The position numbers and the translations under genes were made by a program. A stretch of 64,000 bases of DNA from Tubiluchus corallicola (Eukaryota > Priapulida > Priapulimorpha > Priapulimorphida > Tubiluchidae), in the NCBI GenBank assembly GCA_030141605.1, contig JAQGDQ010000153.1:62001-126000 (forward strand). Reading direction: 5' to 3'. Of the stretch, positions 1 through 64,000 are shown one piece after another (the stretch's first letter is position 1; each line of letters starts with the position of its first letter). The notes under the pieces were generated by a model. That model did no database searches and was not told the origin of the DNA. It was given only the letters and a program-made list of their open reading frames with translations.

Positions 1-1827
1 TGTTATTTAGGTAATAACTAATAATACCTTTTCTAACTTCGTTACATGAAACATTGTGTTTTGACATTGGTCAAATTTAATGTTCATCTGTGAAGTACAG
101 CTAGAGCAGATTTTTGTAAATGAAAGTATTACCTTCACCGATCATGAATAAGATCATTTTCCTGCTTGTTAATCATTTAACACTTTATAATAACTTAGAA
201 TAAAACGTGAAATGTTATACAATTTTACTTGACCATTGCGAGAGGTTTGTGTGGAAAATGTATGTAGTGAGGAATACCTAGATTTGTCAGCAAGTTCAGA
301 CGAAGTTGCAGAAACAGCTATGAAGTCTGGGAGAAAATTCTAATTATATGTTGTTATGACAAATTCTCTTACTGCCTCATTTTTCTTCCTCCCTCATTCT
401 ATTTTTCCTGCACATTTTGTCCTTCCACTTCTCTCTGTCTTCCTTTCTCCATCACCCATGTAATATTTTTAACTGGTTCAGGCGAAATATTTACCTGTTT
501 TGTTGTAATTATATGGTAGTGCCAAAACGATGGTGTCAGCATTTGTCATTGTCTTGGAATCTTTAGTCTTTGTCTGTTTTATTAGCTTTGTTCCCACATA
601 TATAGGCTTAATTCATGGTCCAGCATAATTCACTCCAGACCAAAAACAGTGTCCTAACTTTCTCAAAACGAAATGTCACCTAAAACCAGGCTACGGTACC
701 ATTGATTGTTGGAATGTGTAGGAAAATGTATACAAAACTCCTTGGTCATATACGAACAAGCTAAATGTGTTAAAAGTTCCAGCACATTAACAAAAATGAA
801 CTGAAGGCCAGCTACTATACCCTATGTGCATGAAAGACGATGGTACTACGGTCGCTTCACTCAATGTGGAAGATAAGCCAAGAAACACCATAAATGGGTG
901 AACTGAAAAGTATTGTAAACCCAAGAGAATGTGAGAAAAGGATGAATAAAAACATCAAAATGGGAAAAGATACTTAAAAGAATAGCAATTCAAACAGACG
1001 AGCCTTCCCACCAGCAGGTGCTTGGTACACTGGGTGGAAAAAGTCGATAGTCCAAGTCAATGACACGGTATTTCAATATAATAATCGAGAAGTATCCTAA
1101 GAACATTCTGTATGGGTTAAAAAAGTTTATAGTTAACTAAGAAGTAATCTAAACAACTAGAACTAGAATATGAAATCTAACAACACACTTTTCAGCATTG
1201 ATATTAAATATAAAGACACTAGGTGACACTAAGTCCAGAAAATCGATAACACAAACGTGATGACCAACACTCTAGGTAAATTAGGCTGTCTATCAATTTT
1301 CAAAACATTAAGTGTTAAATGAGACAGTTACTTGTTGCTGCATACAGTGTAAAATATACTATTACACAACTATAGAAAACAAAATGATTGACCAGTCAAC
1401 TCCATATATCTTGAACACCACATTACACAAATCCACAACAACAGCATTTAAAACAATGCATTCTAATATGTTATACAAGGCACTTGGTCTAATTATGATG
1501 TTACCATTGTGTGATAATAGTTACGAAAACGTTTTATAACTGGATTGATGGTAAAAAACTTGGAACAGCAATGAAAATAATTTTAAAATCAATTTAATAA
1601 TTTTAATCATTCACAAATTATTGAATACGTAAGAGTCCAGGCAAATAAATGCAAAAAAATATTTTGGAAGCTTAAAACATTATAATAGAAAACTCTGACA
1701 AGTGACAGACAGCAAAAGCTACTAATGTACTACATAACCAAACATTGTCTATGAGAAAATTTCATTTCTATTTCTAAATGATGATATCTGCAAGTATTTA
1801 CAAAATGCATTTGTGAAACTTAATATA
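1..1827. other. Presumed 3' UTR and downstream flank of the CDK5RAP2-like gene
   Basis: AT-rich sequence with no credible exon. No AATAAA is visible on the minus strand just below the stop. ATTAAA-type hexamers near 1590-1607 are the nearest candidate poly(A) signals. A pyrimidine-rich patch lies near 380-460. Nothing else is recognised. Confidence 0.4.
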
Positions 1828-1928
1828 TTAGCTATCTGATTCGGCTTGACTATCAGACTCTGTCTGCAGATTAGCCTTTTCTTCTAAATTTGCTTTGGCT
1901 TTCCTCAGTACTTTGTGAGTTTTTGATA
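1828..1928 (-). CDS. CDK5RAP2: CDK5RAP2-like terminal exon 33 (residues 5111-5143) and stop
   Basis: Basic helix KTHKVLRKAKANLEEK, then an acidic Ser-rich tail (ESDSQAESDS) and a TAA stop. The pyrimidine-rich tttttttcag acceptor and the correct phase fix the frame. Confidence 0.85.
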
Positions 1929-4900
1929 CTGAAAAAAAGAACAAGCATTGATAATTTTCACGTTGAGCAAATTATAACTTAAATATTACATTGGTCAAAA
2001 ACTTTTTGATGAAAGTTAGACGAATACCTACAAATAAAACTAAATAAAGTTCAAAGTTGATATACTGTACAATATAATAAGTTATATATTTGCAAGATTT
2101 AAGGTGCAAAGATGGAAATATAAGCTATAATCCACTTACACTGAGGCCTGTTACAACGAGCCTCTAGTTAACACATACAGGTTGTGTTACATACAGCAGC
2201 AAAATTAAAAAAAAACATCAATTCTTAGGCGAAATAAAATATTTAAACCTTACTTACAGCAATATGACGTGATTCTGCTCATTACAAGGGAATTTTACAC
2301 CTCATTATTATACTTCTCTTGCATATAATAAGCGCGAGTTCTAGAACAATGGGCACACCATTCACCAAGGGCAAAAAGATCACCCTTGGAGATGAAACAA
2401 TGTGTATCAAGTACAACAGTGGTGGCTCTGCAGCTACTTGTGCTGCTGTAATTATAACTTACAGTCAGAATGAAGCGAGCACAAAAAAGGAAATGATGCA
2501 GTTGAAGCCATTGCTAAACTTTAGCAATTTTTTGTGTCATCGTCAGCAACTCATGCCTTTCAAAATTTGACAGCTAACTGAATAAAGCTGTAGTACAATT
2601 TCATGTAAAGCAGGCAAAAATAACCGTTTTTCAAAAAGAAAACTGCTTTGCTTTGCAAAATAAATAAATCTATGACTTCACATTAATTAACACACAGGCT
2701 AGTCAGACTGTCTACTTAGCTATGAGATGATGTATGTAGGACCGTAGGTTAATGTAAGCCCATGGTAAAATGTGTATAATCATAACTTATACTGTGCCTG
2801 CACAGCTACTTAAATAGCCATGTGCTGGCTATTGGCTGTGACATTGCTATAACAAGACTCGGTCATAGCGAGCAGTTTGGTGGTCCCTTGAAACTCGTTA
2901 GAAGTGCATTATCAGTAAACTTACTATTTAACCTTTATCCGATCAGTTTAGTAATTTTGTTCAGCAAAAAATGTTTGAAAACTAGTCTTTTAAATTTCAA
3001 AAGCATCTGCTCTTACTCCCCATGTTTAATTTTCTTTAAATTTTACTATGATACTACCTGGCCAAACCAAGCATATCAACAAGTTAAGAAGCAATTTGCA
3101 ATACAGTATTGGTATTGAAATTTCAAAATAAATTATGGTTGCACAGCTTTGCTCCCTTGAAAACGATTTAACATCATTACACTTCGAGTTGATTACACGA
3201 TTTAAACTCTAGTCATTCGTTATTAATCGTGTCATTTTACTGCATTAATTGGTGTGATTAGATAATTCTGTACAAAAACACAGCACGTTTTTCTATTAAC
3301 TGTTTTATCAATGAGATCGTATTTTTATCGTACTTTTAGATACAATACTTGAAATTTTTGAAACCAAGTGTTATGGAAGTTTCTAAAATGTGCTCTTCCA
3401 AGAATAAAAAATTCTTGAAAAAGATCAATTATTCCACATACTTACATTGTTTGACAATTGCCTTTTCCATCCCTACTTTGACTTTACTATGAGCCTGTAA
3501 CAAAAAGCAACAGCTTTATTTTCAATAACTGTACATAGCATGATGCCAGTCCAATGCTGAATAGAGAATGTATTATAGCAACAGCAGCAGATAAACAGAA
3601 ACTGGTAAATGATATTGAGTTGAATGTCACATAACACCCTGTTACAATTCAGATAAGTCAATATGGCAGACATGCGCATTTTACTGATTTGTGTCTTTTA
3701 ACAGAAGTGGACTAATTTAGCGATTATGTTATAAAAAAGTATTTTGGGCAAATAGTTTTTAGGGTATTATTAAATAAAACACAACTACACAAATTTACGT
3801 TAATTACATTAAAAGCACTTTTAGTTCAAGCAAAAATACTGATGAAACAGAAAGGAGTTCTTAACTGTCATAAAACTGTATGACGATGAACCTCGATAAA
3901 TACTAAGAAAAGTCTAAAAAATAAGACGGAAAACTAAACATACGTGAATAATAAGAAATTTATAAAATTTGCAACAGTCTTTGGCTAATTACCTCGAGCT
4001 TGTTTAGTGCATTGCTGAGTAGTGCATCCCGTGACTGCAACCGTTTGTTCATCTTTTCCATCATTTTACGCAGTGCACAATTCTGAAACAAAGTATTTTA
4101 AATTTTCGTTTCATTGCCAAAACAGTTATCAATATCTGCAGTTTACTTAGAAAATTTATTATATTTATTTATTTATATATTAATAAATTTTATCATGGGC
4201 TAAAGTTCCAAGACTAATCACTGATATGTGCACTTCTGTCCAACATGAAACAGCAGCAGATAAATGTAACAGTATGCTAGCGAAATACCTTAATTAAAAT
4301 TGCCAAACAAATCTTCAGAAAAATCACTGACTGCTATGTGTCAACATTCGTGCATGTTTTAAAACATTAACAAACTCCTCGTAAGCTTGAAAAAAGAGAT
4401 GAATAAATTTACTGGGCACAGAGGGATCGAATCAAGTGTAAAGGGTACATTGAGATCAAATAAGTGCAGGAAATTATAAAAAGTGTTTACATTGCCTTTT
4501 TATTTGTTTTAGTGGCATTAATAGTGTTATCCTAAAATAGAACAAGATTTCTGTACTTCTTCTACTAGAAGCCTATTGTGAATTGTCTCAACATCGCCAT
4601 CCCGAGTTGGCAGCTCTGACGTCCAAAACAGTCTAATCAAACGATAACATTCAGAAAGGTAGGTATGAACCTGGGTGGCACTGGTTAATACAGCTTGGAG
4701 AGTAGCATACTCAGCTCCCTGGAAAACAAACAGACAATCTAAACAATGTAGTTTCCCCTATATGTGCATATATACAATCTCAGGCCATAAAAGTGTTATA
4801 ATGCATGTTTGCTAATAAATTTTTGCATTTACGTTTTTTATACAGGACTGTAACACCTGAAGAACGAGATCTGACGAAAACGACTTCCAGAGCTCTACGA

Positions 4901-7900
4901 GAACAATCAGCTACAATTTGGCATTATTACGGATATTATACAGAAACAATTTAGAAACTTACATTTTCTTGTTAGCCAATAAAGCTATTTACAGCAGTAG
5001 TTTTTAAAGCCAAAACAGCTATAATTATCAAAGATGCTGGCAATAAATGGTAAATAAAACTTTTGCATACCCGAGAACCAGTATCACTTGACTTGAGATG
5101 TTCTTTCACTCTTGTTTCAATGCCAGTAATTATGGATTTGCATTCCGCTATCTCCCGAGTGAGTAGTTCATAGTCGTCTATCCGTCCTACGCTGTACAAC
5201 ATCCTGTGTTCTGTGTTCACGGTTATACCTGTGCCATCTACAGCAATACAACAATGACAGGTATGTGGTACATTACAGGGGAAACAGCAGATTTATATTT
5301 TTGATTGTAAACTGCACTCAAAATATTTATTCTTATCGTTTGAAAGCTAATTTAACTTACAGTTATTAGTAAATTATTGTGCTTGCAGTAGTATAAATAC
5401 AGTAACAGTAAACTAATTTTAATGTTACACAGACATTTTACTGTTTAGGATAAGAAGTTTAACTCTTTAACTATGGAAGGCGGCAGACTGCCGCCTATGC
5501 TTTTCATGTAAGGGACGGAAGGTGGTACACTGCCTAACGAGTTCAGCACTAAGCACAGTCGCTCAGGTATGTTTATTGTACTGCTACAGCCATGCAAAAA
5601 CATTGTAGAAAAGTGTAACGAACGTGGAATTGGGGTTGCTTCGCAACAAGTAATGCTAACCAGCCAATCAGTGTCTGAAGCCAGGTGCATTCCACAATAC
5701 TATACTGTGATGAGTACGTTTTCACACAAAATCACTTCGTGACGGTTGGTGAAAGCTATGTTTAGTCGCTTGTTCTGCATTTGTTATAAAATGATTGCAT
5801 CATATGGATTAGTATTATGACTTTTGTGAAAATTGTTTCTAAATATAAGTATGTGCTACTCTGTGTGAGTGTGCACGTGTGTGGGTGCGGACGTGAGTGC
5901 ATGCATGAGAGCGTATATGTGTACAAATAAAACGAATATTTAATATTAGCATTTACTAACAAACGAGTACCTGCATTATTTACAAGATTGTGTTTTAGTA
6001 ACGCATCACAAGAAGTTATTGTCAAATGATCAAAACGTAATACGGCCCAGTTAAAAAGCAACGAGGTAGTGAAAGGGTTAATGGAGTTAAATTGAGCTTG
6101 CTGTAAAGTTTATCAAAGTAAGTACAATACTACAGCGACACGCTTCTGAACATCAATAAGCTTTCCCAGTTCACCTTCACTACACACAAGAATCCCAACT
6201 GAAATATCACAGCATGCCTAGAATAGAACCATTACTTTTCCATAAAATTCCTCCCTGTTACTGTGCGAACAATAAAAAAATTAATGAGAAGTACAGCAAA
6301 CACGGTTTTATCTAATTTTATTATAAAATTTGCATATTGACAAGAAAGCGAATGGACAAGAACTCATTTGTATTTCACATTCTATACAAAAAACAGTGTG
6401 TCACAACATCCTTAGAAGCAACTTCATGCAAAAAATGTGCATCAAAATTTCATCACGGCTATTTCATTACAATGGGCGGACAAGCACAGTAGCACCAGAA
6501 AAAAGGAAGCGTAAATTTTCTGTAAATTTTGAGCCCAAATAAAGTGAGAAATGAAAAATATGCTTCATTTTATGGTTTAGCCATCATGAATAAGCGAAAA
6601 CCACAAACAATAGAGCAGATATTACCAATCAAACTAACTAACACTATTACCAATGCAAAAACATAAAAAATAAGTAAATTCACAAATGTAATATGAAAAT
6701 AGGCTTCAAAATCTCCGAAAGTCAAAAACGCTTTTGCCACTAGAGTTCTAAGTGGCAAATTAGATACTGAGCCTATATTATAATATTATTAGTATATCTC
6801 AGTTTTCAAATGAAATACATGTTACTGTCGTGCACTAATCAAATGTTTACAGAAAAAAGGTCTCACCAAAATAAACTCGACTGACATCATCCAGGCTCAT
6901 CGCACGACGGGAAGATGATAGTGCAGAGAATGAGTGAAGTGGATCCGATTCATCCAAAAGCGATTGGAGGTGAAGATTTGGCAGTCGCATTTCTGCCCCT
7001 GCACTTCCTTTTGAAATATGTCTGAGAAAAAACAGTATGAATGATAACACCTCCATGCATGTAAATTGCACAGACAAAATACAGTAAAGCCTTGCTTAAC
7101 AATTCACCAGAACAATTTACCATTTGTATTAACAAGGACAAAATTTTACTACATTTTTTTGTCTCCCCACTCATTTCAAGGAGGACAATTTCTATGTTTG
7201 ATATTTAACTTAGAAATTTCATAACAGAGTTTCAGTATTCATAAAATAATTCACTGAACCGTAGAGGTAAACAAGGGATTCAAATGAGACTCTGCCACTT
7301 GTGAATGTGTTTTATCCGGAGCAACTAGGAAATAATAGTTAAGCACAACAGCGAGTTCACTGCGGCACGTAACCTTATAATTGGTTACACAGATATATGA
7401 AGTAATAGGTGGCAGCACTAGTAAAAAATCACTGAAGCTTGCCACATTGCTAAGATTTTATTTCAAAAGGCAAAACATCGCATACACTCTACTGTGCAAA
7501 ATAATGAACAAATTTAGGACATGTAGGACACACGAGAGACAACAACATGTTATTTGGAGAATTCAGGTAAGAAGGTCTTACTAGAACGAGCCATAAATAA
7601 TTTTGAAATGACAGGTCACACAAATGTAGACATTAAATCTGTACATACTATAAGCACACAACATCATTTCTAATCATTATAAAAAGCTTGAAATTTGACT
7701 CTTATTTAACGGTTTGTAAACAACTATACTGTTGCTTATAAAAAGAAAAAATGACGAAAGCACTTGTGTTCTTCTCTCATACAAACCTTTCCCGCTCAAT
7801 ATCACTAGGAACATCATTATGACCGACACCGACACCACTGCTACTCCGTGGCAAGCTAGCACTCCGCTGGTGAAAACCAGTCAACGACACTCGATCCTGG

Positions 7901-10900
7901 AATCTTCCCTCATGACCAGCACTGTTCGATTCGAAAGAATTAACCTCCCGCCGGAATAAAGGAGAAGCATTACGCCATCCCGCTTTGCGATCACTCTTCT
8001 TTTGCATGTCCATATTATTGTTGTTCGCATTCTCTTTGTCTACAGTTGTACACTGGATGCCAGTCTCGCGAAGTATAAGCCGGTCTGGCTGTTTTTGGCT
8101 AGAATGTGGCACCAACATGCTTTGAAGTGAAGCCAATTCTCGGTCACGATCTGAGCGTGACTGAACTTGAGTTGAAGCTTCCCGTGATGAAATCTAAACA
8201 TAAAATAGGTAAAAATTAAAAGTGTTATAGAATTATCAAGATTGACTGTAAAAATAATAAGGAAAAACCATTTTGCTGCATATGCATCTTTGCTGGGTGG
8301 TCATTGGAAACAAACTATTTAGCATTTAGCAACGTGTAAAAAACACCATTTTGCACATTTTGGATTACATTTCAAAGCTTTCAGAAAGCCAGGTTTTTCT
8401 GATATACACTTTTCCGTCTCAAATGAGCTCAGCTAGCTAACCCTGCTGAAAACAGTCATCCATGCTCAAAATCTAAGGGAAACTTGACGATAATTGTGAA
8501 AAATCCACCTTCTGTGATCCATTTAAGCTCAAATTCAAAATAATTTATTGATTTATCATGTGTCATAATAAATAACCTTAGTTCAAAGTCATAACAATGG
8601 TGTTAAACTCTAGCACTATTATACTTGCACAAGTAAAAAAGTGTGCAACTCAAATGCAATTTGTAAAAGGTTGGTAAATTGGATACCTCAAATTTGCATT
8701 TTGTCATACAGTGCCACTCATACAGATGAGGTAATTCAATCGAACTCCTCCCCATCTACCACCCAGTGTGGGTTTCACTTACCTGCTGCTTAAACCTTAG
8801 AAGGAATATAATGTCAAATCATAAAAAATTGATCTCTGACTTTGATCAGTACTTTTCAAGTCACTGATTAACCTAGACTACTAGAATCAACTGACCAGTT
8901 GAACAAATGTGGGCTACTAACACCTCACAGTATCGCAGTTACTTAAATGACAAATTGTGCAGGAAAAACATAACTCATCTAAAAGCAGCAATATTTCCCA
9001 TACAATGACAGATGCTAATAGCGAAGATGAAATATTTATTATCTATTTCACGATTTTGCGGCCATTATCACTTAATGAGCAATATACTAAAAAGACAATC
9101 ACATAAAATCATTTTTAAATCAATAAATGTCCTTGGAAAAAAATGTACAACATAAGGCAATTTAAAAAAAATACCTTTACCACCGGCATAGCAGGTGATA
9201 CCACCTGGTTGCCAAACTTGGTAACTTGTTCCTGCAATACACTTCGCAAAGTATTGTTGTTTTCAATGCTGCCCTCTAATTGCTCTCTTAAGCAACGAAT
9301 CTCTCCAAGTAACTGCAAAAGCTCTTTTGCATCAATAGCATTTCCTTCCGGTTGCTTGGTAGCTACAAGCAAAAAAGTTATCAGAGATCAGGACATATTA
9401 TATATACTTAATTAGCTTTGAAAACAATACCTCAGTGCTCAGCAATTGTCAGTAAATGTATAGTCAAACATCTTACAAATTAGCTGCAGAGCAAGTAAAA
9501 AGTTTTGCCGCTAAATCCACATTTATGAAATATTTTTTACAAATTTTCTCACTCTTGGACAAAATGTAAATGGCATGCAAACATAAGACAGTAGAAATAT
9601 CACCGTATTCCCAAATATCGTTTTGAACATCTTGAAAAACTTGAACGTTTCGACACTTCCAGAATATGCTACATTTTCCATGTTCTCATCATTAATAAAC
9701 TTTCTCTTACATTACTCCCCCTAGATTGTTAGTTGGTTGCTACTGAAAAGCTCCATTTTACTAGCCTATAAATCTTTAGAGAAATATAAGCCAAAAGACC
9801 ATTGTTTTATTATCTTTAACATGCAAAATGGATGAAATTCGTCTGCAAATTTAAGTTTAGAAATTAACTGTTGAGCAAATATAAAAACTAATAACGTTGC
9901 CAGTGTCACAGTTAACTGTGATCTATGGAACGTTATCCAATCCGAATTCATAACTCAATACGATATGTGTACTCAAGAAGGGAAAGCACTTTCATCAAGT
10001 ACACCACTAAACTAATTAAATCTGAATCTGCACTGTAGCCAAAATTACATTAATCAAATAGAAGGGACAACCAGTTCATCCTGCCTCAAGTAGATATAAA
10101 AATAGTTTTACATCATCAACCGCAGCTCTGTTTAACAACGGGCACTTTGGTACATTGTAAAGTTTTGATTGATTTTTAAGTGTTCAGTATTTTAGGTTAA
10201 GAATGTATAATGCCTATTGTTTTTATGTGCCAGGCTTAAGTCTTATTGCAATTACATGTGACTGTACATTGTATACTCTTAAGTGACAATAACATGCAAA
10301 ATTTACAAATCAACACTAATAATGAATTAACTAATATAGACCAATGGATACAAACAAACTTATTATCAGTAAATTATAGAAAAAACTAAATTCATGTTGT
10401 TCAGCCCTACAAAACACAAGCCAAAACTTCAATAATAATACCATAGATGAAATGGATTATATAAAATATTTAGGCTTATATATTGATGCAAATCTGACAT
10501 GGAAAACACACATAGGTGTAATAAATAGCAAAATAAATAAATGCATTGGAATATTTTACAAATTACGACACTATGTAGACACAAAATTGTTAAAAACTGT
10601 ATACTATGCACTGATTTACCCATACATCCAGTATTGTATTATATCATGGGGTACGGCTAAACAAACAATTTTGAAACCATTAGCAGTCACAGTAAACAAA
10701 ATAATCAAAGCAATAACCTTTACAAAATACAGAGACTATGTAACACCATCATATCATGTACTACGCATTCTAAAACTGCAGGATATATACAAATTAGAAC
10801 TGTTAAAGTTTATGTATAAAGCTAACTATAATATGCTACCAGACCTCTTTCACAGTTATTTTAGTAAAATCAGCAACCACCATGACTACAACACTAGAGC

Positions 10901-13900
10901 TGCATAAAAAGGAAATTTATATCAAAAACAATACAAAACAACACATGGCGTCAAAACAATTCAACAAACCGGGACTAAATTGTGGAATACCTTCTCACCT
11001 GAAATTATGATGTCATCTTCTCTGGGCATTGCTTCAAAAAAGTATTTTGAATACCTGATAACTAACTATGCAAATGCCCATCAATAAAGCAATAAAGGTG
11101 GTACTAACACTTATGAGAAATTATGATCTAATATGCATAGTATTTAGAATAATATGATTCATGCTGGCTGCTTGCAGAAGTATGCGTAAGTGGTGAACTA
11201 ACAAGCATAATATTAATTGGTGAAATCTAAAACAGACTACCAAACTAAATTAGTACTTAAAATTCGCAATATGAATTTTTATTTTCATTCATAATAATGA
11301 TGTCATTTTTATTACAACAAAGTTAAATAGCAGTGCAATGGAGCAAGATATCTGATAATTCTGGTGCTCAAGGTACTGTGATGTTCCATCCTTATTTCTA
11401 TATAGACACATTTGATTATTTTGATGCATGGTTTATTTGATATCTTAGTTCAACATTTTTGTAATTATAATTTCATTTTTTGTTTGATTATTCCATGTGA
11501 TTTTATTCTACATGAAATTAAATTTTTTCCTAATGTATTCACTGTTATCAACTTTTGGCACAATGTGCATTTTGATGCATCGTTATTATTAATATTATTA
11601 TCACATTGTTTTGTTATTTCCACGAACTGATTGCTTATAATTTGCATTTGATTACATAATTCAAGTAATTTCCAGTAATTCTTTTCCAGTGTATTACATA
11701 CGTTACTGCAACTTTTATTGATTACTGATACAAATATGTTTTTTGCTATTTTGATGCATGGTTATTATTACTATTTTTATTATTTTTTTTGTTATTTCGA
11801 TGCACTGTTTTCCTCAAATTAATCTTTCTCCACCCTCTCTCAATTATCATAACAGTATTATTCTCATATAACTATTGTATATTGTTATATGGTGTAAAAG
11901 AGACAAATAAAGTGAACTGAATTGTATATGAGATTTCGTAAATGTCTTCCTATATGTTAATACTGAGTGTGTGATTTTCCAATTTTTTTTATTGTAACAC
12001 TAAAGTGCATCTTTATGCTTTCAAGTGTAATAAATAAATCTGATCTTAAAAAAATTCAACATTTTAACTAGTAGATATTCATTATTGCTTGAAAAATATG
12101 TAAATTTTAGTTGTCTTTAACAATGAACTAATAAGCTGTGACGCAAAAACAATCACACAGCTGAGGTAAGAATAAAGGATGCAATATGAAGGACAGGGGT
12201 ATGAAATGGAGACTTCTAAAGTAAGTTATTAGCATAAAATGTCTAAGGAAACAATTTTGAGAACACACATAATTATCTTGGTTGGTTTACCTGCATCTGG
12301 AGTTATAGTAGTGTCTAGTGTTTTCTCCAATTTTTCGTACATGGAAAGCTCCATCTTCATTGACTTGGTCAGCTCTTTGACTTCGTTTAGCTCTGCTTGT
12401 AGACGTCTAACATCATCTTGTAGTCTTAACGAAAACAAATGATTTTGTTTAAGTCTACAATTTATATCATGACATCACTAAATTGATACGACATCTGGCC
12501 TTCATCCATCAGCACTAGGATTTAAACAAATTGCAAAACCTCTATGTGGTAGCTTTCCAGTTTAGAGCCAAAAGTATCTATCCGCCCTTACAAACAGACA
12601 TTTAAGCCTCACTAATATACTGTAACGGTGTGATGCAATTCCCAGGACTATTGCAGTTAAATATTTGTTAGTTGCATAAGTCAACTGAACAAACATTCAG
12701 TATAGGTGGTTAAAACATTAGCTATATAACAGGCATCAACTATTAAATGGCGCAGTGGTTAGCATGTCTGACGTATGAGGCTGGTTGAGCACTTTCTCTT
12801 AGATTTTATTAAAAAGAGCATCAGACAGAGGACAGTTTTGTCACCTTTGCACTATTGTGTCTATACAAATTACCTAATGAGTATTTAAAAATTCAAATTA
12901 TGGTTAGCATAAGTCTTATGCAATTCATTTGCAGGTATTAGCACTTACTGCTTTTTAATTATGAAAGTAACAGTACACATGGATACATGTTTAGGCCTGT
13001 ATTTACAGATTTGTGTACATTTCTTAGATATACTGTATTGCTGTTACAAAGTAACACAATAACAAATAATAAAAGTAGAAACCAACCATATGTTGTAACT
13101 TCATTGAAAAAGAATAAGTAAGCAACGGACCAAATTCATTATTGCACAAGTCACACTCAATCTGAGACAATTTTAAAATTCATAATTATTATCTTTACAA
13201 CCAGATCTATCCTGACTAATCAAGCAAAGTGGTAGAACATTGGTGTGCTGCACTACACAGTGCTGCCACAGTACTTCAGGCATAATTTGATCATATCATT
13301 ATCTCCAGTGATTGTAGCACTGTACAAAGTAACAATAATAATTTGATAATTTGCCCAGGCGCATACAGAGCTGATGACTAAAGTCAGGCACCTTTTAGTG
13401 TTTTCATCTGCTTCGCTGCTATTCCTCTCAGCAAGTTTGTTTCGCTTGCGTACACTCACAAACTCGTCTTTCAGTTTCTTGTATTTCTCTCGTACTTCCT
13501 TTGTGTATGCTGTCAGCTTAATCTTCTCTTTATCAACCTTGTCCAACTCAGCCTGTAACCTGCGGGAACAACCAAGCAACAAAACTGATACAAATTATAA
13601 TAATAATAGTAACTAGCAAGAGCTCAACTAAAAATGTTGTGCATAAACGGGATGACAATAAACGATGTACAGATTTTCTACATTGAAGCTAGCTTAAATG
13701 CAATGTTTGCATGCAGAGTTTAATAAGTTGCATCACGACAATGGTTTTGCATCTTATGGTTTTCAAGTGAGAGTTCTCTGAAAAGGAACCTGGAACTAAA
13801 ACGTAGTGTTTGTCTTAGTGAAATTGCTTTTATAGAGACGCGGCTAGTCTTGTAGTCCACTATTTCCAAAAAGCTATACATCTTCTCCTCCATTCATCTC

Positions 13901-16900
13901 TAGTAAGTGTCAAGCAAATGATTTTCTTGTACCCAGCATTTTGTTTAAATTTTGAAAACACTGTGTACAGAAAACAGCTGATTGAAGAAAACCATCACGA
14001 AATAAAACAAGAACTACTACACCCCTCATCAAACCATTGCAGATTTGACAACTAGCGTGTTCCTATTCTCTCAAACTAAAGTGCATAAATTTGACAAATT
14101 ATGGATGAAAAATGACCAAAGTACACAACAGTGAATTGGGCAAAGTACACAACAATGATGGACAAAAAATGGAATGATATATTTAATTCACTTCTGTCTG
14201 CACAAAGTAGTAATCAGAGAAGAAACATGAAGTTGGTAAAATGTCATACATTATCACACAAACATCAATATGTATCAATGCTTGAAAACAAGGCGGTGTT
14301 CATTTCCGTAAGGATTTACGTTTGCATGTCTTAATCTCAAAGCAAGCAAAAGCCATTTTGGCTGCAGTAGATTTTTGCAAAACAATGACATATTCTACCA
14401 AGAATGAAATAGTTATTATGGAATTATAAATCATACCTCTGAATTTCCAGAACTTTTGCAGACGTTATATCAACGTCTTCCGCTTGTGTCGTTCGGTCTC
14501 TCATATCTCTTTCCATCTGCACTAACTTATCATTTTGCTTCAACATCTCCTCTTTGTTATTGCTAATTTCTTCTTTTAATAGATTGCAGCTTGCCTTCAA
14601 CTCCTTGTTTTCCAACTGCCTGTCAGCACACTGCTGATTCAGCAACCTTATGATGTCTTCTTTGTCTGAGAGCTGTTTTGAAATTTCGTCTTTTGTTTTA
14701 ACAAGATCGTCATTTGCTTCGCTTAGTTTTTTGTCTTTTAGAGCAATCTGTTCATGTAGCTGACGAATGACGGCTTGACAGGTTTCATGCTCAGACACGC
14801 TACTAATACTACGCTTGAGCGAACCTTCTCTTGTTCTGCTCCTGTTACCGGCAGAAAAAGGCCTCATTCTTGCAACATGATCCGACATATCACTAGAAGT
14901 GTCACCAGCATCAAAGTTGCGACGCCTAGTGTTTATGTCTATGTCATTAATACCATTATGAACCCTTTGAGAACTGTCAGCATCTGGTGTTTCAGCCAAA
15001 TTTGGTTTTTTCTGTATATTCTCCTGACCGTCAAAACTGTCCTGCAGTTCTCCAGATTCTTGTGAGTAAAATCTCCACTTCTCACGTAATTCGCTCAACT
15101 GGAACTTCAGCCTTGCAATGACTTTATCCTTTTCAGCTAATTCACTTTTCAGCTTTTGTAGGTTCTCTTCCCTCATTACAATCTGAGCACGCATCTCTTC
15201 CATTAAACCTTCAAGCTCTTCAAAACCTTTTTTTGCATTGTCTCTCTCCTTTGTGACCTTCTTCAGTGCAGCTTCCTGACTCTCGCTTTGACTCTGTTCC
15301 ACCTGCTGCTGAACAGACTTCAGTTGTAAAGCAAGTACACTTTGAGTATCTGTAAGCTTGCTGTTATCATCATTCAGCTTTGCATTCAGGTCATTAAGCT
15401 TAATGATCTCATGTTCTGCAAACTCCAGCTGTTGACGCAGTGACGTCAGTTCTGAGATTTTCTTTTCTTTTTCAGAAAGTAACTGTTCTGCTTCCTTTAA
15501 CTGTTGCTGTATCAGTCCAACCTCACTGTTTTTTGCTTTCATTTCATCAACTATTTTATAAGCGTCTTTCAGCTGCTCTCGAATAGTTGATAGTTCTAAC
15601 TCACTTTCCAACTTTTCAGCAACCACTATGGCTAAGTCCTTTTCTAGTGTCATTACTTTCTTCTCTAATGAATTAGATTTTTTAACTGCCTTTTTACCTG
15701 GTGAAGTAGGTCTCGGAGATATCTCTATTGGTTCTTTCTTCGATGACTCTGATTTCGAGAATATCTCGTCACCTTCTGGAGTTATAGATCTATAATGCAA
15801 TTGCAGGACCTTTTTTCTTGGTGATATAGGTCGAGACAACTCACGTGACTTTTTATCATCTGGCATCTGGCATTTGGCACCTTCAATATCATCTGGTGAT
15901 TTAGCTCTCTCTTCCTTTTCTTGCTTAACTAACTTTGCATTTTCATCAGTCAAGGTATTCACTTTACTCTGCAAAAGTTGAATCAGATCCAGATGATCAG
16001 CAATTGCCTTTTCTTTGGCAGAAAAGTTAGACGTTAGAGATTCTACATATTCTACAAGTCGACTATTCTCTTTCGTTTTTTCCTCTAAAAGGATCTTAAG
16101 TTTCTCTAACTCTTCAGCAGCAGTTTTATACTTCCTTGTAGTCGCTGATAGAACTTGACTGCTAAAATCTTCCTCATTTTTGGTTTCTGTAACATCATCA
16201 AAATCAGCATAGATAGTTTGTGTTTGCACATGTAATGTTTCCATATATTGCGTATTAACAGGCTGCTGTTCTGCCAATGCATGCTTATGAGACAACATTC
16301 TCATCTCTTGTTCTAGCTCAGTGATATGATGATTTGCGGCACCTAAGCTCTCAGTTAGCACTTTAATCTGTTGTTCTGATTCCAACTGTTTGGTGTGCTT
16401 AGCAGTCAGTTCTTTCTGTGCTTCAGCAAGCTGTGCATTTGCCTCTTGATTGGCATCAGTCAGTTCCTGATTTAAGCTGTTCTTACTGTTAATTACGTCA
16501 CACAGCTCATCCACCTAGAAACACAATTTAAGTCATTTCTTAAAAAAATCAGGTGATTTAGTGACAGGTTTTTGCATTCACTATTACAAAACTGCAAAAT
16601 GATTACAATTAAAAATCAATAAGGAAACACTTTATTATAAGGAGTTTTACTGGTACTACTGTCAGAATTAACATTTTTAACAAATTTCACATTTAAAATT
16701 CAGTTCATTTTAACAACAAAGTATTTCACCAACAATCAAACATCACGTGGAATCAATAACTGATGAAAAGACAACAAACTTGCCATTCTTCAGTCCCTGA
16801 ATGCGCAGTGTTATATGAAGGTATTCTTTCTTGCTTGCTTCTCAGTATTCAATAATTTCATAGTCAAGCATAATAAAAGGAAAATTGTGTCAAAGCCACC

Positions 16901-19900
16901 AATTCAACTAATTATTTATACGTTTTTTCTGGCGCTTAGTGGCAGCAATAAGAGAGGCATATATGACATACACAAGCCTAGTTATAGAATGAATGCATGT
17001 TGAAGAAAATGAGACCAAATATTGCCGAGTAAAATTTCCTGTGATCATTATATTGCAATATCTTTATGCAAAATATGAATCAAACTCTGAATATAAAGCA
17101 GATTATAAGTGTAAAAAGTTAAGAAAAAAATCGCATTGAGTGCCATTTCAAATAAGTTGTCATGGCGTAGAAATTTCCACTCGCAATTAAACTACATGTA
17201 TTGTAGTTGCCGTGCATGTAATGTAATGTGTTGTATTAAACTACCTGCTTTTCTAGGTCGGCCAAACGTGCCTCACTTTCGACTTTTAGCTGCTCTAAAA
17301 TGTCAAGTCTATTTTGTGAGTCAGCAAGTTCTTTTTCAGTCATGTGAGCTATAGCATCACTGATAGTAACCACTGTTTCACTGGACTGAGATGCTGATAT
17401 AACTGGAGCACTGCCTAAAACATGAAAAATTCATAACTGCCTATCAACAAGAACATGATTGCAAAATTGGTATAATGAATTGATTGAGCATTTCTGAATT
17501 TCTAATTTACAAAAAAGCACCTTAAAATATGTGGTGTAATTATAGTAACTTTGCATTCTGAAAATACATAATAATCAATTTTTCAAAAAACTTAAATATT
17601 TCTGTGTATTTGTAGGTTTTTGCTATTGTACCGAGGTAATTTTATGGCTTTTTAAAGTAACAAAGACAATAATTTCCACAGTATTTTGATGCCAAAATAG
17701 TAATTTAATTTCATTCTTCTTGACATAAAACATACCACCAATATATGCTTGTTGCAACCTGGTTTGCTGTTCCAACTGCTCACGTAGCTGATCATTGTTT
17801 GCAATTGATTCCTGAAGACGGTGCTGCAAAACTCTGATTTCACTTAAATGTTGTTCAATAATCTGGCGCATTGCATCACCACCTAGAAATAATGAAAACT
17901 AGAAGTAGGATTTCTACCACAAAAAGAGGAAAGAGACACACTGATAGGTAAGAATTAGTAAGTAAACTGCACTAAGATAGAGAACTACCAAAAGACGTTT
18001 CTCAAGGGACCAATACCAACTCTCATCATGTGAGCAAAGCAAATAGTGAAGCAAACCTACTTAACACACCCCACTGGTATGCTCACTAGCCCAAGCATTG
18101 ACAAAGATATTATGCTTGAATAATTAATGAGTTATGTGTCACTTTCACATCATTTTGTGCGATTCACAAAAGAGGTAATCTCAATTAAATTATAAAAGAC
18201 AACAGTTCACCTGCTTGTGCTAAAATCTGCTTGCGAAGTTCTTGGTGCAAATCAAGTTCAACTCTTAAAGACTTATTCATGAGTTCGGCTTCCTTGAGCT
18301 TCTTCTTAAGCTGGTGAATATTCCGTCGATATTGGGCATCAGATCTATCGATTGAGGCACCTCGGACATGCCGTAGAGATGCATCCGAACTGGGCGAAGT
18401 GACACCACTCAACTGTCTCGGCTGAAGCATATTACTTGCGGAACCGGATCCGGATTCGCGACGCCGATGCCTAAAATCAGACCCCTGTTGAGAAACAGTA
18501 GCATGTTCAGCAACAACAACCTGTTGGCCGGTTAGATGTTCTGTGGAAGTAGACGTCTCAGATGAAGATGAATCTGCTCTTCCACTGATAACTGAAGCTC
18601 TCATTTTAGGCCTAGTTTGTTGCACACCATCTGTTAGCAAACTCTGAGAACGTTGAGAAGCATCCGGTTTTGTGACATGAGTTCTGCGAGCTGGTACTGG
18701 TTTTTTTACAGGCGTTTCACAGCCTTCGCCATCCAGATGACCTAAAGAAGGATTTGCAGGTTCTGTGTCACGACCATCTCCATCAGAATGAGCAGAAATG
18801 GTGGTGGTTCCTGCAGGTGCATTCACAGGCCTGGATGTGATGACTTGCGGACTGGTAAACAAAGGCACATCAGCATCAGACACCTGTCCATCTATAGATG
18901 GAGACCGCAGAAGAGCACTAGGACCTTGTTGCAAGTGAACACTAGACAAATTACCAACTGGGTGCTGCTGGGGCTGACCATTTGCCACCAATAAACCGTG
19001 CTCCTGATCGGGTGATTGATTGGCATCTGTACTGGAACTCTCACTCCACTGTTGGCCGTCTGCATCAACTGTGGATACACGCATCTGTAGAAAGTTATGA
19101 ATTTCATCATCGGTGTCAATGTGGTCACTATGTTCATGTAAAAATTCATCTCTAGATGGGTACCTTTCCACAATTTCAACATTTTCATCTGCCTGCATTT
19201 TCTGTAGCGGGGAAGCAGTATCGAGACCTCTCGGTGGTAACTCTTCCATCTCGGAACTCGTAATCAACGTAACATCAGTTCGGGGGCTGCTGTCGGTAGG
19301 GTAACGATGCCTATCCAATTCCGGAGGTCCGTCACTGGACAGCGAATCGATCTTCTGACTAGCAGGACCTGTCATCGCTAAGGGTTTCAAGGATTTAGAT
19401 GGTGATAAGAACACACTTGGCGCAAATACATTGGCTTGCTTCAAAATATCTTGAAGTTTGCTGATCATCTGAGACTGCCTTGAGAGAAGACCATCTTTTT
19501 CCTTTACGTCATTATTCAACCTACAACCAAGAAAGCAGCCGAAATAATTTATGTTACGTACAGAAGAAATAGCAAAAACACATTATCTAAAAAGACAGCA
19601 CAAAGGCTGTCTGTTGTTTGAACTGTTTTCAAATATTTCAATGCTTAATCTTAAGTTTTTGAAACTGTCTGGAATATCTGGAATACCTTCACCAACTACT
19701 TCAGGAATAACTTTTAATAACAAGAATCAAAACCTTGTTTTCATTTTATTTAGCTTTAATCAAACACAAATATTAAACCAATCTCACGGAAAGTGAAAAT
19801 TACCTGTCCCGTTCAGCTTTTATTTGTGAAATCTGCTGTTGGTTTTCATTAAGCAATTCTTGCAGTTTCAAAGTCAACTGTTGTTTGTCATGTACATCTT

Positions 19901-22900
19901 GTTTCAACTTGCCAACTTCATTTTGAGCTGTTGTGGAACTATAGTCAAATCAAATAAAAGGCACTAATTTTTACAAATTCAAACCTTAGTTATAAAACGT
20001 AACTTTCTAATTTGCAGTCAGTTTAATAGTAGCATATATAACACATACCCAAGTCAAAATGCTATCTTATAAAATATTGCAATGACAGTTTACTTCGAAG
20101 TATAAAATGTTTATTTTACAAAAAGAAACAACACTCAATAGTTTTACTACATTTAGCTGGTACATTTCAAACTTTACACATTACAACAAGTTGTATCAAT
20201 TTCAATTGGTAGAGCCAGTTTGGATAAACCTAATTATAATGGCTGCATCTACTAAATGTGCAAAGCAGTTAAACGAAATTGCAACTGGAAATTAGAAAAT
20301 TATCAGCTAAGAATTGCACTATATGACTATTTTACAGAAAAAAAGACATTTCACTAGCTATAAGTGCATAAGAGGTACAGAAAAACTACATCTAGAAAAA
20401 TAGGATCACCAATTTCTACCTTTCCCTTCCTTTTGGAGATCTTCTTGAGAAGCTGTGACTTGGAACAGCTACAGAATCTGCATCTGCATCTGCCTGCTCA
20501 CTTGGTGAGATAGTTCGTATTCTTACGGTTGATTCTGAAACACAGTTTGTAAGGTTATTTTGGCCGTGAATTAACATTTTAGTTGACAGTCACTTGGTCT
20601 AAGTTCTGCAATAACATGTAGAAACTGATGAAATTTTGCACTAAAGACTTTTCAGTGTCGACTTTTTTGACTGCCAAACTAAAAGATGGTAGAAAAGTGT
20701 TACAAAGATTCACAGTACTGAAAATCCAATTTTTCCATCATCTCAAGATTACACAGTGATTTATTATCCGTCAGTGATATTTTGAGAAGTATGAGTCAGA
20801 AGCATTATCATTTACAATTTAAGCAAGTCACAATGCAGAACAGATTTTGCTGGAATTTTACCACTAAAACTATCTAGCAGTTGTTGAGATGCATTGATGC
20901 TATTGTACACTCGACTTCGCAACTCCTGTAAAGCTTCCTGAGTTTGCGGCTTAACAAAGATCTGACCTTCGGTGTCATAACATAGCAGTTCCTCCAGGAA
21001 CTCTCCCAGTTCTTGAAGTTGTTCGGTTAAAAGCCTGTAAATGAAAAGTAGAAGCTAAGGTATAATTCTGCACAAATCGTGCATTGTAAACATATGCGAC
21101 GCTGGTAGCACATGTCACACCCTTTATTCAGCGTGTAACACATATATTTTGCGATCCATTAATTGAATTACTGTTCATTCGCTGATTATATCGATTTATA
21201 CATGGTCGTAGTCTCGATTAATTCGATTAATTTATTAATCGCCCATCACTAGTGCACGCACTAATAAAAAGAAATTTGTAAAGATATTAATATTCATAAA
21301 GTTAAAGTTAAAGTTAAAACCGTAAAGTTAAAATAACAAAATGAAAATTCATTATAGCCATTCAACTCTAGTACTCTACTAGTTTTAGCTTTCCTGAATT
21401 CTCACATATCCACAAAAATTACAGTTAAATTTACGAAATAACAAAAGAAAATCATTAATTAAAAGGTGCAAAGGCCAAATGTACGATGAGATATTCACCT
21501 CAACTACAATCACATTTAGCAAAAAATATCACCATAATTCTGCTCATGATTTGAGGTAAGATTATTATTTGTTCTAGTTGAACAGTCACGCCTCTAACTC
21601 ACAATACAATTTGTTTTATAAAATGGAAATGGAAATGGAAATAGAAACACGTGCAACTAGTAATTTTTCTTTGCACAAGGACAAGTATTAAGACAAGGTC
21701 ATTTCACAAAATGGGCGGCTACAAAATGTTCACTGCCTCGGCCGAAAATCACCAAAGACTACATAGGAAAAAAGAACATACCTGCAGGTGTTTCGAGTGT
21801 TACACAGTTGTTTCTCCATCCATATCAAGTTTCTTTTCTGTTCAGTAATTTCGATTTGCAGCATCTCAAAATCATGTTGACTTTTTCCCCCGGCACTAAC
21901 CAGCTACAATAAAAGAAAATGAGCCAATTTCTAATTTTTCACTATATAAATTTTTAATTAACAACAAATGACATCATTTAATCCCTTCTCTTTTATGGTG
22001 CTGGTCCAACCTAAAGCTGTTATTTTGTGCCAAGATATTCAGAAACAGTTAACAAGTGATTTTTGACCAATTAATAGTTGAGAAATTATCATTTAACAGA
22101 GAGAAAGCCAGTTCTTTAATCTTGGGTCTTTAACCTCAAAGCATGTCACTTGAAGTGTTTTCTCGCCTCACCTAGTTTTCTCATGAAAAAAAGATAAAAA
22201 GTTCTTAATAAAATAAACATTTTCAGGGAATGCATAGATAACTCTTGCATGCATATATAATTACAAACTTCCAAACTTAGCAGTAAGTTTGAGATGGGAA
22301 ATGAAAATAGTTTGCTAGACATGCACCACTTCATATCAAACATTGAGTTAAAAATTTATAGCAAAAAATGATGATTAATAATTAGCACAAATGCAACAAC
22401 AAAAATAAAAAAAAGTTCCAGCAAATAGTTATTAACAAATGTCTAAGCAGTATCATATTTTCATCCAAAACACTCATTCCAAAATTGGCCAAAGAAAATA
22501 AAGCCCATTCTTTCCATGAAAATTATGCTACGTGTAAAAGGTGAAACACGTGTTTAACAAGGTAACAAAAAAGCCCAAACACTTCATAATCTCCACCCAG
22601 TAAGACCTACTGATCTGCATCTCCGTGAAAAAACATGAAGTGTGCTGCACGTTTGCACATGTAGTATTATATAAAGCAAAACGGATGATGCAAACAAGAT
22701 ATTATTCTCTGAACATGTTCTGCTCTTTACATGATCTGCAGTTTTTAAACCAAAACAGTGCCATTTTTAGTCTTTATAGGATGGAGCATAGCTTTTGTCA
22801 TTTTGAAGGCAAAATACTGCTAGTGGTGTTAAACTTATCTTAAATTTTTGAAACCTGCTATTGTCCATAATGTGTAAATTTACCTGATTGAAGGAGTCAG

Positions 22901-25900
22901 AATCTGCTCCTTCCTGCTCAGAATCGCGCTGTACTGGAGCAGATTGCTGCGAGTCTAATTGCACATCATCCTTTTGCACTTCGTGTTCTTCTTCGATAAA
23001 AAATGTCTTCCTTACTTTCTTAGCTTCTTCTAATTGGCACTCCAGATCAGCAATGATCTCTTGGCTGTGTACTAGCTTTGCATTTAGCTCATCTAGGCTT
23101 GTTTTCAAAGCCAAGCAATGCTTGGCTCCACTTTCAACAATCTTGGCACAGCCTTTACTGCCCCGCTTCTTGAGCACATTGCCAACTTCTTTAAGCTTTT
23201 TACTAATTTTTTCAGTGTCTGAAACAACATGCGTCGGAGACAAGGCTACATATTCCGGGGACATTGGATGAGGTTCTCCCACCTGGCTAATTTGCTCAGC
23301 AATTAGCGGCTGCACCTGCACACCAACATCAACAGCAGAAGATGACTGAGACACCGATGACGTTATACCACCATCAATTGGTTCTCGACATGGTAAATGT
23401 TCATCAACCTCAGGCTGCTTATCTTCAGTTCTGGCAACAGCACTTTGGTGTTCTTGTCCTTCTGGACCAGCAGCAGCATCCCCAGACATTTGTGTAATGG
23501 AGTGACGATGACCAAGACTGGACTGCATTGTTTCATATGCACCTTTATAAAAATCCAACTGCCTTTGCAGGGATTCCAAATCCATATGCAATGATTCCAG
23601 TTGATTGCGAAGTTCGGTGTTGCCAGACTCTTCTAACGAAACATGTGCAGGATCATGCTGAAGTTTTTCCAAAATGCCCATCGTGTTCATGAAAGACACA
23701 ACTTCATCTGGGATTTGATGGACTTGATTTTCAAGCTTACAATACAGAGCTGTCAAAGATGCCCTAAGTTCATCGATCTGATGCTTCAGAGAAGTAGTGT
23801 CATCTGCGCGACCAGAAAAATCAAGGTTTGATGGTAATGTTTGTGTGCTGGCCATTAACAAAGGAACGGTTTGTTCTTGCTGTGGAATAGTTTGAGTAGA
23901 AGCCACTAAATTAGAAACATTTGCTTGTGTTGCTTGGCCAACAACAGGAGGTCTTTTACTTGGAGCTTGTTCTACATTAACTACTGTATCACCAATATGT
24001 GGTAAAATATTTTTGGGAAGTGAAAGCTGCTTTTGTGAAGACAAGCCAGTTAAGTGACCTTCCATAATGCCATTTGTGACACTTTCTACTTTACGTGTTG
24101 GTGCATGAGCTAGCTCTGACCTAGATTTCTCCTGGGTCACAAGCACAGGTCGCTGAGTAATAAACTCAGACTCTCTCAAACTTGAGTGGCCCAGATTTCC
24201 CTCCGAATGAATTGTCCTAGGTGGCGAGACTGTCTGTAATACAGGCTGGTAGACTACACCTTGTACTGTAACATTACTTCCTGGCATGCAAACAGCACTG
24301 CCCTGCCTGTGCAAACTTTCTGGGGGCAAAATAGGATGGCTTTGAACAACAGTGTCGCTCCTTGCTTTCAACTGAAGTGCTACATGAAGACGATGACAAG
24401 ACTGCACATATGCTTTCAGTTCTTTGATCTGCTGTTTCAGTTCATTGGTGTTTTCTGTCCTTCCATAGTCAACCATGTCACCCTGTGGGGGAGAATGTGT
24501 TCTTACTGGAGTTCCTGCACCTCTGACACCACTAGAAGATGCATATGCTACATTAATTGGTTTATCACCTTCTAATAACGTTTCGCCCTGTGAACCAGAC
24601 TCATCCACAGCATTCACAAGCAAGGATTTAGTTACAGGACCTCCAGTTTTACTTTTGGTGGATAAATTCAAAACACCTTTAGAATTTGTTTCAACATGAT
24701 ATGCCTCATTTGATTTCAAAATACCTTCTAAATTAGTTGCATCTTGATGACCAGTGCCAAAATCGAATGCCTGTACACCTTTCTCATCTCGCGAAATTGT
24801 TTCTTTACTTTCCTGGCTCTGATATAGCTGTTCTAGTTGCTGCAGCAAATCAAAATTTTCTTCCTCCTTTTGCTTGAGTAGCTCCTGTATTTCAAAAACT
24901 TTGTTATCAGTGGAATTCGAGGTTTGAGTCTCTGCAGCATCAGTAGCAATCTTTTCAGAAGCAACATTTCTGCCTAGCTGTAACTCGTCCCTTGCTAATT
25001 TCAATTCCACTTTTATCGCTTCAGCATCTTTCCTAATCTGACCAAGCAACTCAGCATTGATCTGGGAGCCATTCCCGTCAACTTCATTCACCTTTTTCAA
25101 AAGTGTGTTTAATTTTTCTAATGGTTCGATGTGCTCTAACACTCGAGTAACATCTTTTATGAGTTTGAAAGCATGCTGTGTCTCAAGCGAATCAGAGAAA
25201 GTAGGAATCATGAAGCTGTATCCAGAGCCATTCAAGCCAACTCGGTTCAAATCTTCGGGTGCTTGCACACTTGCATTTCTTTTCCTTGTCCGGGTCCTAG
25301 CAACATTTCCCTTATTATTTTTATAAATTTCCTCAAATTCTTCTGTAATGTCATGAATGTGAGTTTCCACAACTGGCAATTCTGTTGATAATCCTGCTCC
25401 AATCAACACTTGATGTAGTTCTTTGTTTTGCTTAGAAAGTTCGCTCAGTAAGTATCTACTGTCACAAAGATCTTGTCTTAGTTTTTCTATGCTGACCAGT
25501 TCTTCAGCTGACTGGTTTAGATTTTGCCATTCAGGATGCAAACAAACTCTGAGCCGCATGATATCATGTAACAATTCAACAACTGACTTATCATGAAGGT
25601 CATCATCATTTGGTGGAACTTGAAGTCTTTTAAATGCTGATAAACTACTTAACTGAGGTGGTAGGAATACACCTTCCTGCGTCAAATCTCTATCTTCATT
25701 TGTTAGATTTTGCCTAGCTTGATCTCTCAAATCCGAGACTATAACTTGCAGCTCATCAATTGATTTGTTCCACATTCCTGGATCCTCAATCATGCTAAGA
25801 TACGCACGATAATCTTCACTTGTTTTACCTAATCGGGTGAGAAGATTCATATTTTCAGACTCAAGGTGTTGTATTCTATTTTGCATCTGGATCAAAGTGT

Positions 25901-28900
25901 TACCGGAAGAAGAACTGCTTGATCTTTCAACTATACCATTTTCATGCAACAATTTACTGTCAGTTGAACTTTGACTGTATGAAGGCAATGGTATACTTGT
26001 AGAAGCAGATACAGTTTGTAACTGACTTTGGCCTGAATCTACCCGGTCTTGCTTTATTAAATTTTGTGAAACTGCCAATTCTTCGCCAAATGAAGGTGCA
26101 TCAAAAGACGACTTTTGACTATTTGACCTCTGAAGGTTATTAGAAACAAGTGAAGTCTCTGGAAAGGACCGTTGAGATTTCTGAAACGTAGCGGAACGCG
26201 GTCGTGTCACGACATCTTCCATAAATGCATTATCAGTTTCACTAGATGTAAAAGATTGCTTTGGCTTGTGGTAGTCGTCGAGATGTGACTTTACAGAAAG
26301 AATTTTTTCAGCATCCTGCCCGACATCTGATATCAAATGTTCTTTTGCTACCTCAATCTTAATACCTTCTTTTTCTGCTGCAGGTAAGGTTGCTTGTTCG
26401 CTCAAATCTGGAGTTTTTAGTATAAATTCTATTTCGGGAACAGAAGAACCTCTTTTTCTTCCAGATAATTTTCCTTCTGACTTACTACTCGATGACATTA
26501 ATTTTGATTGCTGAACTTGTGTTCCTCTGGTAACAGTTGGAAATGTCTGTAATTCTACTTGTAAGGCAATATCTGTCATTCTTTTCAAAGAAGCAGTTTC
26601 CACTGCATCAGTAAGGTCTGTCAAAAGCTCAACATTTGGTTCGGAAACACCACTTACAAGCTTTTGGCTTATTAACGAGCTTAATAACAAATTTTCTTGT
26701 TCAAAAGATGACAAATTGTTCTTTAGTAACTTTAAATTTTCCTCAACAATATTGGAATCTAAACCACTGGCAGCCAATTTGGCCTTCAGGTCATCATTAC
26801 GTTCATTAGCCTGTATCAATTCACCTTTTACCTTCTCTAATTGAAGCTGCATGAAGGGCTTATCAGGAACGTTGAGTTGCTCAGATAGCTTTGCTTCCAG
26901 CTCTTTATTAGCACACTCTAGCTGATAAAGCTGTGCTTGCAATACCTTCAACTCCGCTTGCACATCACGCGCTGGGGTACTATGTAACTGAGGTGTCGAT
27001 ATGTTTTCCAAACTTTCTATTTCCCTTAAAGCATTTCTCAAGTTCTTACTTTCTGTTTCACGCTGCAGTACTTGAGCTCTCAAGGATTTAAGATGGTTAT
27101 GCTCAGATATTGGTCTGGAAGGTGTAGAATGTGTTTCTAGTTGTTCTTCATGATAGCCCAACTGTGACTCACATTTTTCTACCAAATCATCAGAAGCAGA
27201 TCGAAGTGGTTGTTTGTTTACATCTGCAGCATCAACAGATTGCTCACTTGACAAGCTCTTCAATGACCTAAACTTCAAATATTGCTCATGCTCTCTGTTT
27301 TCATGCAAAAGACTATCACGCAATTTCTGAACTTCAACTGCCAGTTCTACCGCTTTGTTTGTTTCAGCATCAGTTTGCATTCTGCGTAGATCTTCGTTCT
27401 CTTCACACTTTTGCTTATACTCCTCCTTTAACAATTGATAATGCTCTTGCAATCCCACCATTGAACCTTCTACATCTTGGATCTCAGTCAGTCTAGCAGT
27501 TAGCGATTTGTTTTCATTTTCTACATTGTGAAGCTGTTGCTGCAACAAGTAAATCTGTTTTGTGAGATCAACAACTGAATCAGCAGAAGAAACATCAAGA
27601 GTCTGAATTTCCTGGGACTTTACAGGAGACGCCCGCTGAATATGCTCAAGTTTACAACTTGAGGAACTATTTAATGAACTTCGAAGTGCCAAGTTTTCTT
27701 CTTTATCTAATTTTAATTTCTTTTCAAGTGCTGATATGCGAAGTCGCAGGTTAGATGTATCCTCTTCTGTCCATACTCTTTCCTCTGACCTACTGCCTTC
27801 AGCAACATTTTCCTTTGAAATGTCTTCAAGAAATTCAAGTCTTTTCTGGAGACTGTTGTCATCATCTTTCAGCTGTTTCAATTGGCTTCGAAGAGCAAAC
27901 ATTTCTTTTCTCATTGCTGAAAAAGGCTGCAGGTCAATTCTGGGTATTGAGGTACTGTCATCTAATGTTATAGGTTCTAACAAGAAAGAATGTAACATGA
28001 CTGCTTCTTTTTGTAACTCAGTAAATGATTTAGTCTTTAAATCATCACTTTGTTCTAGTGATAACCGGAACCTCTGTCGTAGGCTGTCGGCTTCTTCTTT
28101 TAATTCACCTGTGCTTTTACGATCTAAATCTTTATTTTCGGCAGATTCATTATAATAGTTGCAAAGGCTTTGAATCTCTGTTTGCAAATCAGCATGTGCC
28201 TTTGGCTCATATGGCAGTGACAGACGACACTGGTCTCTCAAATGCAACACGTAGTCACGCAGCCCAGCAGGAGCCATATCAGTTGTGTCCTTGCTAACAT
28301 CAGCAGCCCTAAACCTTTGTGCAATGTAAGGGCTTTGTGACATTTCCAAGAGAGCAGCCGGAAGCCACCCAGATGTTAGCGCATTATCCCAGCGTCGGCT
28401 CAGGTCAGTAGCTTCCGCATCAAGTTCCTCCTCGTTCTTATCTAATAAATCAGGAAAGTTGGACAGAGCAGGTGATAACTGCACACTCTGCATCTGCCAC
28501 CGCAATTTGCTCACATTGTTTTGAAGGTCACTGATACTAGATTCTGCTGCAGGATAAAAAACATCTGATGTCGCCTTTTCCGGATGCCTTTCATCTCTTT
28601 CAGTATCATACTCCCTTGATGCTAGATTTCCAGGTTGAGACATTTTAAGATATTCCTTATATCCCTCAGAATTGTCGATATTCACCTCTTTTGGCAGAGT
28701 TATATTTTTCAGAGCACTTTTACTATCAGTGGTCAGCGTGTCACCTCCAAACTCCTTAGTAACAACATCTAGTGACTGATCAGTTTCTTTCAGTTGAGTG
28801 AGTAGTGCAGCAGCCAAATTCTCATCGTGAGGTCTGACATATTGCTCCATAACTTCGGTTATTTCTTGTTTTTTGACCAGCAACTCATCTACTATTCCTT

Positions 28901-31005
28901 TTAGCTTTGCAGTGCCAGGATCAGAAACATTGACTAAACAAAATTCATCCTTTGCTGTAAAATCAAATTTACCAACAGCTTTAGACATAGCATCTAGCTG
29001 ATTTTCGTTGTTAATAACCTCTTCAAACTTTATTGCATCTGATCCTTTGTCTTGCATTTCTGTATAAATTTGGGAGGCTTTATTACAAGCTGCTGGTACA
29101 CACATAAGTCCTTTTGTAACTAGAAGTGGCAACTTACTAGCAGCAAACTCATGATCAATCGCTGTATCTTCTGTGTCAGGTGCACAAGAAAATGAACCAG
29201 ACTTTAAATGACTGATTATATTAGTGTTTTCATCTATCAATGGTTTCAGAGCTTTCTCACTTTTTCCAGGCACAACCAAAGGTAATTCTGCTTCTGTATC
29301 AGTTAGGGTACCTTTGTTCAACATCTCTTTTGAATTAAAGGCGGTCATAAAATCTGTATACTCTGTTTGCATGTTGATATCTAGCTTATTAAAATTGCTT
29401 TCTACAAAAGTCATTGCATCTTTAGTATCTGGCAAATTTGAGATAGCAATAGATTTAACATCTACCAAATCTGTTGCTTGTACACCTACTGTCACTGATA
29501 AACATGGAAACTGATCTTTTAGCAAAGGCCCAGACAAAATCTTGGTCTGATTAGATGATAATGAATCAAAAGATGATTTACGTAATAAAATTGGAAGGTG
29601 ACTTCGCTGCTGTTCGTGCGGCCTTTTCAGCAGGAAAGAAAGGCTACTGCTACTACCCACACCTTGTCCTAAATCTCGTTCAGAATCTGAATCATACAAA
29701 TGTTTTCCAGCAATGCAATGAGGATCTCTGGCAAGCTTTGCCAGGTTAAACAAATGACTTTTCCATTCTTTGATGTTATCTCTTAGTTGGTTAACATCGT
29801 TCTTGTCTAATCGTATATCCAAATCGTCGGTTTTCTTAAAAGCAATTGCAGCAGTACGAAGTTCTTCTATGGTCAAGCTGTCTGGTTCACGGTCTGACAG
29901 GTCAACAAGTTTTTCGACTTGCATAGAATACTGGGCAATTTTCGTTCTCAGCTCATCTGGAAATAAACCGCTGATTTCCTCGTTGGTTATTACTGTGGAA
30001 ATTCCAAGTTGATCCAAGAAGTGCAACACTGTATATAGTTCAGAACGCAATTGGTGGGGCGACTGCGCATCAGTTTGGCTACGCATTGCCATCATTTCTT
30101 TCCGAACGTATCTCAGGTAATTTCGGAAGATAACTTCAGGTTTGTTTTCTGGATCATGTGCCACTCCCAATTCTGAGTTGGAAATATATACATCTACCAT
30201 ATTATCTCCAATAGTTCCTACCACAGCCATTTCATCAACTGGTTTATTAAATTCATCAGACATTTCCTTCTTAGACTGCTTTGCAGCTCCATCGAGGGAG
30301 TGCGCTGGTTTTACCATATGCACATCTTCATGGCTCATGTATTTTCTTAATATCTCTATTTCATTTGTATACCTACTACATAGGGATTTCAGTTTCAAAA
30401 CTTCTTGCTGCAACTCAACCTGAGATAAATTTTGTAAATTGACAGGAATGAGTTCAAAATCCATGCCATTTTTCACTGCCTCTGTGTCACTTTGCAATTC
30501 ATAGTCCTTTATTACTTGAGTTTTCCCAAATTCCTGAGTTGCAGGTTCATTTAGAGATGTCGTGTCTTTTTCCGTCGATTTCTCTGTCTGCACATCTTTA
30601 TCAAAGAAAATACGTCGCTTAACTGATCCTGCCCGATGTTCCAACTTTTTACGTTTCCTCTTATCTTCTGTAACATGGCTCATCACCATTCCCGACTGGC
30701 TAGTGTACCTATGTTAAAATTATAGAATATTTTTAGAAAATGAAGAAGCCCAAATCATTAATCCTTCAAACCAGCATTGTTTATCCAATTTCAAAAGATT
30801 AAATTCCTCAAAAAGCTTATCAACAGATTTTTTGGAAATAAAATTTTAACAGGAGTAATTTAAAATTTTTTTTTTGTTAGAAATACAAAAAAGTTAAACA
30901 TGTAAGTGTGCAATTGTAAAAAAATTTGCAAAATGAGTTACAATTCTGAAACTCCTACTAGAAATAGCAAAACTTTGTACAATAGAAAGCAACAGTCATT
31001 TTGAT

Positions 31006-31045
<40 letters not shown>

Positions 31046-34000
31046 TAAGTGACATTAGGTGCACCTGACATCAGATTCGCCGTCATCTTCAGATGTAGCT
31101 TCAGTTTCAGAACTTTTAACAGCCAAGTGACTAGAATCTACAGTGTCATCTTGTTTTACTGGGCTCATGGCTGCAGACAAATCAGTTCTTGAACTACTTC
31201 TGCTTCTGCGAGTTTCAACACAAATGTACTCTAATCCACTTTGTCCTAAGAAAGAATTTGAGCAAGGTAACAACATATAATGCAGGCAGCTACAACATGA
31301 CATAAAATTTCTAAAAGCGAAAAATGTACAAAACTAATTTGGTAGTGTCTAAACAGAAGTTCGAACATGGTAAATGTATAAAATTCTGAATACAATATAA
31401 TTCTCTCTCATTTCTTTCTAAATCTTTTGCCAAATCTAAGTCATATACCCGTGGCAAAACTTATTCATTGAAACAAAATTTGCAATTGAATAGCCATTGT
31501 TAACTGCATCTTAAATACTGTACCTGGGCTTAACGTGACATCTTTTTTAGGTTTTTTGTTCAAATGAGCACTAAGCTTTTCTTGCAATTGTGAGTTCAAG
31601 CTTTGTGCATCCTCCAAAGCGTGCTGCAACTTGTGAACTTTCTCTTCCAGCAATTGGACTTTCGAAGTTTCTTCATCTTTACAAAAGCAAACAAATGGCA
31701 AATCAGTCAAGGCGACATAAAATGATTTTCTTTTTCTATACTGACAAACATTTCTGTTTTCATCATTGTTCTGCCTGTTAATTTAGGAAACCATAAAAAA
31801 AGACAAAGAAAATTGTTGTCAAACTAACCTAGGTGTGAAAACAAAAGTCCTCAAGATATAATAACTTATTAAAACTGGGAAAAGTGAAGATTGAAATTCA
31901 CTTTCCTAAATACTAACTTTTCAGTTAATCTTTAGGAAAGTAGGAAAGCTATTTTAGTACTTGACAGAAACTAGGATTAGTTCTCCAATTTCATACCAGG
32001 TGCTTACATTTGCCAAAAGTGTAAGAAAATTAATTACAATATGCAAAGAAATCAATAAGAACAAAAAGTAATTGACAAAACTACAACCACAAGTTCATTA
32101 TCACGCAAAGAGTATCTTTAAATTTGGTTTCAGACTTGCTGCACAGTAACACAGTGTATTTGCATCTGATAGTTTACCTGAGCTTTCTGCACTTGGCGAT
32201 GGTAAAGCTTCCACTTCCATATCATGCATTCCATCTTGATCACCAACAGCTGTACTATATGAACTCCTACAAGAACACATTCTAATAAATGTCAGCAATC
32301 AAATCAATAGGCAACAGATTACAGAACTTGAAACACTTCTAACAATGCACAGCAGCTAACAAACAGTTACAGTTAACTTTATTTAATGTTTACTTTATTT
32401 TTCCAATAAATTCAGTTGTAAAGGCTTTCACATATTGCCAAGCACTGAAAATTGCATATGGATATAAAGAATTTAAGCAAAAAAATTTGCAACACTTATT
32501 AGAGGAAAATATGTAAAAGTTACAGTCAATTAGTATTACCTGGAAGCGCTTGCATCATCGTGAACGCTAACATTCAGATTTAGCTGTATGCCTTTATCAG
32601 ACGACGAATCACCAAACTTGCCAACCAGAAGCCGAAGGTGCTTCAAATAAAAGCAACATTGTTTCAAACAGAAGGCAGAAAAACTAACTTGATTTTCAAA
32701 TTTTTAGGCTATAAAAGTAAAACACAAAACAACCAAAAAACACTTTTAACATCATTACCTTTAATGCCATTTCTAAGGTGATTACAAATATAACAGATAT
32801 AAACAAAATGTGTGCATTACAGGTGCAGGGGATGAAATATTACAAATGCAAGTAAAACTGTATCGATATGTTCAAGAAGCGTCAAAAAGTTTTAAATTAC
32901 CTGATTATCAAATTGCAGTTGTTGGAGCTGCACTTCCAAAGCACAGATTCTCTGCTCCCTATCATCCAACTCGGTTAAAAACTTTTCGGGTAACTAAAAT
33001 TGCACAACCAGTTTAGTACATTCAAAAATTTCGAATTCAAGTTTAATTTTAAAAAGCTAAAAAGAAGCTCTCCTACACTGTAACTTCCGATCAAATCTAA
33101 AGTTGAAACAGAAAACAGGTAAAAAGAGAGTAAACATACAAAAGCAGAAATATTGTATGGCGAATTATGTAGTTAACATTGTTGCCTATTAGGCAGAGCT
33201 GAAATAACAGCAAAATCATAACACTTTTCTAAGTGTTTGCTTTAAAATTTCATAACTACATAGTTCCAGAGGCACTTTGTATTCCCAAATATTTTGCTAT
33301 TAATTGTATTTTCTAATCCTGGCCAGGTCCCGAAATCTCTGGGATAATGACTTTGTCTTTAAGAAAAGAAATATGATTCAGTTTATACTCATAGCAGTTT
33401 TAACTTCTTAATTAAAAACTGTTTATAAATCAAACCGTTAGTAAACTCCTTCAAACCGTTAGTGAACTCCAAATAAAAGTACACTTTTATTAGCAAGTAT
33501 TGTTATTAATAAAAACTTTCTTGTTTTGTTCAACATGATAACAGTAACTTGTTTTCCCTCCGCCACTCTCAAAGCAACATGTATAATCTTCCGGGGAAAT
33601 GACACGCTGCTAATACATGTTTCAGACACAAAAGATTTTACAGTGAAATTGGTGATCATTTAATTTAATGAAGTTCGTAATTAAACTGCATTGTAATTGA
33701 GACGAAGGTGAATCATAAAAAAAAACGAGAAAAACTACAAAAACTGAATTTTGTTAGTTTAACTTTAACGAGCTAGTATTTTATGATGTGTAAATAATAA
33801 AAGAACGAGTCCCAAATAACCAAACATCTATCCTGCAAATCTCGAAATACCCAGACTGAGATTTCCAATTCCATCAGAAAAGGGCGCGGGGTCCCAAATT
33901 TTTGGGATTACAATTTTCGGACTGGAAAATTTAACACAGACTGACCTTAATATAATACCAATGCTTACCAGATTTTTTTCTTCTAATGCTATCAAAAGTT

Positions 34001-37000
34001 CATGAACTTTTTGATTTAGTTCTTTGATATCTTCTTCTTGTTGCATTATTTTGGCTTCACTTTCTAAAAGCTTGTTCTGCAACTGTTTGTAAGTCTTGTC
34101 CCTCTCACTTAGAACCTCTTGTAATTCCTGTAAAAAATGTTTTAGTTTTTTAATATACTAATTGATCCCGTGGCTAGAATTATCAACACCAAAAAATTAA
34201 TTACTTATATATAATCTGAAAATCAAGATTAATGGTTAATAAGAGGAAGAGACCCACAATTTTAAGCATCAAATTTGACTAAACGGAAAGAAATGCAAAA
34301 AAGTTGAGATTGAATCTGGATTCCATCAGTAACCAATAAAAACTGAGTTACAAGAACAGAATTAAAACCAGTTTTGAGCATTTGCTTCATTAACTACTCG
34401 CACAGACAAAATTACAGAAGAATTAATTTCATCAGTTTAATACTTAATAATTACATTTGTGTGAACGAATTAACACTTAGAAATTTAATGCTAAATTTGC
34501 TGGTGGACTAAAGCGAGAATCTATCATAGATAGATCGAACTCATTCCTAAGGCTCTACAGTTGAATCACGCTTGTGTTGATATGATTCATGATTAGCATA
34601 AGCACAGGTCACACACCAGCATGGCCAGTTAGTTCAGTTGATTAGAGTGTGGTGCTAATGATTCTAGGTCTCATTCTACAAATGGATCCAATTGGGATTC
34701 GACTATTAAGGCCTAGGCTATCTTGATCACAACGAGCAGTGCAGTATAATAGTCAACTAGTCATGGCAAGGTACTTGTAATCCAAGTGTTCCTGATTCAA
34801 ATCCAACATAAATAATTAATAATTTTAGTCCTTTAAAAGTCATAAAACTGTCATTTAAACGAGGAATTCCTTTAAACAAATTCAATAATTTGACACCCTA
34901 ACAAAATATTTTATCAATGTAAGAATGAATTAATGCGAAAAGCATTGACTTAATTTAGTTGAGAGCTGTGTTATTTGCAACAGCAAAATAATGACATCCA
35001 TAAAAACTAAACAAACACCAGATAAATATGCTAAAATCATCCATCACTGCACTTAAAATAATTACCAAAGAAATATCTTTGAAGACTTACTTACCTGGAA
35101 ATCTGCATACAAACTCTCATGATCTAATTTCAGCTTGTGCAGTGCATCATCCCTTTGTTTTACTGCTCGATAAAGACCCTCAATAGCCTCATCTTTTTCC
35201 TGCAACATCTTTCCCATTTCAACTTCTTTATCTGCTGCATCTTGGAAAGTGTTTTCATAGTCTGCTAGGTACAGTTTCATCTCCTCTAGAGCTTTGTCTT
35301 TGTCACTAATAATACGATGCAACTCCATAATTGTGTTTTTATTGTTTGACATCTCATCAAAAGGAGACAATTCCAACGAAGAGGTCATTACTGTAACATC
35401 TCGATTGGCTGGTCTATCACCTGCTCCCTACGAAATGTTAAGACAATTTTTACTTTTTAACACATTGGTCATTGGAAAGTGAATTAATGTCCTCTTCAAA
35501 AAATATTTTACAAGACTATCCTAAACCCTATTTAATCATATTCAGCTACTATTGATTAAAACACGTCACTCCTAAATTATAGTTGTTTGCAATATTTACA
35601 CACGCACACACGCATGCATGTAACTTGCTTTTTTTCTTATTTTGTGATAACAGTATTTAACTGTTCTGTAATCACCGATTATTAGTTGCTCTTATCTATA
35701 GCAAATTTACTACAGATAAGTAGCAAAGCTACTTACTATATATATATGTGTGTGTGTGTATATATATATATAGTATAAAAATATTTACTGTTAATAACAT
35801 ACATTGTTACTTTATAACATTTGTTATGTTATCAAAAGATCTCAGTCTTTGTTCAGAGCTTAAGGTATTTTAACATAGACTTTAAAAAAGTAGCTAATTT
35901 CTTCATTAAGAGACTTTTTTCAATTTATATTCATAGTTTTTTGCATTTAATTAATATCTTTACCATCATAAAACATTTACGCTTAGGAACAGTCTGGCAC
36001 ATATGCACATTAGTCAAATGCTTATACGAAAATCTCTTTGAAGTACATAACTACATGTAAAAAGCGATCACATTTATACACGAGCCAAACTGAATTTAAC
36101 TTATTTAAATTCCTTGATATACAAAGCCAAATTTGAAACTACATTAGCAAAACCAGGACTTCTAAACATGTAAGAACAGTATAATGAGATGAGCTACCTG
36201 TATCTTGTTGTTCTCTAACTGTTTTTCTAACTTTTGGTTTTCACATTTCAACAATCTAAGCTCTTCTCTCGTTGAGGCTAGTGCGTTGTTGCTGTCATCT
36301 AGGTCCTGTCCATAATAAATAAATTAGCATGGATGTACTGACAACAAATAAAAAAATTACAAGAATTACTAGACAGACAATGAACTAGAGCAAAATCTAG
36401 AGAAAAGGCATTACAAAGACAAACTGACACAATAACCTTGATATGCTGACAGCATACATTGTTGCCAATTATACAAATCCTTTATAGCAGGGTACTCTCC
36501 ACTTAAATCATTAGGAGGGCACTACGTTTTAATCACTGAGATATCGTATTTAGCGGGACACCAATCAGAAAGCATTTTTGCTCAAAGGAAGTAACATATT
36601 AGACTGGCCACAAAAAGCGTCCATCTGACAGGTAAAGCTAGCCGAACCTGAACCCTGCAGAACAATGTAGTTCCACTCATACTCCAGGTTTTATTATGAG
36701 AGTTCTTTTAGCAGATAAAAGTATGTTCGACCAACTCTTTGGAGGCGCATGTTATGTAGCACGATGTGACACTTTTCAATGCTATCACTTTTCAAAAAAG
36801 GTTAATTCTTTCACTGCTACAATGTAGTTTTCAAACTACTTAGAACTTAATACAAAACAAGTGCAAAACCTTACAATACACTTTATTTATTTTGAAATTT
36901 AGCTACAACTATTTTATAACTATAGCTCAATTTTTGTTATTAACATGTTAGGATTTTTGTTAACACTACTCAACTGTATAAAACTCGAAGAAGTTTTCTG

Positions 37001-40000
37001 CCTTTGATTAAGGCCATTTCAAGTCGAGATAAGACGTCAATCAATAATGGCCATTTTCGTGTATTCTGCATATTTTTAATGTATTCATTAATGCCAGAGT
37101 CATTTAACAAGTGGATGCTGAAGATGCCGAGGTTGACAGGCAAAAATGCCAAAGATGAAATGAATCTCGATATAATAAGAGACCAGTTGCATTTGATGTA
37201 TATTAGTCTTTACTACAAAGACATGTTAAATGTTACGGGGATTATAATTATGCAAAAGTATTTTAAAAAATTCAGCATTTTTCGAAAATACTCTACCTTT
37301 TCAAGTTGTTTAATCCTAGTTTCCAGATGGGATAATTGCAGCTTTGTCTCGGGCTCCAACTGTTCTTGCAATTTAGCAACACTGTCTTTATGCTGATTTT
37401 CCAAAGACTCTAATGCATAACTGGAAAATGTCAACAAAAAAGATAAGACTGCTACAGTATTAACAAAGTAACATATTTTGAGTTCTTTTGCTAACAACCC
37501 CCAGCAGCTATCATACAAGAACAGGCATCACAAGTATACGATGCCATACAGCATGTAGTTTGGTCAAATTGCTGTACATGGTACTTTATGACCAAGAAAT
37601 TGGTAAAACTCTAATAAGCTAGCTGCCACAAACATAAGAAGAAGGCATATATTTCATAATTTACTTCATTTTCTTTTTTTATTTAAAGCAGCATGAACAA
37701 TTGCACAATTTTTTTTGTAAATGTCTTATTGGTAAAATAATCAGAAATTCAGACTATACTGCATAGGTATTGCACATGCACCCAATTTTAGTAATGTAAT
37801 ATAAAAAATGTACAAAAGATGAAAATTTATTCAACCAGACCAAAGTCAGTTACAAAATGCATTCTTCAGCCAACAGCCTTGATAAAGCTGTTACAGCCTA
37901 CACTTCTTCATTAACAGTAGTTTAAGTGTTTGTCTTAGCTACATTTTTCAATAATAAATACTAATGGTAAAGCAAAAATTACTAAAGCAAATTACTTGTC
38001 CAGTTTTAAAGAAATTTGATAAATACCAAGTTGTTGAATCCTTTACTGCTTCTCAATAAATTTAAACGTCATACACTGACCTACAATATTTGTACACTAC
38101 ACTCATAGGATTTAAGTGAAGCTTAAACTGTCAGTAAGAAAATACAAAGAAAAAAGTAACTAGGACAATTTTGAAACAAAGTTAACTGAAAATTATAAAA
38201 TATAAAAAATATACTTAAAATTAAGTTTCAATTTTTAGAAACAGCTGACATTTTATGCAAGTACGTGGTTATTGCAGCTAATACATATTATGTTACTCAC
38301 TTTGCCTTTTTTAACAGCTCCTGCTTTTCATCCAAGCTCTCCTTCAAACTCTCCACCTGAATGTTTAGATCAATATTCTGAAATGCAAAAGCAGAGAGCA
38401 TTTAACATGCACCAGTCTCATTCAGTCATATGAAGAATAAATCAAATTAATGAATGTTGTCAATTATACAGTTGAAACTTAAAGTGCAACAATAATTACA
38501 CACTTTTCAGCTATAACTAATTAATACAGACCACTTCTTTGAAACTTTTGGGTTTTAATTACGATACATTTTAGCCAAATTTCAGAATGTTTGTTTATAT
38601 TTATGGAGACTTCATTTTATCAAATAAATAGTGCAGCTTAAATAAGAATAAAAACAAAATGCATTATTTGCATGCGATGATAAGTTACTCCGTAAGTTAC
38701 AGGTCTTATAAAATTTGAAAGAAAACAATAAAACTATGATAAAAATCAGTAAATTCTTAACTTGGTCTTACTAATCACAGTTATCAAACACTAAGGAGCA
38801 GGTCATGTTTCAGTAAAGGTAAAACCAAAGCAGACTGCAAAATGAAAAAACAAAATCTAAAATTGTATTTATAATCAAGAATAACCCATGCGTGAATACT
38901 TTACAACCAAATCTTGCTTACCGCTTTAAATACTTGTTCCTTGTCAATGGGCACCAAGTCACGCATTTGCTTTTCCATAAAAAATATTCGCAGCTTCAGG
39001 TTAAAATTTTCATGTTTTAAATTCAAGATTTGCTAAACAAAAATAAGAAAAATTGATAACAAACAGATTAAAAAAAAACCATCAAAACAGTTCACTCAAA
39101 AGAGTACTTAAGAATGAAATTTGGTCAACAAATGAGGTGTTAAGTTGAGGACAAAAAGCAAAAGCTTAAGTTAAGAACTGAAATGCTAATGTCTAATAAA
39201 AAGAATTAAATGCACCAAATTGCGATGTGTTTGTCTAGTTGCTATCCTTTTTGTTCACACTGCTTTTATTTATATTCTTGACTTCATAAAAGAATAAATG
39301 AAATGGAAGAATTTAAATTCAACGATATTTATGATATTTTTTCTGCAGTTGAGACAAGATGACTCTTTTTGTTATTTCAAAAAACTATCAAAAGTGTAAA
39401 AGCCGACAAGAAAAACTAATGTATCTATAAAATATAGTAAATACAATGCGTGCACATAATAGCATGCAATATACTACAGATAGTAAGTTAACACTCAAAG
39501 ACCACGTCATATAACTATGAGAAAAATCCGTTAACCTTAGTACAAATAGAAGTATTTACCTGTTCATACTCTTTCATAGTTCTAGGCATCTGCGGAGATA
39601 AGAAAGGCAAGTTTTTTGGTTGAACATCTAAAAAGATAAAATAAATTTACGATTCAGCCCAAAAACATAGATCTTATAAAAATAAACAATTTTAGTATGA
39701 TAAAAAACTTAACTACTGAAGAATACAGATTACACAAGTTTTGTTAATGCAGTTTCAAACACAAAATACTGTCAGCCGAGCAAAGGTTTATCCCTAGAAA
39801 TGCAGTACGTGTTGTAAATACTATCATACCATACATTGGAACCAAAAATGTCACTAGCTAAACAAAGTAAAAACTGCAACTGTAGGTTTAATTATATCAT
39901 AACAGTAAACAAACGAAAATAATTACAGAAAAATATACGGTGATTTTACTTTAATTGGACGGAACATAAAATTTCCAATAAACTACTTAAGTAGGACCTC

Positions 40001-43000
40001 CATTTTTGCCCATACAATTCTTCCATATAGTATTGTATGAGATTAAATGAACAAATGATGCAGCTATAACCTAATTAAAATAACTGTAAAAGCATTAATG
40101 CAGACCCATGCATACATTTGCGTGCATTACATGCATGCCACAGATTAATAATGTTTAATTAATGACTATTTATGAAATATGCATACTGCATAAGTAATGT
40201 TGACGCTGATATTCACTGGCATCTCAAAAAGAAAGAGGGTACAACAACATCTGTAGATGTGCAGAACAAAAAACTAAGGCACGAAATTTTAAGAAATGAC
40301 GCCACGCATCTTGGGCCGGAATGTCTGATACCAACACATTAAATTTGAATAACAAATAAAAAAACAGTGCTGCTGTTGGTCTGCTCCCCAGAGTGAAACA
40401 CCTGGTATCAATTTAATCACCGTATACCTCCAATTGATTAATAATTAATTGAAATAATCGGCATCAAGCGCAGCAGGTTGTTGTTGAAAAATGTACAGTC
40501 AGCTGTACTCTAGCATGGTAATAAGCAATAGCAGTGCTCCATACTTCTACACACTTAATGACACCAAGTCACACTAATGTGCAAGTGTGTGTGTGTGTAT
40601 GCAATAACAATACAATTGAAATTAAATTTTAATTCAAAAAATTATCAACTGTAACAAATTTATTAACCTAAAGAACTTTGTTGGGGTTGTAAGACATTAA
40701 GAAGTCATTCACTAGAGAATTCTTTGTGAGAATTCTATGCAACTCTAGTCATAGCTGATAAATTAATGCAAAATTTTGCAAAAATAGATTAAAGTATTTA
40801 ATTTCTGATAAATCACATTTTTATCTTCTGTACTGTTCATTAGATACACTGTAATTTTCATAATGGATATTTTAACAAATAAGCAATAAAATAAATGAAA
40901 ATTAAGAGAAATTTTAAGTAGGAGAACAAGTACTAACGAGTAAGTTGAAACCTAAATAACCCAGAAGTGTTAGGTTGCAAAAGAAAATTTTAACAGCTAC
41001 AAAACAAGCAAAGCCAGAAAAATGAAGTGGTAAGGCAATTCACTTAAGTGGCGATAAATTAATTAGCTATGAGCTTCTGAATCTCTGTGCATACTGTTTG
41101 CACAAATATGCCTTGAATACGAAAAATTAAAATTAATGTTTACACTAGTATGGCATTACTGATTTAGTGGTGCACCTAAGTACATGTTGCTAAGTACCTA
41201 AATACATGTACCACAAGTACATGTTGCTGAAGTAGGTACTCTAGTTTTGCAGGCCAAATTATATAACATGTAACTTGGCTAACAAATAATTCATACTAAA
41301 GCCTGTCCATGTGAACCAATTGTTCTAAGAATTAAAAAGCAAAAACACCTAAAACTACATGTAACCTAAATTATTCAAATGCCCCAACAATCTTACCTTT
41401 TGTAGCTGCAGAGGCACAGTCACTGTCCTCTTCTGTGCTTAGAGTAATCTCACCAAACACTCGAGGATTAACATTGCTATAACAAAAACAAAAATCTTAT
41501 CAATAACGGCATGATGGATTTAATAGAATGTTCTATATACTGGATATGAGTGCTGGCATCCAGGATACAATACGTCCAAATAAAATTAGACGGCTTGCCC
41601 GTTGAAAATGTCAACAAAATTCTCAGTTGTTTTCTACCAAGATTTTAGTTGGTGTACCAGAGCATCACATCATACAGTAATTATAACAAGGTATTAGTTC
41701 AAGACAAGTCACTAGGTCTAATTCCAATTTAACTGGCCAACTTAAGCTACATGATTGAGAAACATGCAAGAGTTCTGGTGGTTAAAAAATAGCATGTACA
41801 CCAAATGTCAAAGGTTCAACATTGCTAAAACAAATTATTGTTAAATGACGACAACCAGGGCAAAGAGTCGAGGACTAAGTCTTAAGTCTTGCAATACACG
41901 TATTAAGTGGCCAGGAGAACATATGAAACACAAGGATGTGCACTGAAATGTCGACTTTGCCTAGGTTCCACAGCAAAACTTTAGGTCCTACAATAAGGCT
42001 GACGATTGAAAAGTTTCAAATTCGAATCGAATTTAAAATATTTCGAGTTGATAAAAATATACAGACTTGATTTAAAGTAAGCATGTGAAAATAAATAACT
42101 TTCTAGGATTGCAATAGTTCGTCAATAATTATAGATGGGTAAAGCTATTTAAGTTTTTCTAACACTTTTTGTACAACTACTAATGAATGCAGCTCTTCTA
42201 TACAGCTCTTTTGTACAACTACTAATGAATGCTTTACTATATACATTACTGACCACCTCACTACAGACAGCAGCAGAAAATGAATGAATAAAAATTATGT
42301 AGTAGCATTGCCAGATTCCAAATTAAAAATCAGGAACAAACCAGTTATATTGTCAAGGATGGCAGTGATATGTAGGCTAGGCTGGCGATCGACAGAATTG
42401 GGCCGAGCCGAATTTGTCTCAGATTCAGGGAACGAACTTGCTGTTCAGCTGGTATAAACAGGCTTATGTGAAGGACAACTATGTGAACAAAAATTATATG
42501 ACAGCCTCATCCCTTAGTATGATCTATATATTCATGTCACTGTTATCTTTTTATGCCTTTAGCGGTCAGCTGAATTCACTCCAGTGGTACTTCAAACACT
42601 CTGACTAAACTTGAAAATCATCATTCATAGTACAGCCGCGTTCCAATATTTACAACCAAGTTCTGTCTCCCGATTTTACTGCTCGGTGAATATCTGACAA
42701 CCGGCAGTTTGCAGAGCGAGTTAAAATTGCTGACTCAGTTGATTTCTAGCATCTAGAATTCTAGCAGTTATGTAGCACATACAGTCAAACCTCTTTATAC
42801 CACCTACTTTGGGACTGCAAAAAAGCTGGCTAAATAATGAGATGCATTAATACATGTCTATGCAAATATAGATACTTTGCTTTGCCTTTTATGGGCACTA
42901 AGCGATTGGCCTTATAAAGGGGTCATTATAACGAGGTTTGACTGTACTATACTTTAATGTTGCCTTGGCTGTTTAATCACCTACCAGCACATGTATTAAT

Positions 43001-45099
43001 TATTTGGAATTTTGAAAAAGTTTAATTAGCCTACTAGAATTGTGCCTACTCATTCTACCTGCAGTAGTTAAGCAACCATGGTGATAAAAAGTGATTTGGT
43101 GGATGAGGTACGTTGGGGAATAATTTTTTTTAGTTGTGTCCCTTAACTATGCTTCTATTTTTGCTTTAAATACTGTAAATAATATTTCAAATTTGGAACT
43201 TAGAGCCTGAACCAGTTCCTTTTTGCAGAAGAACTAGAACTACTGCTTGAATTTTCAATAATAGACTGGGCTGTTTTTGAGTTTGGCACATTTGTTTTTC
43301 TAACATATAAACTGGATTATTATAAATTTTACAAGAGGTACTATATTTTCACATTTGTACAATAATGAGTTACGCCAAAAATTCTAAGCAATAGAACGAC
43401 AGGTTAAGCAAGTACCACAAGAATGAGTTTTGGCTAACGTAAATTTTTTAAATTTCGAGATTGCAAGATAAAAAAACGCAAGTGAAAACACTTGTATGCA
43501 ACTTGAATTGCACAATGTGTTGAAGTATCGCCATTTTTCAGTAGGGTTATTCCATGTCAAATGAATCAAGGTTTCAGTAGTGACCATCCCAGATTTGCTT
43601 CATACTTTTAAAATTACTTCTTCCATTATTATTAAAGAAAAATACGGAAAACTAGCTTAATATAATCAATACTTTTAAAGTTATAAAGTAACAAATGAAG
43701 AAAGATCGTTGACTTCTTGATGCCTTTCTTGCTTTAAAGAGTTCACCAAGTTTTTTTATCATATAATTGGTGTTAATCAATACACATAGCTAAAATAACT
43801 TACTTTTTATTTCACATCATCAAATATTTTTCGGCCAAAAACTTTTCTGGGAAACGAGTCTAACTCAGAGATCATTTATGTAGAGTAAGAAAAAAAGTGG
43901 ACCAACAGTTGAGTCTTGTGGAACACCATACTGTACATTTAGCAGTTCTGAGTTTTCATTAGTGACAGATGTATATTGTGTTCATTTGAGTTTATACGAT
44001 TGCAGTAATTGAAGAGGAAGACCTCTGATACTGTAGTGTTCAAGTTTGGCTAATAAGGCATCATGTTGTACAGTATCAAAGGCCTTCGTTAAGTTTAAAA
44101 ATATGAACGCAAGTGCATTTATTTTGATCCATATTAAGTCACAGATTATCTACAGCTTCAGCAATAGCTAAGGCTGTGTTGTATCTTTTACGAAACTGAA
44201 ATTTGGAGAGAATTTTGTTGTCATTCATAAATTTTATTAACCAGTTGTAAAGGAATTTTGCAAATATTTTGGAGATAGGTGATAGTAAAAATATTGGCCT
44301 ATAGTTAGTGGGGTTGTCAGGGGAATCACCTTTACAAATAGGAATGATTTTAGCTGCCTTTATACAATTGGGGAAGATGCCATCAATAATAACCTTATTA
44401 AACAAGTTAGTTAGAACAGGGGTAATAATGAGACTGATTAATTTGTAGAATGATGTAGGGATGTTTTCAAGTTCAGAGGCTTTACTGCAATTTAAATTAT
44501 TAAATGCTTTATTCACTTCAGCTTCAATGATGGGTGTTAAAAAGAAAGAATTTGGCGAAGCATATCCTAGAAAAGACTGATATGACACTTGTGTAGCAAA
44601 AAAATTGTTCATGACTCGACAGATATCAGTAATATCGCTTGAGAGGATGCCATCTTTGTATACTTTTTTCGATGTTATGCGTTGATGTGAGGCCCATTTT
44701 AGCAGACCTAAATGCACAACTTTACATTAACTTTGAAAAGTACTGCTCTTCTTCTCTGTTACTTTCAAGTTAGTTTTCCGTTTACGTTTGAATTTCGGAT
44801 CTTTTAATGATCTATAGCCAGATGGATTTTGATAACTGTGCAAGAAACCATACCTATTCAAAAATAGACACATTCGTTATCGGCTTTTTACCTTTGGTTC
44901 TATAATAAGGTAAGAAGTTGATAAAAAAATTCAACCGCTTAAAGTTTATGTGTGAGTAACTTACGGAATACAAGCAGAGCAACCTGTACTGTCGAGCTTA
45001 TTCAATATTATTTTAAATTTTGTATTGTAAACTATCATACCTGCTGTCAAAAGTTACAGGCAAACTCGGATCTTGCTCACTGTCACTTGTTGATTCCAT
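1828..45099 (-). CDS. CDK5RAP2: Giant centrosomin / CDK5RAP2 / myomegalin-family protein, 33 coding exons
   Basis: Seen: 33 minus-strand segments bounded by AG and GT sites join without a phase conflict into 15,432 nt (5,143 aa plus stop). Residues about 60-131 form the CM1 (Cnn_1N) motif with core ENFNLKLRIFF, including the Phe that corresponds to the gamma-tubulin-complex contact of human CDK5RAP2. The rest is mostly heptad-type coiled coil with Ser/Thr/Gln-rich linkers, ending in an acidic tail. Known: family members sit in the pericentriolar material or Golgi and recruit and activate gamma-tubulin ring complexes through CM1. Odd: the human paralogues are about 1,900 and 2,350 aa, so this protein is more than twice the usual length, and three exons (15, 20 and 23) encode roughly 73% of it. 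The start at 45099 is the first Met of the first exon. A pyrimidine-rich AG just upstream (about 45113) may be a 5'-UTR acceptor. Whether it is orthologous to CDK5RAP2, PDE4DIP or their common ancestor is not decided here. Confidence 0.85.
1929..3445. other. Intron 32 of the CDK5RAP2-like gene
   Basis: No exon is supported. Short plus-strand ORFs (for example 2319-2570) have no recognisable similarity. The stretch 2845-2900 (gctataacaag...catagcgag) is faintly like Tc1/mariner MITE interior sequence, but no ends are visible. Confidence 0.35.
3446..3494 (-). CDS. CDK5RAP2: CDK5RAP2-like exon 32 (residues 5095-5110)
   Basis: A 49-nt micro-exon (AHSKVKVGMEKAIVKQ) with a strong gtaagta donor. 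Its phase-1 end completes a Leu codon with exon 33. Confidence 0.78.
3993..4082 (-). CDS. CDK5RAP2: CDK5RAP2-like exon 31 (residues 5065-5094)
   Basis: Thirty codons of basic coil (LRKMMEKMNKRLQSRDALL). Phase 0 on both sides, with a tttcag acceptor and a gtaatt donor. Probably part of the C-terminal CM2-like region. Confidence 0.82.
4557..4718 (-). CDS. CDK5RAP2: CDK5RAP2-like exon 30 (residues 5011-5064)
   Basis: Encodes EYATLQAVLTSATQVHTYL and then RLIRLFWTSELP, a conserved-looking Phe-Trp segment. The donor is gtacag at 4556. Phase 0 on both sides. The frame would otherwise stop a few codons into the intron. Confidence 0.75.
5071..5237 (-). CDS. CDK5RAP2: CDK5RAP2-like exon 29 (residues 4955-5010)
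   Basis: Encodes VGRIDDYELLTREIAECKS and a following coil. An I/L-DDY helix of this kind occurs near the C-termini of family members, but I could not align it. Phase 1 in, phase 0 out. Confidence 0.8.
5238..6866. other. Intron 28 of the CDK5RAP2-like gene
   Basis: Holds the candidate TTAA-flanked element, with a GT-rich patch at about 5863-5925 inside it. The rest is featureless AT-rich sequence. Confidence 0.5.
5463..6077. mobile_element. Candidate piggyBac-like non-autonomous element in intron 28
   Basis: Both ends abut TTAA (5459-5462 and 6078-6081), the piggyBac target site. The inward termini are CTCTTTAACTATGG and, reversed, CCCTTTCACTACCT, an imperfect match whose right end has the family-typical CCCTTT start. 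A perfect 7-bp-arm hairpin (GGCGGCA-gac-TGCCGCC) sits at 5480-5496, just inside the left end. No transposase is left. The TIR is short, so chance is not excluded. Confidence 0.45.
6867..7021 (-). CDS. CDK5RAP2: CDK5RAP2-like exon 28 (residues 4903-4954)
   Basis: Encodes EMRLPNLHLQSLLDESDP and then a Ser-rich segment ending MSLDDVSRVYF. Phase 2 in, phase 1 out. Confidence 0.78.
7787..8193 (-). CDS. CDK5RAP2: CDK5RAP2-like exon 27 (residues 4768-4902)
   Basis: A polar, Ser/Arg/Asn-rich linker with a short coil at the start (RDRELASLQSMLV), an Asn run, and RSASLPRSSSGVGVG near the end. Likely disordered. Ends in phase 2 at a gtttgt donor, which is weaker than the others. Confidence 0.78.
8194..9174. 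other. Intron 26 of the CDK5RAP2-like gene
   Basis: AT-rich. I see no exon, repeat or element in it. Confidence 0.4.
9175..9362 (-). CDS. CDK5RAP2: CDK5RAP2-like exon 26 (residues 4705-4767)
   Basis: Encodes LLGEIRCLREQLEGSIENN and NTLRSVLQEQ, the second copy of the motif seen in exon 21. Phase 1 in, phase 0 out. Confidence 0.87.
10283..11085 (+). pseudogene. Non-LTR retrotransposon relic, reverse-transcriptase C-terminal part (intron 25)
   Basis: The stretch 10452-10907 encodes a C-terminal RT segment of the jockey/CR1/RTE kind: YLGLYIDANLTWKTHI, then YYALIYPYIQYCIISWG, then HDYNTRAA. Fragments continue in shifted frames upstream (DQWIQTNLLSVNY and KTKFMLFSP, about 10283-10440) and downstream (TIQQTGTKLWNTFSPEI up to the stop at 11085). 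At least two frameshifts and in-frame stops make it dead. It is 5'-truncated, missing the endonuclease and the RT catalytic core, and is antisense to the host gene. Sequence up to about 11910 may be its 3' UTR, since aataaag occurs near 11906. Confidence 0.8.
12291..12424 (-). CDS. CDK5RAP2: CDK5RAP2-like exon 25 (residues 4660-4704)
   Basis: Coil LQAELNEVKELTKSMKMEL followed by SMYEKLEK. Similar in pattern and phase to the end of exon 20, so the exon 20-21 and 25-26 pairs look duplicated. Phase 2 in, phase 1 out. Confidence 0.85.
12745..12792 (+). repeat. tRNA-derived SINE head (intron 24)
   Basis: Contains TGGCGCAGTGG, a perfect Pol III A-box (TGGCNNAGTGG), followed by TTAGCA and a decayed B-box (GGTTGAGC). 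No flanking duplication was found. The body after the head is not recognised. Confidence 0.55.
13392..13559 (-). CDS. CDK5RAP2: CDK5RAP2-like exon 24 (residues 4604-4659)
   Basis: Basic coiled coil (REKYKKLKDEFVSVRKRNK). Phase 2 on both sides. The frame continues into the intron without heptads. Confidence 0.82.
14100..14160 (+). repeat. Short tandem duplication
   Basis: The motif CAAAGTACACAACA occurs twice, about 28 bp apart, followed by similar short words. A local replication slip in intron 23. Confidence 0.6.
14437..16514 (-). CDS. CDK5RAP2: CDK5RAP2-like exon 23 (residues 3912-4603)
   Basis: A 2,078-nt exon of almost continuous coiled coil, broken by Ser-Pro linkers carrying repeated RPISPRKK / RPTSPGKK-type basic SP motifs and by a polar linker near residue 4420. 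The SP motifs look like proline-directed kinase sites (inference). Ends in phase 2 at a gtatga donor. Confidence 0.87.
16515..17244. other. Intron 22 of the CDK5RAP2-like gene
   Basis: AT-rich. Two short ORFs lack any recognisable similarity. No element seen. Confidence 0.4.
17245..17414 (-). CDS. CDK5RAP2: CDK5RAP2-like exon 22 (residues 3855-3911)
   Basis: A Ser/Val-rich start, then coil (LDILEQLKVESEARLADLE). Phase 1 in, phase 0 out. Confidence 0.8.
17736..17882 (-). CDS. CDK5RAP2: CDK5RAP2-like exon 21 (residues 3806-3854)
   Basis: Encodes LSEIRVLQHRLQESIANND followed by QLREQLEQQ. This pattern (LxEIRxLxxxLxxSIxxNxxLRxxLxxQ) is typical of CDK5RAP2 and myomegalin and recurs in exon 26. 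Phase 1 on both sides. Confidence 0.87.
18211..19520 (-). CDS. CDK5RAP2: CDK5RAP2-like exon 20 (residues 3369-3805)
   Basis: Opens with a short coil (LLSRQSQMISKLQDILKQ), then about 330 residues of Ser/Pro/Asp-rich sequence, probably disordered. It closes with the coil LKKKLKEAELMNKSLRVEL, which resembles the end of exon 25. Ends in phase 1. Confidence 0.85.
19804..19938 (-). CDS. CDK5RAP2: CDK5RAP2-like exon 19 (residues 3324-3368)
   Basis: Coiled coil (QLTLKLQELLNENQQQ). Phase 2 on both sides. Confidence 0.8.
20420..20534 (-). CDS. CDK5RAP2: CDK5RAP2-like exon 18 (residues 3286-3323)
   Basis: Ser/Arg-rich linker with an Ala-Asp triple repeat (ADADAD) and SRRSPKGRER at its end. Probably disordered and phosphorylatable. 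Phase 1 in, phase 2 out. Confidence 0.75.
20862..21034 (-). CDS. CDK5RAP2: CDK5RAP2-like exon 17 (residues 3228-3285)
   Basis: Amphipathic helix LTEQLQELGEFLEELL, followed by EALQELRSRVYNSINASQQ. It resembles helices before the central family coil, but I could not align it. Phase 2 in, phase 1 out. Confidence 0.8.
21181..21253. mobile_element. One end of a hAT-type MITE (intron 16)
   Basis: Read on the minus strand, CTAGTGATGGGCGATTAAT is followed by AT-rich repeats of the ATTAATCGA kind. This is the usual look of hAT MITE termini with a GATGGGCGATTAA start. The opposite end and the target duplication were not found, so it is a fragment or decayed. Confidence 0.4.
21299..21318. repeat. (GTTAAA)3 tandem repeat
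   Basis: Three consecutive hexamers in intron 16. A second short tandem repeat (ggaaat)n lies at about 21618-21643. Confidence 0.8.
21782..21903 (-). CDS. CDK5RAP2: CDK5RAP2-like exon 16 (residues 3188-3227)
   Basis: Begins LVSAGGKSQHDFEMLQIEI and continues as coil with Trp/Met/Cys. Phase 0 in, phase 2 out, with a gtatgt donor. Confidence 0.8.
21904..22883. other. Intron 15 of the CDK5RAP2-like gene
   Basis: Follows the giant exon. The open frame of exon 15 reads into it as far as 22767 but without coiled-coil periodicity. Otherwise AT-rich and featureless. Confidence 0.45.
22884..30708 (-). CDS. CDK5RAP2: CDK5RAP2-like exon 15, giant 7.8-kb exon (residues 579-3187)
   Basis: A single open stretch of 2,608 codons. 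Seen: alternating coiled coil and Ser/Thr-rich linkers, many degenerate units of the form ELxxExxxLRxxLxxSL (five in a row at about 27870-28275), and polar low-complexity linkers in the last third. The open frame runs on to 22767, but a ctg|gtaaat-type donor at 22883 gives phase 0 and joins exon 16. The antisense ORFs in this block are shadows. I recognise no enzymatic domain. Known: vertebrate family members have no exon of comparable size that I recall. Inference: this is a lineage-specific expansion of the central coil. Confidence 0.9.
31009..31044. repeat. (TA)n microsatellite
   Basis: About 18 TA units in intron 14, about 20 bp from the exon 14 donor. Likely length-polymorphic. Confidence 0.95.
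31065..31245 (-). CDS. CDK5RAP2: CDK5RAP2-like exon 14 (residues 519-578)
   Basis: Arg/Ser-rich then acidic linker (ETRRSRSSSRTD, ATSEDDGESD), likely disordered. The donor lies about 20 bp from a (TA)n tract in the following intron. Confidence 0.78.
31524..31676 (-). CDS. CDK5RAP2: CDK5RAP2-like exon 13 (residues 468-518)
   Basis: Strong coiled coil (VQLLEEKVHKLQHALEDAQ) followed by a Lys-rich end. Phase 1 on both sides. Confidence 0.82.
32178..32266 (-). CDS. CDK5RAP2: CDK5RAP2-like exon 12 (residues 438-467)
   Basis: Ser- and acid-rich linker (DMEVEALPSPSAESS) without heptads. Phase 2 in, phase 1 out. Confidence 0.72.
32540..32640 (-). CDS. CDK5RAP2: CDK5RAP2-like exon 11 (residues 405-437)
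   Basis: Encodes HLRLLVGKFGDSSSDKG and then a polar stretch. The acceptor AG is at 32641-32642, and the phase-2 donor matches exon 12. Confidence 0.75.
32901..32993 (-). CDS. CDK5RAP2: CDK5RAP2-like exon 10 (residues 374-404)
   Basis: Thirty-one codons of coil (LDDREQRICALEVQLQQLQ) between a tttag acceptor and a gtaatt donor. Phase 0 on both sides. Confidence 0.78.
33431..33471. repeat. 20-bp direct duplication
   Basis: CAAACCGTTAGTAAACTCC is followed at once by CAAACCGTTAGTGAACTCC. A tandem pair with one mismatch, in intron 9. Confidence 0.7.
33969..34127 (-). CDS. CDK5RAP2: CDK5RAP2-like exon 9 (residues 321-373)
   Basis: Coiled coil (ELQEVLSERDKTYKQLQNK). Ends in phase 0 before a gtaagc donor. 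The open frame continues into the intron but loses the heptad pattern there, which supports the splice. Confidence 0.82.
34623..34690 (+). repeat. tRNA-Ile-derived SINE head or tRNA pseudogene (intron 8)
   Basis: The 5' half GGCCAGTTAGTTCAGTTGAT, then TAGAGTGTGGTGCTAAT, matches eukaryotic tRNA-Ile(AAU) apart from a few C-to-T and G-to-A changes of the kind left by CpG decay. It includes the A-box and the AAT anticodon loop. The 3' half is diverged: no clean TPsiC arm and no acceptor pairing. It cannot be a functional tRNA. A second tRNA-like word (GATTCAAATCC) lies at about 34795. Confidence 0.6.
35095..35427 (-). CDS. CDK5RAP2: CDK5RAP2-like exon 8 (residues 210-320)
   Basis: A short Ser/Asp-rich start, then a long coil with repeated DKDKALEEM / EKDEAIEGL / QRDDALHKL units. 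This type of segment also follows CM1 in vertebrate CDK5RAP2. Phase 0 on both sides. Confidence 0.83.
35737..35774. repeat. (TA)n(TG)n(TA)n compound microsatellite
   Basis: TA units flank a (TG)n core in intron 7, making a near-palindromic purine-pyrimidine tract. A short CA-rich patch lies nearby at 35599-35620. Confidence 0.9.
36198..36305 (-). CDS. CDK5RAP2: CDK5RAP2-like exon 7 (residues 174-209)
   Basis: Thirty-six codons of coiled coil rich in Leu, Lys and Glu (REELRLLKCENQKLEKQLE). Phase 0 on both sides, so skipping it would keep the frame. Confidence 0.82.
36306..37296. other. Intron 6 of the CDK5RAP2-like gene
   Basis: A plus-strand open frame at 37004-37396 is mainly intronic, overlaps exon 6 antisense and shows no known motif, so I do not call it a gene. 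A CAGGG...CCCTG pair (36488, 36656) has no matching target duplication. Confidence 0.4.
37297..37420 (-). CDS. CDK5RAP2: CDK5RAP2-like exon 6 (residues 132-173)
   Basis: Continuous coiled-coil heptads (for example ALESLENQHKDSVAKLQEQ). Phase 2 in, phase 0 out. This is an extension of the N-terminal coil. Confidence 0.82.
38301..38377 (-). CDS. CDK5RAP2: CDK5RAP2-like exon 5, end of CM1 (residues 107-131)
   Basis: Encodes NIDLNIQVESLKESLDEK, matching the family pattern NIELKVEVESLKREL that follows the CM1 core. Ends in phase 2 at a gtgagt donor. Confidence 0.9.
38922..39032 (-). CDS. CDK5RAP2: CDK5RAP2-like exon 4, CM1 core (residues 70-106)
   Basis: Thirty-seven codons hold the family signature HENFNLKLRIFFMEKQM. 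This is the diagnostic Cnn_1N segment, conserved from fly centrosomin to human CDK5RAP2 and myomegalin, and it contacts gamma-tubulin complexes. All signature positions that I know to be critical are present. Confidence 0.93.
39560..39627 (-). CDS. CDK5RAP2: CDK5RAP2-like exon 3, start of CM1 (residues 47-69)
   Basis: Encodes a Pro-rich linker and then PRTMKEYEQ, which corresponds to the first helix turn of the CM1 motif (MKDFENQ-type in vertebrates). It ends in phase 0 and joins exon 4 in the middle of the motif. Confidence 0.85.
39628..41396. other. Intron 2 of the CDK5RAP2-like gene
   Basis: AT-rich with a short (TG)n tract at about 40587-40600 and a repeated AAGTACATGTTGCT at about 41178-41231 (the two copies about 40 bp apart). 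No exon or element recognised. Confidence 0.4.
41397..41476 (-). CDS. CDK5RAP2: CDK5RAP2-like exon 2 (residues 20-46)
   Basis: Encodes a Ser/Thr/Asp-rich stretch (VFGEITLSTEEDSD). The phases match exons 1 and 3, with an AG acceptor and a gtaag donor. The segment is low in hydrophobics and probably disordered ahead of CM1. Confidence 0.75.
41769..41826 (+). repeat. Possible tRNA-derived SINE remnant (intron 1)
   Basis: CTGGTGGTTAAAA followed about 40 bp later by AAGGTTCAACATTGC resembles an A-box and B-box at the usual spacing. Both are degenerate. Weak call. Confidence 0.25.
42167..42232. repeat. 42-bp partial tandem duplication
   Basis: GTACAACTACTAATGAATGC occurs twice with a 42-bp period, and the second copy is cut short. 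In intron 1 of the CDK5RAP2-like gene. Confidence 0.85.
42782..42944. mobile_element. Tc1/mariner-type MITE, 163 bp (intron 1)
   Basis: Ends CAGTCAAACCTCTTTATA and, reversed, CAGTCAAACCTCGTTATA match at 17 of 18 positions and are flanked by TA on both sides (42780-42781 and 42945-42946), the mariner-superfamily target site. There is no coding capacity. The CAGTCAAACCTC terminus is common among Tc1/mariner MITEs. Confidence 0.85.
43845..44717 (-). pseudogene. Non-LTR retrotransposon relic, reverse-transcriptase N-terminal and core part (intron 1)
   Basis: Minus-strand reading gives KIIPICKGDSPDNPTNYRPI and LLSPISKIFAKFLYNWLI, the classic LINE RT boxes. Box A follows as YFLNLTKAFDTVQHD, in which the first catalytic Asp position is Asn. 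Then come YGVPQDSTVGPL and a broken LYINDL. An in-frame TGA and at least one frameshift are present. It is sense to the host gene and lies in its largest intron. The endonuclease and the YADD region were not found. Confidence 0.85.
45041..45099 (-). CDS. CDK5RAP2: CDK5RAP2-like exon 1 (residues 1-19)
   Basis: Starts at Met and encodes an acidic Ser-rich leader (MESTSDSEQDPSLPVTFDS). It ends in phase 2 before a gtatgatag donor. The alternative is that an earlier start lies on an upstream exon, because an acceptor-like site is present 13 nt before the ATG. Confidence 0.65.
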
Positions 45100-45699
45100 T
45101 TGTACGTTGAGTCTGATATAAAAAAAACAGTGATCATGAAATCAAAACAAGGAACAATCACAGAAAAACGACAGGATCCAAACTTTCCGCCATTCTTGTT
45201 TTGCAAATTCATAATTTGCTTAAAGCGCCACCTACAGGTGGCTGCGTCAACTATTTTGGAATTAATATCGCTGGGCCGTTCGATTTTTACAACATGAGAC
45301 AATCGAATGCCAATTGCCAAGAAAATTTCATGGTCAATGTAATCCACTCGTGTAATCGAGTTAAGTTCCTCTCCCGAGAAGTGAAAAGAGAAATCACTTT
45401 GAATTTCAAGCTCTTACTGTGTTTCATAAGTTTCTTATTGTATAAACTATGATTATGACTTTCTAAAGCAATATCTCTTGTTAGAATTGGTTTACACCAC
45501 CAATGCAGATGCATAGTTTACATACAATAAGAGACATCAGATTAGATTTTTGGGTTACTCACTTGTGATGTGCCTTATAAATAGGTGTTCTTCACTGTGA
45601 AGCGAGTCTCATTCTCGATTTGTTGATAAATTCTTTATTGCCAGTAATATACATGTAATTGACAAATTAATAACCAATTGAATGCAATTTCGATATTTT

Positions 45700-46560
45700 G
45701 AAATTAAACCCAATTTATTCAATCATCATCAGAAAGTCATTCCACGAGACCATTCTTCTTTCATTTTCATAAAGACAGCACTGCAAAAATTATATGTTCT
45801 AAACTTTCTGTCTCTGAACCACATTTGCACTTCCTATCAATCTCACAATTTTATCCTCCTTATACAAGGGATTGCCATTTACCTTCAGTACATCAATCCC
45901 TGCTTTTACCAACAGTACTGAATCATACACGTGACCCATCCAGGTTTCATAATAGGGTGTTGATTTATCACCTTTGTACCTAACTGCAGTAGAGCATTAA
46001 ATTCTGACAACCTGTTTTGCCATAATTGTAAACCCTTTTCTCTCAACATGTGTTCAATCAAATTATCCTAGCCTTTTTTAGAAAATTTATATAAGTTATT
46101 CTGTCCAATACATCCTATGGATAAATCCGCCCAATGTTACACTGATACATCGGATTTGTCTGCCATTGTGCAGACGCAGTTAGATCCAATTCTATAGGCT
46201 AGTGCAAATAAAATTTTAAACAGTATTTCAAACATCCCTTGGCCTCTCGAGATCTTTCCTCAAAAGATGAAGAACCAATCTCACTTTTTACCGCAGCTCC
46301 ACAGTAATTATTAGTTTTCCAGACCCATCTTGCAAATGAATCCTATAAACTACCATAGAAGCCTACTTCTTTTTGGTATAAGATCCTATCAACACAACCA
46401 AACGTATTCTTAGGGACAATCACTTCTTTCCAGTTTCTACCACGCCCACCAGATTCTTCCAAATTCCCGAAGTTCCCTTCTAGCATGTGAGTACTGAGTA
46501 GTGAGTACGTATGGCAGCTTATGACTTTGGAGCATGGGACCTTGTCATACAAAAGAATAT
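45700..46560 (-). pseudogene. Non-LTR retrotransposon relic, C-terminal part, in the divergent promoter
   Basis: Minus-strand frames give FARWVWKTNNYCGAAVKSEI, then LREKGLQLWQNRLSEF, then RKCKCGSETESLEHIIFA followed by LYENERR in a shifted frame. These match the order of LINE RT C-terminal motifs: the Elongation-like EIG/ELG box and a C-x-C...E-x-x-x-EH zinc knuckle. Stops and frameshifts are frequent. Class (CR1-like or other) undecided. Confidence 0.55.
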
Positions 46561-46647
46561 TACGCGTATGACACCGAACGAATATTTGAAGGTTTCGGAT
46601 ATTGTTTTTTTTTCATAAATTGTAGAAAAATCCGAGGAAAATTTTGA

Positions 46648-46668
46648 ATGGCCTGCATCATTGTTTGA
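46648..46668 (+). promoter_or_regulatory. Upstream ORF (6 codons) in the MRG15 leader
   Basis: An ATG at 46648 opens MACIIV-stop, ending 7 nt before the MRG15 start. If it is in the mRNA it could reduce initiation at the main start. It would be removed if the TTTAG at 46669-46673 serves as a 5'-UTR splice acceptor. Confidence 0.4.
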
Positions 46669-46675
46669 TTTAGAA

Positions 46676-46706
46676 ATGCCTCCAAAAACAGCTAAATTTC
46701 AGCCAG
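46676..46706 (+). CDS. MORF4L1: MRG15 exon 1 (residues 1-10)
   Basis: MPPKTAKFQP, then a phase-1 G before gtatat. Matches the family start MAPK...KFQ-G. Its 31 nt sit between two retrotransposon relics. Confidence 0.88.
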
Positions 46707-49700
46707 GTATATACCGATGTTGACAATGTTATTATTGAATCTATTGCATTGTTCTGTTACGGTGATTACACAGCGCCCTCTCTACCAAGCAACTGGCAGG
46801 CATTCTTCTGTAGTTGCGAGATACAAGACGCTATCACTTTTTTCACTTATTTCTTTTTATTCTTGCTTTCTAAATTCCATGCTGTCCACTGCAACATTCT
46901 TTATTCTTCTCAGTAATTCTACATTTGTTTGCACAAGGTCTTGAGCTTGAACTCCTCTTTTGTTTAAAGGAATTTAATCTTCACACACAAATAGATGCTC
47001 TGTTGTGTCCTTTTCCTTCTTACACAGGTGATTTCTGGCATTGAGCGCACTGCTCTCATTGCAATTTAAAATTTACTTATGCTCTCTGAAGCTGTTATAT
47101 TACTTTGAAGACAATTCCATGAAGTAATCACACGTTGACTAGACAAATGTTGCCTACATTACTTAGTTTTATCACTACAGAACGTCCCCGAAGCCGACAG
47201 AAAGACCTGTCTAGAGATTTAGAAAAGAAATCAGTTGACAACAGCAATTGTACTACGTCTTTGTTTTAGAGAAGACACAGACGATAAACCAGTATCACAC
47301 GCTAAGCGAAAAAACTCTTCTGAATTGCTTCGAGGCATTGAATATCCGTTACATATTGTGCTGACCCATACAACAACAGCATATTCCAACAAATGGTAGA
47401 TCATATTTTTATATAAAGGCAAAATGACAGATGAATCTCTGCTAAAATGGCTATTATAAATTATTTTAAATAATCACTCGGCAATGTTTTGAAACATTAC
47501 TACAAGAAACAAGTGAAAGAAACCCAATCTAGATTTGTTTACTGGCATTGACTGTACAGTGTTTACTGGCATGTACTGTGCAATTTTGCTGGTAGGCTAT
47601 CATCGCGCATGTATTGCAGAATTTTGTGTTAAACGTTTCCTCATTATTTTAATGTGTAGCTGCTCAATTTGCAGGCGTGTTAATATAAGCAAATCTATGT
47701 ACCAAAATACATAGCAGCAAGTCATAACAGCAAGTTACAGATCTTTACCGATGGTTCTAGACTGTGGTGATAAACCAATGGTAGCTGTGTTGATACTTTT
47801 GTCGATAATTAAATATTTTTTGTAGGCAGCATTAGGCCATAATTTTAACCTAAAAATTTTTTGAAATCTTTGGTTTAGGAGTGATACTTACAATATTTAA
47901 ATTTTAAAGTAAATACGCTGTTTTTTGGAAACATGATGTAAAATCAATAGTTTAGCTTTTTGCTGCAGCTTAGAGAAATTAGAAGGTAGGCCTATGTTTT
48001 TATATTAGCTTTGATCAATAAGGTGTCTTTTTAGTTGTTTCATCCACTGTGTTTCATCCATTTAGGTGTTTCATCCACTCAGGCCACAAGCCTTTAGTTT
48101 TACTGCTAAATGATGGTTAAATTACTGTTAAATCCATCCATACAATAACTCAGTAACTCGTCTCAAGTTATTTGTCATTTCAAGGACCCAGTGAGCTTAA
48201 GAGCCATTCTGTTTGACTTCTCCAGTGCAATTAAACAATTGGCACTGCAAGAAATCTTGCTTTTTTACTGCTTCTGTGTCTGCTAAAAGGATGAATATTC
48301 AAGCTGATAAAAAGTAATACAGACATTTCATTCCCTGACTGGGCTGGAAAGTTTAATACCTGTAACTGCAAGGCAGATATATTATAGAAAACAAAATTAA
48401 TAGTAGTTTAAAATACATTTTCATAAGATTGCGTTTGTTGTTGGCATAATTTGCTATGCTAAGAGATTTTTTAGGTCATATTATAGTTAAGATTGCTAGG
48501 CTGATAATAGGCCTATTATACTGCTGATTTATGACTTTGCAAACTTCACAGTTGCATACTATACTACATTAAAGAAGATTGACCCATGCCATGCCATGTC
48601 AATGAATCTAAAAATTTCTGTGTCGATTATTTTCCATTACTTAACAAGGAGCAAATGCGCCAACCTAAGATTTCCCACATTTCTAGAAAAGTATTCATTT
48701 ACATCCAGGCATTTCTGTCATCAGATCCTATTGTGACTCCCTCCGAAAGTGACTTGTGCATGATAATACTTGAGCAGTGCATTGTAGCGTTACTCATAAG
48801 TACTCACTGTACACAAGTATAGCATGTTGTCATTTTGTTGTTGTCCTACAAGTTTTGCCTTTAAATGTCTTAAATTTTATGAGATCATCATGGTCTCACC
48901 AGTAATTGACAATACTGGCTTAGTAATGTGAATTTTAAGTTGCATTCTGTCATTATTCCATTAAATGGTATTCTTTCAGTTTTCTAAATTATATAGGCCT
49001 AGTCCATTTTTATATAAGACTTGTATATAATATTAACTCACTTCCATTTCTCTAGACCTAATTATACATATCTGTAATTATTGATATGATGTACCGTATT
49101 TTCCCGTGTATAAGAGACCCTTTTTTGCTCAGAATTTTCACTTTAAAAATAGGGGGTCTCTTATACATGGGAGTAAGTCTTTTCAATAAGATGCATAAAT
49201 TGTGACACTAATGATTTTAAAGAAATAAGTGCTCTACAACTGTTTTATTTCGAATAATTATAGTTTCCTTTCAATAAATCTTCTCCATGGCTAAATTCTA
49301 ATGATAAAATTAATGTACCGGGTAAGTTATTATTTTTTTAAATGTCAAAAGAGGACAATGCCATTTTTGAGCAGAGTGACTCCTCTGATGATGAACTGGC
49401 TGGAATTGCTGAAGGTCTGACTCCAGTTGATATTTTTGATGAGAGTGATGAGGAATTTAATGATTTCTATGATGAATAAAGTTATTCATTACCAAAAAAC
49501 TTTTTTCCAGAATTTTTGCCTAAAAATTGAAGGGGTCTCTTATACACAAGGGTCTCTTATACATGGGAAAATACGGTAATATCGGTCACAAATTTGTTGG
49601 TTTGTACTGTTACTTATTGGTATTTTTTAGGTGAGAAAATTTTGTGTTTTCACGGACCATTATTGTATGAAGCAAAGGTAAGGAACAATCACAAATATTT

Positions 49701-52700
49701 AGTAGCTTGGACATTTATGAAATTAATGGATAAATAAATTAATTGACTGATATTTTGATAAAATTAAATAATCAAATGATGCGAGACCATTTTGGTGCAA
49801 GTGCACAATTTATTACACAGAAACTGCCAACTACATTGAAAAGTGCTCAGTGTGCTATGTATTTACACAAGTAGAAAAAAATACTTTGTTTTGAATAATT
49901 CAAATTAAATGTTGCTTGCGTTTGTCATATTGATGAGTTTAAGTTAGTATAAGTCTCCTGCAGGGCCTATTTCAAGGGGGGGAAGTGGGGATACTTCCCC
50001 GGGGCCTCACCCTCCGGGGGGGCCTCGCGCCAAGGTAATATTTTTTGCTTTAAGCAAATATACTGCGTCCTCTCTCCCTCTCTCTCTCTTGCCGCACGTG
50101 CGCCGTTTGCCAGTATTGACAAGTATTAAGGACTGGTCTTGAGAATAAAGCAGTTTTTCTTTCAATTGTTCTTTCCTTTAACTACTGTATAACTCCATAT
50201 TTCTGGCATTCTAGCAGTTCAAACATTTTTTGGGCACCAACCATGGTAATGCCGGTTGCCCGCTGCTTCGCCCCCCCCCCCCCCCCGATGGGGCATCATA
50301 TGCCCCACTTCCCTGGGCCTCGCCTAGGCTGAAATAGGCCCTGGTCTCCTGATTAAAGTGTACACTGCAGCTAGAAATTGACGGTAGCTTATATTCCTGA
50401 ATTTATTTCCTAAGTGCGAAAGCACTGATTGTTGTATATAATACAAAAGAATATTATTTGCATCTATTTGAACGTTAATTTGACTATTTGCACATTTCAT
50501 TTCTTTCTTTCCATATTTTGTTAGCATTGTTAAATTAGTTTGATACCAGGTGCAGACCTACAGTTTTGTGTTTTTGTTTACTAATCTGTTATACTGTATT
50601 TATTGTAGTGTGTTACTCATGAGATTATAGACAAACAGTTGAAATATTTGGTGCATTACAATGGTTGGAACAAAAAGTAAGTTCAATTTTCAATTAACAA
50701 ATTTAAATTTTACATATCTATTGCCACATTTTTAGTTATAAACCATTTGCATTTATTGTGGTAGCTTATTAATGTACTTTTTACTAAATGAAACAAGATT
50801 GGCTTTATTTTCTACACTGCTCTGAAAGGGTGACTTTTAACAGTTGCACCACCTGATATTTCTAGGGCATTCCATTTATCTAACAAATTCATCTTTTCAG
50901 CTGGGATGAATGGATACCCGAAAGCCGCGCCTTGAAGCTCAATGATGCCAATATACAGAGACAAAAAGAGCTTGAAGCTGAACATGCTCAGATTTCGCAG
51001 TAAGCGTCTATGTTTTTTTCAACTGACGTGAACTTCAGGTTTTTCATTCATATAGTAGTTATGTTCTTTCAAATATGTAAAAGCCAAATAATTTATTTAA
51101 GTAAATTGCAATAAGGTTAGCAAGCTTGTAATTCTCATGTTGTAATCTGCAAACAAAGTTAACTGCATAAAGTTTCTCAGAGTTTTGAACAGGGTGGTTC
51201 ATAGCATTTTGCTAGGGGCACAAGGAAAACAAGTAACAGTACAGATCAATTTATTACATCAAAGTATTTCCCAAGCATTAACAAATCTATTATGTCTTCA
51301 AAAAAGGCTGTGCAAGGCACTCAGGGCTTTCATATTAAATTTTGAAAGTGTGACACATTATCTGTTGTTATAACAGTCCTTTGATACAAGTTGTTATCTA
51401 CTGTTACTCATTGTTTCTGCATTTCTGTACTTATGTGTTGGACTTGATCCTAAAATCACGTTGAATAAATGGAGATACATTTAGGACATTATTCCTTGGT
51501 TTATTATCAGTAAACAAAAATAACGAAATAAAAATATTAGATCTGCCATAGCGAACAGCCGACATTACTTCCAGCTCTGTAACAGCTAACTAACTAGGTC
51601 AAAAAAGTTATAGAATTCAGGTGAGAAACCAACCTGGAGCATAAATTAGAATCAGCAGGCGGGTCATAACATAGCGCCTAGCAAAAGGTTATGTGCAACT
51701 TTTACTTTAGCAAGGTCAAGAAATCAAAATCAGGGAAAAAATCTGATGTTTTGGCAAAGTCTTCACAAAAAGCGCCCACTTCACCGGCACCTCATCAAGA
51801 AAAACAGAAAACCAAAGGTAAATAATGAAAATAATTTCTGATCAGCCAGTAATTTTTTCTAACTAGAATCTTATGCTAAAGCAATGAAAACTGCATTCTT
51901 GACATTTGTCTTCTTGACATTTTAAGTTTTTGTGCTAAATATTTTGACTATCAATAACTGTCAATTATTATAAGTTTTATTATAAGTGGTAATATTTACG
52001 ACTGGTAATACTTATGTAGCAATCGTTTTTGCTACTGTGGTTACTCATATTATTCAAAGGTTATTCTTGATGCTTTACGCTTTCACCTTTTTGCAAACAA
52101 TTCACTTCTGTGCTTGATTGTTTAGTAGCAGATGACTCTAAGCCACCATCACGAGCTGGCACTCCATCGCGAGAACCACCAGCCAAAAAGCGCAAAACCA
52201 AAATAGATCCTACTGTGGAACCAGTGAGTACTTTTATTTGTTTGCACTTACTACCTGACAGAGCGTTGTTTACTATTTTCAATAAAGTGTCGCATGTTTT
52301 TATTTGCTATTTCCAGAGTTTTATGTTAGATTATAAGTCATAAATCATTTATTTCACATGTGCAAAATACTATGAGCACATTAAGCTCAGTACAACTTTA
52401 ATTTACTTAATAATTGAAATTAGATGTACCTCACTCTAAAGTCTGTCTGAGTGTTAATGCATTGCAGAACTCAAAAAGCTGAGCAAAAGTAAAAACAAAT
52501 GGGTAAAAATAAAAATTTATGAGATACAATATAAAAAGGATTGGTACTTTGCACAGAAATGATACAATGAATGATGCTTATATATGGGATTACAATTTTG
52601 TTAAAAGGTAGAAAAGACTTATTTGCAAAAACTTTTAATGCAACATTTAGGTCTAAAATGCACAAATTGAAGTATCCTGATTGTTTTGCAGAGCACTGCC

Positions 52701-55700
52701 ATGAACTTCTACTGTGAATCAGAGTTATGTGTTCCTCAGTTCTAACTACTTTGTATGATGCTCAAATAGCTGAACATTGCTAGATTGATTTGATTTAGGA
52801 ACTTATTACATGTTTTCAGGAAGATGTTTTCAACAGCAGCACTCAGATACAGATAAAGGTACCAGATGACCTAAAGACTTGGTTAGTTGATGACTGGGAT
52901 CAAATAACTCGCCAGAATAAGGTAATGTATACTGGCAAGCAATGAAACGAAATAAACATTGTATGTGCTGTAATGAAAAGACCTTTGTTTCCAAAGTATA
53001 ACATTTTGTGTCAAAATGAAAAGACTGAGCAAGTGGAATAACTTTCTGTTTGACATGTTATAGTGAAAGGACATTATTTCCCTATGTAATGCTTTTGTAA
53101 AAATGAAACAATGAATTGAATCTGTTAGTACAGCCCTGATGTAGAGGTGCTATTTTCAAAGTGTACTGTCTGTGTTGAATTTACACATGTGATGAACGTT
53201 TTTAATTTCAACATAAAAGTTGGTGTTGGAAATTAACATTTGATTTCTGCTACGTATTTGTGGTTTTTGAGTGAGTTCAAGGACGCACATGGAACTTAAC
53301 ATGGAACAAGCTACAAAATGTAGAGTTGTGTTTGTTTTACAAAATACAAAGTTACGTTTTGCACTAAGACTTTCATGTTAGTCTTTTTGAACATAACCTC
53401 ACAACCCTATAAAAACAAACTTTTCTTAAAGACAAGAGTGCCATACTACAATCGTTTTTCGTATACACGCAAGTTTGCAACTTTTCCCCAGTAGCATACA
53501 AGCTTGGCAACCGCATACAAAAAATAATGTTAGTACGTATTGTTAGTGCTGACTTAATACGCTAGTATTATCTGTTACTCTCCATCTTGAGTTCTTTTTC
53601 TGTCATTGTTTATAAGGTTACACGAGTAATACAACAGTACTAATTAGATAAGCCACCTTGCTCACGGAATTACACAAATCAGAACAACCAGCGTGGGCAT
53701 CGAACTCGTGACCAATGGACTGAGCGCACTAGTACAGGCATTTGGTAATTTACACCACTGGAAGTAAACTTTGTAATCCCAAATGTGAAAATTCGTGTTT
53801 TGTATTGCTATAAAAAGTATTAAATGGCTGTTATTTTTGTGTGTTTCAGATTGTACAACTTCCTTCTAAGAATACTGTAGCCGAAATACTTGCTAGTTAC
53901 ATCAAGTATAGAACACTCAAGGATAAATCTGTCAGCAAGTGAGACTTAAGTTATCATATTTGGCTTTTGTATAACAGAAAGTTTCTCAATAAAAGCCAGT
54001 CATCTTTGGAGATGTTGTGATGGTGACAAATTGTTGTTGACTAATAAGTTTCAATTTGCATAATTTTTCTGAAAATATGCCTTATTCCAGAAAAAATTTC
54101 CATCTGTTTTTAAATAAGATGTTTATCTACCGATATTTTCTGTGGTGGCATGTATTTTTTCACATGCGTTAACACGGGTGTCTTTTTTAGGGCGTTATTG
54201 TTGTGGTATACTATATAGAATCACTTCAACAGTTAGCAGAGAGTTTCTGTTATAGTTGCAGAATGCTTTTTGACAACTGTAGGAATGGAATTGACATATG
54301 TCATGTGATTCTACCATCGCGATGGTCGTAGACTAGAACAATTTGTACTGTTGAGCACGTTTTACAATCACAAGCTGATTGTAGATTTTCATTGTAGTCA
54401 ATGTCGACAAGTTTCTATGTGATTTTGAGCTAGGCAGCATCAACACATTGCTTGAGTTTGTAACAGTGTATTTTGTCTTGTCTTGTGATGGCTAAAGTAT
54501 TTAATCAAAATAACACAGACTCATCAAGGTCACACACTCTATCCATGCTGCACACTATGCCACACCTGGAGTCATCAGGAGGAACCTGAATAGGATTTGC
54601 ATTCCGTGATTGTAAATATTTTAAATTCTTCAAAAATTTGTCAAGGGCCTATAGTGAAACATACTTTTGTCATGTGGGTGTATTTCTGACTGTGACTATG
54701 GTGATGTCATTTCAGAATCAGAATTTTCTGTTGTTTACAAGTAGCAGAAACACTCTATGGTTGTTAGAGTGAAAATAATGGAACAAATCGGCCTTGTATG
54801 GTTCATGTAGGTTTACGGTATATTTCGACACTGTTTTTTATTGGCAGTCTAATAATTTCCTGACCAATAGGCCATAACAAAATTGTCTCATATTATTGCT
54901 GTGACTGAAACAAGTACAAAATGTCAAGGCTTGGCAAGTAGGACTTAATGACTTCTAATGTGGGGTGCATTTAAAAAAATTGTAAAGATAATCTGGAATT
55001 GTGTACCATTTCTGTTTAAGACATTTATCTAATTTTGCATTGTTTTCAGGGACACGTGCCAGGAAATAACTGGAGGGATAACTGACTACTTTAACATTTT
55101 GCTTGGCAAGCAACTCCTGTATAAGTTTGAGCGACCTCAGTACAGCGAAGTAACAATTATTTTCTTGTTCATAGTTTTCTATAACAAATGATAGTGAAAC
55201 TTCTAGCCAGAAATGCAGTTAAAATTTGGGATCCTTTTTTACTTTGTACCTCATAAAGTATTTGTGAGATTACTGTTATGTCTCACCAGCAGCAGTGTGA
55301 CATACTGCAGAATATTTTGGAGTAGCGTTGCTATGAGAATTTGAAAATTATGTGTTTTATGATTTATTGTGCTCTTGGTCTATTAATATTGTAAGTTAAG
55401 AAAAAATTGGTAGCTTCCACTCTGGAGGTCATGGTACAATCTATATCATACATGAGAAATTCAAGCTAAACTCCTGCTTGTAAGCTTGTGGAGAAAGTCT
55501 CAATGGTAACTCGGTCATTTCGCCTCACAGTACCATTGTATTATGCATCGAGTATAACTCTTAACAGAAAGTTAAGTTTAATTAACACATTTTGAGAAAA
55601 CTTGTTGTTCTGTCCTGTTCTGTTTAGTTTTCAGTGCAGTTTTCGTATGTATCACTGATTGACTTACCTTCACTTATATGACTTACACTGACTAAATTTT

Positions 55701-57353
55701 AGGAAGTAGTGACTTATGATTATATTCCAGAAAGAACTTTAAAAGATTTAATGTTTTCTTGGCACTGTTTGTTATTTTAGTTCTCTTTATGTACATGAGG
55801 CATTCTTTGTTGAATTATTGTGTTTAAATTATAAATTCTGTTCCAGATCTTGCAAAAATATGGTGATAAGCCAATGAGTGAAATTTATGGGCCAATACAT
55901 CTTCTCAGATTATTTGGTATGCACTACAAAGTATTGTCGCAAGCTTAATGGTCTTAATGTTGTTGAGCTTCCTTATTTCATCACTAAAAAGTGATTGCAG
56001 CTATTAACTCTTCTGAGTTGTTACCCTACCATTTCTGTTTAATGGCTTAGACTTTCTGTTGATTTTCAGACGCCAACTGTTCATCAAGCCATTACAGTTG
56101 ATTTTCCCGAGTTGGCTGTGATCCTGACCAAGATCGGGATCAAATTATCTAATAAATTCTCAATGTACATAAATTCACAAGTTAAAACAGTTATTAAGTT
56201 TATACTATGACGTCATGAAACCACGATTGCTTCCTTGGGTAATATTATTCCTTGGTTCAGTTACATTAGTGTAGTCCCTCCATATACACTATAACATCAG
56301 GGTTGTTCCCATTGTAATTCTGACGCAGTGCGTAATGCTGTGTATTTGGCAGTTATTTATTTTACGTTAAGCATAGTAAAATAAAACGGAAAAACAGAAT
56401 AGGAATTCAGAAAATTTCTGTGAAGATTGATAAAAATGATCGCTTAGAATTTCGATGCTATCACACATTTTGAGAAAATGCTTGCAATTGTTTGTGCAAT
56501 CACAGAATTTGGTAGCAATCATTTTCAGTGTGACCATTATAGGCAAATATGCTTCTGGTTCATTTAACAATTTTCAATCGTGAGCGTTACAACCCCGGTG
56601 TGTGCACATACACTAATTTGAGGATAGTGGGTATTCATGATAGACTAGTGCATGCCACACTGTATTGCAAATTGCAAATTACGATAACACTGAATTAAAA
56701 ATAGGTGGGCAAAATTCAATAAGGTGCTACAGTTATCAGTTTTAACCAGTACACAAGTAAATAGACAAAACAAAATTGTTTTGTGGTATTCATGCATTTG
56801 AACAGTGAATACAAAGTTCCTAAACATCCGCGTATTATTGAATAAGAAAATCCATAGAACAATTCAAACATTATACTATAGTTACGCTTCGATTATTTTT
56901 AAAACTAAGAATTAGTAGGTCACAAGCCAGTGTGACTAATTGCATTATGTACAATAAATATAGTATCCACCATGAATTAATTGTACCTAATATTTTTTAA
57001 ATTTGATGCGAATTTAAACTTCATGTGGTATTCTGCAGGAGAAAAATGTGAAACAGTGTTGCATCGTACACCATCAAGTTCTGCAGGAATGTATTGTTTG
57101 TGCAGTTTCTGTGTATGCTTCTGTCTGGCTTCTTTTAACCACTGTTTTGTTAAAAATGTAATCACCTTGTGTTTTTCTTGTAGTTCGTCTGGGAAGCTAC
57201 CTTGCTTACAGCAGCCTGGACGAAAAGGCAGTTACCGTCGTCGTCAACCACTTGCATGACTTTCTCAAATATATGCAGCGCAATTCCACTACACTTTTCA
57301 GTCTGAATGACTACGTTACAGCATCACCTGAATACCACCGCAAAGCTTTGTGA
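46676..57353 (+). CDS. MORF4L1: MRG15 / MORF4L1 chromatin reader, 11 exons, complete
   Basis: Eleven plus-strand exons join in phase into 981 nt (326 aa plus stop), close to the 323 aa of the human short isoform. Residues about 8-70 form the chromo barrel (EKILCFHGPLLYEAK, then HYNGWNKN-WDEW). The aromatic-cage residues equivalent to human Tyr26, Tyr46, Trp49 and Trp53 are all present as Tyr23, Tyr43, Trp46 and Trp50. Residues about 80-150 are a Lys/Ser/Pro linker with a basic nuclear-localisation-like patch (KKRKTK). Residues about 151-326 are the MRG domain (WLVDDWDQITRQNK, LLYKFERPQYSE, GPIHLLRLF), ending in SPEYHRKAL. Known: MRG15 binds H3K36me2/3 and is a subunit of NuA4/TIP60 acetyltransferase and Sin3/HDAC complexes, with roles in splicing and DNA repair. 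The start is the first Met that gives the family N-terminus. No defects seen. Confidence 0.95.
46780..47430 (-). pseudogene. Second non-LTR retrotransposon relic (MRG15 intron 1)
   Basis: Minus-strand frames give LLEYAVVVWVS and SVSSLKQRRSTI (RT thumb-region pattern), RVITSWNCLQSNITASESIS (the usual R-x-x-x-x-WN-x-L end), then NHLCKKEKDTTEHLFVCED and a further stretch to about 46790. Several stops and frame changes. It is antisense to MRG15 and begins only about 80 bp after exon 1. Confidence 0.55.
47431..49093. other. Middle of MRG15 intron 1
   Basis: AT-rich. Holds short local repeats: TTTACTGGCAT... twice at about 47540-47570, and TTTCATCCA three times at about 48037-48077. An unidentified 78-codon ORF at 48586-48822 has no recognisable similarity. 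Confidence 0.4.
49094..49576. mobile_element. TA-flanked DNA transposon, 483 bp, pogo/Tc1-mariner-like (MRG15 intron 1)
   Basis: Both ends abut TA. The termini are 27-bp inverted repeats (CCGTATTTTCCC, G or A, then TGTATAAGAGACCC) that match at 26 of 27 positions. Extra copies of the inner word GGGTCTCTTATACA lie at about 49154 and 49532, next to the terminal ones, as expected for transposase-binding sites. The interior keeps a 45-codon acidic ORF. Inference: an internally deleted derivative of a pogo- or other Tc1/mariner-superfamily element. Confidence 0.88.
49342..49479 (+). pseudogene. Residual acidic C-terminal transposase ORF inside the 483-bp element
   Basis: Forty-five codons from ATG, very acidic (SKEDNAIFEQSDSSDDEL, then DIFDESDEEFNDFYDE-stop). 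Pogo/Tigger-type transposases often end in such acidic EED-DD tails, so this is probably the last part of the transposase, left after internal deletion. A stop lies just upstream in frame. No catalytic DDE motif remains. Confidence 0.5.
49631..49677 (+). CDS. MORF4L1: MRG15 exon 2, chromo barrel (residues 11-26)
   Basis: GEKILCFHGPLLYEAK, nearly identical to vertebrate MRG15. Acceptor tttttag, donor gtaagg. Confidence 0.96.
49961..50343. mobile_element. hAT-superfamily MITE, 383 bp (MRG15 intron 2)
   Basis: Perfect 14-bp inverted termini (CAGGGCCTATTTCA) flanked by an identical 8-bp duplication GTCTCCTG (49953-49960 and 50344-50351). The CAGGG start and the 8-bp duplication are hAT hallmarks. 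Subterminal GGGAAGTGGGG-type words are also inverted. The interior holds a (CT)n tract and a 16-C run and does not encode a transposase. The perfect duplication argues for a fairly recent insertion. Confidence 0.95.
50271..50286. repeat. Poly(C) run of 16 inside the hAT MITE
   Basis: An unbroken C run, followed by GATGGGGCATCATATGCCCC, itself an inverted repeat. Prone to length error and polymorphism. The (CT)n tract of the same element is at about 50071-50090. Confidence 0.9.
50609..50676 (+). CDS. MORF4L1: MRG15 exon 3, chromo barrel (residues 27-48)
   Basis: CVTHEIIDKQLKYLVHYNGW plus NK. Carries the cage Tyr43 and Trp46. Confidence 0.95.
50901..50999 (+). CDS. MORF4L1: MRG15 exon 4, end of chromo barrel (residues 49-81)
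   Basis: NWDEWIPESRALKLNDANIQ and a following Glu-rich helix. The donor is gtaagc, starting at base 51000. Confidence 0.95.
51711..51817 (+). CDS. MORF4L1: MRG15 exon 5, linker (residues 82-117)
   Basis: Lys/Ser/Pro-rich, poorly conserved linker (KKSKSGKKSDVL, APTSPAPHQEK). Phase agrees with both neighbours. Confidence 0.88.
52126..52223 (+). CDS. MORF4L1: MRG15 exon 6, linker with NLS-like patch (residues 118-150)
   Basis: PPSRAGTPSREPPAKKRKTK and then IDPTVEP, matching PRKKRARVDPTVE of human MRG15. The acceptor is a tandem TAGTAG, so the exon may start at 52126 or 52129, adding or dropping one Val. Confidence 0.92.
52820..52921 (+). CDS. MORF4L1: MRG15 exon 7, MRG domain start (residues 151-184)
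   Basis: IQIKVPDDLKTWLVDDWDQI and TRQNK, the opening helix of the MRG fold. Phase 0 on both sides. Confidence 0.95.
53694..53763 (-). repeat. tRNA-derived SINE head (MRG15 intron 7)
   Basis: On the minus strand, CAGTGGTGTAAATTACC is followed by a good Pol III B-box, GAGTTCGATGCCC (53695-53707), at tRNA-like spacing. Sequence beyond it (about 53640-53690) may be the SINE body. Target duplications were not found. Confidence 0.55.
53850..53938 (+). CDS. MORF4L1: MRG15 exon 8, MRG domain (residues 185-213)
   Basis: IVQLPSKNTVAEILASYIKY and a Lys-rich end. Corresponds to LFYLPAKKNVDSILEDYANYKK in human. Confidence 0.93.
53939..55049. other. MRG15 intron 8
   Basis: No element, exon or strong repeat recognised. 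Confidence 0.4.
55050..55149 (+). CDS. MORF4L1: MRG15 exon 9, MRG domain (residues 214-247)
   Basis: GGITDYFNILLGKQLLYKFE and RPQYSE, a strongly conserved MRG segment. Confidence 0.95.
55847..55916 (+). CDS. MORF4L1: MRG15 exon 10, MRG domain (residues 248-270)
   Basis: ILQKYGDKPMSEIYGPIHLL followed by RLF. Matches the vertebrate PMSQVYGAPHLLRLF. Confidence 0.95.
55917..57183. other. MRG15 intron 10
   Basis: AT-rich, without recognisable elements. Short ORFs on both strands show no similarity. Confidence 0.4.
57184..57353 (+). CDS. MORF4L1: MRG15 exon 11, MRG domain end and stop (residues 271-326)
   Basis: VRLGSYLAYSSLDEKAVTVV, then NHLHDFLKYMQRNSTTLF, and SPEYHRKAL before TGA. A typical family C-terminus. 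Confidence 0.95.
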
Positions 57354-57592
57354 TCACTGCAAAACAGTGTATTAGGTTTGGGTTTGTAGTAAGTTATTTT
57401 AGTATCATGGAACATACTTAAGTTAACAGACAGATGACAAGTACTTTGGTTTTCTTCTTCTGTTTACACTTGTTCACTTTGCGGAAGTACACCATTTTAC
57501 ATTCCATTTCCGTTTTATGTTCAGTTTATAATGTATTCGTTTTTCCATTTTGTACATTCATGATTTGCTATTAGTAGATATCTGATTTGATA

Positions 57593-57630
57593 CAGTTGAA
57601 TCCCGGTATTACGATTCGGCTTATAACAAA
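57593..57630. mobile_element. Single Tc1/mariner-like terminus in the MRG15 3' UTR
   Basis: TA followed by CAGTTGAATCCCGGTATTAC, related to the ends at 42782 and 58531. A right-hand partner is not clear, so the element is truncated or decayed. Confidence 0.4.
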
Positions 57631-57771
57631 ACTCTCAGTAGTACAGTGATAATCATATGTCCCTTCCAAGCTTATGGTAAACCTAATTAAACCTGTATAA
57701 TCACGTATGGTTACTACGAAACCCCGCTTTGTACGATGTTTTCCCAAAGTCCTGGCAGTATAATTATAACA

Positions 57772-57777
57772 AATAAA
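57772..57777 (+). terminator. Candidate MRG15 poly(A) signal
   Basis: First AATAAA after the stop codon, giving a 3' UTR of roughly 440 nt. The UTR would then include a Tc1/mariner-like end at 57593. Confidence 0.5.
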
Positions 57778-58020
57778 CAAATGTGATTTAGCAGCCTGAT
57801 GATTATTGATTTGTTCTTAGATTTTATCATTTAAGCTGCCCGCCCCATCTAGACTTTAGACACACTTCTGTTGCCACGGTGACTATAACCTGTAGTTGAA
57901 TGTCTTTAAGGTACGAACAAGCTGGGCATTATTATTAATCAATTAAAGAACTAACTTGAAATAAAATAGTAAGAAAAGCAACATTCCAATCAATTACAGC
58001 ACACATATTTTACATATTTA

Positions 58021-58165
58021 TCTCTCTCTCTCTCTCTCTACCTATCAATTTACCTATCACCTCTGTCTCTTTCTCTTCCCTCGCTGTCTTTCTGTCTCTC
58101 AACCTATCTGTTTACCCTTCCCCTCTGTCCTTTTCTCTTCCCCCGGTGTCTCTCTCTCTCTCTCT
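58021..58165. repeat. Pyrimidine-rich (TC)n microsatellite region
   Basis: Two (TC)n runs (about 58020-58039 and 58149-58165) joined by a C/T-only-like stretch. Strand-asymmetric. Confidence 0.9.
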
Positions 58166-58530
58166 GGCATCAAACTGTCTTGAAATCTCCAATGTTATTT
58201 CCAATGTTTACAAATTTCTCTCTCATTTAGCCATTGTCCTAAACGTAAGTGTACCTTAGTTTAGTACTTTAGTTTATGTTATTGATTCCATGAGGCAAGT
58301 GCAATTTGTGCAATAATGGTATTGCCAGCCAGCTATCAATCCTACTGGTAACAAAGTGGCCAGCTGGCCTCAACACAGGCCAGCCAACGGAAAATAGATG
58401 TGATAACGGAGGGTTAAATAATTACCAGTATGTTCAGTGCTCAAAATAAGACCAGTGTAGAGACTACTAATTATTGCTGTTTTACATTAAACGTAGCAGG
58501 TGCCTTTTGTAAAAATGCACATAACAGATA

Positions 58531-58570
58531 CAGTCGAACCCTGTTAGTACGGTTTTCTCAGGACCAAAAT
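58531..58570. mobile_element. Single Tc1/mariner-like terminus
   Basis: TA then CAGTCGAACCCTGTTAGTAC, similar to the two other mariner-like ends in the window. The partner end was not identified. Nested in the 1.5-kb inverted-repeat structure. Confidence 0.4.
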
Positions 58571-59335
58571 ATTTCTTCGTATTAAGCAGGTTTCGTACTA
58601 TTACACATATTTTTACTTCTAATGTAAAATAGCATTTGACTGACATGTAGTCTCCTCTTCGGTTTTCTTTTGTAAGCTTGTTTAGCCCCCCGTTTCGCAT
58701 AAGTACAAACTGTAAAATTATATCAATGTATTACCAGTCAGTCCCTCTGGTTAGTAAGAAAGGGGTTAGTGGTGTCAGAGAGTCTGCGGTATGTTAATAC
58801 CGTGAATGTACAGTCTGTAATACATCACAATGCCCACCTATCCAACAAAACTTTACTACAGCCACTGCTATGGAATTACAATTGCATACGTGTAAGCGAG
58901 GCTAGGGGAAATTTTTATCCCAGTGGAAAGACGTTTTGGAAATCAACAATTTGACTTCATTAGTCGTTTGTACACTCGTTTCAATGATTAATTTTGAAGT
59001 TATAAAAATGTTTGACCTGAAAAAATCCGTCAAAGTAAAAATGAGCTGTAATTAACTCACATTTTATTACTTGAAGAAATCAGTAGTTTTACTGTTTTGC
59101 ATTCTTACAAGCAAAATTTGTAATGAGGTCATTCAAAGTTTGCACAGAACATTGAATACCTGGCTGAACGCATTGACTAATTTAAACCATCTTTAAAATT
59201 TAAACTAAACTATGACAAATGTTGCTACTGTATGACAACGTACGCGCATTACATTATGACACATAATGGTTGTAAAAACATAGCTGTGTTTACCGTGGCA
59301 ACAGGTGAAGTGCCTATAGTCTAGATCGGGCAGGG

Positions 59336-61379
59336 TCACAGCAGAAATTGTATCAAGTATTTATTTGTATTGAAATTTTAATGGCGGGACTTTGGGAAAA
59401 TGGCAGGACTGTTTTTAAGTTTTTGTGAGCATTCTGCATGATTGGTATTATTTAAAAGTAAAACGACTGTATAACTACTGCATTTGTTGTTCCATATCCT
59501 ATTTTTGTATAAGTTTTGGCTATTGTTAGCATTTTGTACTCATATTTTAAAGCCTATGTTTGAAAAGTGCACTTTGGCATTTTTGTGGTAACTAGTAGCA
59601 TAGTCTCAATTTATTTGTTTCATTTAACATTTTCAGAGTGCCACGAAAAGTCTAATAAATGCAAGGTAATATACAGTTCCTACTTTCCAACCTCAAAGGT
59701 TTTCAGAGACACTAGCCTCTTTTTTAGGAAGATTTTCAAACATACTCGTGCATGTCTCTAAGTATATTAACGTTATAGTGACTTTTATATGTAGCCTATT
59801 TATCTGTATTACATCGCAATTTCTTGTATAGAATACTAATTTACTTTGCTGTGAAGTTCATAACTAAATGAAGCATTTTGTATAAAATTTACTTTTGCAC
59901 GTGCAGTTTTATTAATGTAATGTCTCGAGTGTTTCTTTTGGGCACGGGACATGGCGCTGGCAACCAAGTGTCTAGCACCCAAATGTCTAATCACCTTTTG
60001 GGGTGTTTTGTTTTGGCAGTCAAGTACCTGATTGTTACTAGAATTTGTACACCAAGATCATCTAAAGTTACCAAGGTGAGAGTGCAGTGGCAGTGCTAAT
60101 TTGCACTTGTACTTAAAAATCTGGTCATCAAATATCGGATAATTGCGCATGTATCCAAATAATGGTCAAAACTGTTAATTATATCAACTTCACATAACAC
60201 GAAATTATGCAGAAAAAATGCATTTATCAGTGGAATTGAATCAGATTCAAATGATGGGTACAGTGCTTTGCTTTCTCAGCTTCAGCAGACTAGACTGTAT
60301 TTGTAACACTTTCAGATATCTTTACTGTTTCAACAAGACGAATAATCAAATGACAAAAAACATAAAATCTATCAAGAATTTTTCTAAGATACAATTTATT
60401 TTATGACAAAAATGGCAACAGTATTGCCAGTATACCACTGCTTCATAGTCGCTCAAGCAACAGATGCAGGTTGATAGCTAAGGTACGGAATATAGTGTTA
60501 GGAACAAGTAAAATAAATGTACTGACATCAAAGAAAAAATAACAATTACGACAAAAGTACTTACACATATATCACTTATGTTTTTACATAGATGCCATAA
60601 TAACTTGTAATTTTCCCTTTTTTTAATATTTAGGGACATAATCATTATAATCATGTGTATGCATATACTATAACTATAAAAGTATAAAGTACCTAAAATC
60701 TGAGCATATTTAACTAGGTTTAGGAGTGTAGGATTTTTATCTAATAAGAATTGTAAAAACAACAGAAAAAAATTCAGACGTATTAAAAAATAGGCCCATC
60801 TGTAAAATACTATTTCAGCCATTGTTTATCGTCTGTTGAGTTAAAAATTTAGTTGTTGTAAAAAGAAATCTTTGAAGCGTTCACAGAAATATAATTAAAG
60901 CACATATAGAGATACAAAGTTATTAAAATTATAATAAAAGCAAACGAGCAATGGGTGTACATGAAATTAAAGCAGTCTAGCAAAGATGCATTCAGACTAC
61001 TACCCAATATACTAATTTGCCTAGGACAATTTTAAACAGTGATTATATCAAGTGAACTACATCATTAACTACGTGACCATGTTAAATTTGTTAGCTCTTG
61101 TGCATCATTTTAGTTTATCACTGCTCCTTTTAATTTTTCACAGATAGCACTCATGTTAATAATCAAATACTGCCACACTATTAGAATTACAAAAAATGAT
61201 GTGTGTATTCTGGGCCATTCCACACTTCTGACAAAATCACCTGTGCCTTGTAACCTATCTAGTCTATATCACCAGCATTTATAATACAATATTCATGTAA
61301 ATTCTATGCAAAAGCAGCAAACGCAAGCTATGATGGTAGACTCATTCAGCAAAAGATGTCGTAACTTGTCGACAGATGT
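59336..61379. other. Convergent spacer and presumed tropomyosin 3' UTR
   Basis: No exon. The minus strand has an AATAAA (TTTATT on the plus strand at 60394-60399) that would give the distal tropomyosin exon a 3' UTR of about 1 kb. A hydrophobic 114-codon ORF at 60478-60822 is AT-driven and falls inside that UTR. Confidence 0.45.
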
Positions 61380-61462
61380 TTAATATCCAGACAACTCCTG
61401 GAAGGTAAGGTCTAACTCTTCGCTAATGGCCTTATACTTCTCCTTCTCATGCACCAATTCAT
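61380..61462 (-). CDS. TPM: Tropomyosin, distal alternative last coding exon
   Basis: Encodes (D)[19 protein letters not shown] and FQELSGY-stop, the typical C-terminal 27 residues of an invertebrate tropomyosin, which overlap head to tail with the next molecule along actin. The acceptor is tttccttgcag. Phase 1 at the start, like exon 9 of vertebrate TPM genes, which also begins at DEL. Upstream exons are outside the window, so the gene is partial. Known: tropomyosin is a parallel coiled-coil dimer regulating actin-myosin interaction. Confidence 0.93.
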
Positions 61463-62003
61463 CTGCAAGGAAACCCTTTTGTAACAACTTTGGGCATGAT
61501 CAAGTACACCACAGAATGGTACTGAGAACTTGCAGGACAGACAACAATATAACAGCATTGCAGTCTTTGTTTTTGGTTTTTAATATGCATGAATTTGTTA
61601 CAGTAAGTAATTGTAGCAATAATAAATTGCACAAAAACTGATTTTGGTAAAAACCAACAGTACTTTTTCTAAGGGAATGCAAATGCACCCCCTTGATAAA
61701 TTAAATTTTAGTAGATATTTTATAGAGAGAGGTACTACGGACATACAACTTAAATGTATTGCAGTAGTGAATTTAGAAAAATTTTCACAAAGGAGATGCA
61801 AAAACCAAAAACGTAGATGCCAAAAAATCAAGAATTTAAAATACAGAAATGAAATAAAGTGGGTTAATAAGAAGTAGAAACAGCCAATGTGAATCACCTG
61901 TGCTCAGAATACTGAAATAAAGAAAACTTTTATTAAAGCATTGCTGAAAATAAAGTGAAGCAAGACTGAAATAAAGAGCGAGTAAGTTTTATTCATAGTA
62001 ATA

Positions 62004-62085
62004 GACGAGGTATAGTGGTTAAGCTGGTCATCTTACATACTCAAGCCAACATAGAACAGACTGAGGTTAAATGCTAAAGCCTTAA
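62004..62085 (+). repeat. tRNA-derived SINE head between the tropomyosin terminal exons
   Basis: GGTATAGTGGTTAAGC resembles an A-box region and GAGGTTAAATGC a decayed B-box about 50 bp later. The surrounding sequence is not recognised. Confidence 0.4.
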
Positions 62086-62612
62086 GACAGTATGGAATAG
62101 AAGATTCGTCTATTTTAGACTGTTATCAAAATTCTTCATGTCAGTTATTATAGACTAAGCAGTGCAGATTAGCAAGTTACCACCATGCAGCATTTTGAGT
62201 ACTAAAAAAGTTAATAAAAGCTGAATTACTAGCGGATAATTTCTTTACGTGACAAAAACAATAAAAATAACTCCCAGAACAGAAAGATTTCAGCAAAGTG
62301 AAGTTATTTAAAGCAGCTTTCTGGATATACCTACTAAGAGTAACAATTTAACAAACTGGCAAAAATAGATACAGCTACAAAACTGGATGAAAAGTATTGT
62401 GCCCAGGGAACATTGCAAGATAAATATGGATATGAACAGGATTAATTTGAAATATTATAAGTAAGCATTTGCAAGACATTTACAAAAAAGTAGTTTTTCC
62501 ACTGTAACAAAATGTCCAGCACACACTTATGAAATTGGCCATTGTCCATTGGTCACCGAGAGTGGTGACTGATTATGATGGTCAACCGGTGATGTACAGG
62601 TTCATGCAAACC

Positions 62613-62698
62613 TTAGTTAGCTGATACTATGTCTTGCAAAGTCGCTTCCATGTCATCGTTCAGAGCCTTGCGTTTTTGTCGCTCTATCAACAGGTCAT
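62613..62698 (-). CDS. TPM: Tropomyosin, proximal alternative last coding exon
   Basis: Same phase and acceptor type as the distal exon. Encodes (D)DLLIERQKRKALNDDMEAT and LQDIVSAN-stop, which keeps the heptad pattern and length (28 codons) but differs strongly from the canonical end. Two in-phase terminal exons with separate stops imply mutually exclusive 3' ends, as known for vertebrate and fly tropomyosins. A minus-strand AATAAA-like signal (plus TTTTATT at about 61987) could serve its poly(A). Confidence 0.85.
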
Positions 62699-64000
62699 CT
62701 ATAAACGCAACCACACAAACACAATGCTTTGTTAATGCAAACAATCAAACACGTGAATTCTAAACACAACATGCTTTTAGTTATTTTAAATGTAAATACA
62801 AACGATAATAGAAATATCAAATAAAAATAACTGCAAAACCAAGTCTGGTGTTAAATTATTTAAATTTAAGAATTCTTTATAAAACGATTCACTAAACTGC
62901 CACTTACAAGTCATAATTCAGAAGCATGCTTGTTAGAAACGAAAGAAAAATTATAATTTTTTGGTAACTTGTGAGAAAGTAATGTACGCATTCAATGAAG
63001 AAACTCTTTCTTGTTTCTTATGATTCATTATTCTACAGTAAGACGTTGCTCATCTATGTAGCACCTTACTTAGATCTAACAGCAATTCAGCAAGCTACTC
63101 TCTCGCTTAACTGTGACTGTTCAATTTTAAAGATGCCCATTTGGCCTTACCTGAAACACTAAAAACATCCACTAATAACATAAATCTAATAAAAGAATTG
63201 TTGCATTTCATTTTATTCCCGACTCTTATCCATCCTATCTTCTATGACAGAATTTATTGCTGGACATTGCTACTTGTGCACCTGTACACACTGTAACTAC
63301 ATAATAGCTGTCTTTCCAGTCCCAACTGTCACTATTTTCATTTGCAATTGAGCTGCCAAAGGAACACAGCATTTAAATTGTTATCGTAAAACAGAAACAG
63401 AAATTCGCAACACTAGAGATTAGATCATTTAGAAACCCAAGTTTAGAATTTTACAAACTATTTCATGTATAGTAACAGCAATGACATTAATGTTATTTGT
63501 AATTCTATGCAGAGTGTGTGGTAACCTTTACAACAAAGAAATTGTTTTGCATTATGCATCTACACCATTGGCTAAAAAAATTACCATTGCCAACAGGTCG
63601 CAAAAGTTTTATGATCAAGATGGTGGAACATCTTAAACCAAACAACAACTCAGTAGTAGTAACAGTACAGCAAAAACAGAATTCTGAAGTTTAGTCAATT
63701 TGTGGCTTGTTATTTTTAATTTATCCAAATAATATGGAAAGTAAAGGAGGACAAATCAGTTGCACACGGTTGTGATAAACCTTTATATGATGACCTCTTA
63801 TATAAAAACCAGCTAGTATGAAAAGTGTTGGTAGTGTTGGTTGCCAAAATGGACCGAATAATTTGAGTCACTCTGTTGCACAAGTTTAAATTTTAGAGTT
63901 ACTGGGGAGTTGTTACAGACAACAAACAAAATCTTCAGTGCTATAAACAAATTTGTTAATTTCAACTATCACATTCACGTTTAGCAAACTTCAAACAACA
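62699..64000. other. Tropomyosin intron (to window edge)
   Basis: No tropomyosin internal exon was found on the minus strand here, and no mobile element is recognised. The rest of the gene should lie to the right. Confidence 0.5.

Follow-up and report, generated by a model that had tools for sequence, protein, structure and literature searches.

Described members of the CDK5RAP2/centrosomin family differ in length: myomegalin (PDE4DIP), a vertebrate paralogue within the CM1 family, has about 2,346 residues, and Drosophila centrosomin (Cnn) about 1,150-1,300. Human CDK5RAP2 (CEP215), of 1,893 residues in its PDB chain, carries an N-terminal CM1, two late coil blocks and a C-terminal CM2. Its residue F75 is reported to be particularly important for association with gamma-TuRCs, and the purified protein is described as forming micron-scale assemblies with crowding agents or anti-CM2 IgM; protein without CM2 is reported not to assemble with this IgM, whose binding needs CM2 (PMC12273628). 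Human CDK5RAP2 is also reported to have a proven motif for the dynein light chain LC8, of the K/R-x-T-Q-T type, which the same source gives as absent from Drosophila Cnn (PMC3714271). The Dictyostelium CDK5RAP2 (Cep161), described as a CM1 scaffold protein of the centrosome corona, is about 161 kDa and hence far shorter than the protein considered here (PMC5946109).

The locus described here encodes a predicted protein with the same blocks in the same order as human CDK5RAP2, but 2.7 times longer. It lies on the minus strand of a 64-kb stretch of DNA (the window; C2308:62001-126000). Very probably it is a single 33-exon gene and the CDK5RAP2/centrosomin gene of this genome, in which no other was found; one giant exon supplies most of the added length, and the protein would act through a mechanism typical of the family.

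Gene model and genomic setting

The gene was delimited with a gene finder, edits of splice sites and strand and shuffle controls:

1828-45099, minus strand: whole gene for a CDK5RAP2/centrosomin-type scaffold, 33 coding exons, 5,143 aa

The model runs from an ATG at 45099 to a stop codon ending at 1828, with 15,432 nt of coding sequence and 27,840 nt of introns in total; all 32 introns are GT..AG, a condition imposed by the gene-finding program. This program, written by the authors, chains exons by dynamic programming and was initially trained on the three longest minus-strand reading frames. When the start was left free, the gene ended at 1828 under all three penalty settings; it began at 45099 under the strictest and farther upstream, at 57257 and 63168, under the other two, in which the longer chains score slightly higher. 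The 5' end is the least certain part of the model. Additional upstream exons called at the middle setting (57257-57201 and 54648-54566) were rejected: adding them raises the score by just some 7 units, and the first coincides in part with a plus-strand frame that matches the MRG domain. A further run with low intron penalties and self-trained splice sites drifted to 353 exons and was discarded.

With the start forced to 45099, the exon counts under four settings were 32, 33, 34 and 40 and the proteins had 5,043-5,085 aa, the middle setting yielding 33 exons and 5,046 aa. The donors of exons 28, 29 and 30 seemed truncated and were shifted by eye to follow open frames, which produced exactly 5,143 aa; this target was known before the edits, and agreement with the length in an earlier, sequence-only reading of the locus is therefore not blind. 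The hand-edited exons are nevertheless supported by a match to human CDK5RAP2 at E 1.3e-12. Phase-compatible joining of exons is weak evidence, being enforced by any such program, and the strand and shuffle control weighs more: the minus strand of the window scores 1261.5 against 30.4 for the plus strand, 16.6 and 25.0 for the two reversed strands and 7.0-15.2 in all five block shuffles. Chaining with the edited donors, together with these controls, bears out the 33 exons without a phase break and the 5,143 residues of the sequence-only reading.

Plus-strand genes appear to flank the locus on both sides. Beyond its 5' end, a divergent neighbour at 49531-57353 of the window, which we take to be MRG15/MORF4L1-like, includes a frame at 57162-57353 that matches the MRG domain (PF05712, E 1.5e-8) and, near 49.6 kb, a weak chromodomain-like match (E 0.04). 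Beyond the 3' end, three frames with WD40_2 matches (E 2.1e-22, 3.8e-7 and 5.2e-9; C2308:55.5-59.5 kb) form a convergent neighbour (positions 3485-7523 within C2308:52001-62000), perhaps a RhoGEF-type gene, the last frame of which ends at C2308:59.5 kb, roughly 4.3 kb past the stop codon of the scaffold gene.

Conserved blocks from CM1 to CM2

The protein was compared with Pfam in pieces (exons 1-14, 15, 16-22, 23 and 24-33) and with PDB chains over exons 6-14, 15 and 23 and the CM1, late and CM2 regions, exon 27 (aa 4768-4903) lying outside the latter comparison. The matched blocks and the region between the first two of them are as follows:

38922-39627, minus strand: exons 3-4, CM1 core, aa 47-106, with F79 in place of human F75 (profile and PDB-chain alignment)
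38301-38377, minus strand: exon 5, aa 107-132, remainder of the CM1 profile match except its last few residues (profile and PDB-chain alignment)
31065-37420, minus strand: exons 6-14 with introns, N-terminal coil region, aa 132-579 (gene model)
18211-19520, minus strand: exon 20, aa 3369-3806, Ser-rich by eye, then the onset of the first CC_CDK5RAP2-like block (gene model, Pfam)
17736-17882, minus strand: exon 21, first late coil motif, aa 3811-3856 matching human CDK5RAP2 1392-1434 (Pfam, PDB chains)
9175-13559, minus strand: exons 24-26 with introns, second late coil motif, aa 4608-4757 matching human CDK5RAP2 1476-1629 (Pfam, PDB chains)
1828-7021, minus strand: exons 28-33 with introns, CM2 end (gene model, PDB chains, genome search)

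An intact CM1 motif at the N-terminus, as claimed earlier, is confirmed by the Cnn_1N profile (PF07989), which matches exons 1-14 at E 4.1e-18 (65.8 bits against a cut-off of 28.5) over profile positions 1-73 of 74. In the PDB-chain search, aa 56-151 align with human CDK5RAP2 52-147 (E 8.2e-19), bringing F79 onto human F75. The coil region that follows gave no convincing PDB-chain match (aa 151-577, exons 6-14).

The late coil motifs were also part of the sequence-only reading, which had them recur late in the protein; they align with the appropriate parts of human CDK5RAP2 but are weak by Pfam. The first block matches human 1392-1434 at E 0.0011, in a PDB-chain search with a shorter query; the matches listed up to E 1 included no CDK5RAP2 chain when exons 16-22 were submitted as a single long query. 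The second matches human 1476-1629 at E 9.4e-5 and 2.2e-4 in two full-length chains. The same two blocks are the two places matched by CC_CDK5RAP2 (PF23246), at E 0.0008 and 0.014 and at 20 and 16 bits, below the curated cut-off of 27. Since the PDB-chain search also yields a weak alignment of the first block to the second human block, recurrence of these motifs appears to be a family trait.

A CM2 end, which the earlier reading did not see, is recognizable by sequence at the extreme C-terminus: aa 4968-5128, from the last six exons, match human CDK5RAP2 1725-1877 of 1893 at the E-value of 1.3e-12 given above, and aa 5076-5127 match the Drosophila Cnn chain 5i7c (E 0.0038). The four matched blocks follow one another as they do in the human protein. 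With CM1, the recurring family coil motifs and CM2, the whole 5,143-residue model reads as a single CDK5RAP2/centrosomin-family member, and the assignment to the centrosomin family made earlier is strengthened by the CM2 end and the block order. Likeness to Drosophila Cnn consists of the CM1 profile and CM2; apart from CM2, there was no Cnn match in the PDB searches. The Olduvai domain, in which myomegalin differs from this protein, was not matched by Pfam in exons 1-14, 16-22, 24-33 and 15 (E up to 1) or in exon 23 (E up to 0.1), and the same piecewise scans gave no match to the C-terminal PACT domain of pericentrin and AKAP9.

Source of the additional length

Two exons account for most of the additional residues:

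22884-30708, minus strand: exon 15, 7,825 nt, about 2,608 aa, main source of the extra length (gene model, Pfam, PDB)
14437-16514, minus strand: exon 23, 692 aa, coil-like by eye, second source of the extra length (gene model, heptad score)

Human CDK5RAP2 has 1,244, 41 and 95 residues between successive matched blocks, against 3,659, 751 and 210 here. The surplus is about 2,415 residues between CM1 and the first late block (the gap that holds exon 15), 710 between the late blocks (the gap that holds exon 23) and 115 before CM2, together 3,240 of the 3,250 added residues. The claim that the protein is more than twice as long as its human relatives holds, at 2.72 times the CDK5RAP2 PDB chain and about 2.2 times myomegalin; judged by length, its mass would be near 570 kDa. 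No CDK5RAP2 of comparable size was apparent in the literature searched, which comprised titles and abstract openings and in some cases covered 10 of 132, 8 of 13 and 8 of 236 matches.

Exon 15 lies within one open frame of 2,648 codons. Pfam (E up to 1) gave no match to it and PDB nothing convincing, the best hits there being two bacterial regulator chains (E 0.045); exon 23 likewise has no convincing PDB match. AlphaFold2 run without an alignment on pieces of exon 15 gave no usable fold (mean pLDDT 43.4 for aa 1280-1560 and 38.6 for aa 690-960). With a crude heptad score made by the authors, which is no measure of rod length, a loose cut-off classes 32% of the protein as coil-like (0.6% in 20 shuffles) and a stricter one 5% (0% in shuffles), in eight segments of at most 48 residues each; at the stricter cut-off, the coil-like share is 2% in exon 15 and 11% in exon 23. 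A 30-residue helical repeat suspected by eye in exon 15 was rejected as a tandem repeat, the best ungapped self-matches (54, 48 and 46) resembling coil-to-coil pairs. The top score in 30 shuffles was 49, and seven pairs score at least 40, against a shuffle mean of 1.4 and maximum of 4, a weak excess of self-similarity with no clear repeat.

Candidate LC8 sites and other short motifs

The LC8 motif of human, mouse and chicken CDK5RAP2, [KR]xTQT, has no exact match across the 5,143 residues, and the protein differs from human CDK5RAP2 in offering only looser triplets. The motif does not define the wider family, given its reported absence from Drosophila Cnn. Looser forms exceed expectation: TQT occurs four times against 1.0 expected (four or more in 89 of 4000 whole-protein and 63 of 4000 local shuffles), a wider LC8 pattern 33 times against 22 expected (reached in 57 of 4000 and 44 of 4000) and [TVI]Q[TVC], a pattern picked after inspecting the sequence, 14 times against 6.7 expected (14 or more in 19 of 4000 and 36 of 4000). 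Eight of the 14 triplets are in exon 15, where 3.6 are expected (62 of 2000 shuffles), and six in the remainder, where 3.0 are expected (169 of 2000). Two of the 14, which sit within the CM1 and CM2 matches, are unlikely to be LC8 sites; many anchor-bearing peptides are reported to fail to bind LC8 (PMC6607443). Several putative LC8 sites are plausible on these counts, among them triplets centred on Q1976, Q2507, Q2851, Q2868 and Q3043 in exon 15, Q4010 in exon 23 and Q4814 in exon 27, and the genome contains an LC8-type frame (PF01221, 149 bits). The EB1-type pattern [ST]xIP gives no signal, occurring twice in the whole protein against 1.1 expected.

A decayed copy of exon 15

In the genome search, exon 15 was found intact once; the only other find was a partial, decayed copy at about 216.4-217.7 kb of contig C1568, comprising three matches of 48-59% identity, two of which carry one stop each. 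A local search widens this copy to 216.2-218.0 kb and, at 223.24 kb, finds a stretch resembling the beginning of exon 20, with order and orientation as in the gene. The latter is a 54-nt DNA match of 79.6% (E 3.6e-6), with a weak protein match (E 1.6). Because this DNA match crosses an intron border, and because order and orientation are kept, the copy looks genomic rather than a retrocopy. Comparison of exon 15 with it over 310 codons gives a dN/dS of 0.39, i.e. relatively more synonymous than replacement change, a value biased down by picking runs at protein identity of at least 40% and one in which some codons count repeatedly, three of the 10 runs overlapping on the query (aa 1361-1419). 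It is only suggestive of exon 15 being kept as protein.

Within C1568 at about 216.2-223.3 kb, a block appears by eye to be repeated inside the decayed copy, and Gypsy-like reverse-transcriptase frames, also recognized by eye, adjoin it. Two stretches of the window outside the gene, 49092-49246 and 49494-49547 (155 and 54 nt), are 100% identical to C1568 near 226.3-226.7 kb, perhaps as a recent repeat or transposon piece.

One gene or several, and one form or two

A wrongly joined model, in which two or more head-to-tail genes meet near exon 15, would gain from an early ATG in exon 15 that could open its own frame, and phase agreement by itself is no proof of continuity. Yet CM1 and CM2, at opposite ends, are halves of one family, the intervening blocks keep the human order, and no other copy of either end was found: in the 343.5-Mb genome, Cnn_1N has a single match, in this gene, and a CM2 query has four, all to this gene's own exons on C2308 and none outside, in searches that can overlook weak matches. 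That neither turned up elsewhere is strong evidence for a single gene. The introns from 3 to 24 are short (260-991 nt), including intron 14 (356 nt), at the junction named as a possible break in the sequence-only reading, and intron 15 (980 nt), which hardly allows for the end of one gene and the promoter of another; on C1568, the decayed copy preserves the order and orientation of exon-15 and exon-20 sequence. With unique CM1 and CM2, short introns and neighbours that bound the locus, a split into separate genes is, judged from sequence, unlikely, and we give it very little credence. Genome-wide searches with PF23246 and the pericentrin PACT family returned no match, but the former also missed this gene's own blocks, no control was detected in either, and these negatives carry little weight. 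Still less probable is an artefact of assembly or gene modelling, with the long frame arising from misassembly or from a transposon inside an intron. Reverse-transcriptase-like frames are visible by eye in intron 25 (10380-10907, plus strand), where Pfam finds no match, and in intron 1 (44139-44726, minus strand), where there is a weak RVT_1 match (E 0.041). Exon 15, however, lies in a single frame of 2,648 codons, was found intact once in the genome and is free of Pfam families at E up to 1, and its dN/dS against the decayed copy, albeit biased down, also speaks against such an origin.

Somewhat less improbable, though still unlikely, is that one locus makes the giant protein only as a minor or tissue-specific isoform, exons 15-16 (or 15-18, 15-19 or 14-17) often being skipped to leave about 2,350-2,500 aa, roughly the size of myomegalin, with the ordinary function carried by this short form. 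Joint skipping of exons 15-16 is in frame and leaves 2,494 aa, and when a 7.95-kb block with exon 15 is removed the remaining exons still chain (34 exons, score 672.1). Exon 15 alone, however, cannot be skipped in frame (7,825 nt, remainder 1), its splice sites look normal, and in-frame skips number seven of the 18 tried (starting at exons 13-15 and ending at exons 15-20) against six by chance. A more elaborate and rather improbable version makes exon 15 a regulated giant exon, parallel to that of neuronal ankyrin-G, which would be spliced in with exon 16 in some cell type to turn a CDK5RAP2 of about 2,500 aa into the 5,143-aa form, its many LC8 anchors pairing chains side by side into a different microtubule-organizing scaffold in this lineage. 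The preferred reading remains a single, very long member of a known family, probably ordinary in function and unusual in size.

Proposed mechanism and implications

By analogy with the family, the N-terminal CM1 helix, with F79 in place of human F75, would bind and activate gamma-tubulin ring complexes, the C-terminal CM2 end would dock the protein at centrioles and aid self-association, and the intervening coil segments would multimerize it into a pericentriolar scaffold. More speculatively, the 2.6-kilo-residue exon 15 segment might be a long spacer that separates the two ends, is mostly not a rod and doubles as a binding platform, and it might be duplexed by LC8.

The sequence-only reading guessed that so long a scaffold could span more of the pericentriolar material than its relatives. 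This is not favoured, as most of the surplus residues come from a single exon in which no domain was matched and the strong coil is short and scattered; the heptad score gives one very long rod no support. Human CDK5RAP2 already forms assemblies on the micron scale (PMC12273628), so the length of the monomer need not set the size of the scaffold.

If the full-length protein is made, it would show that the two conserved family ends accommodate some 2,400 additional residues separating CM1 from the first late coil block, and it would be a natural test of whether the size or the density of pericentriolar material is set by the length of the spacer that separates CM1 from CM2.
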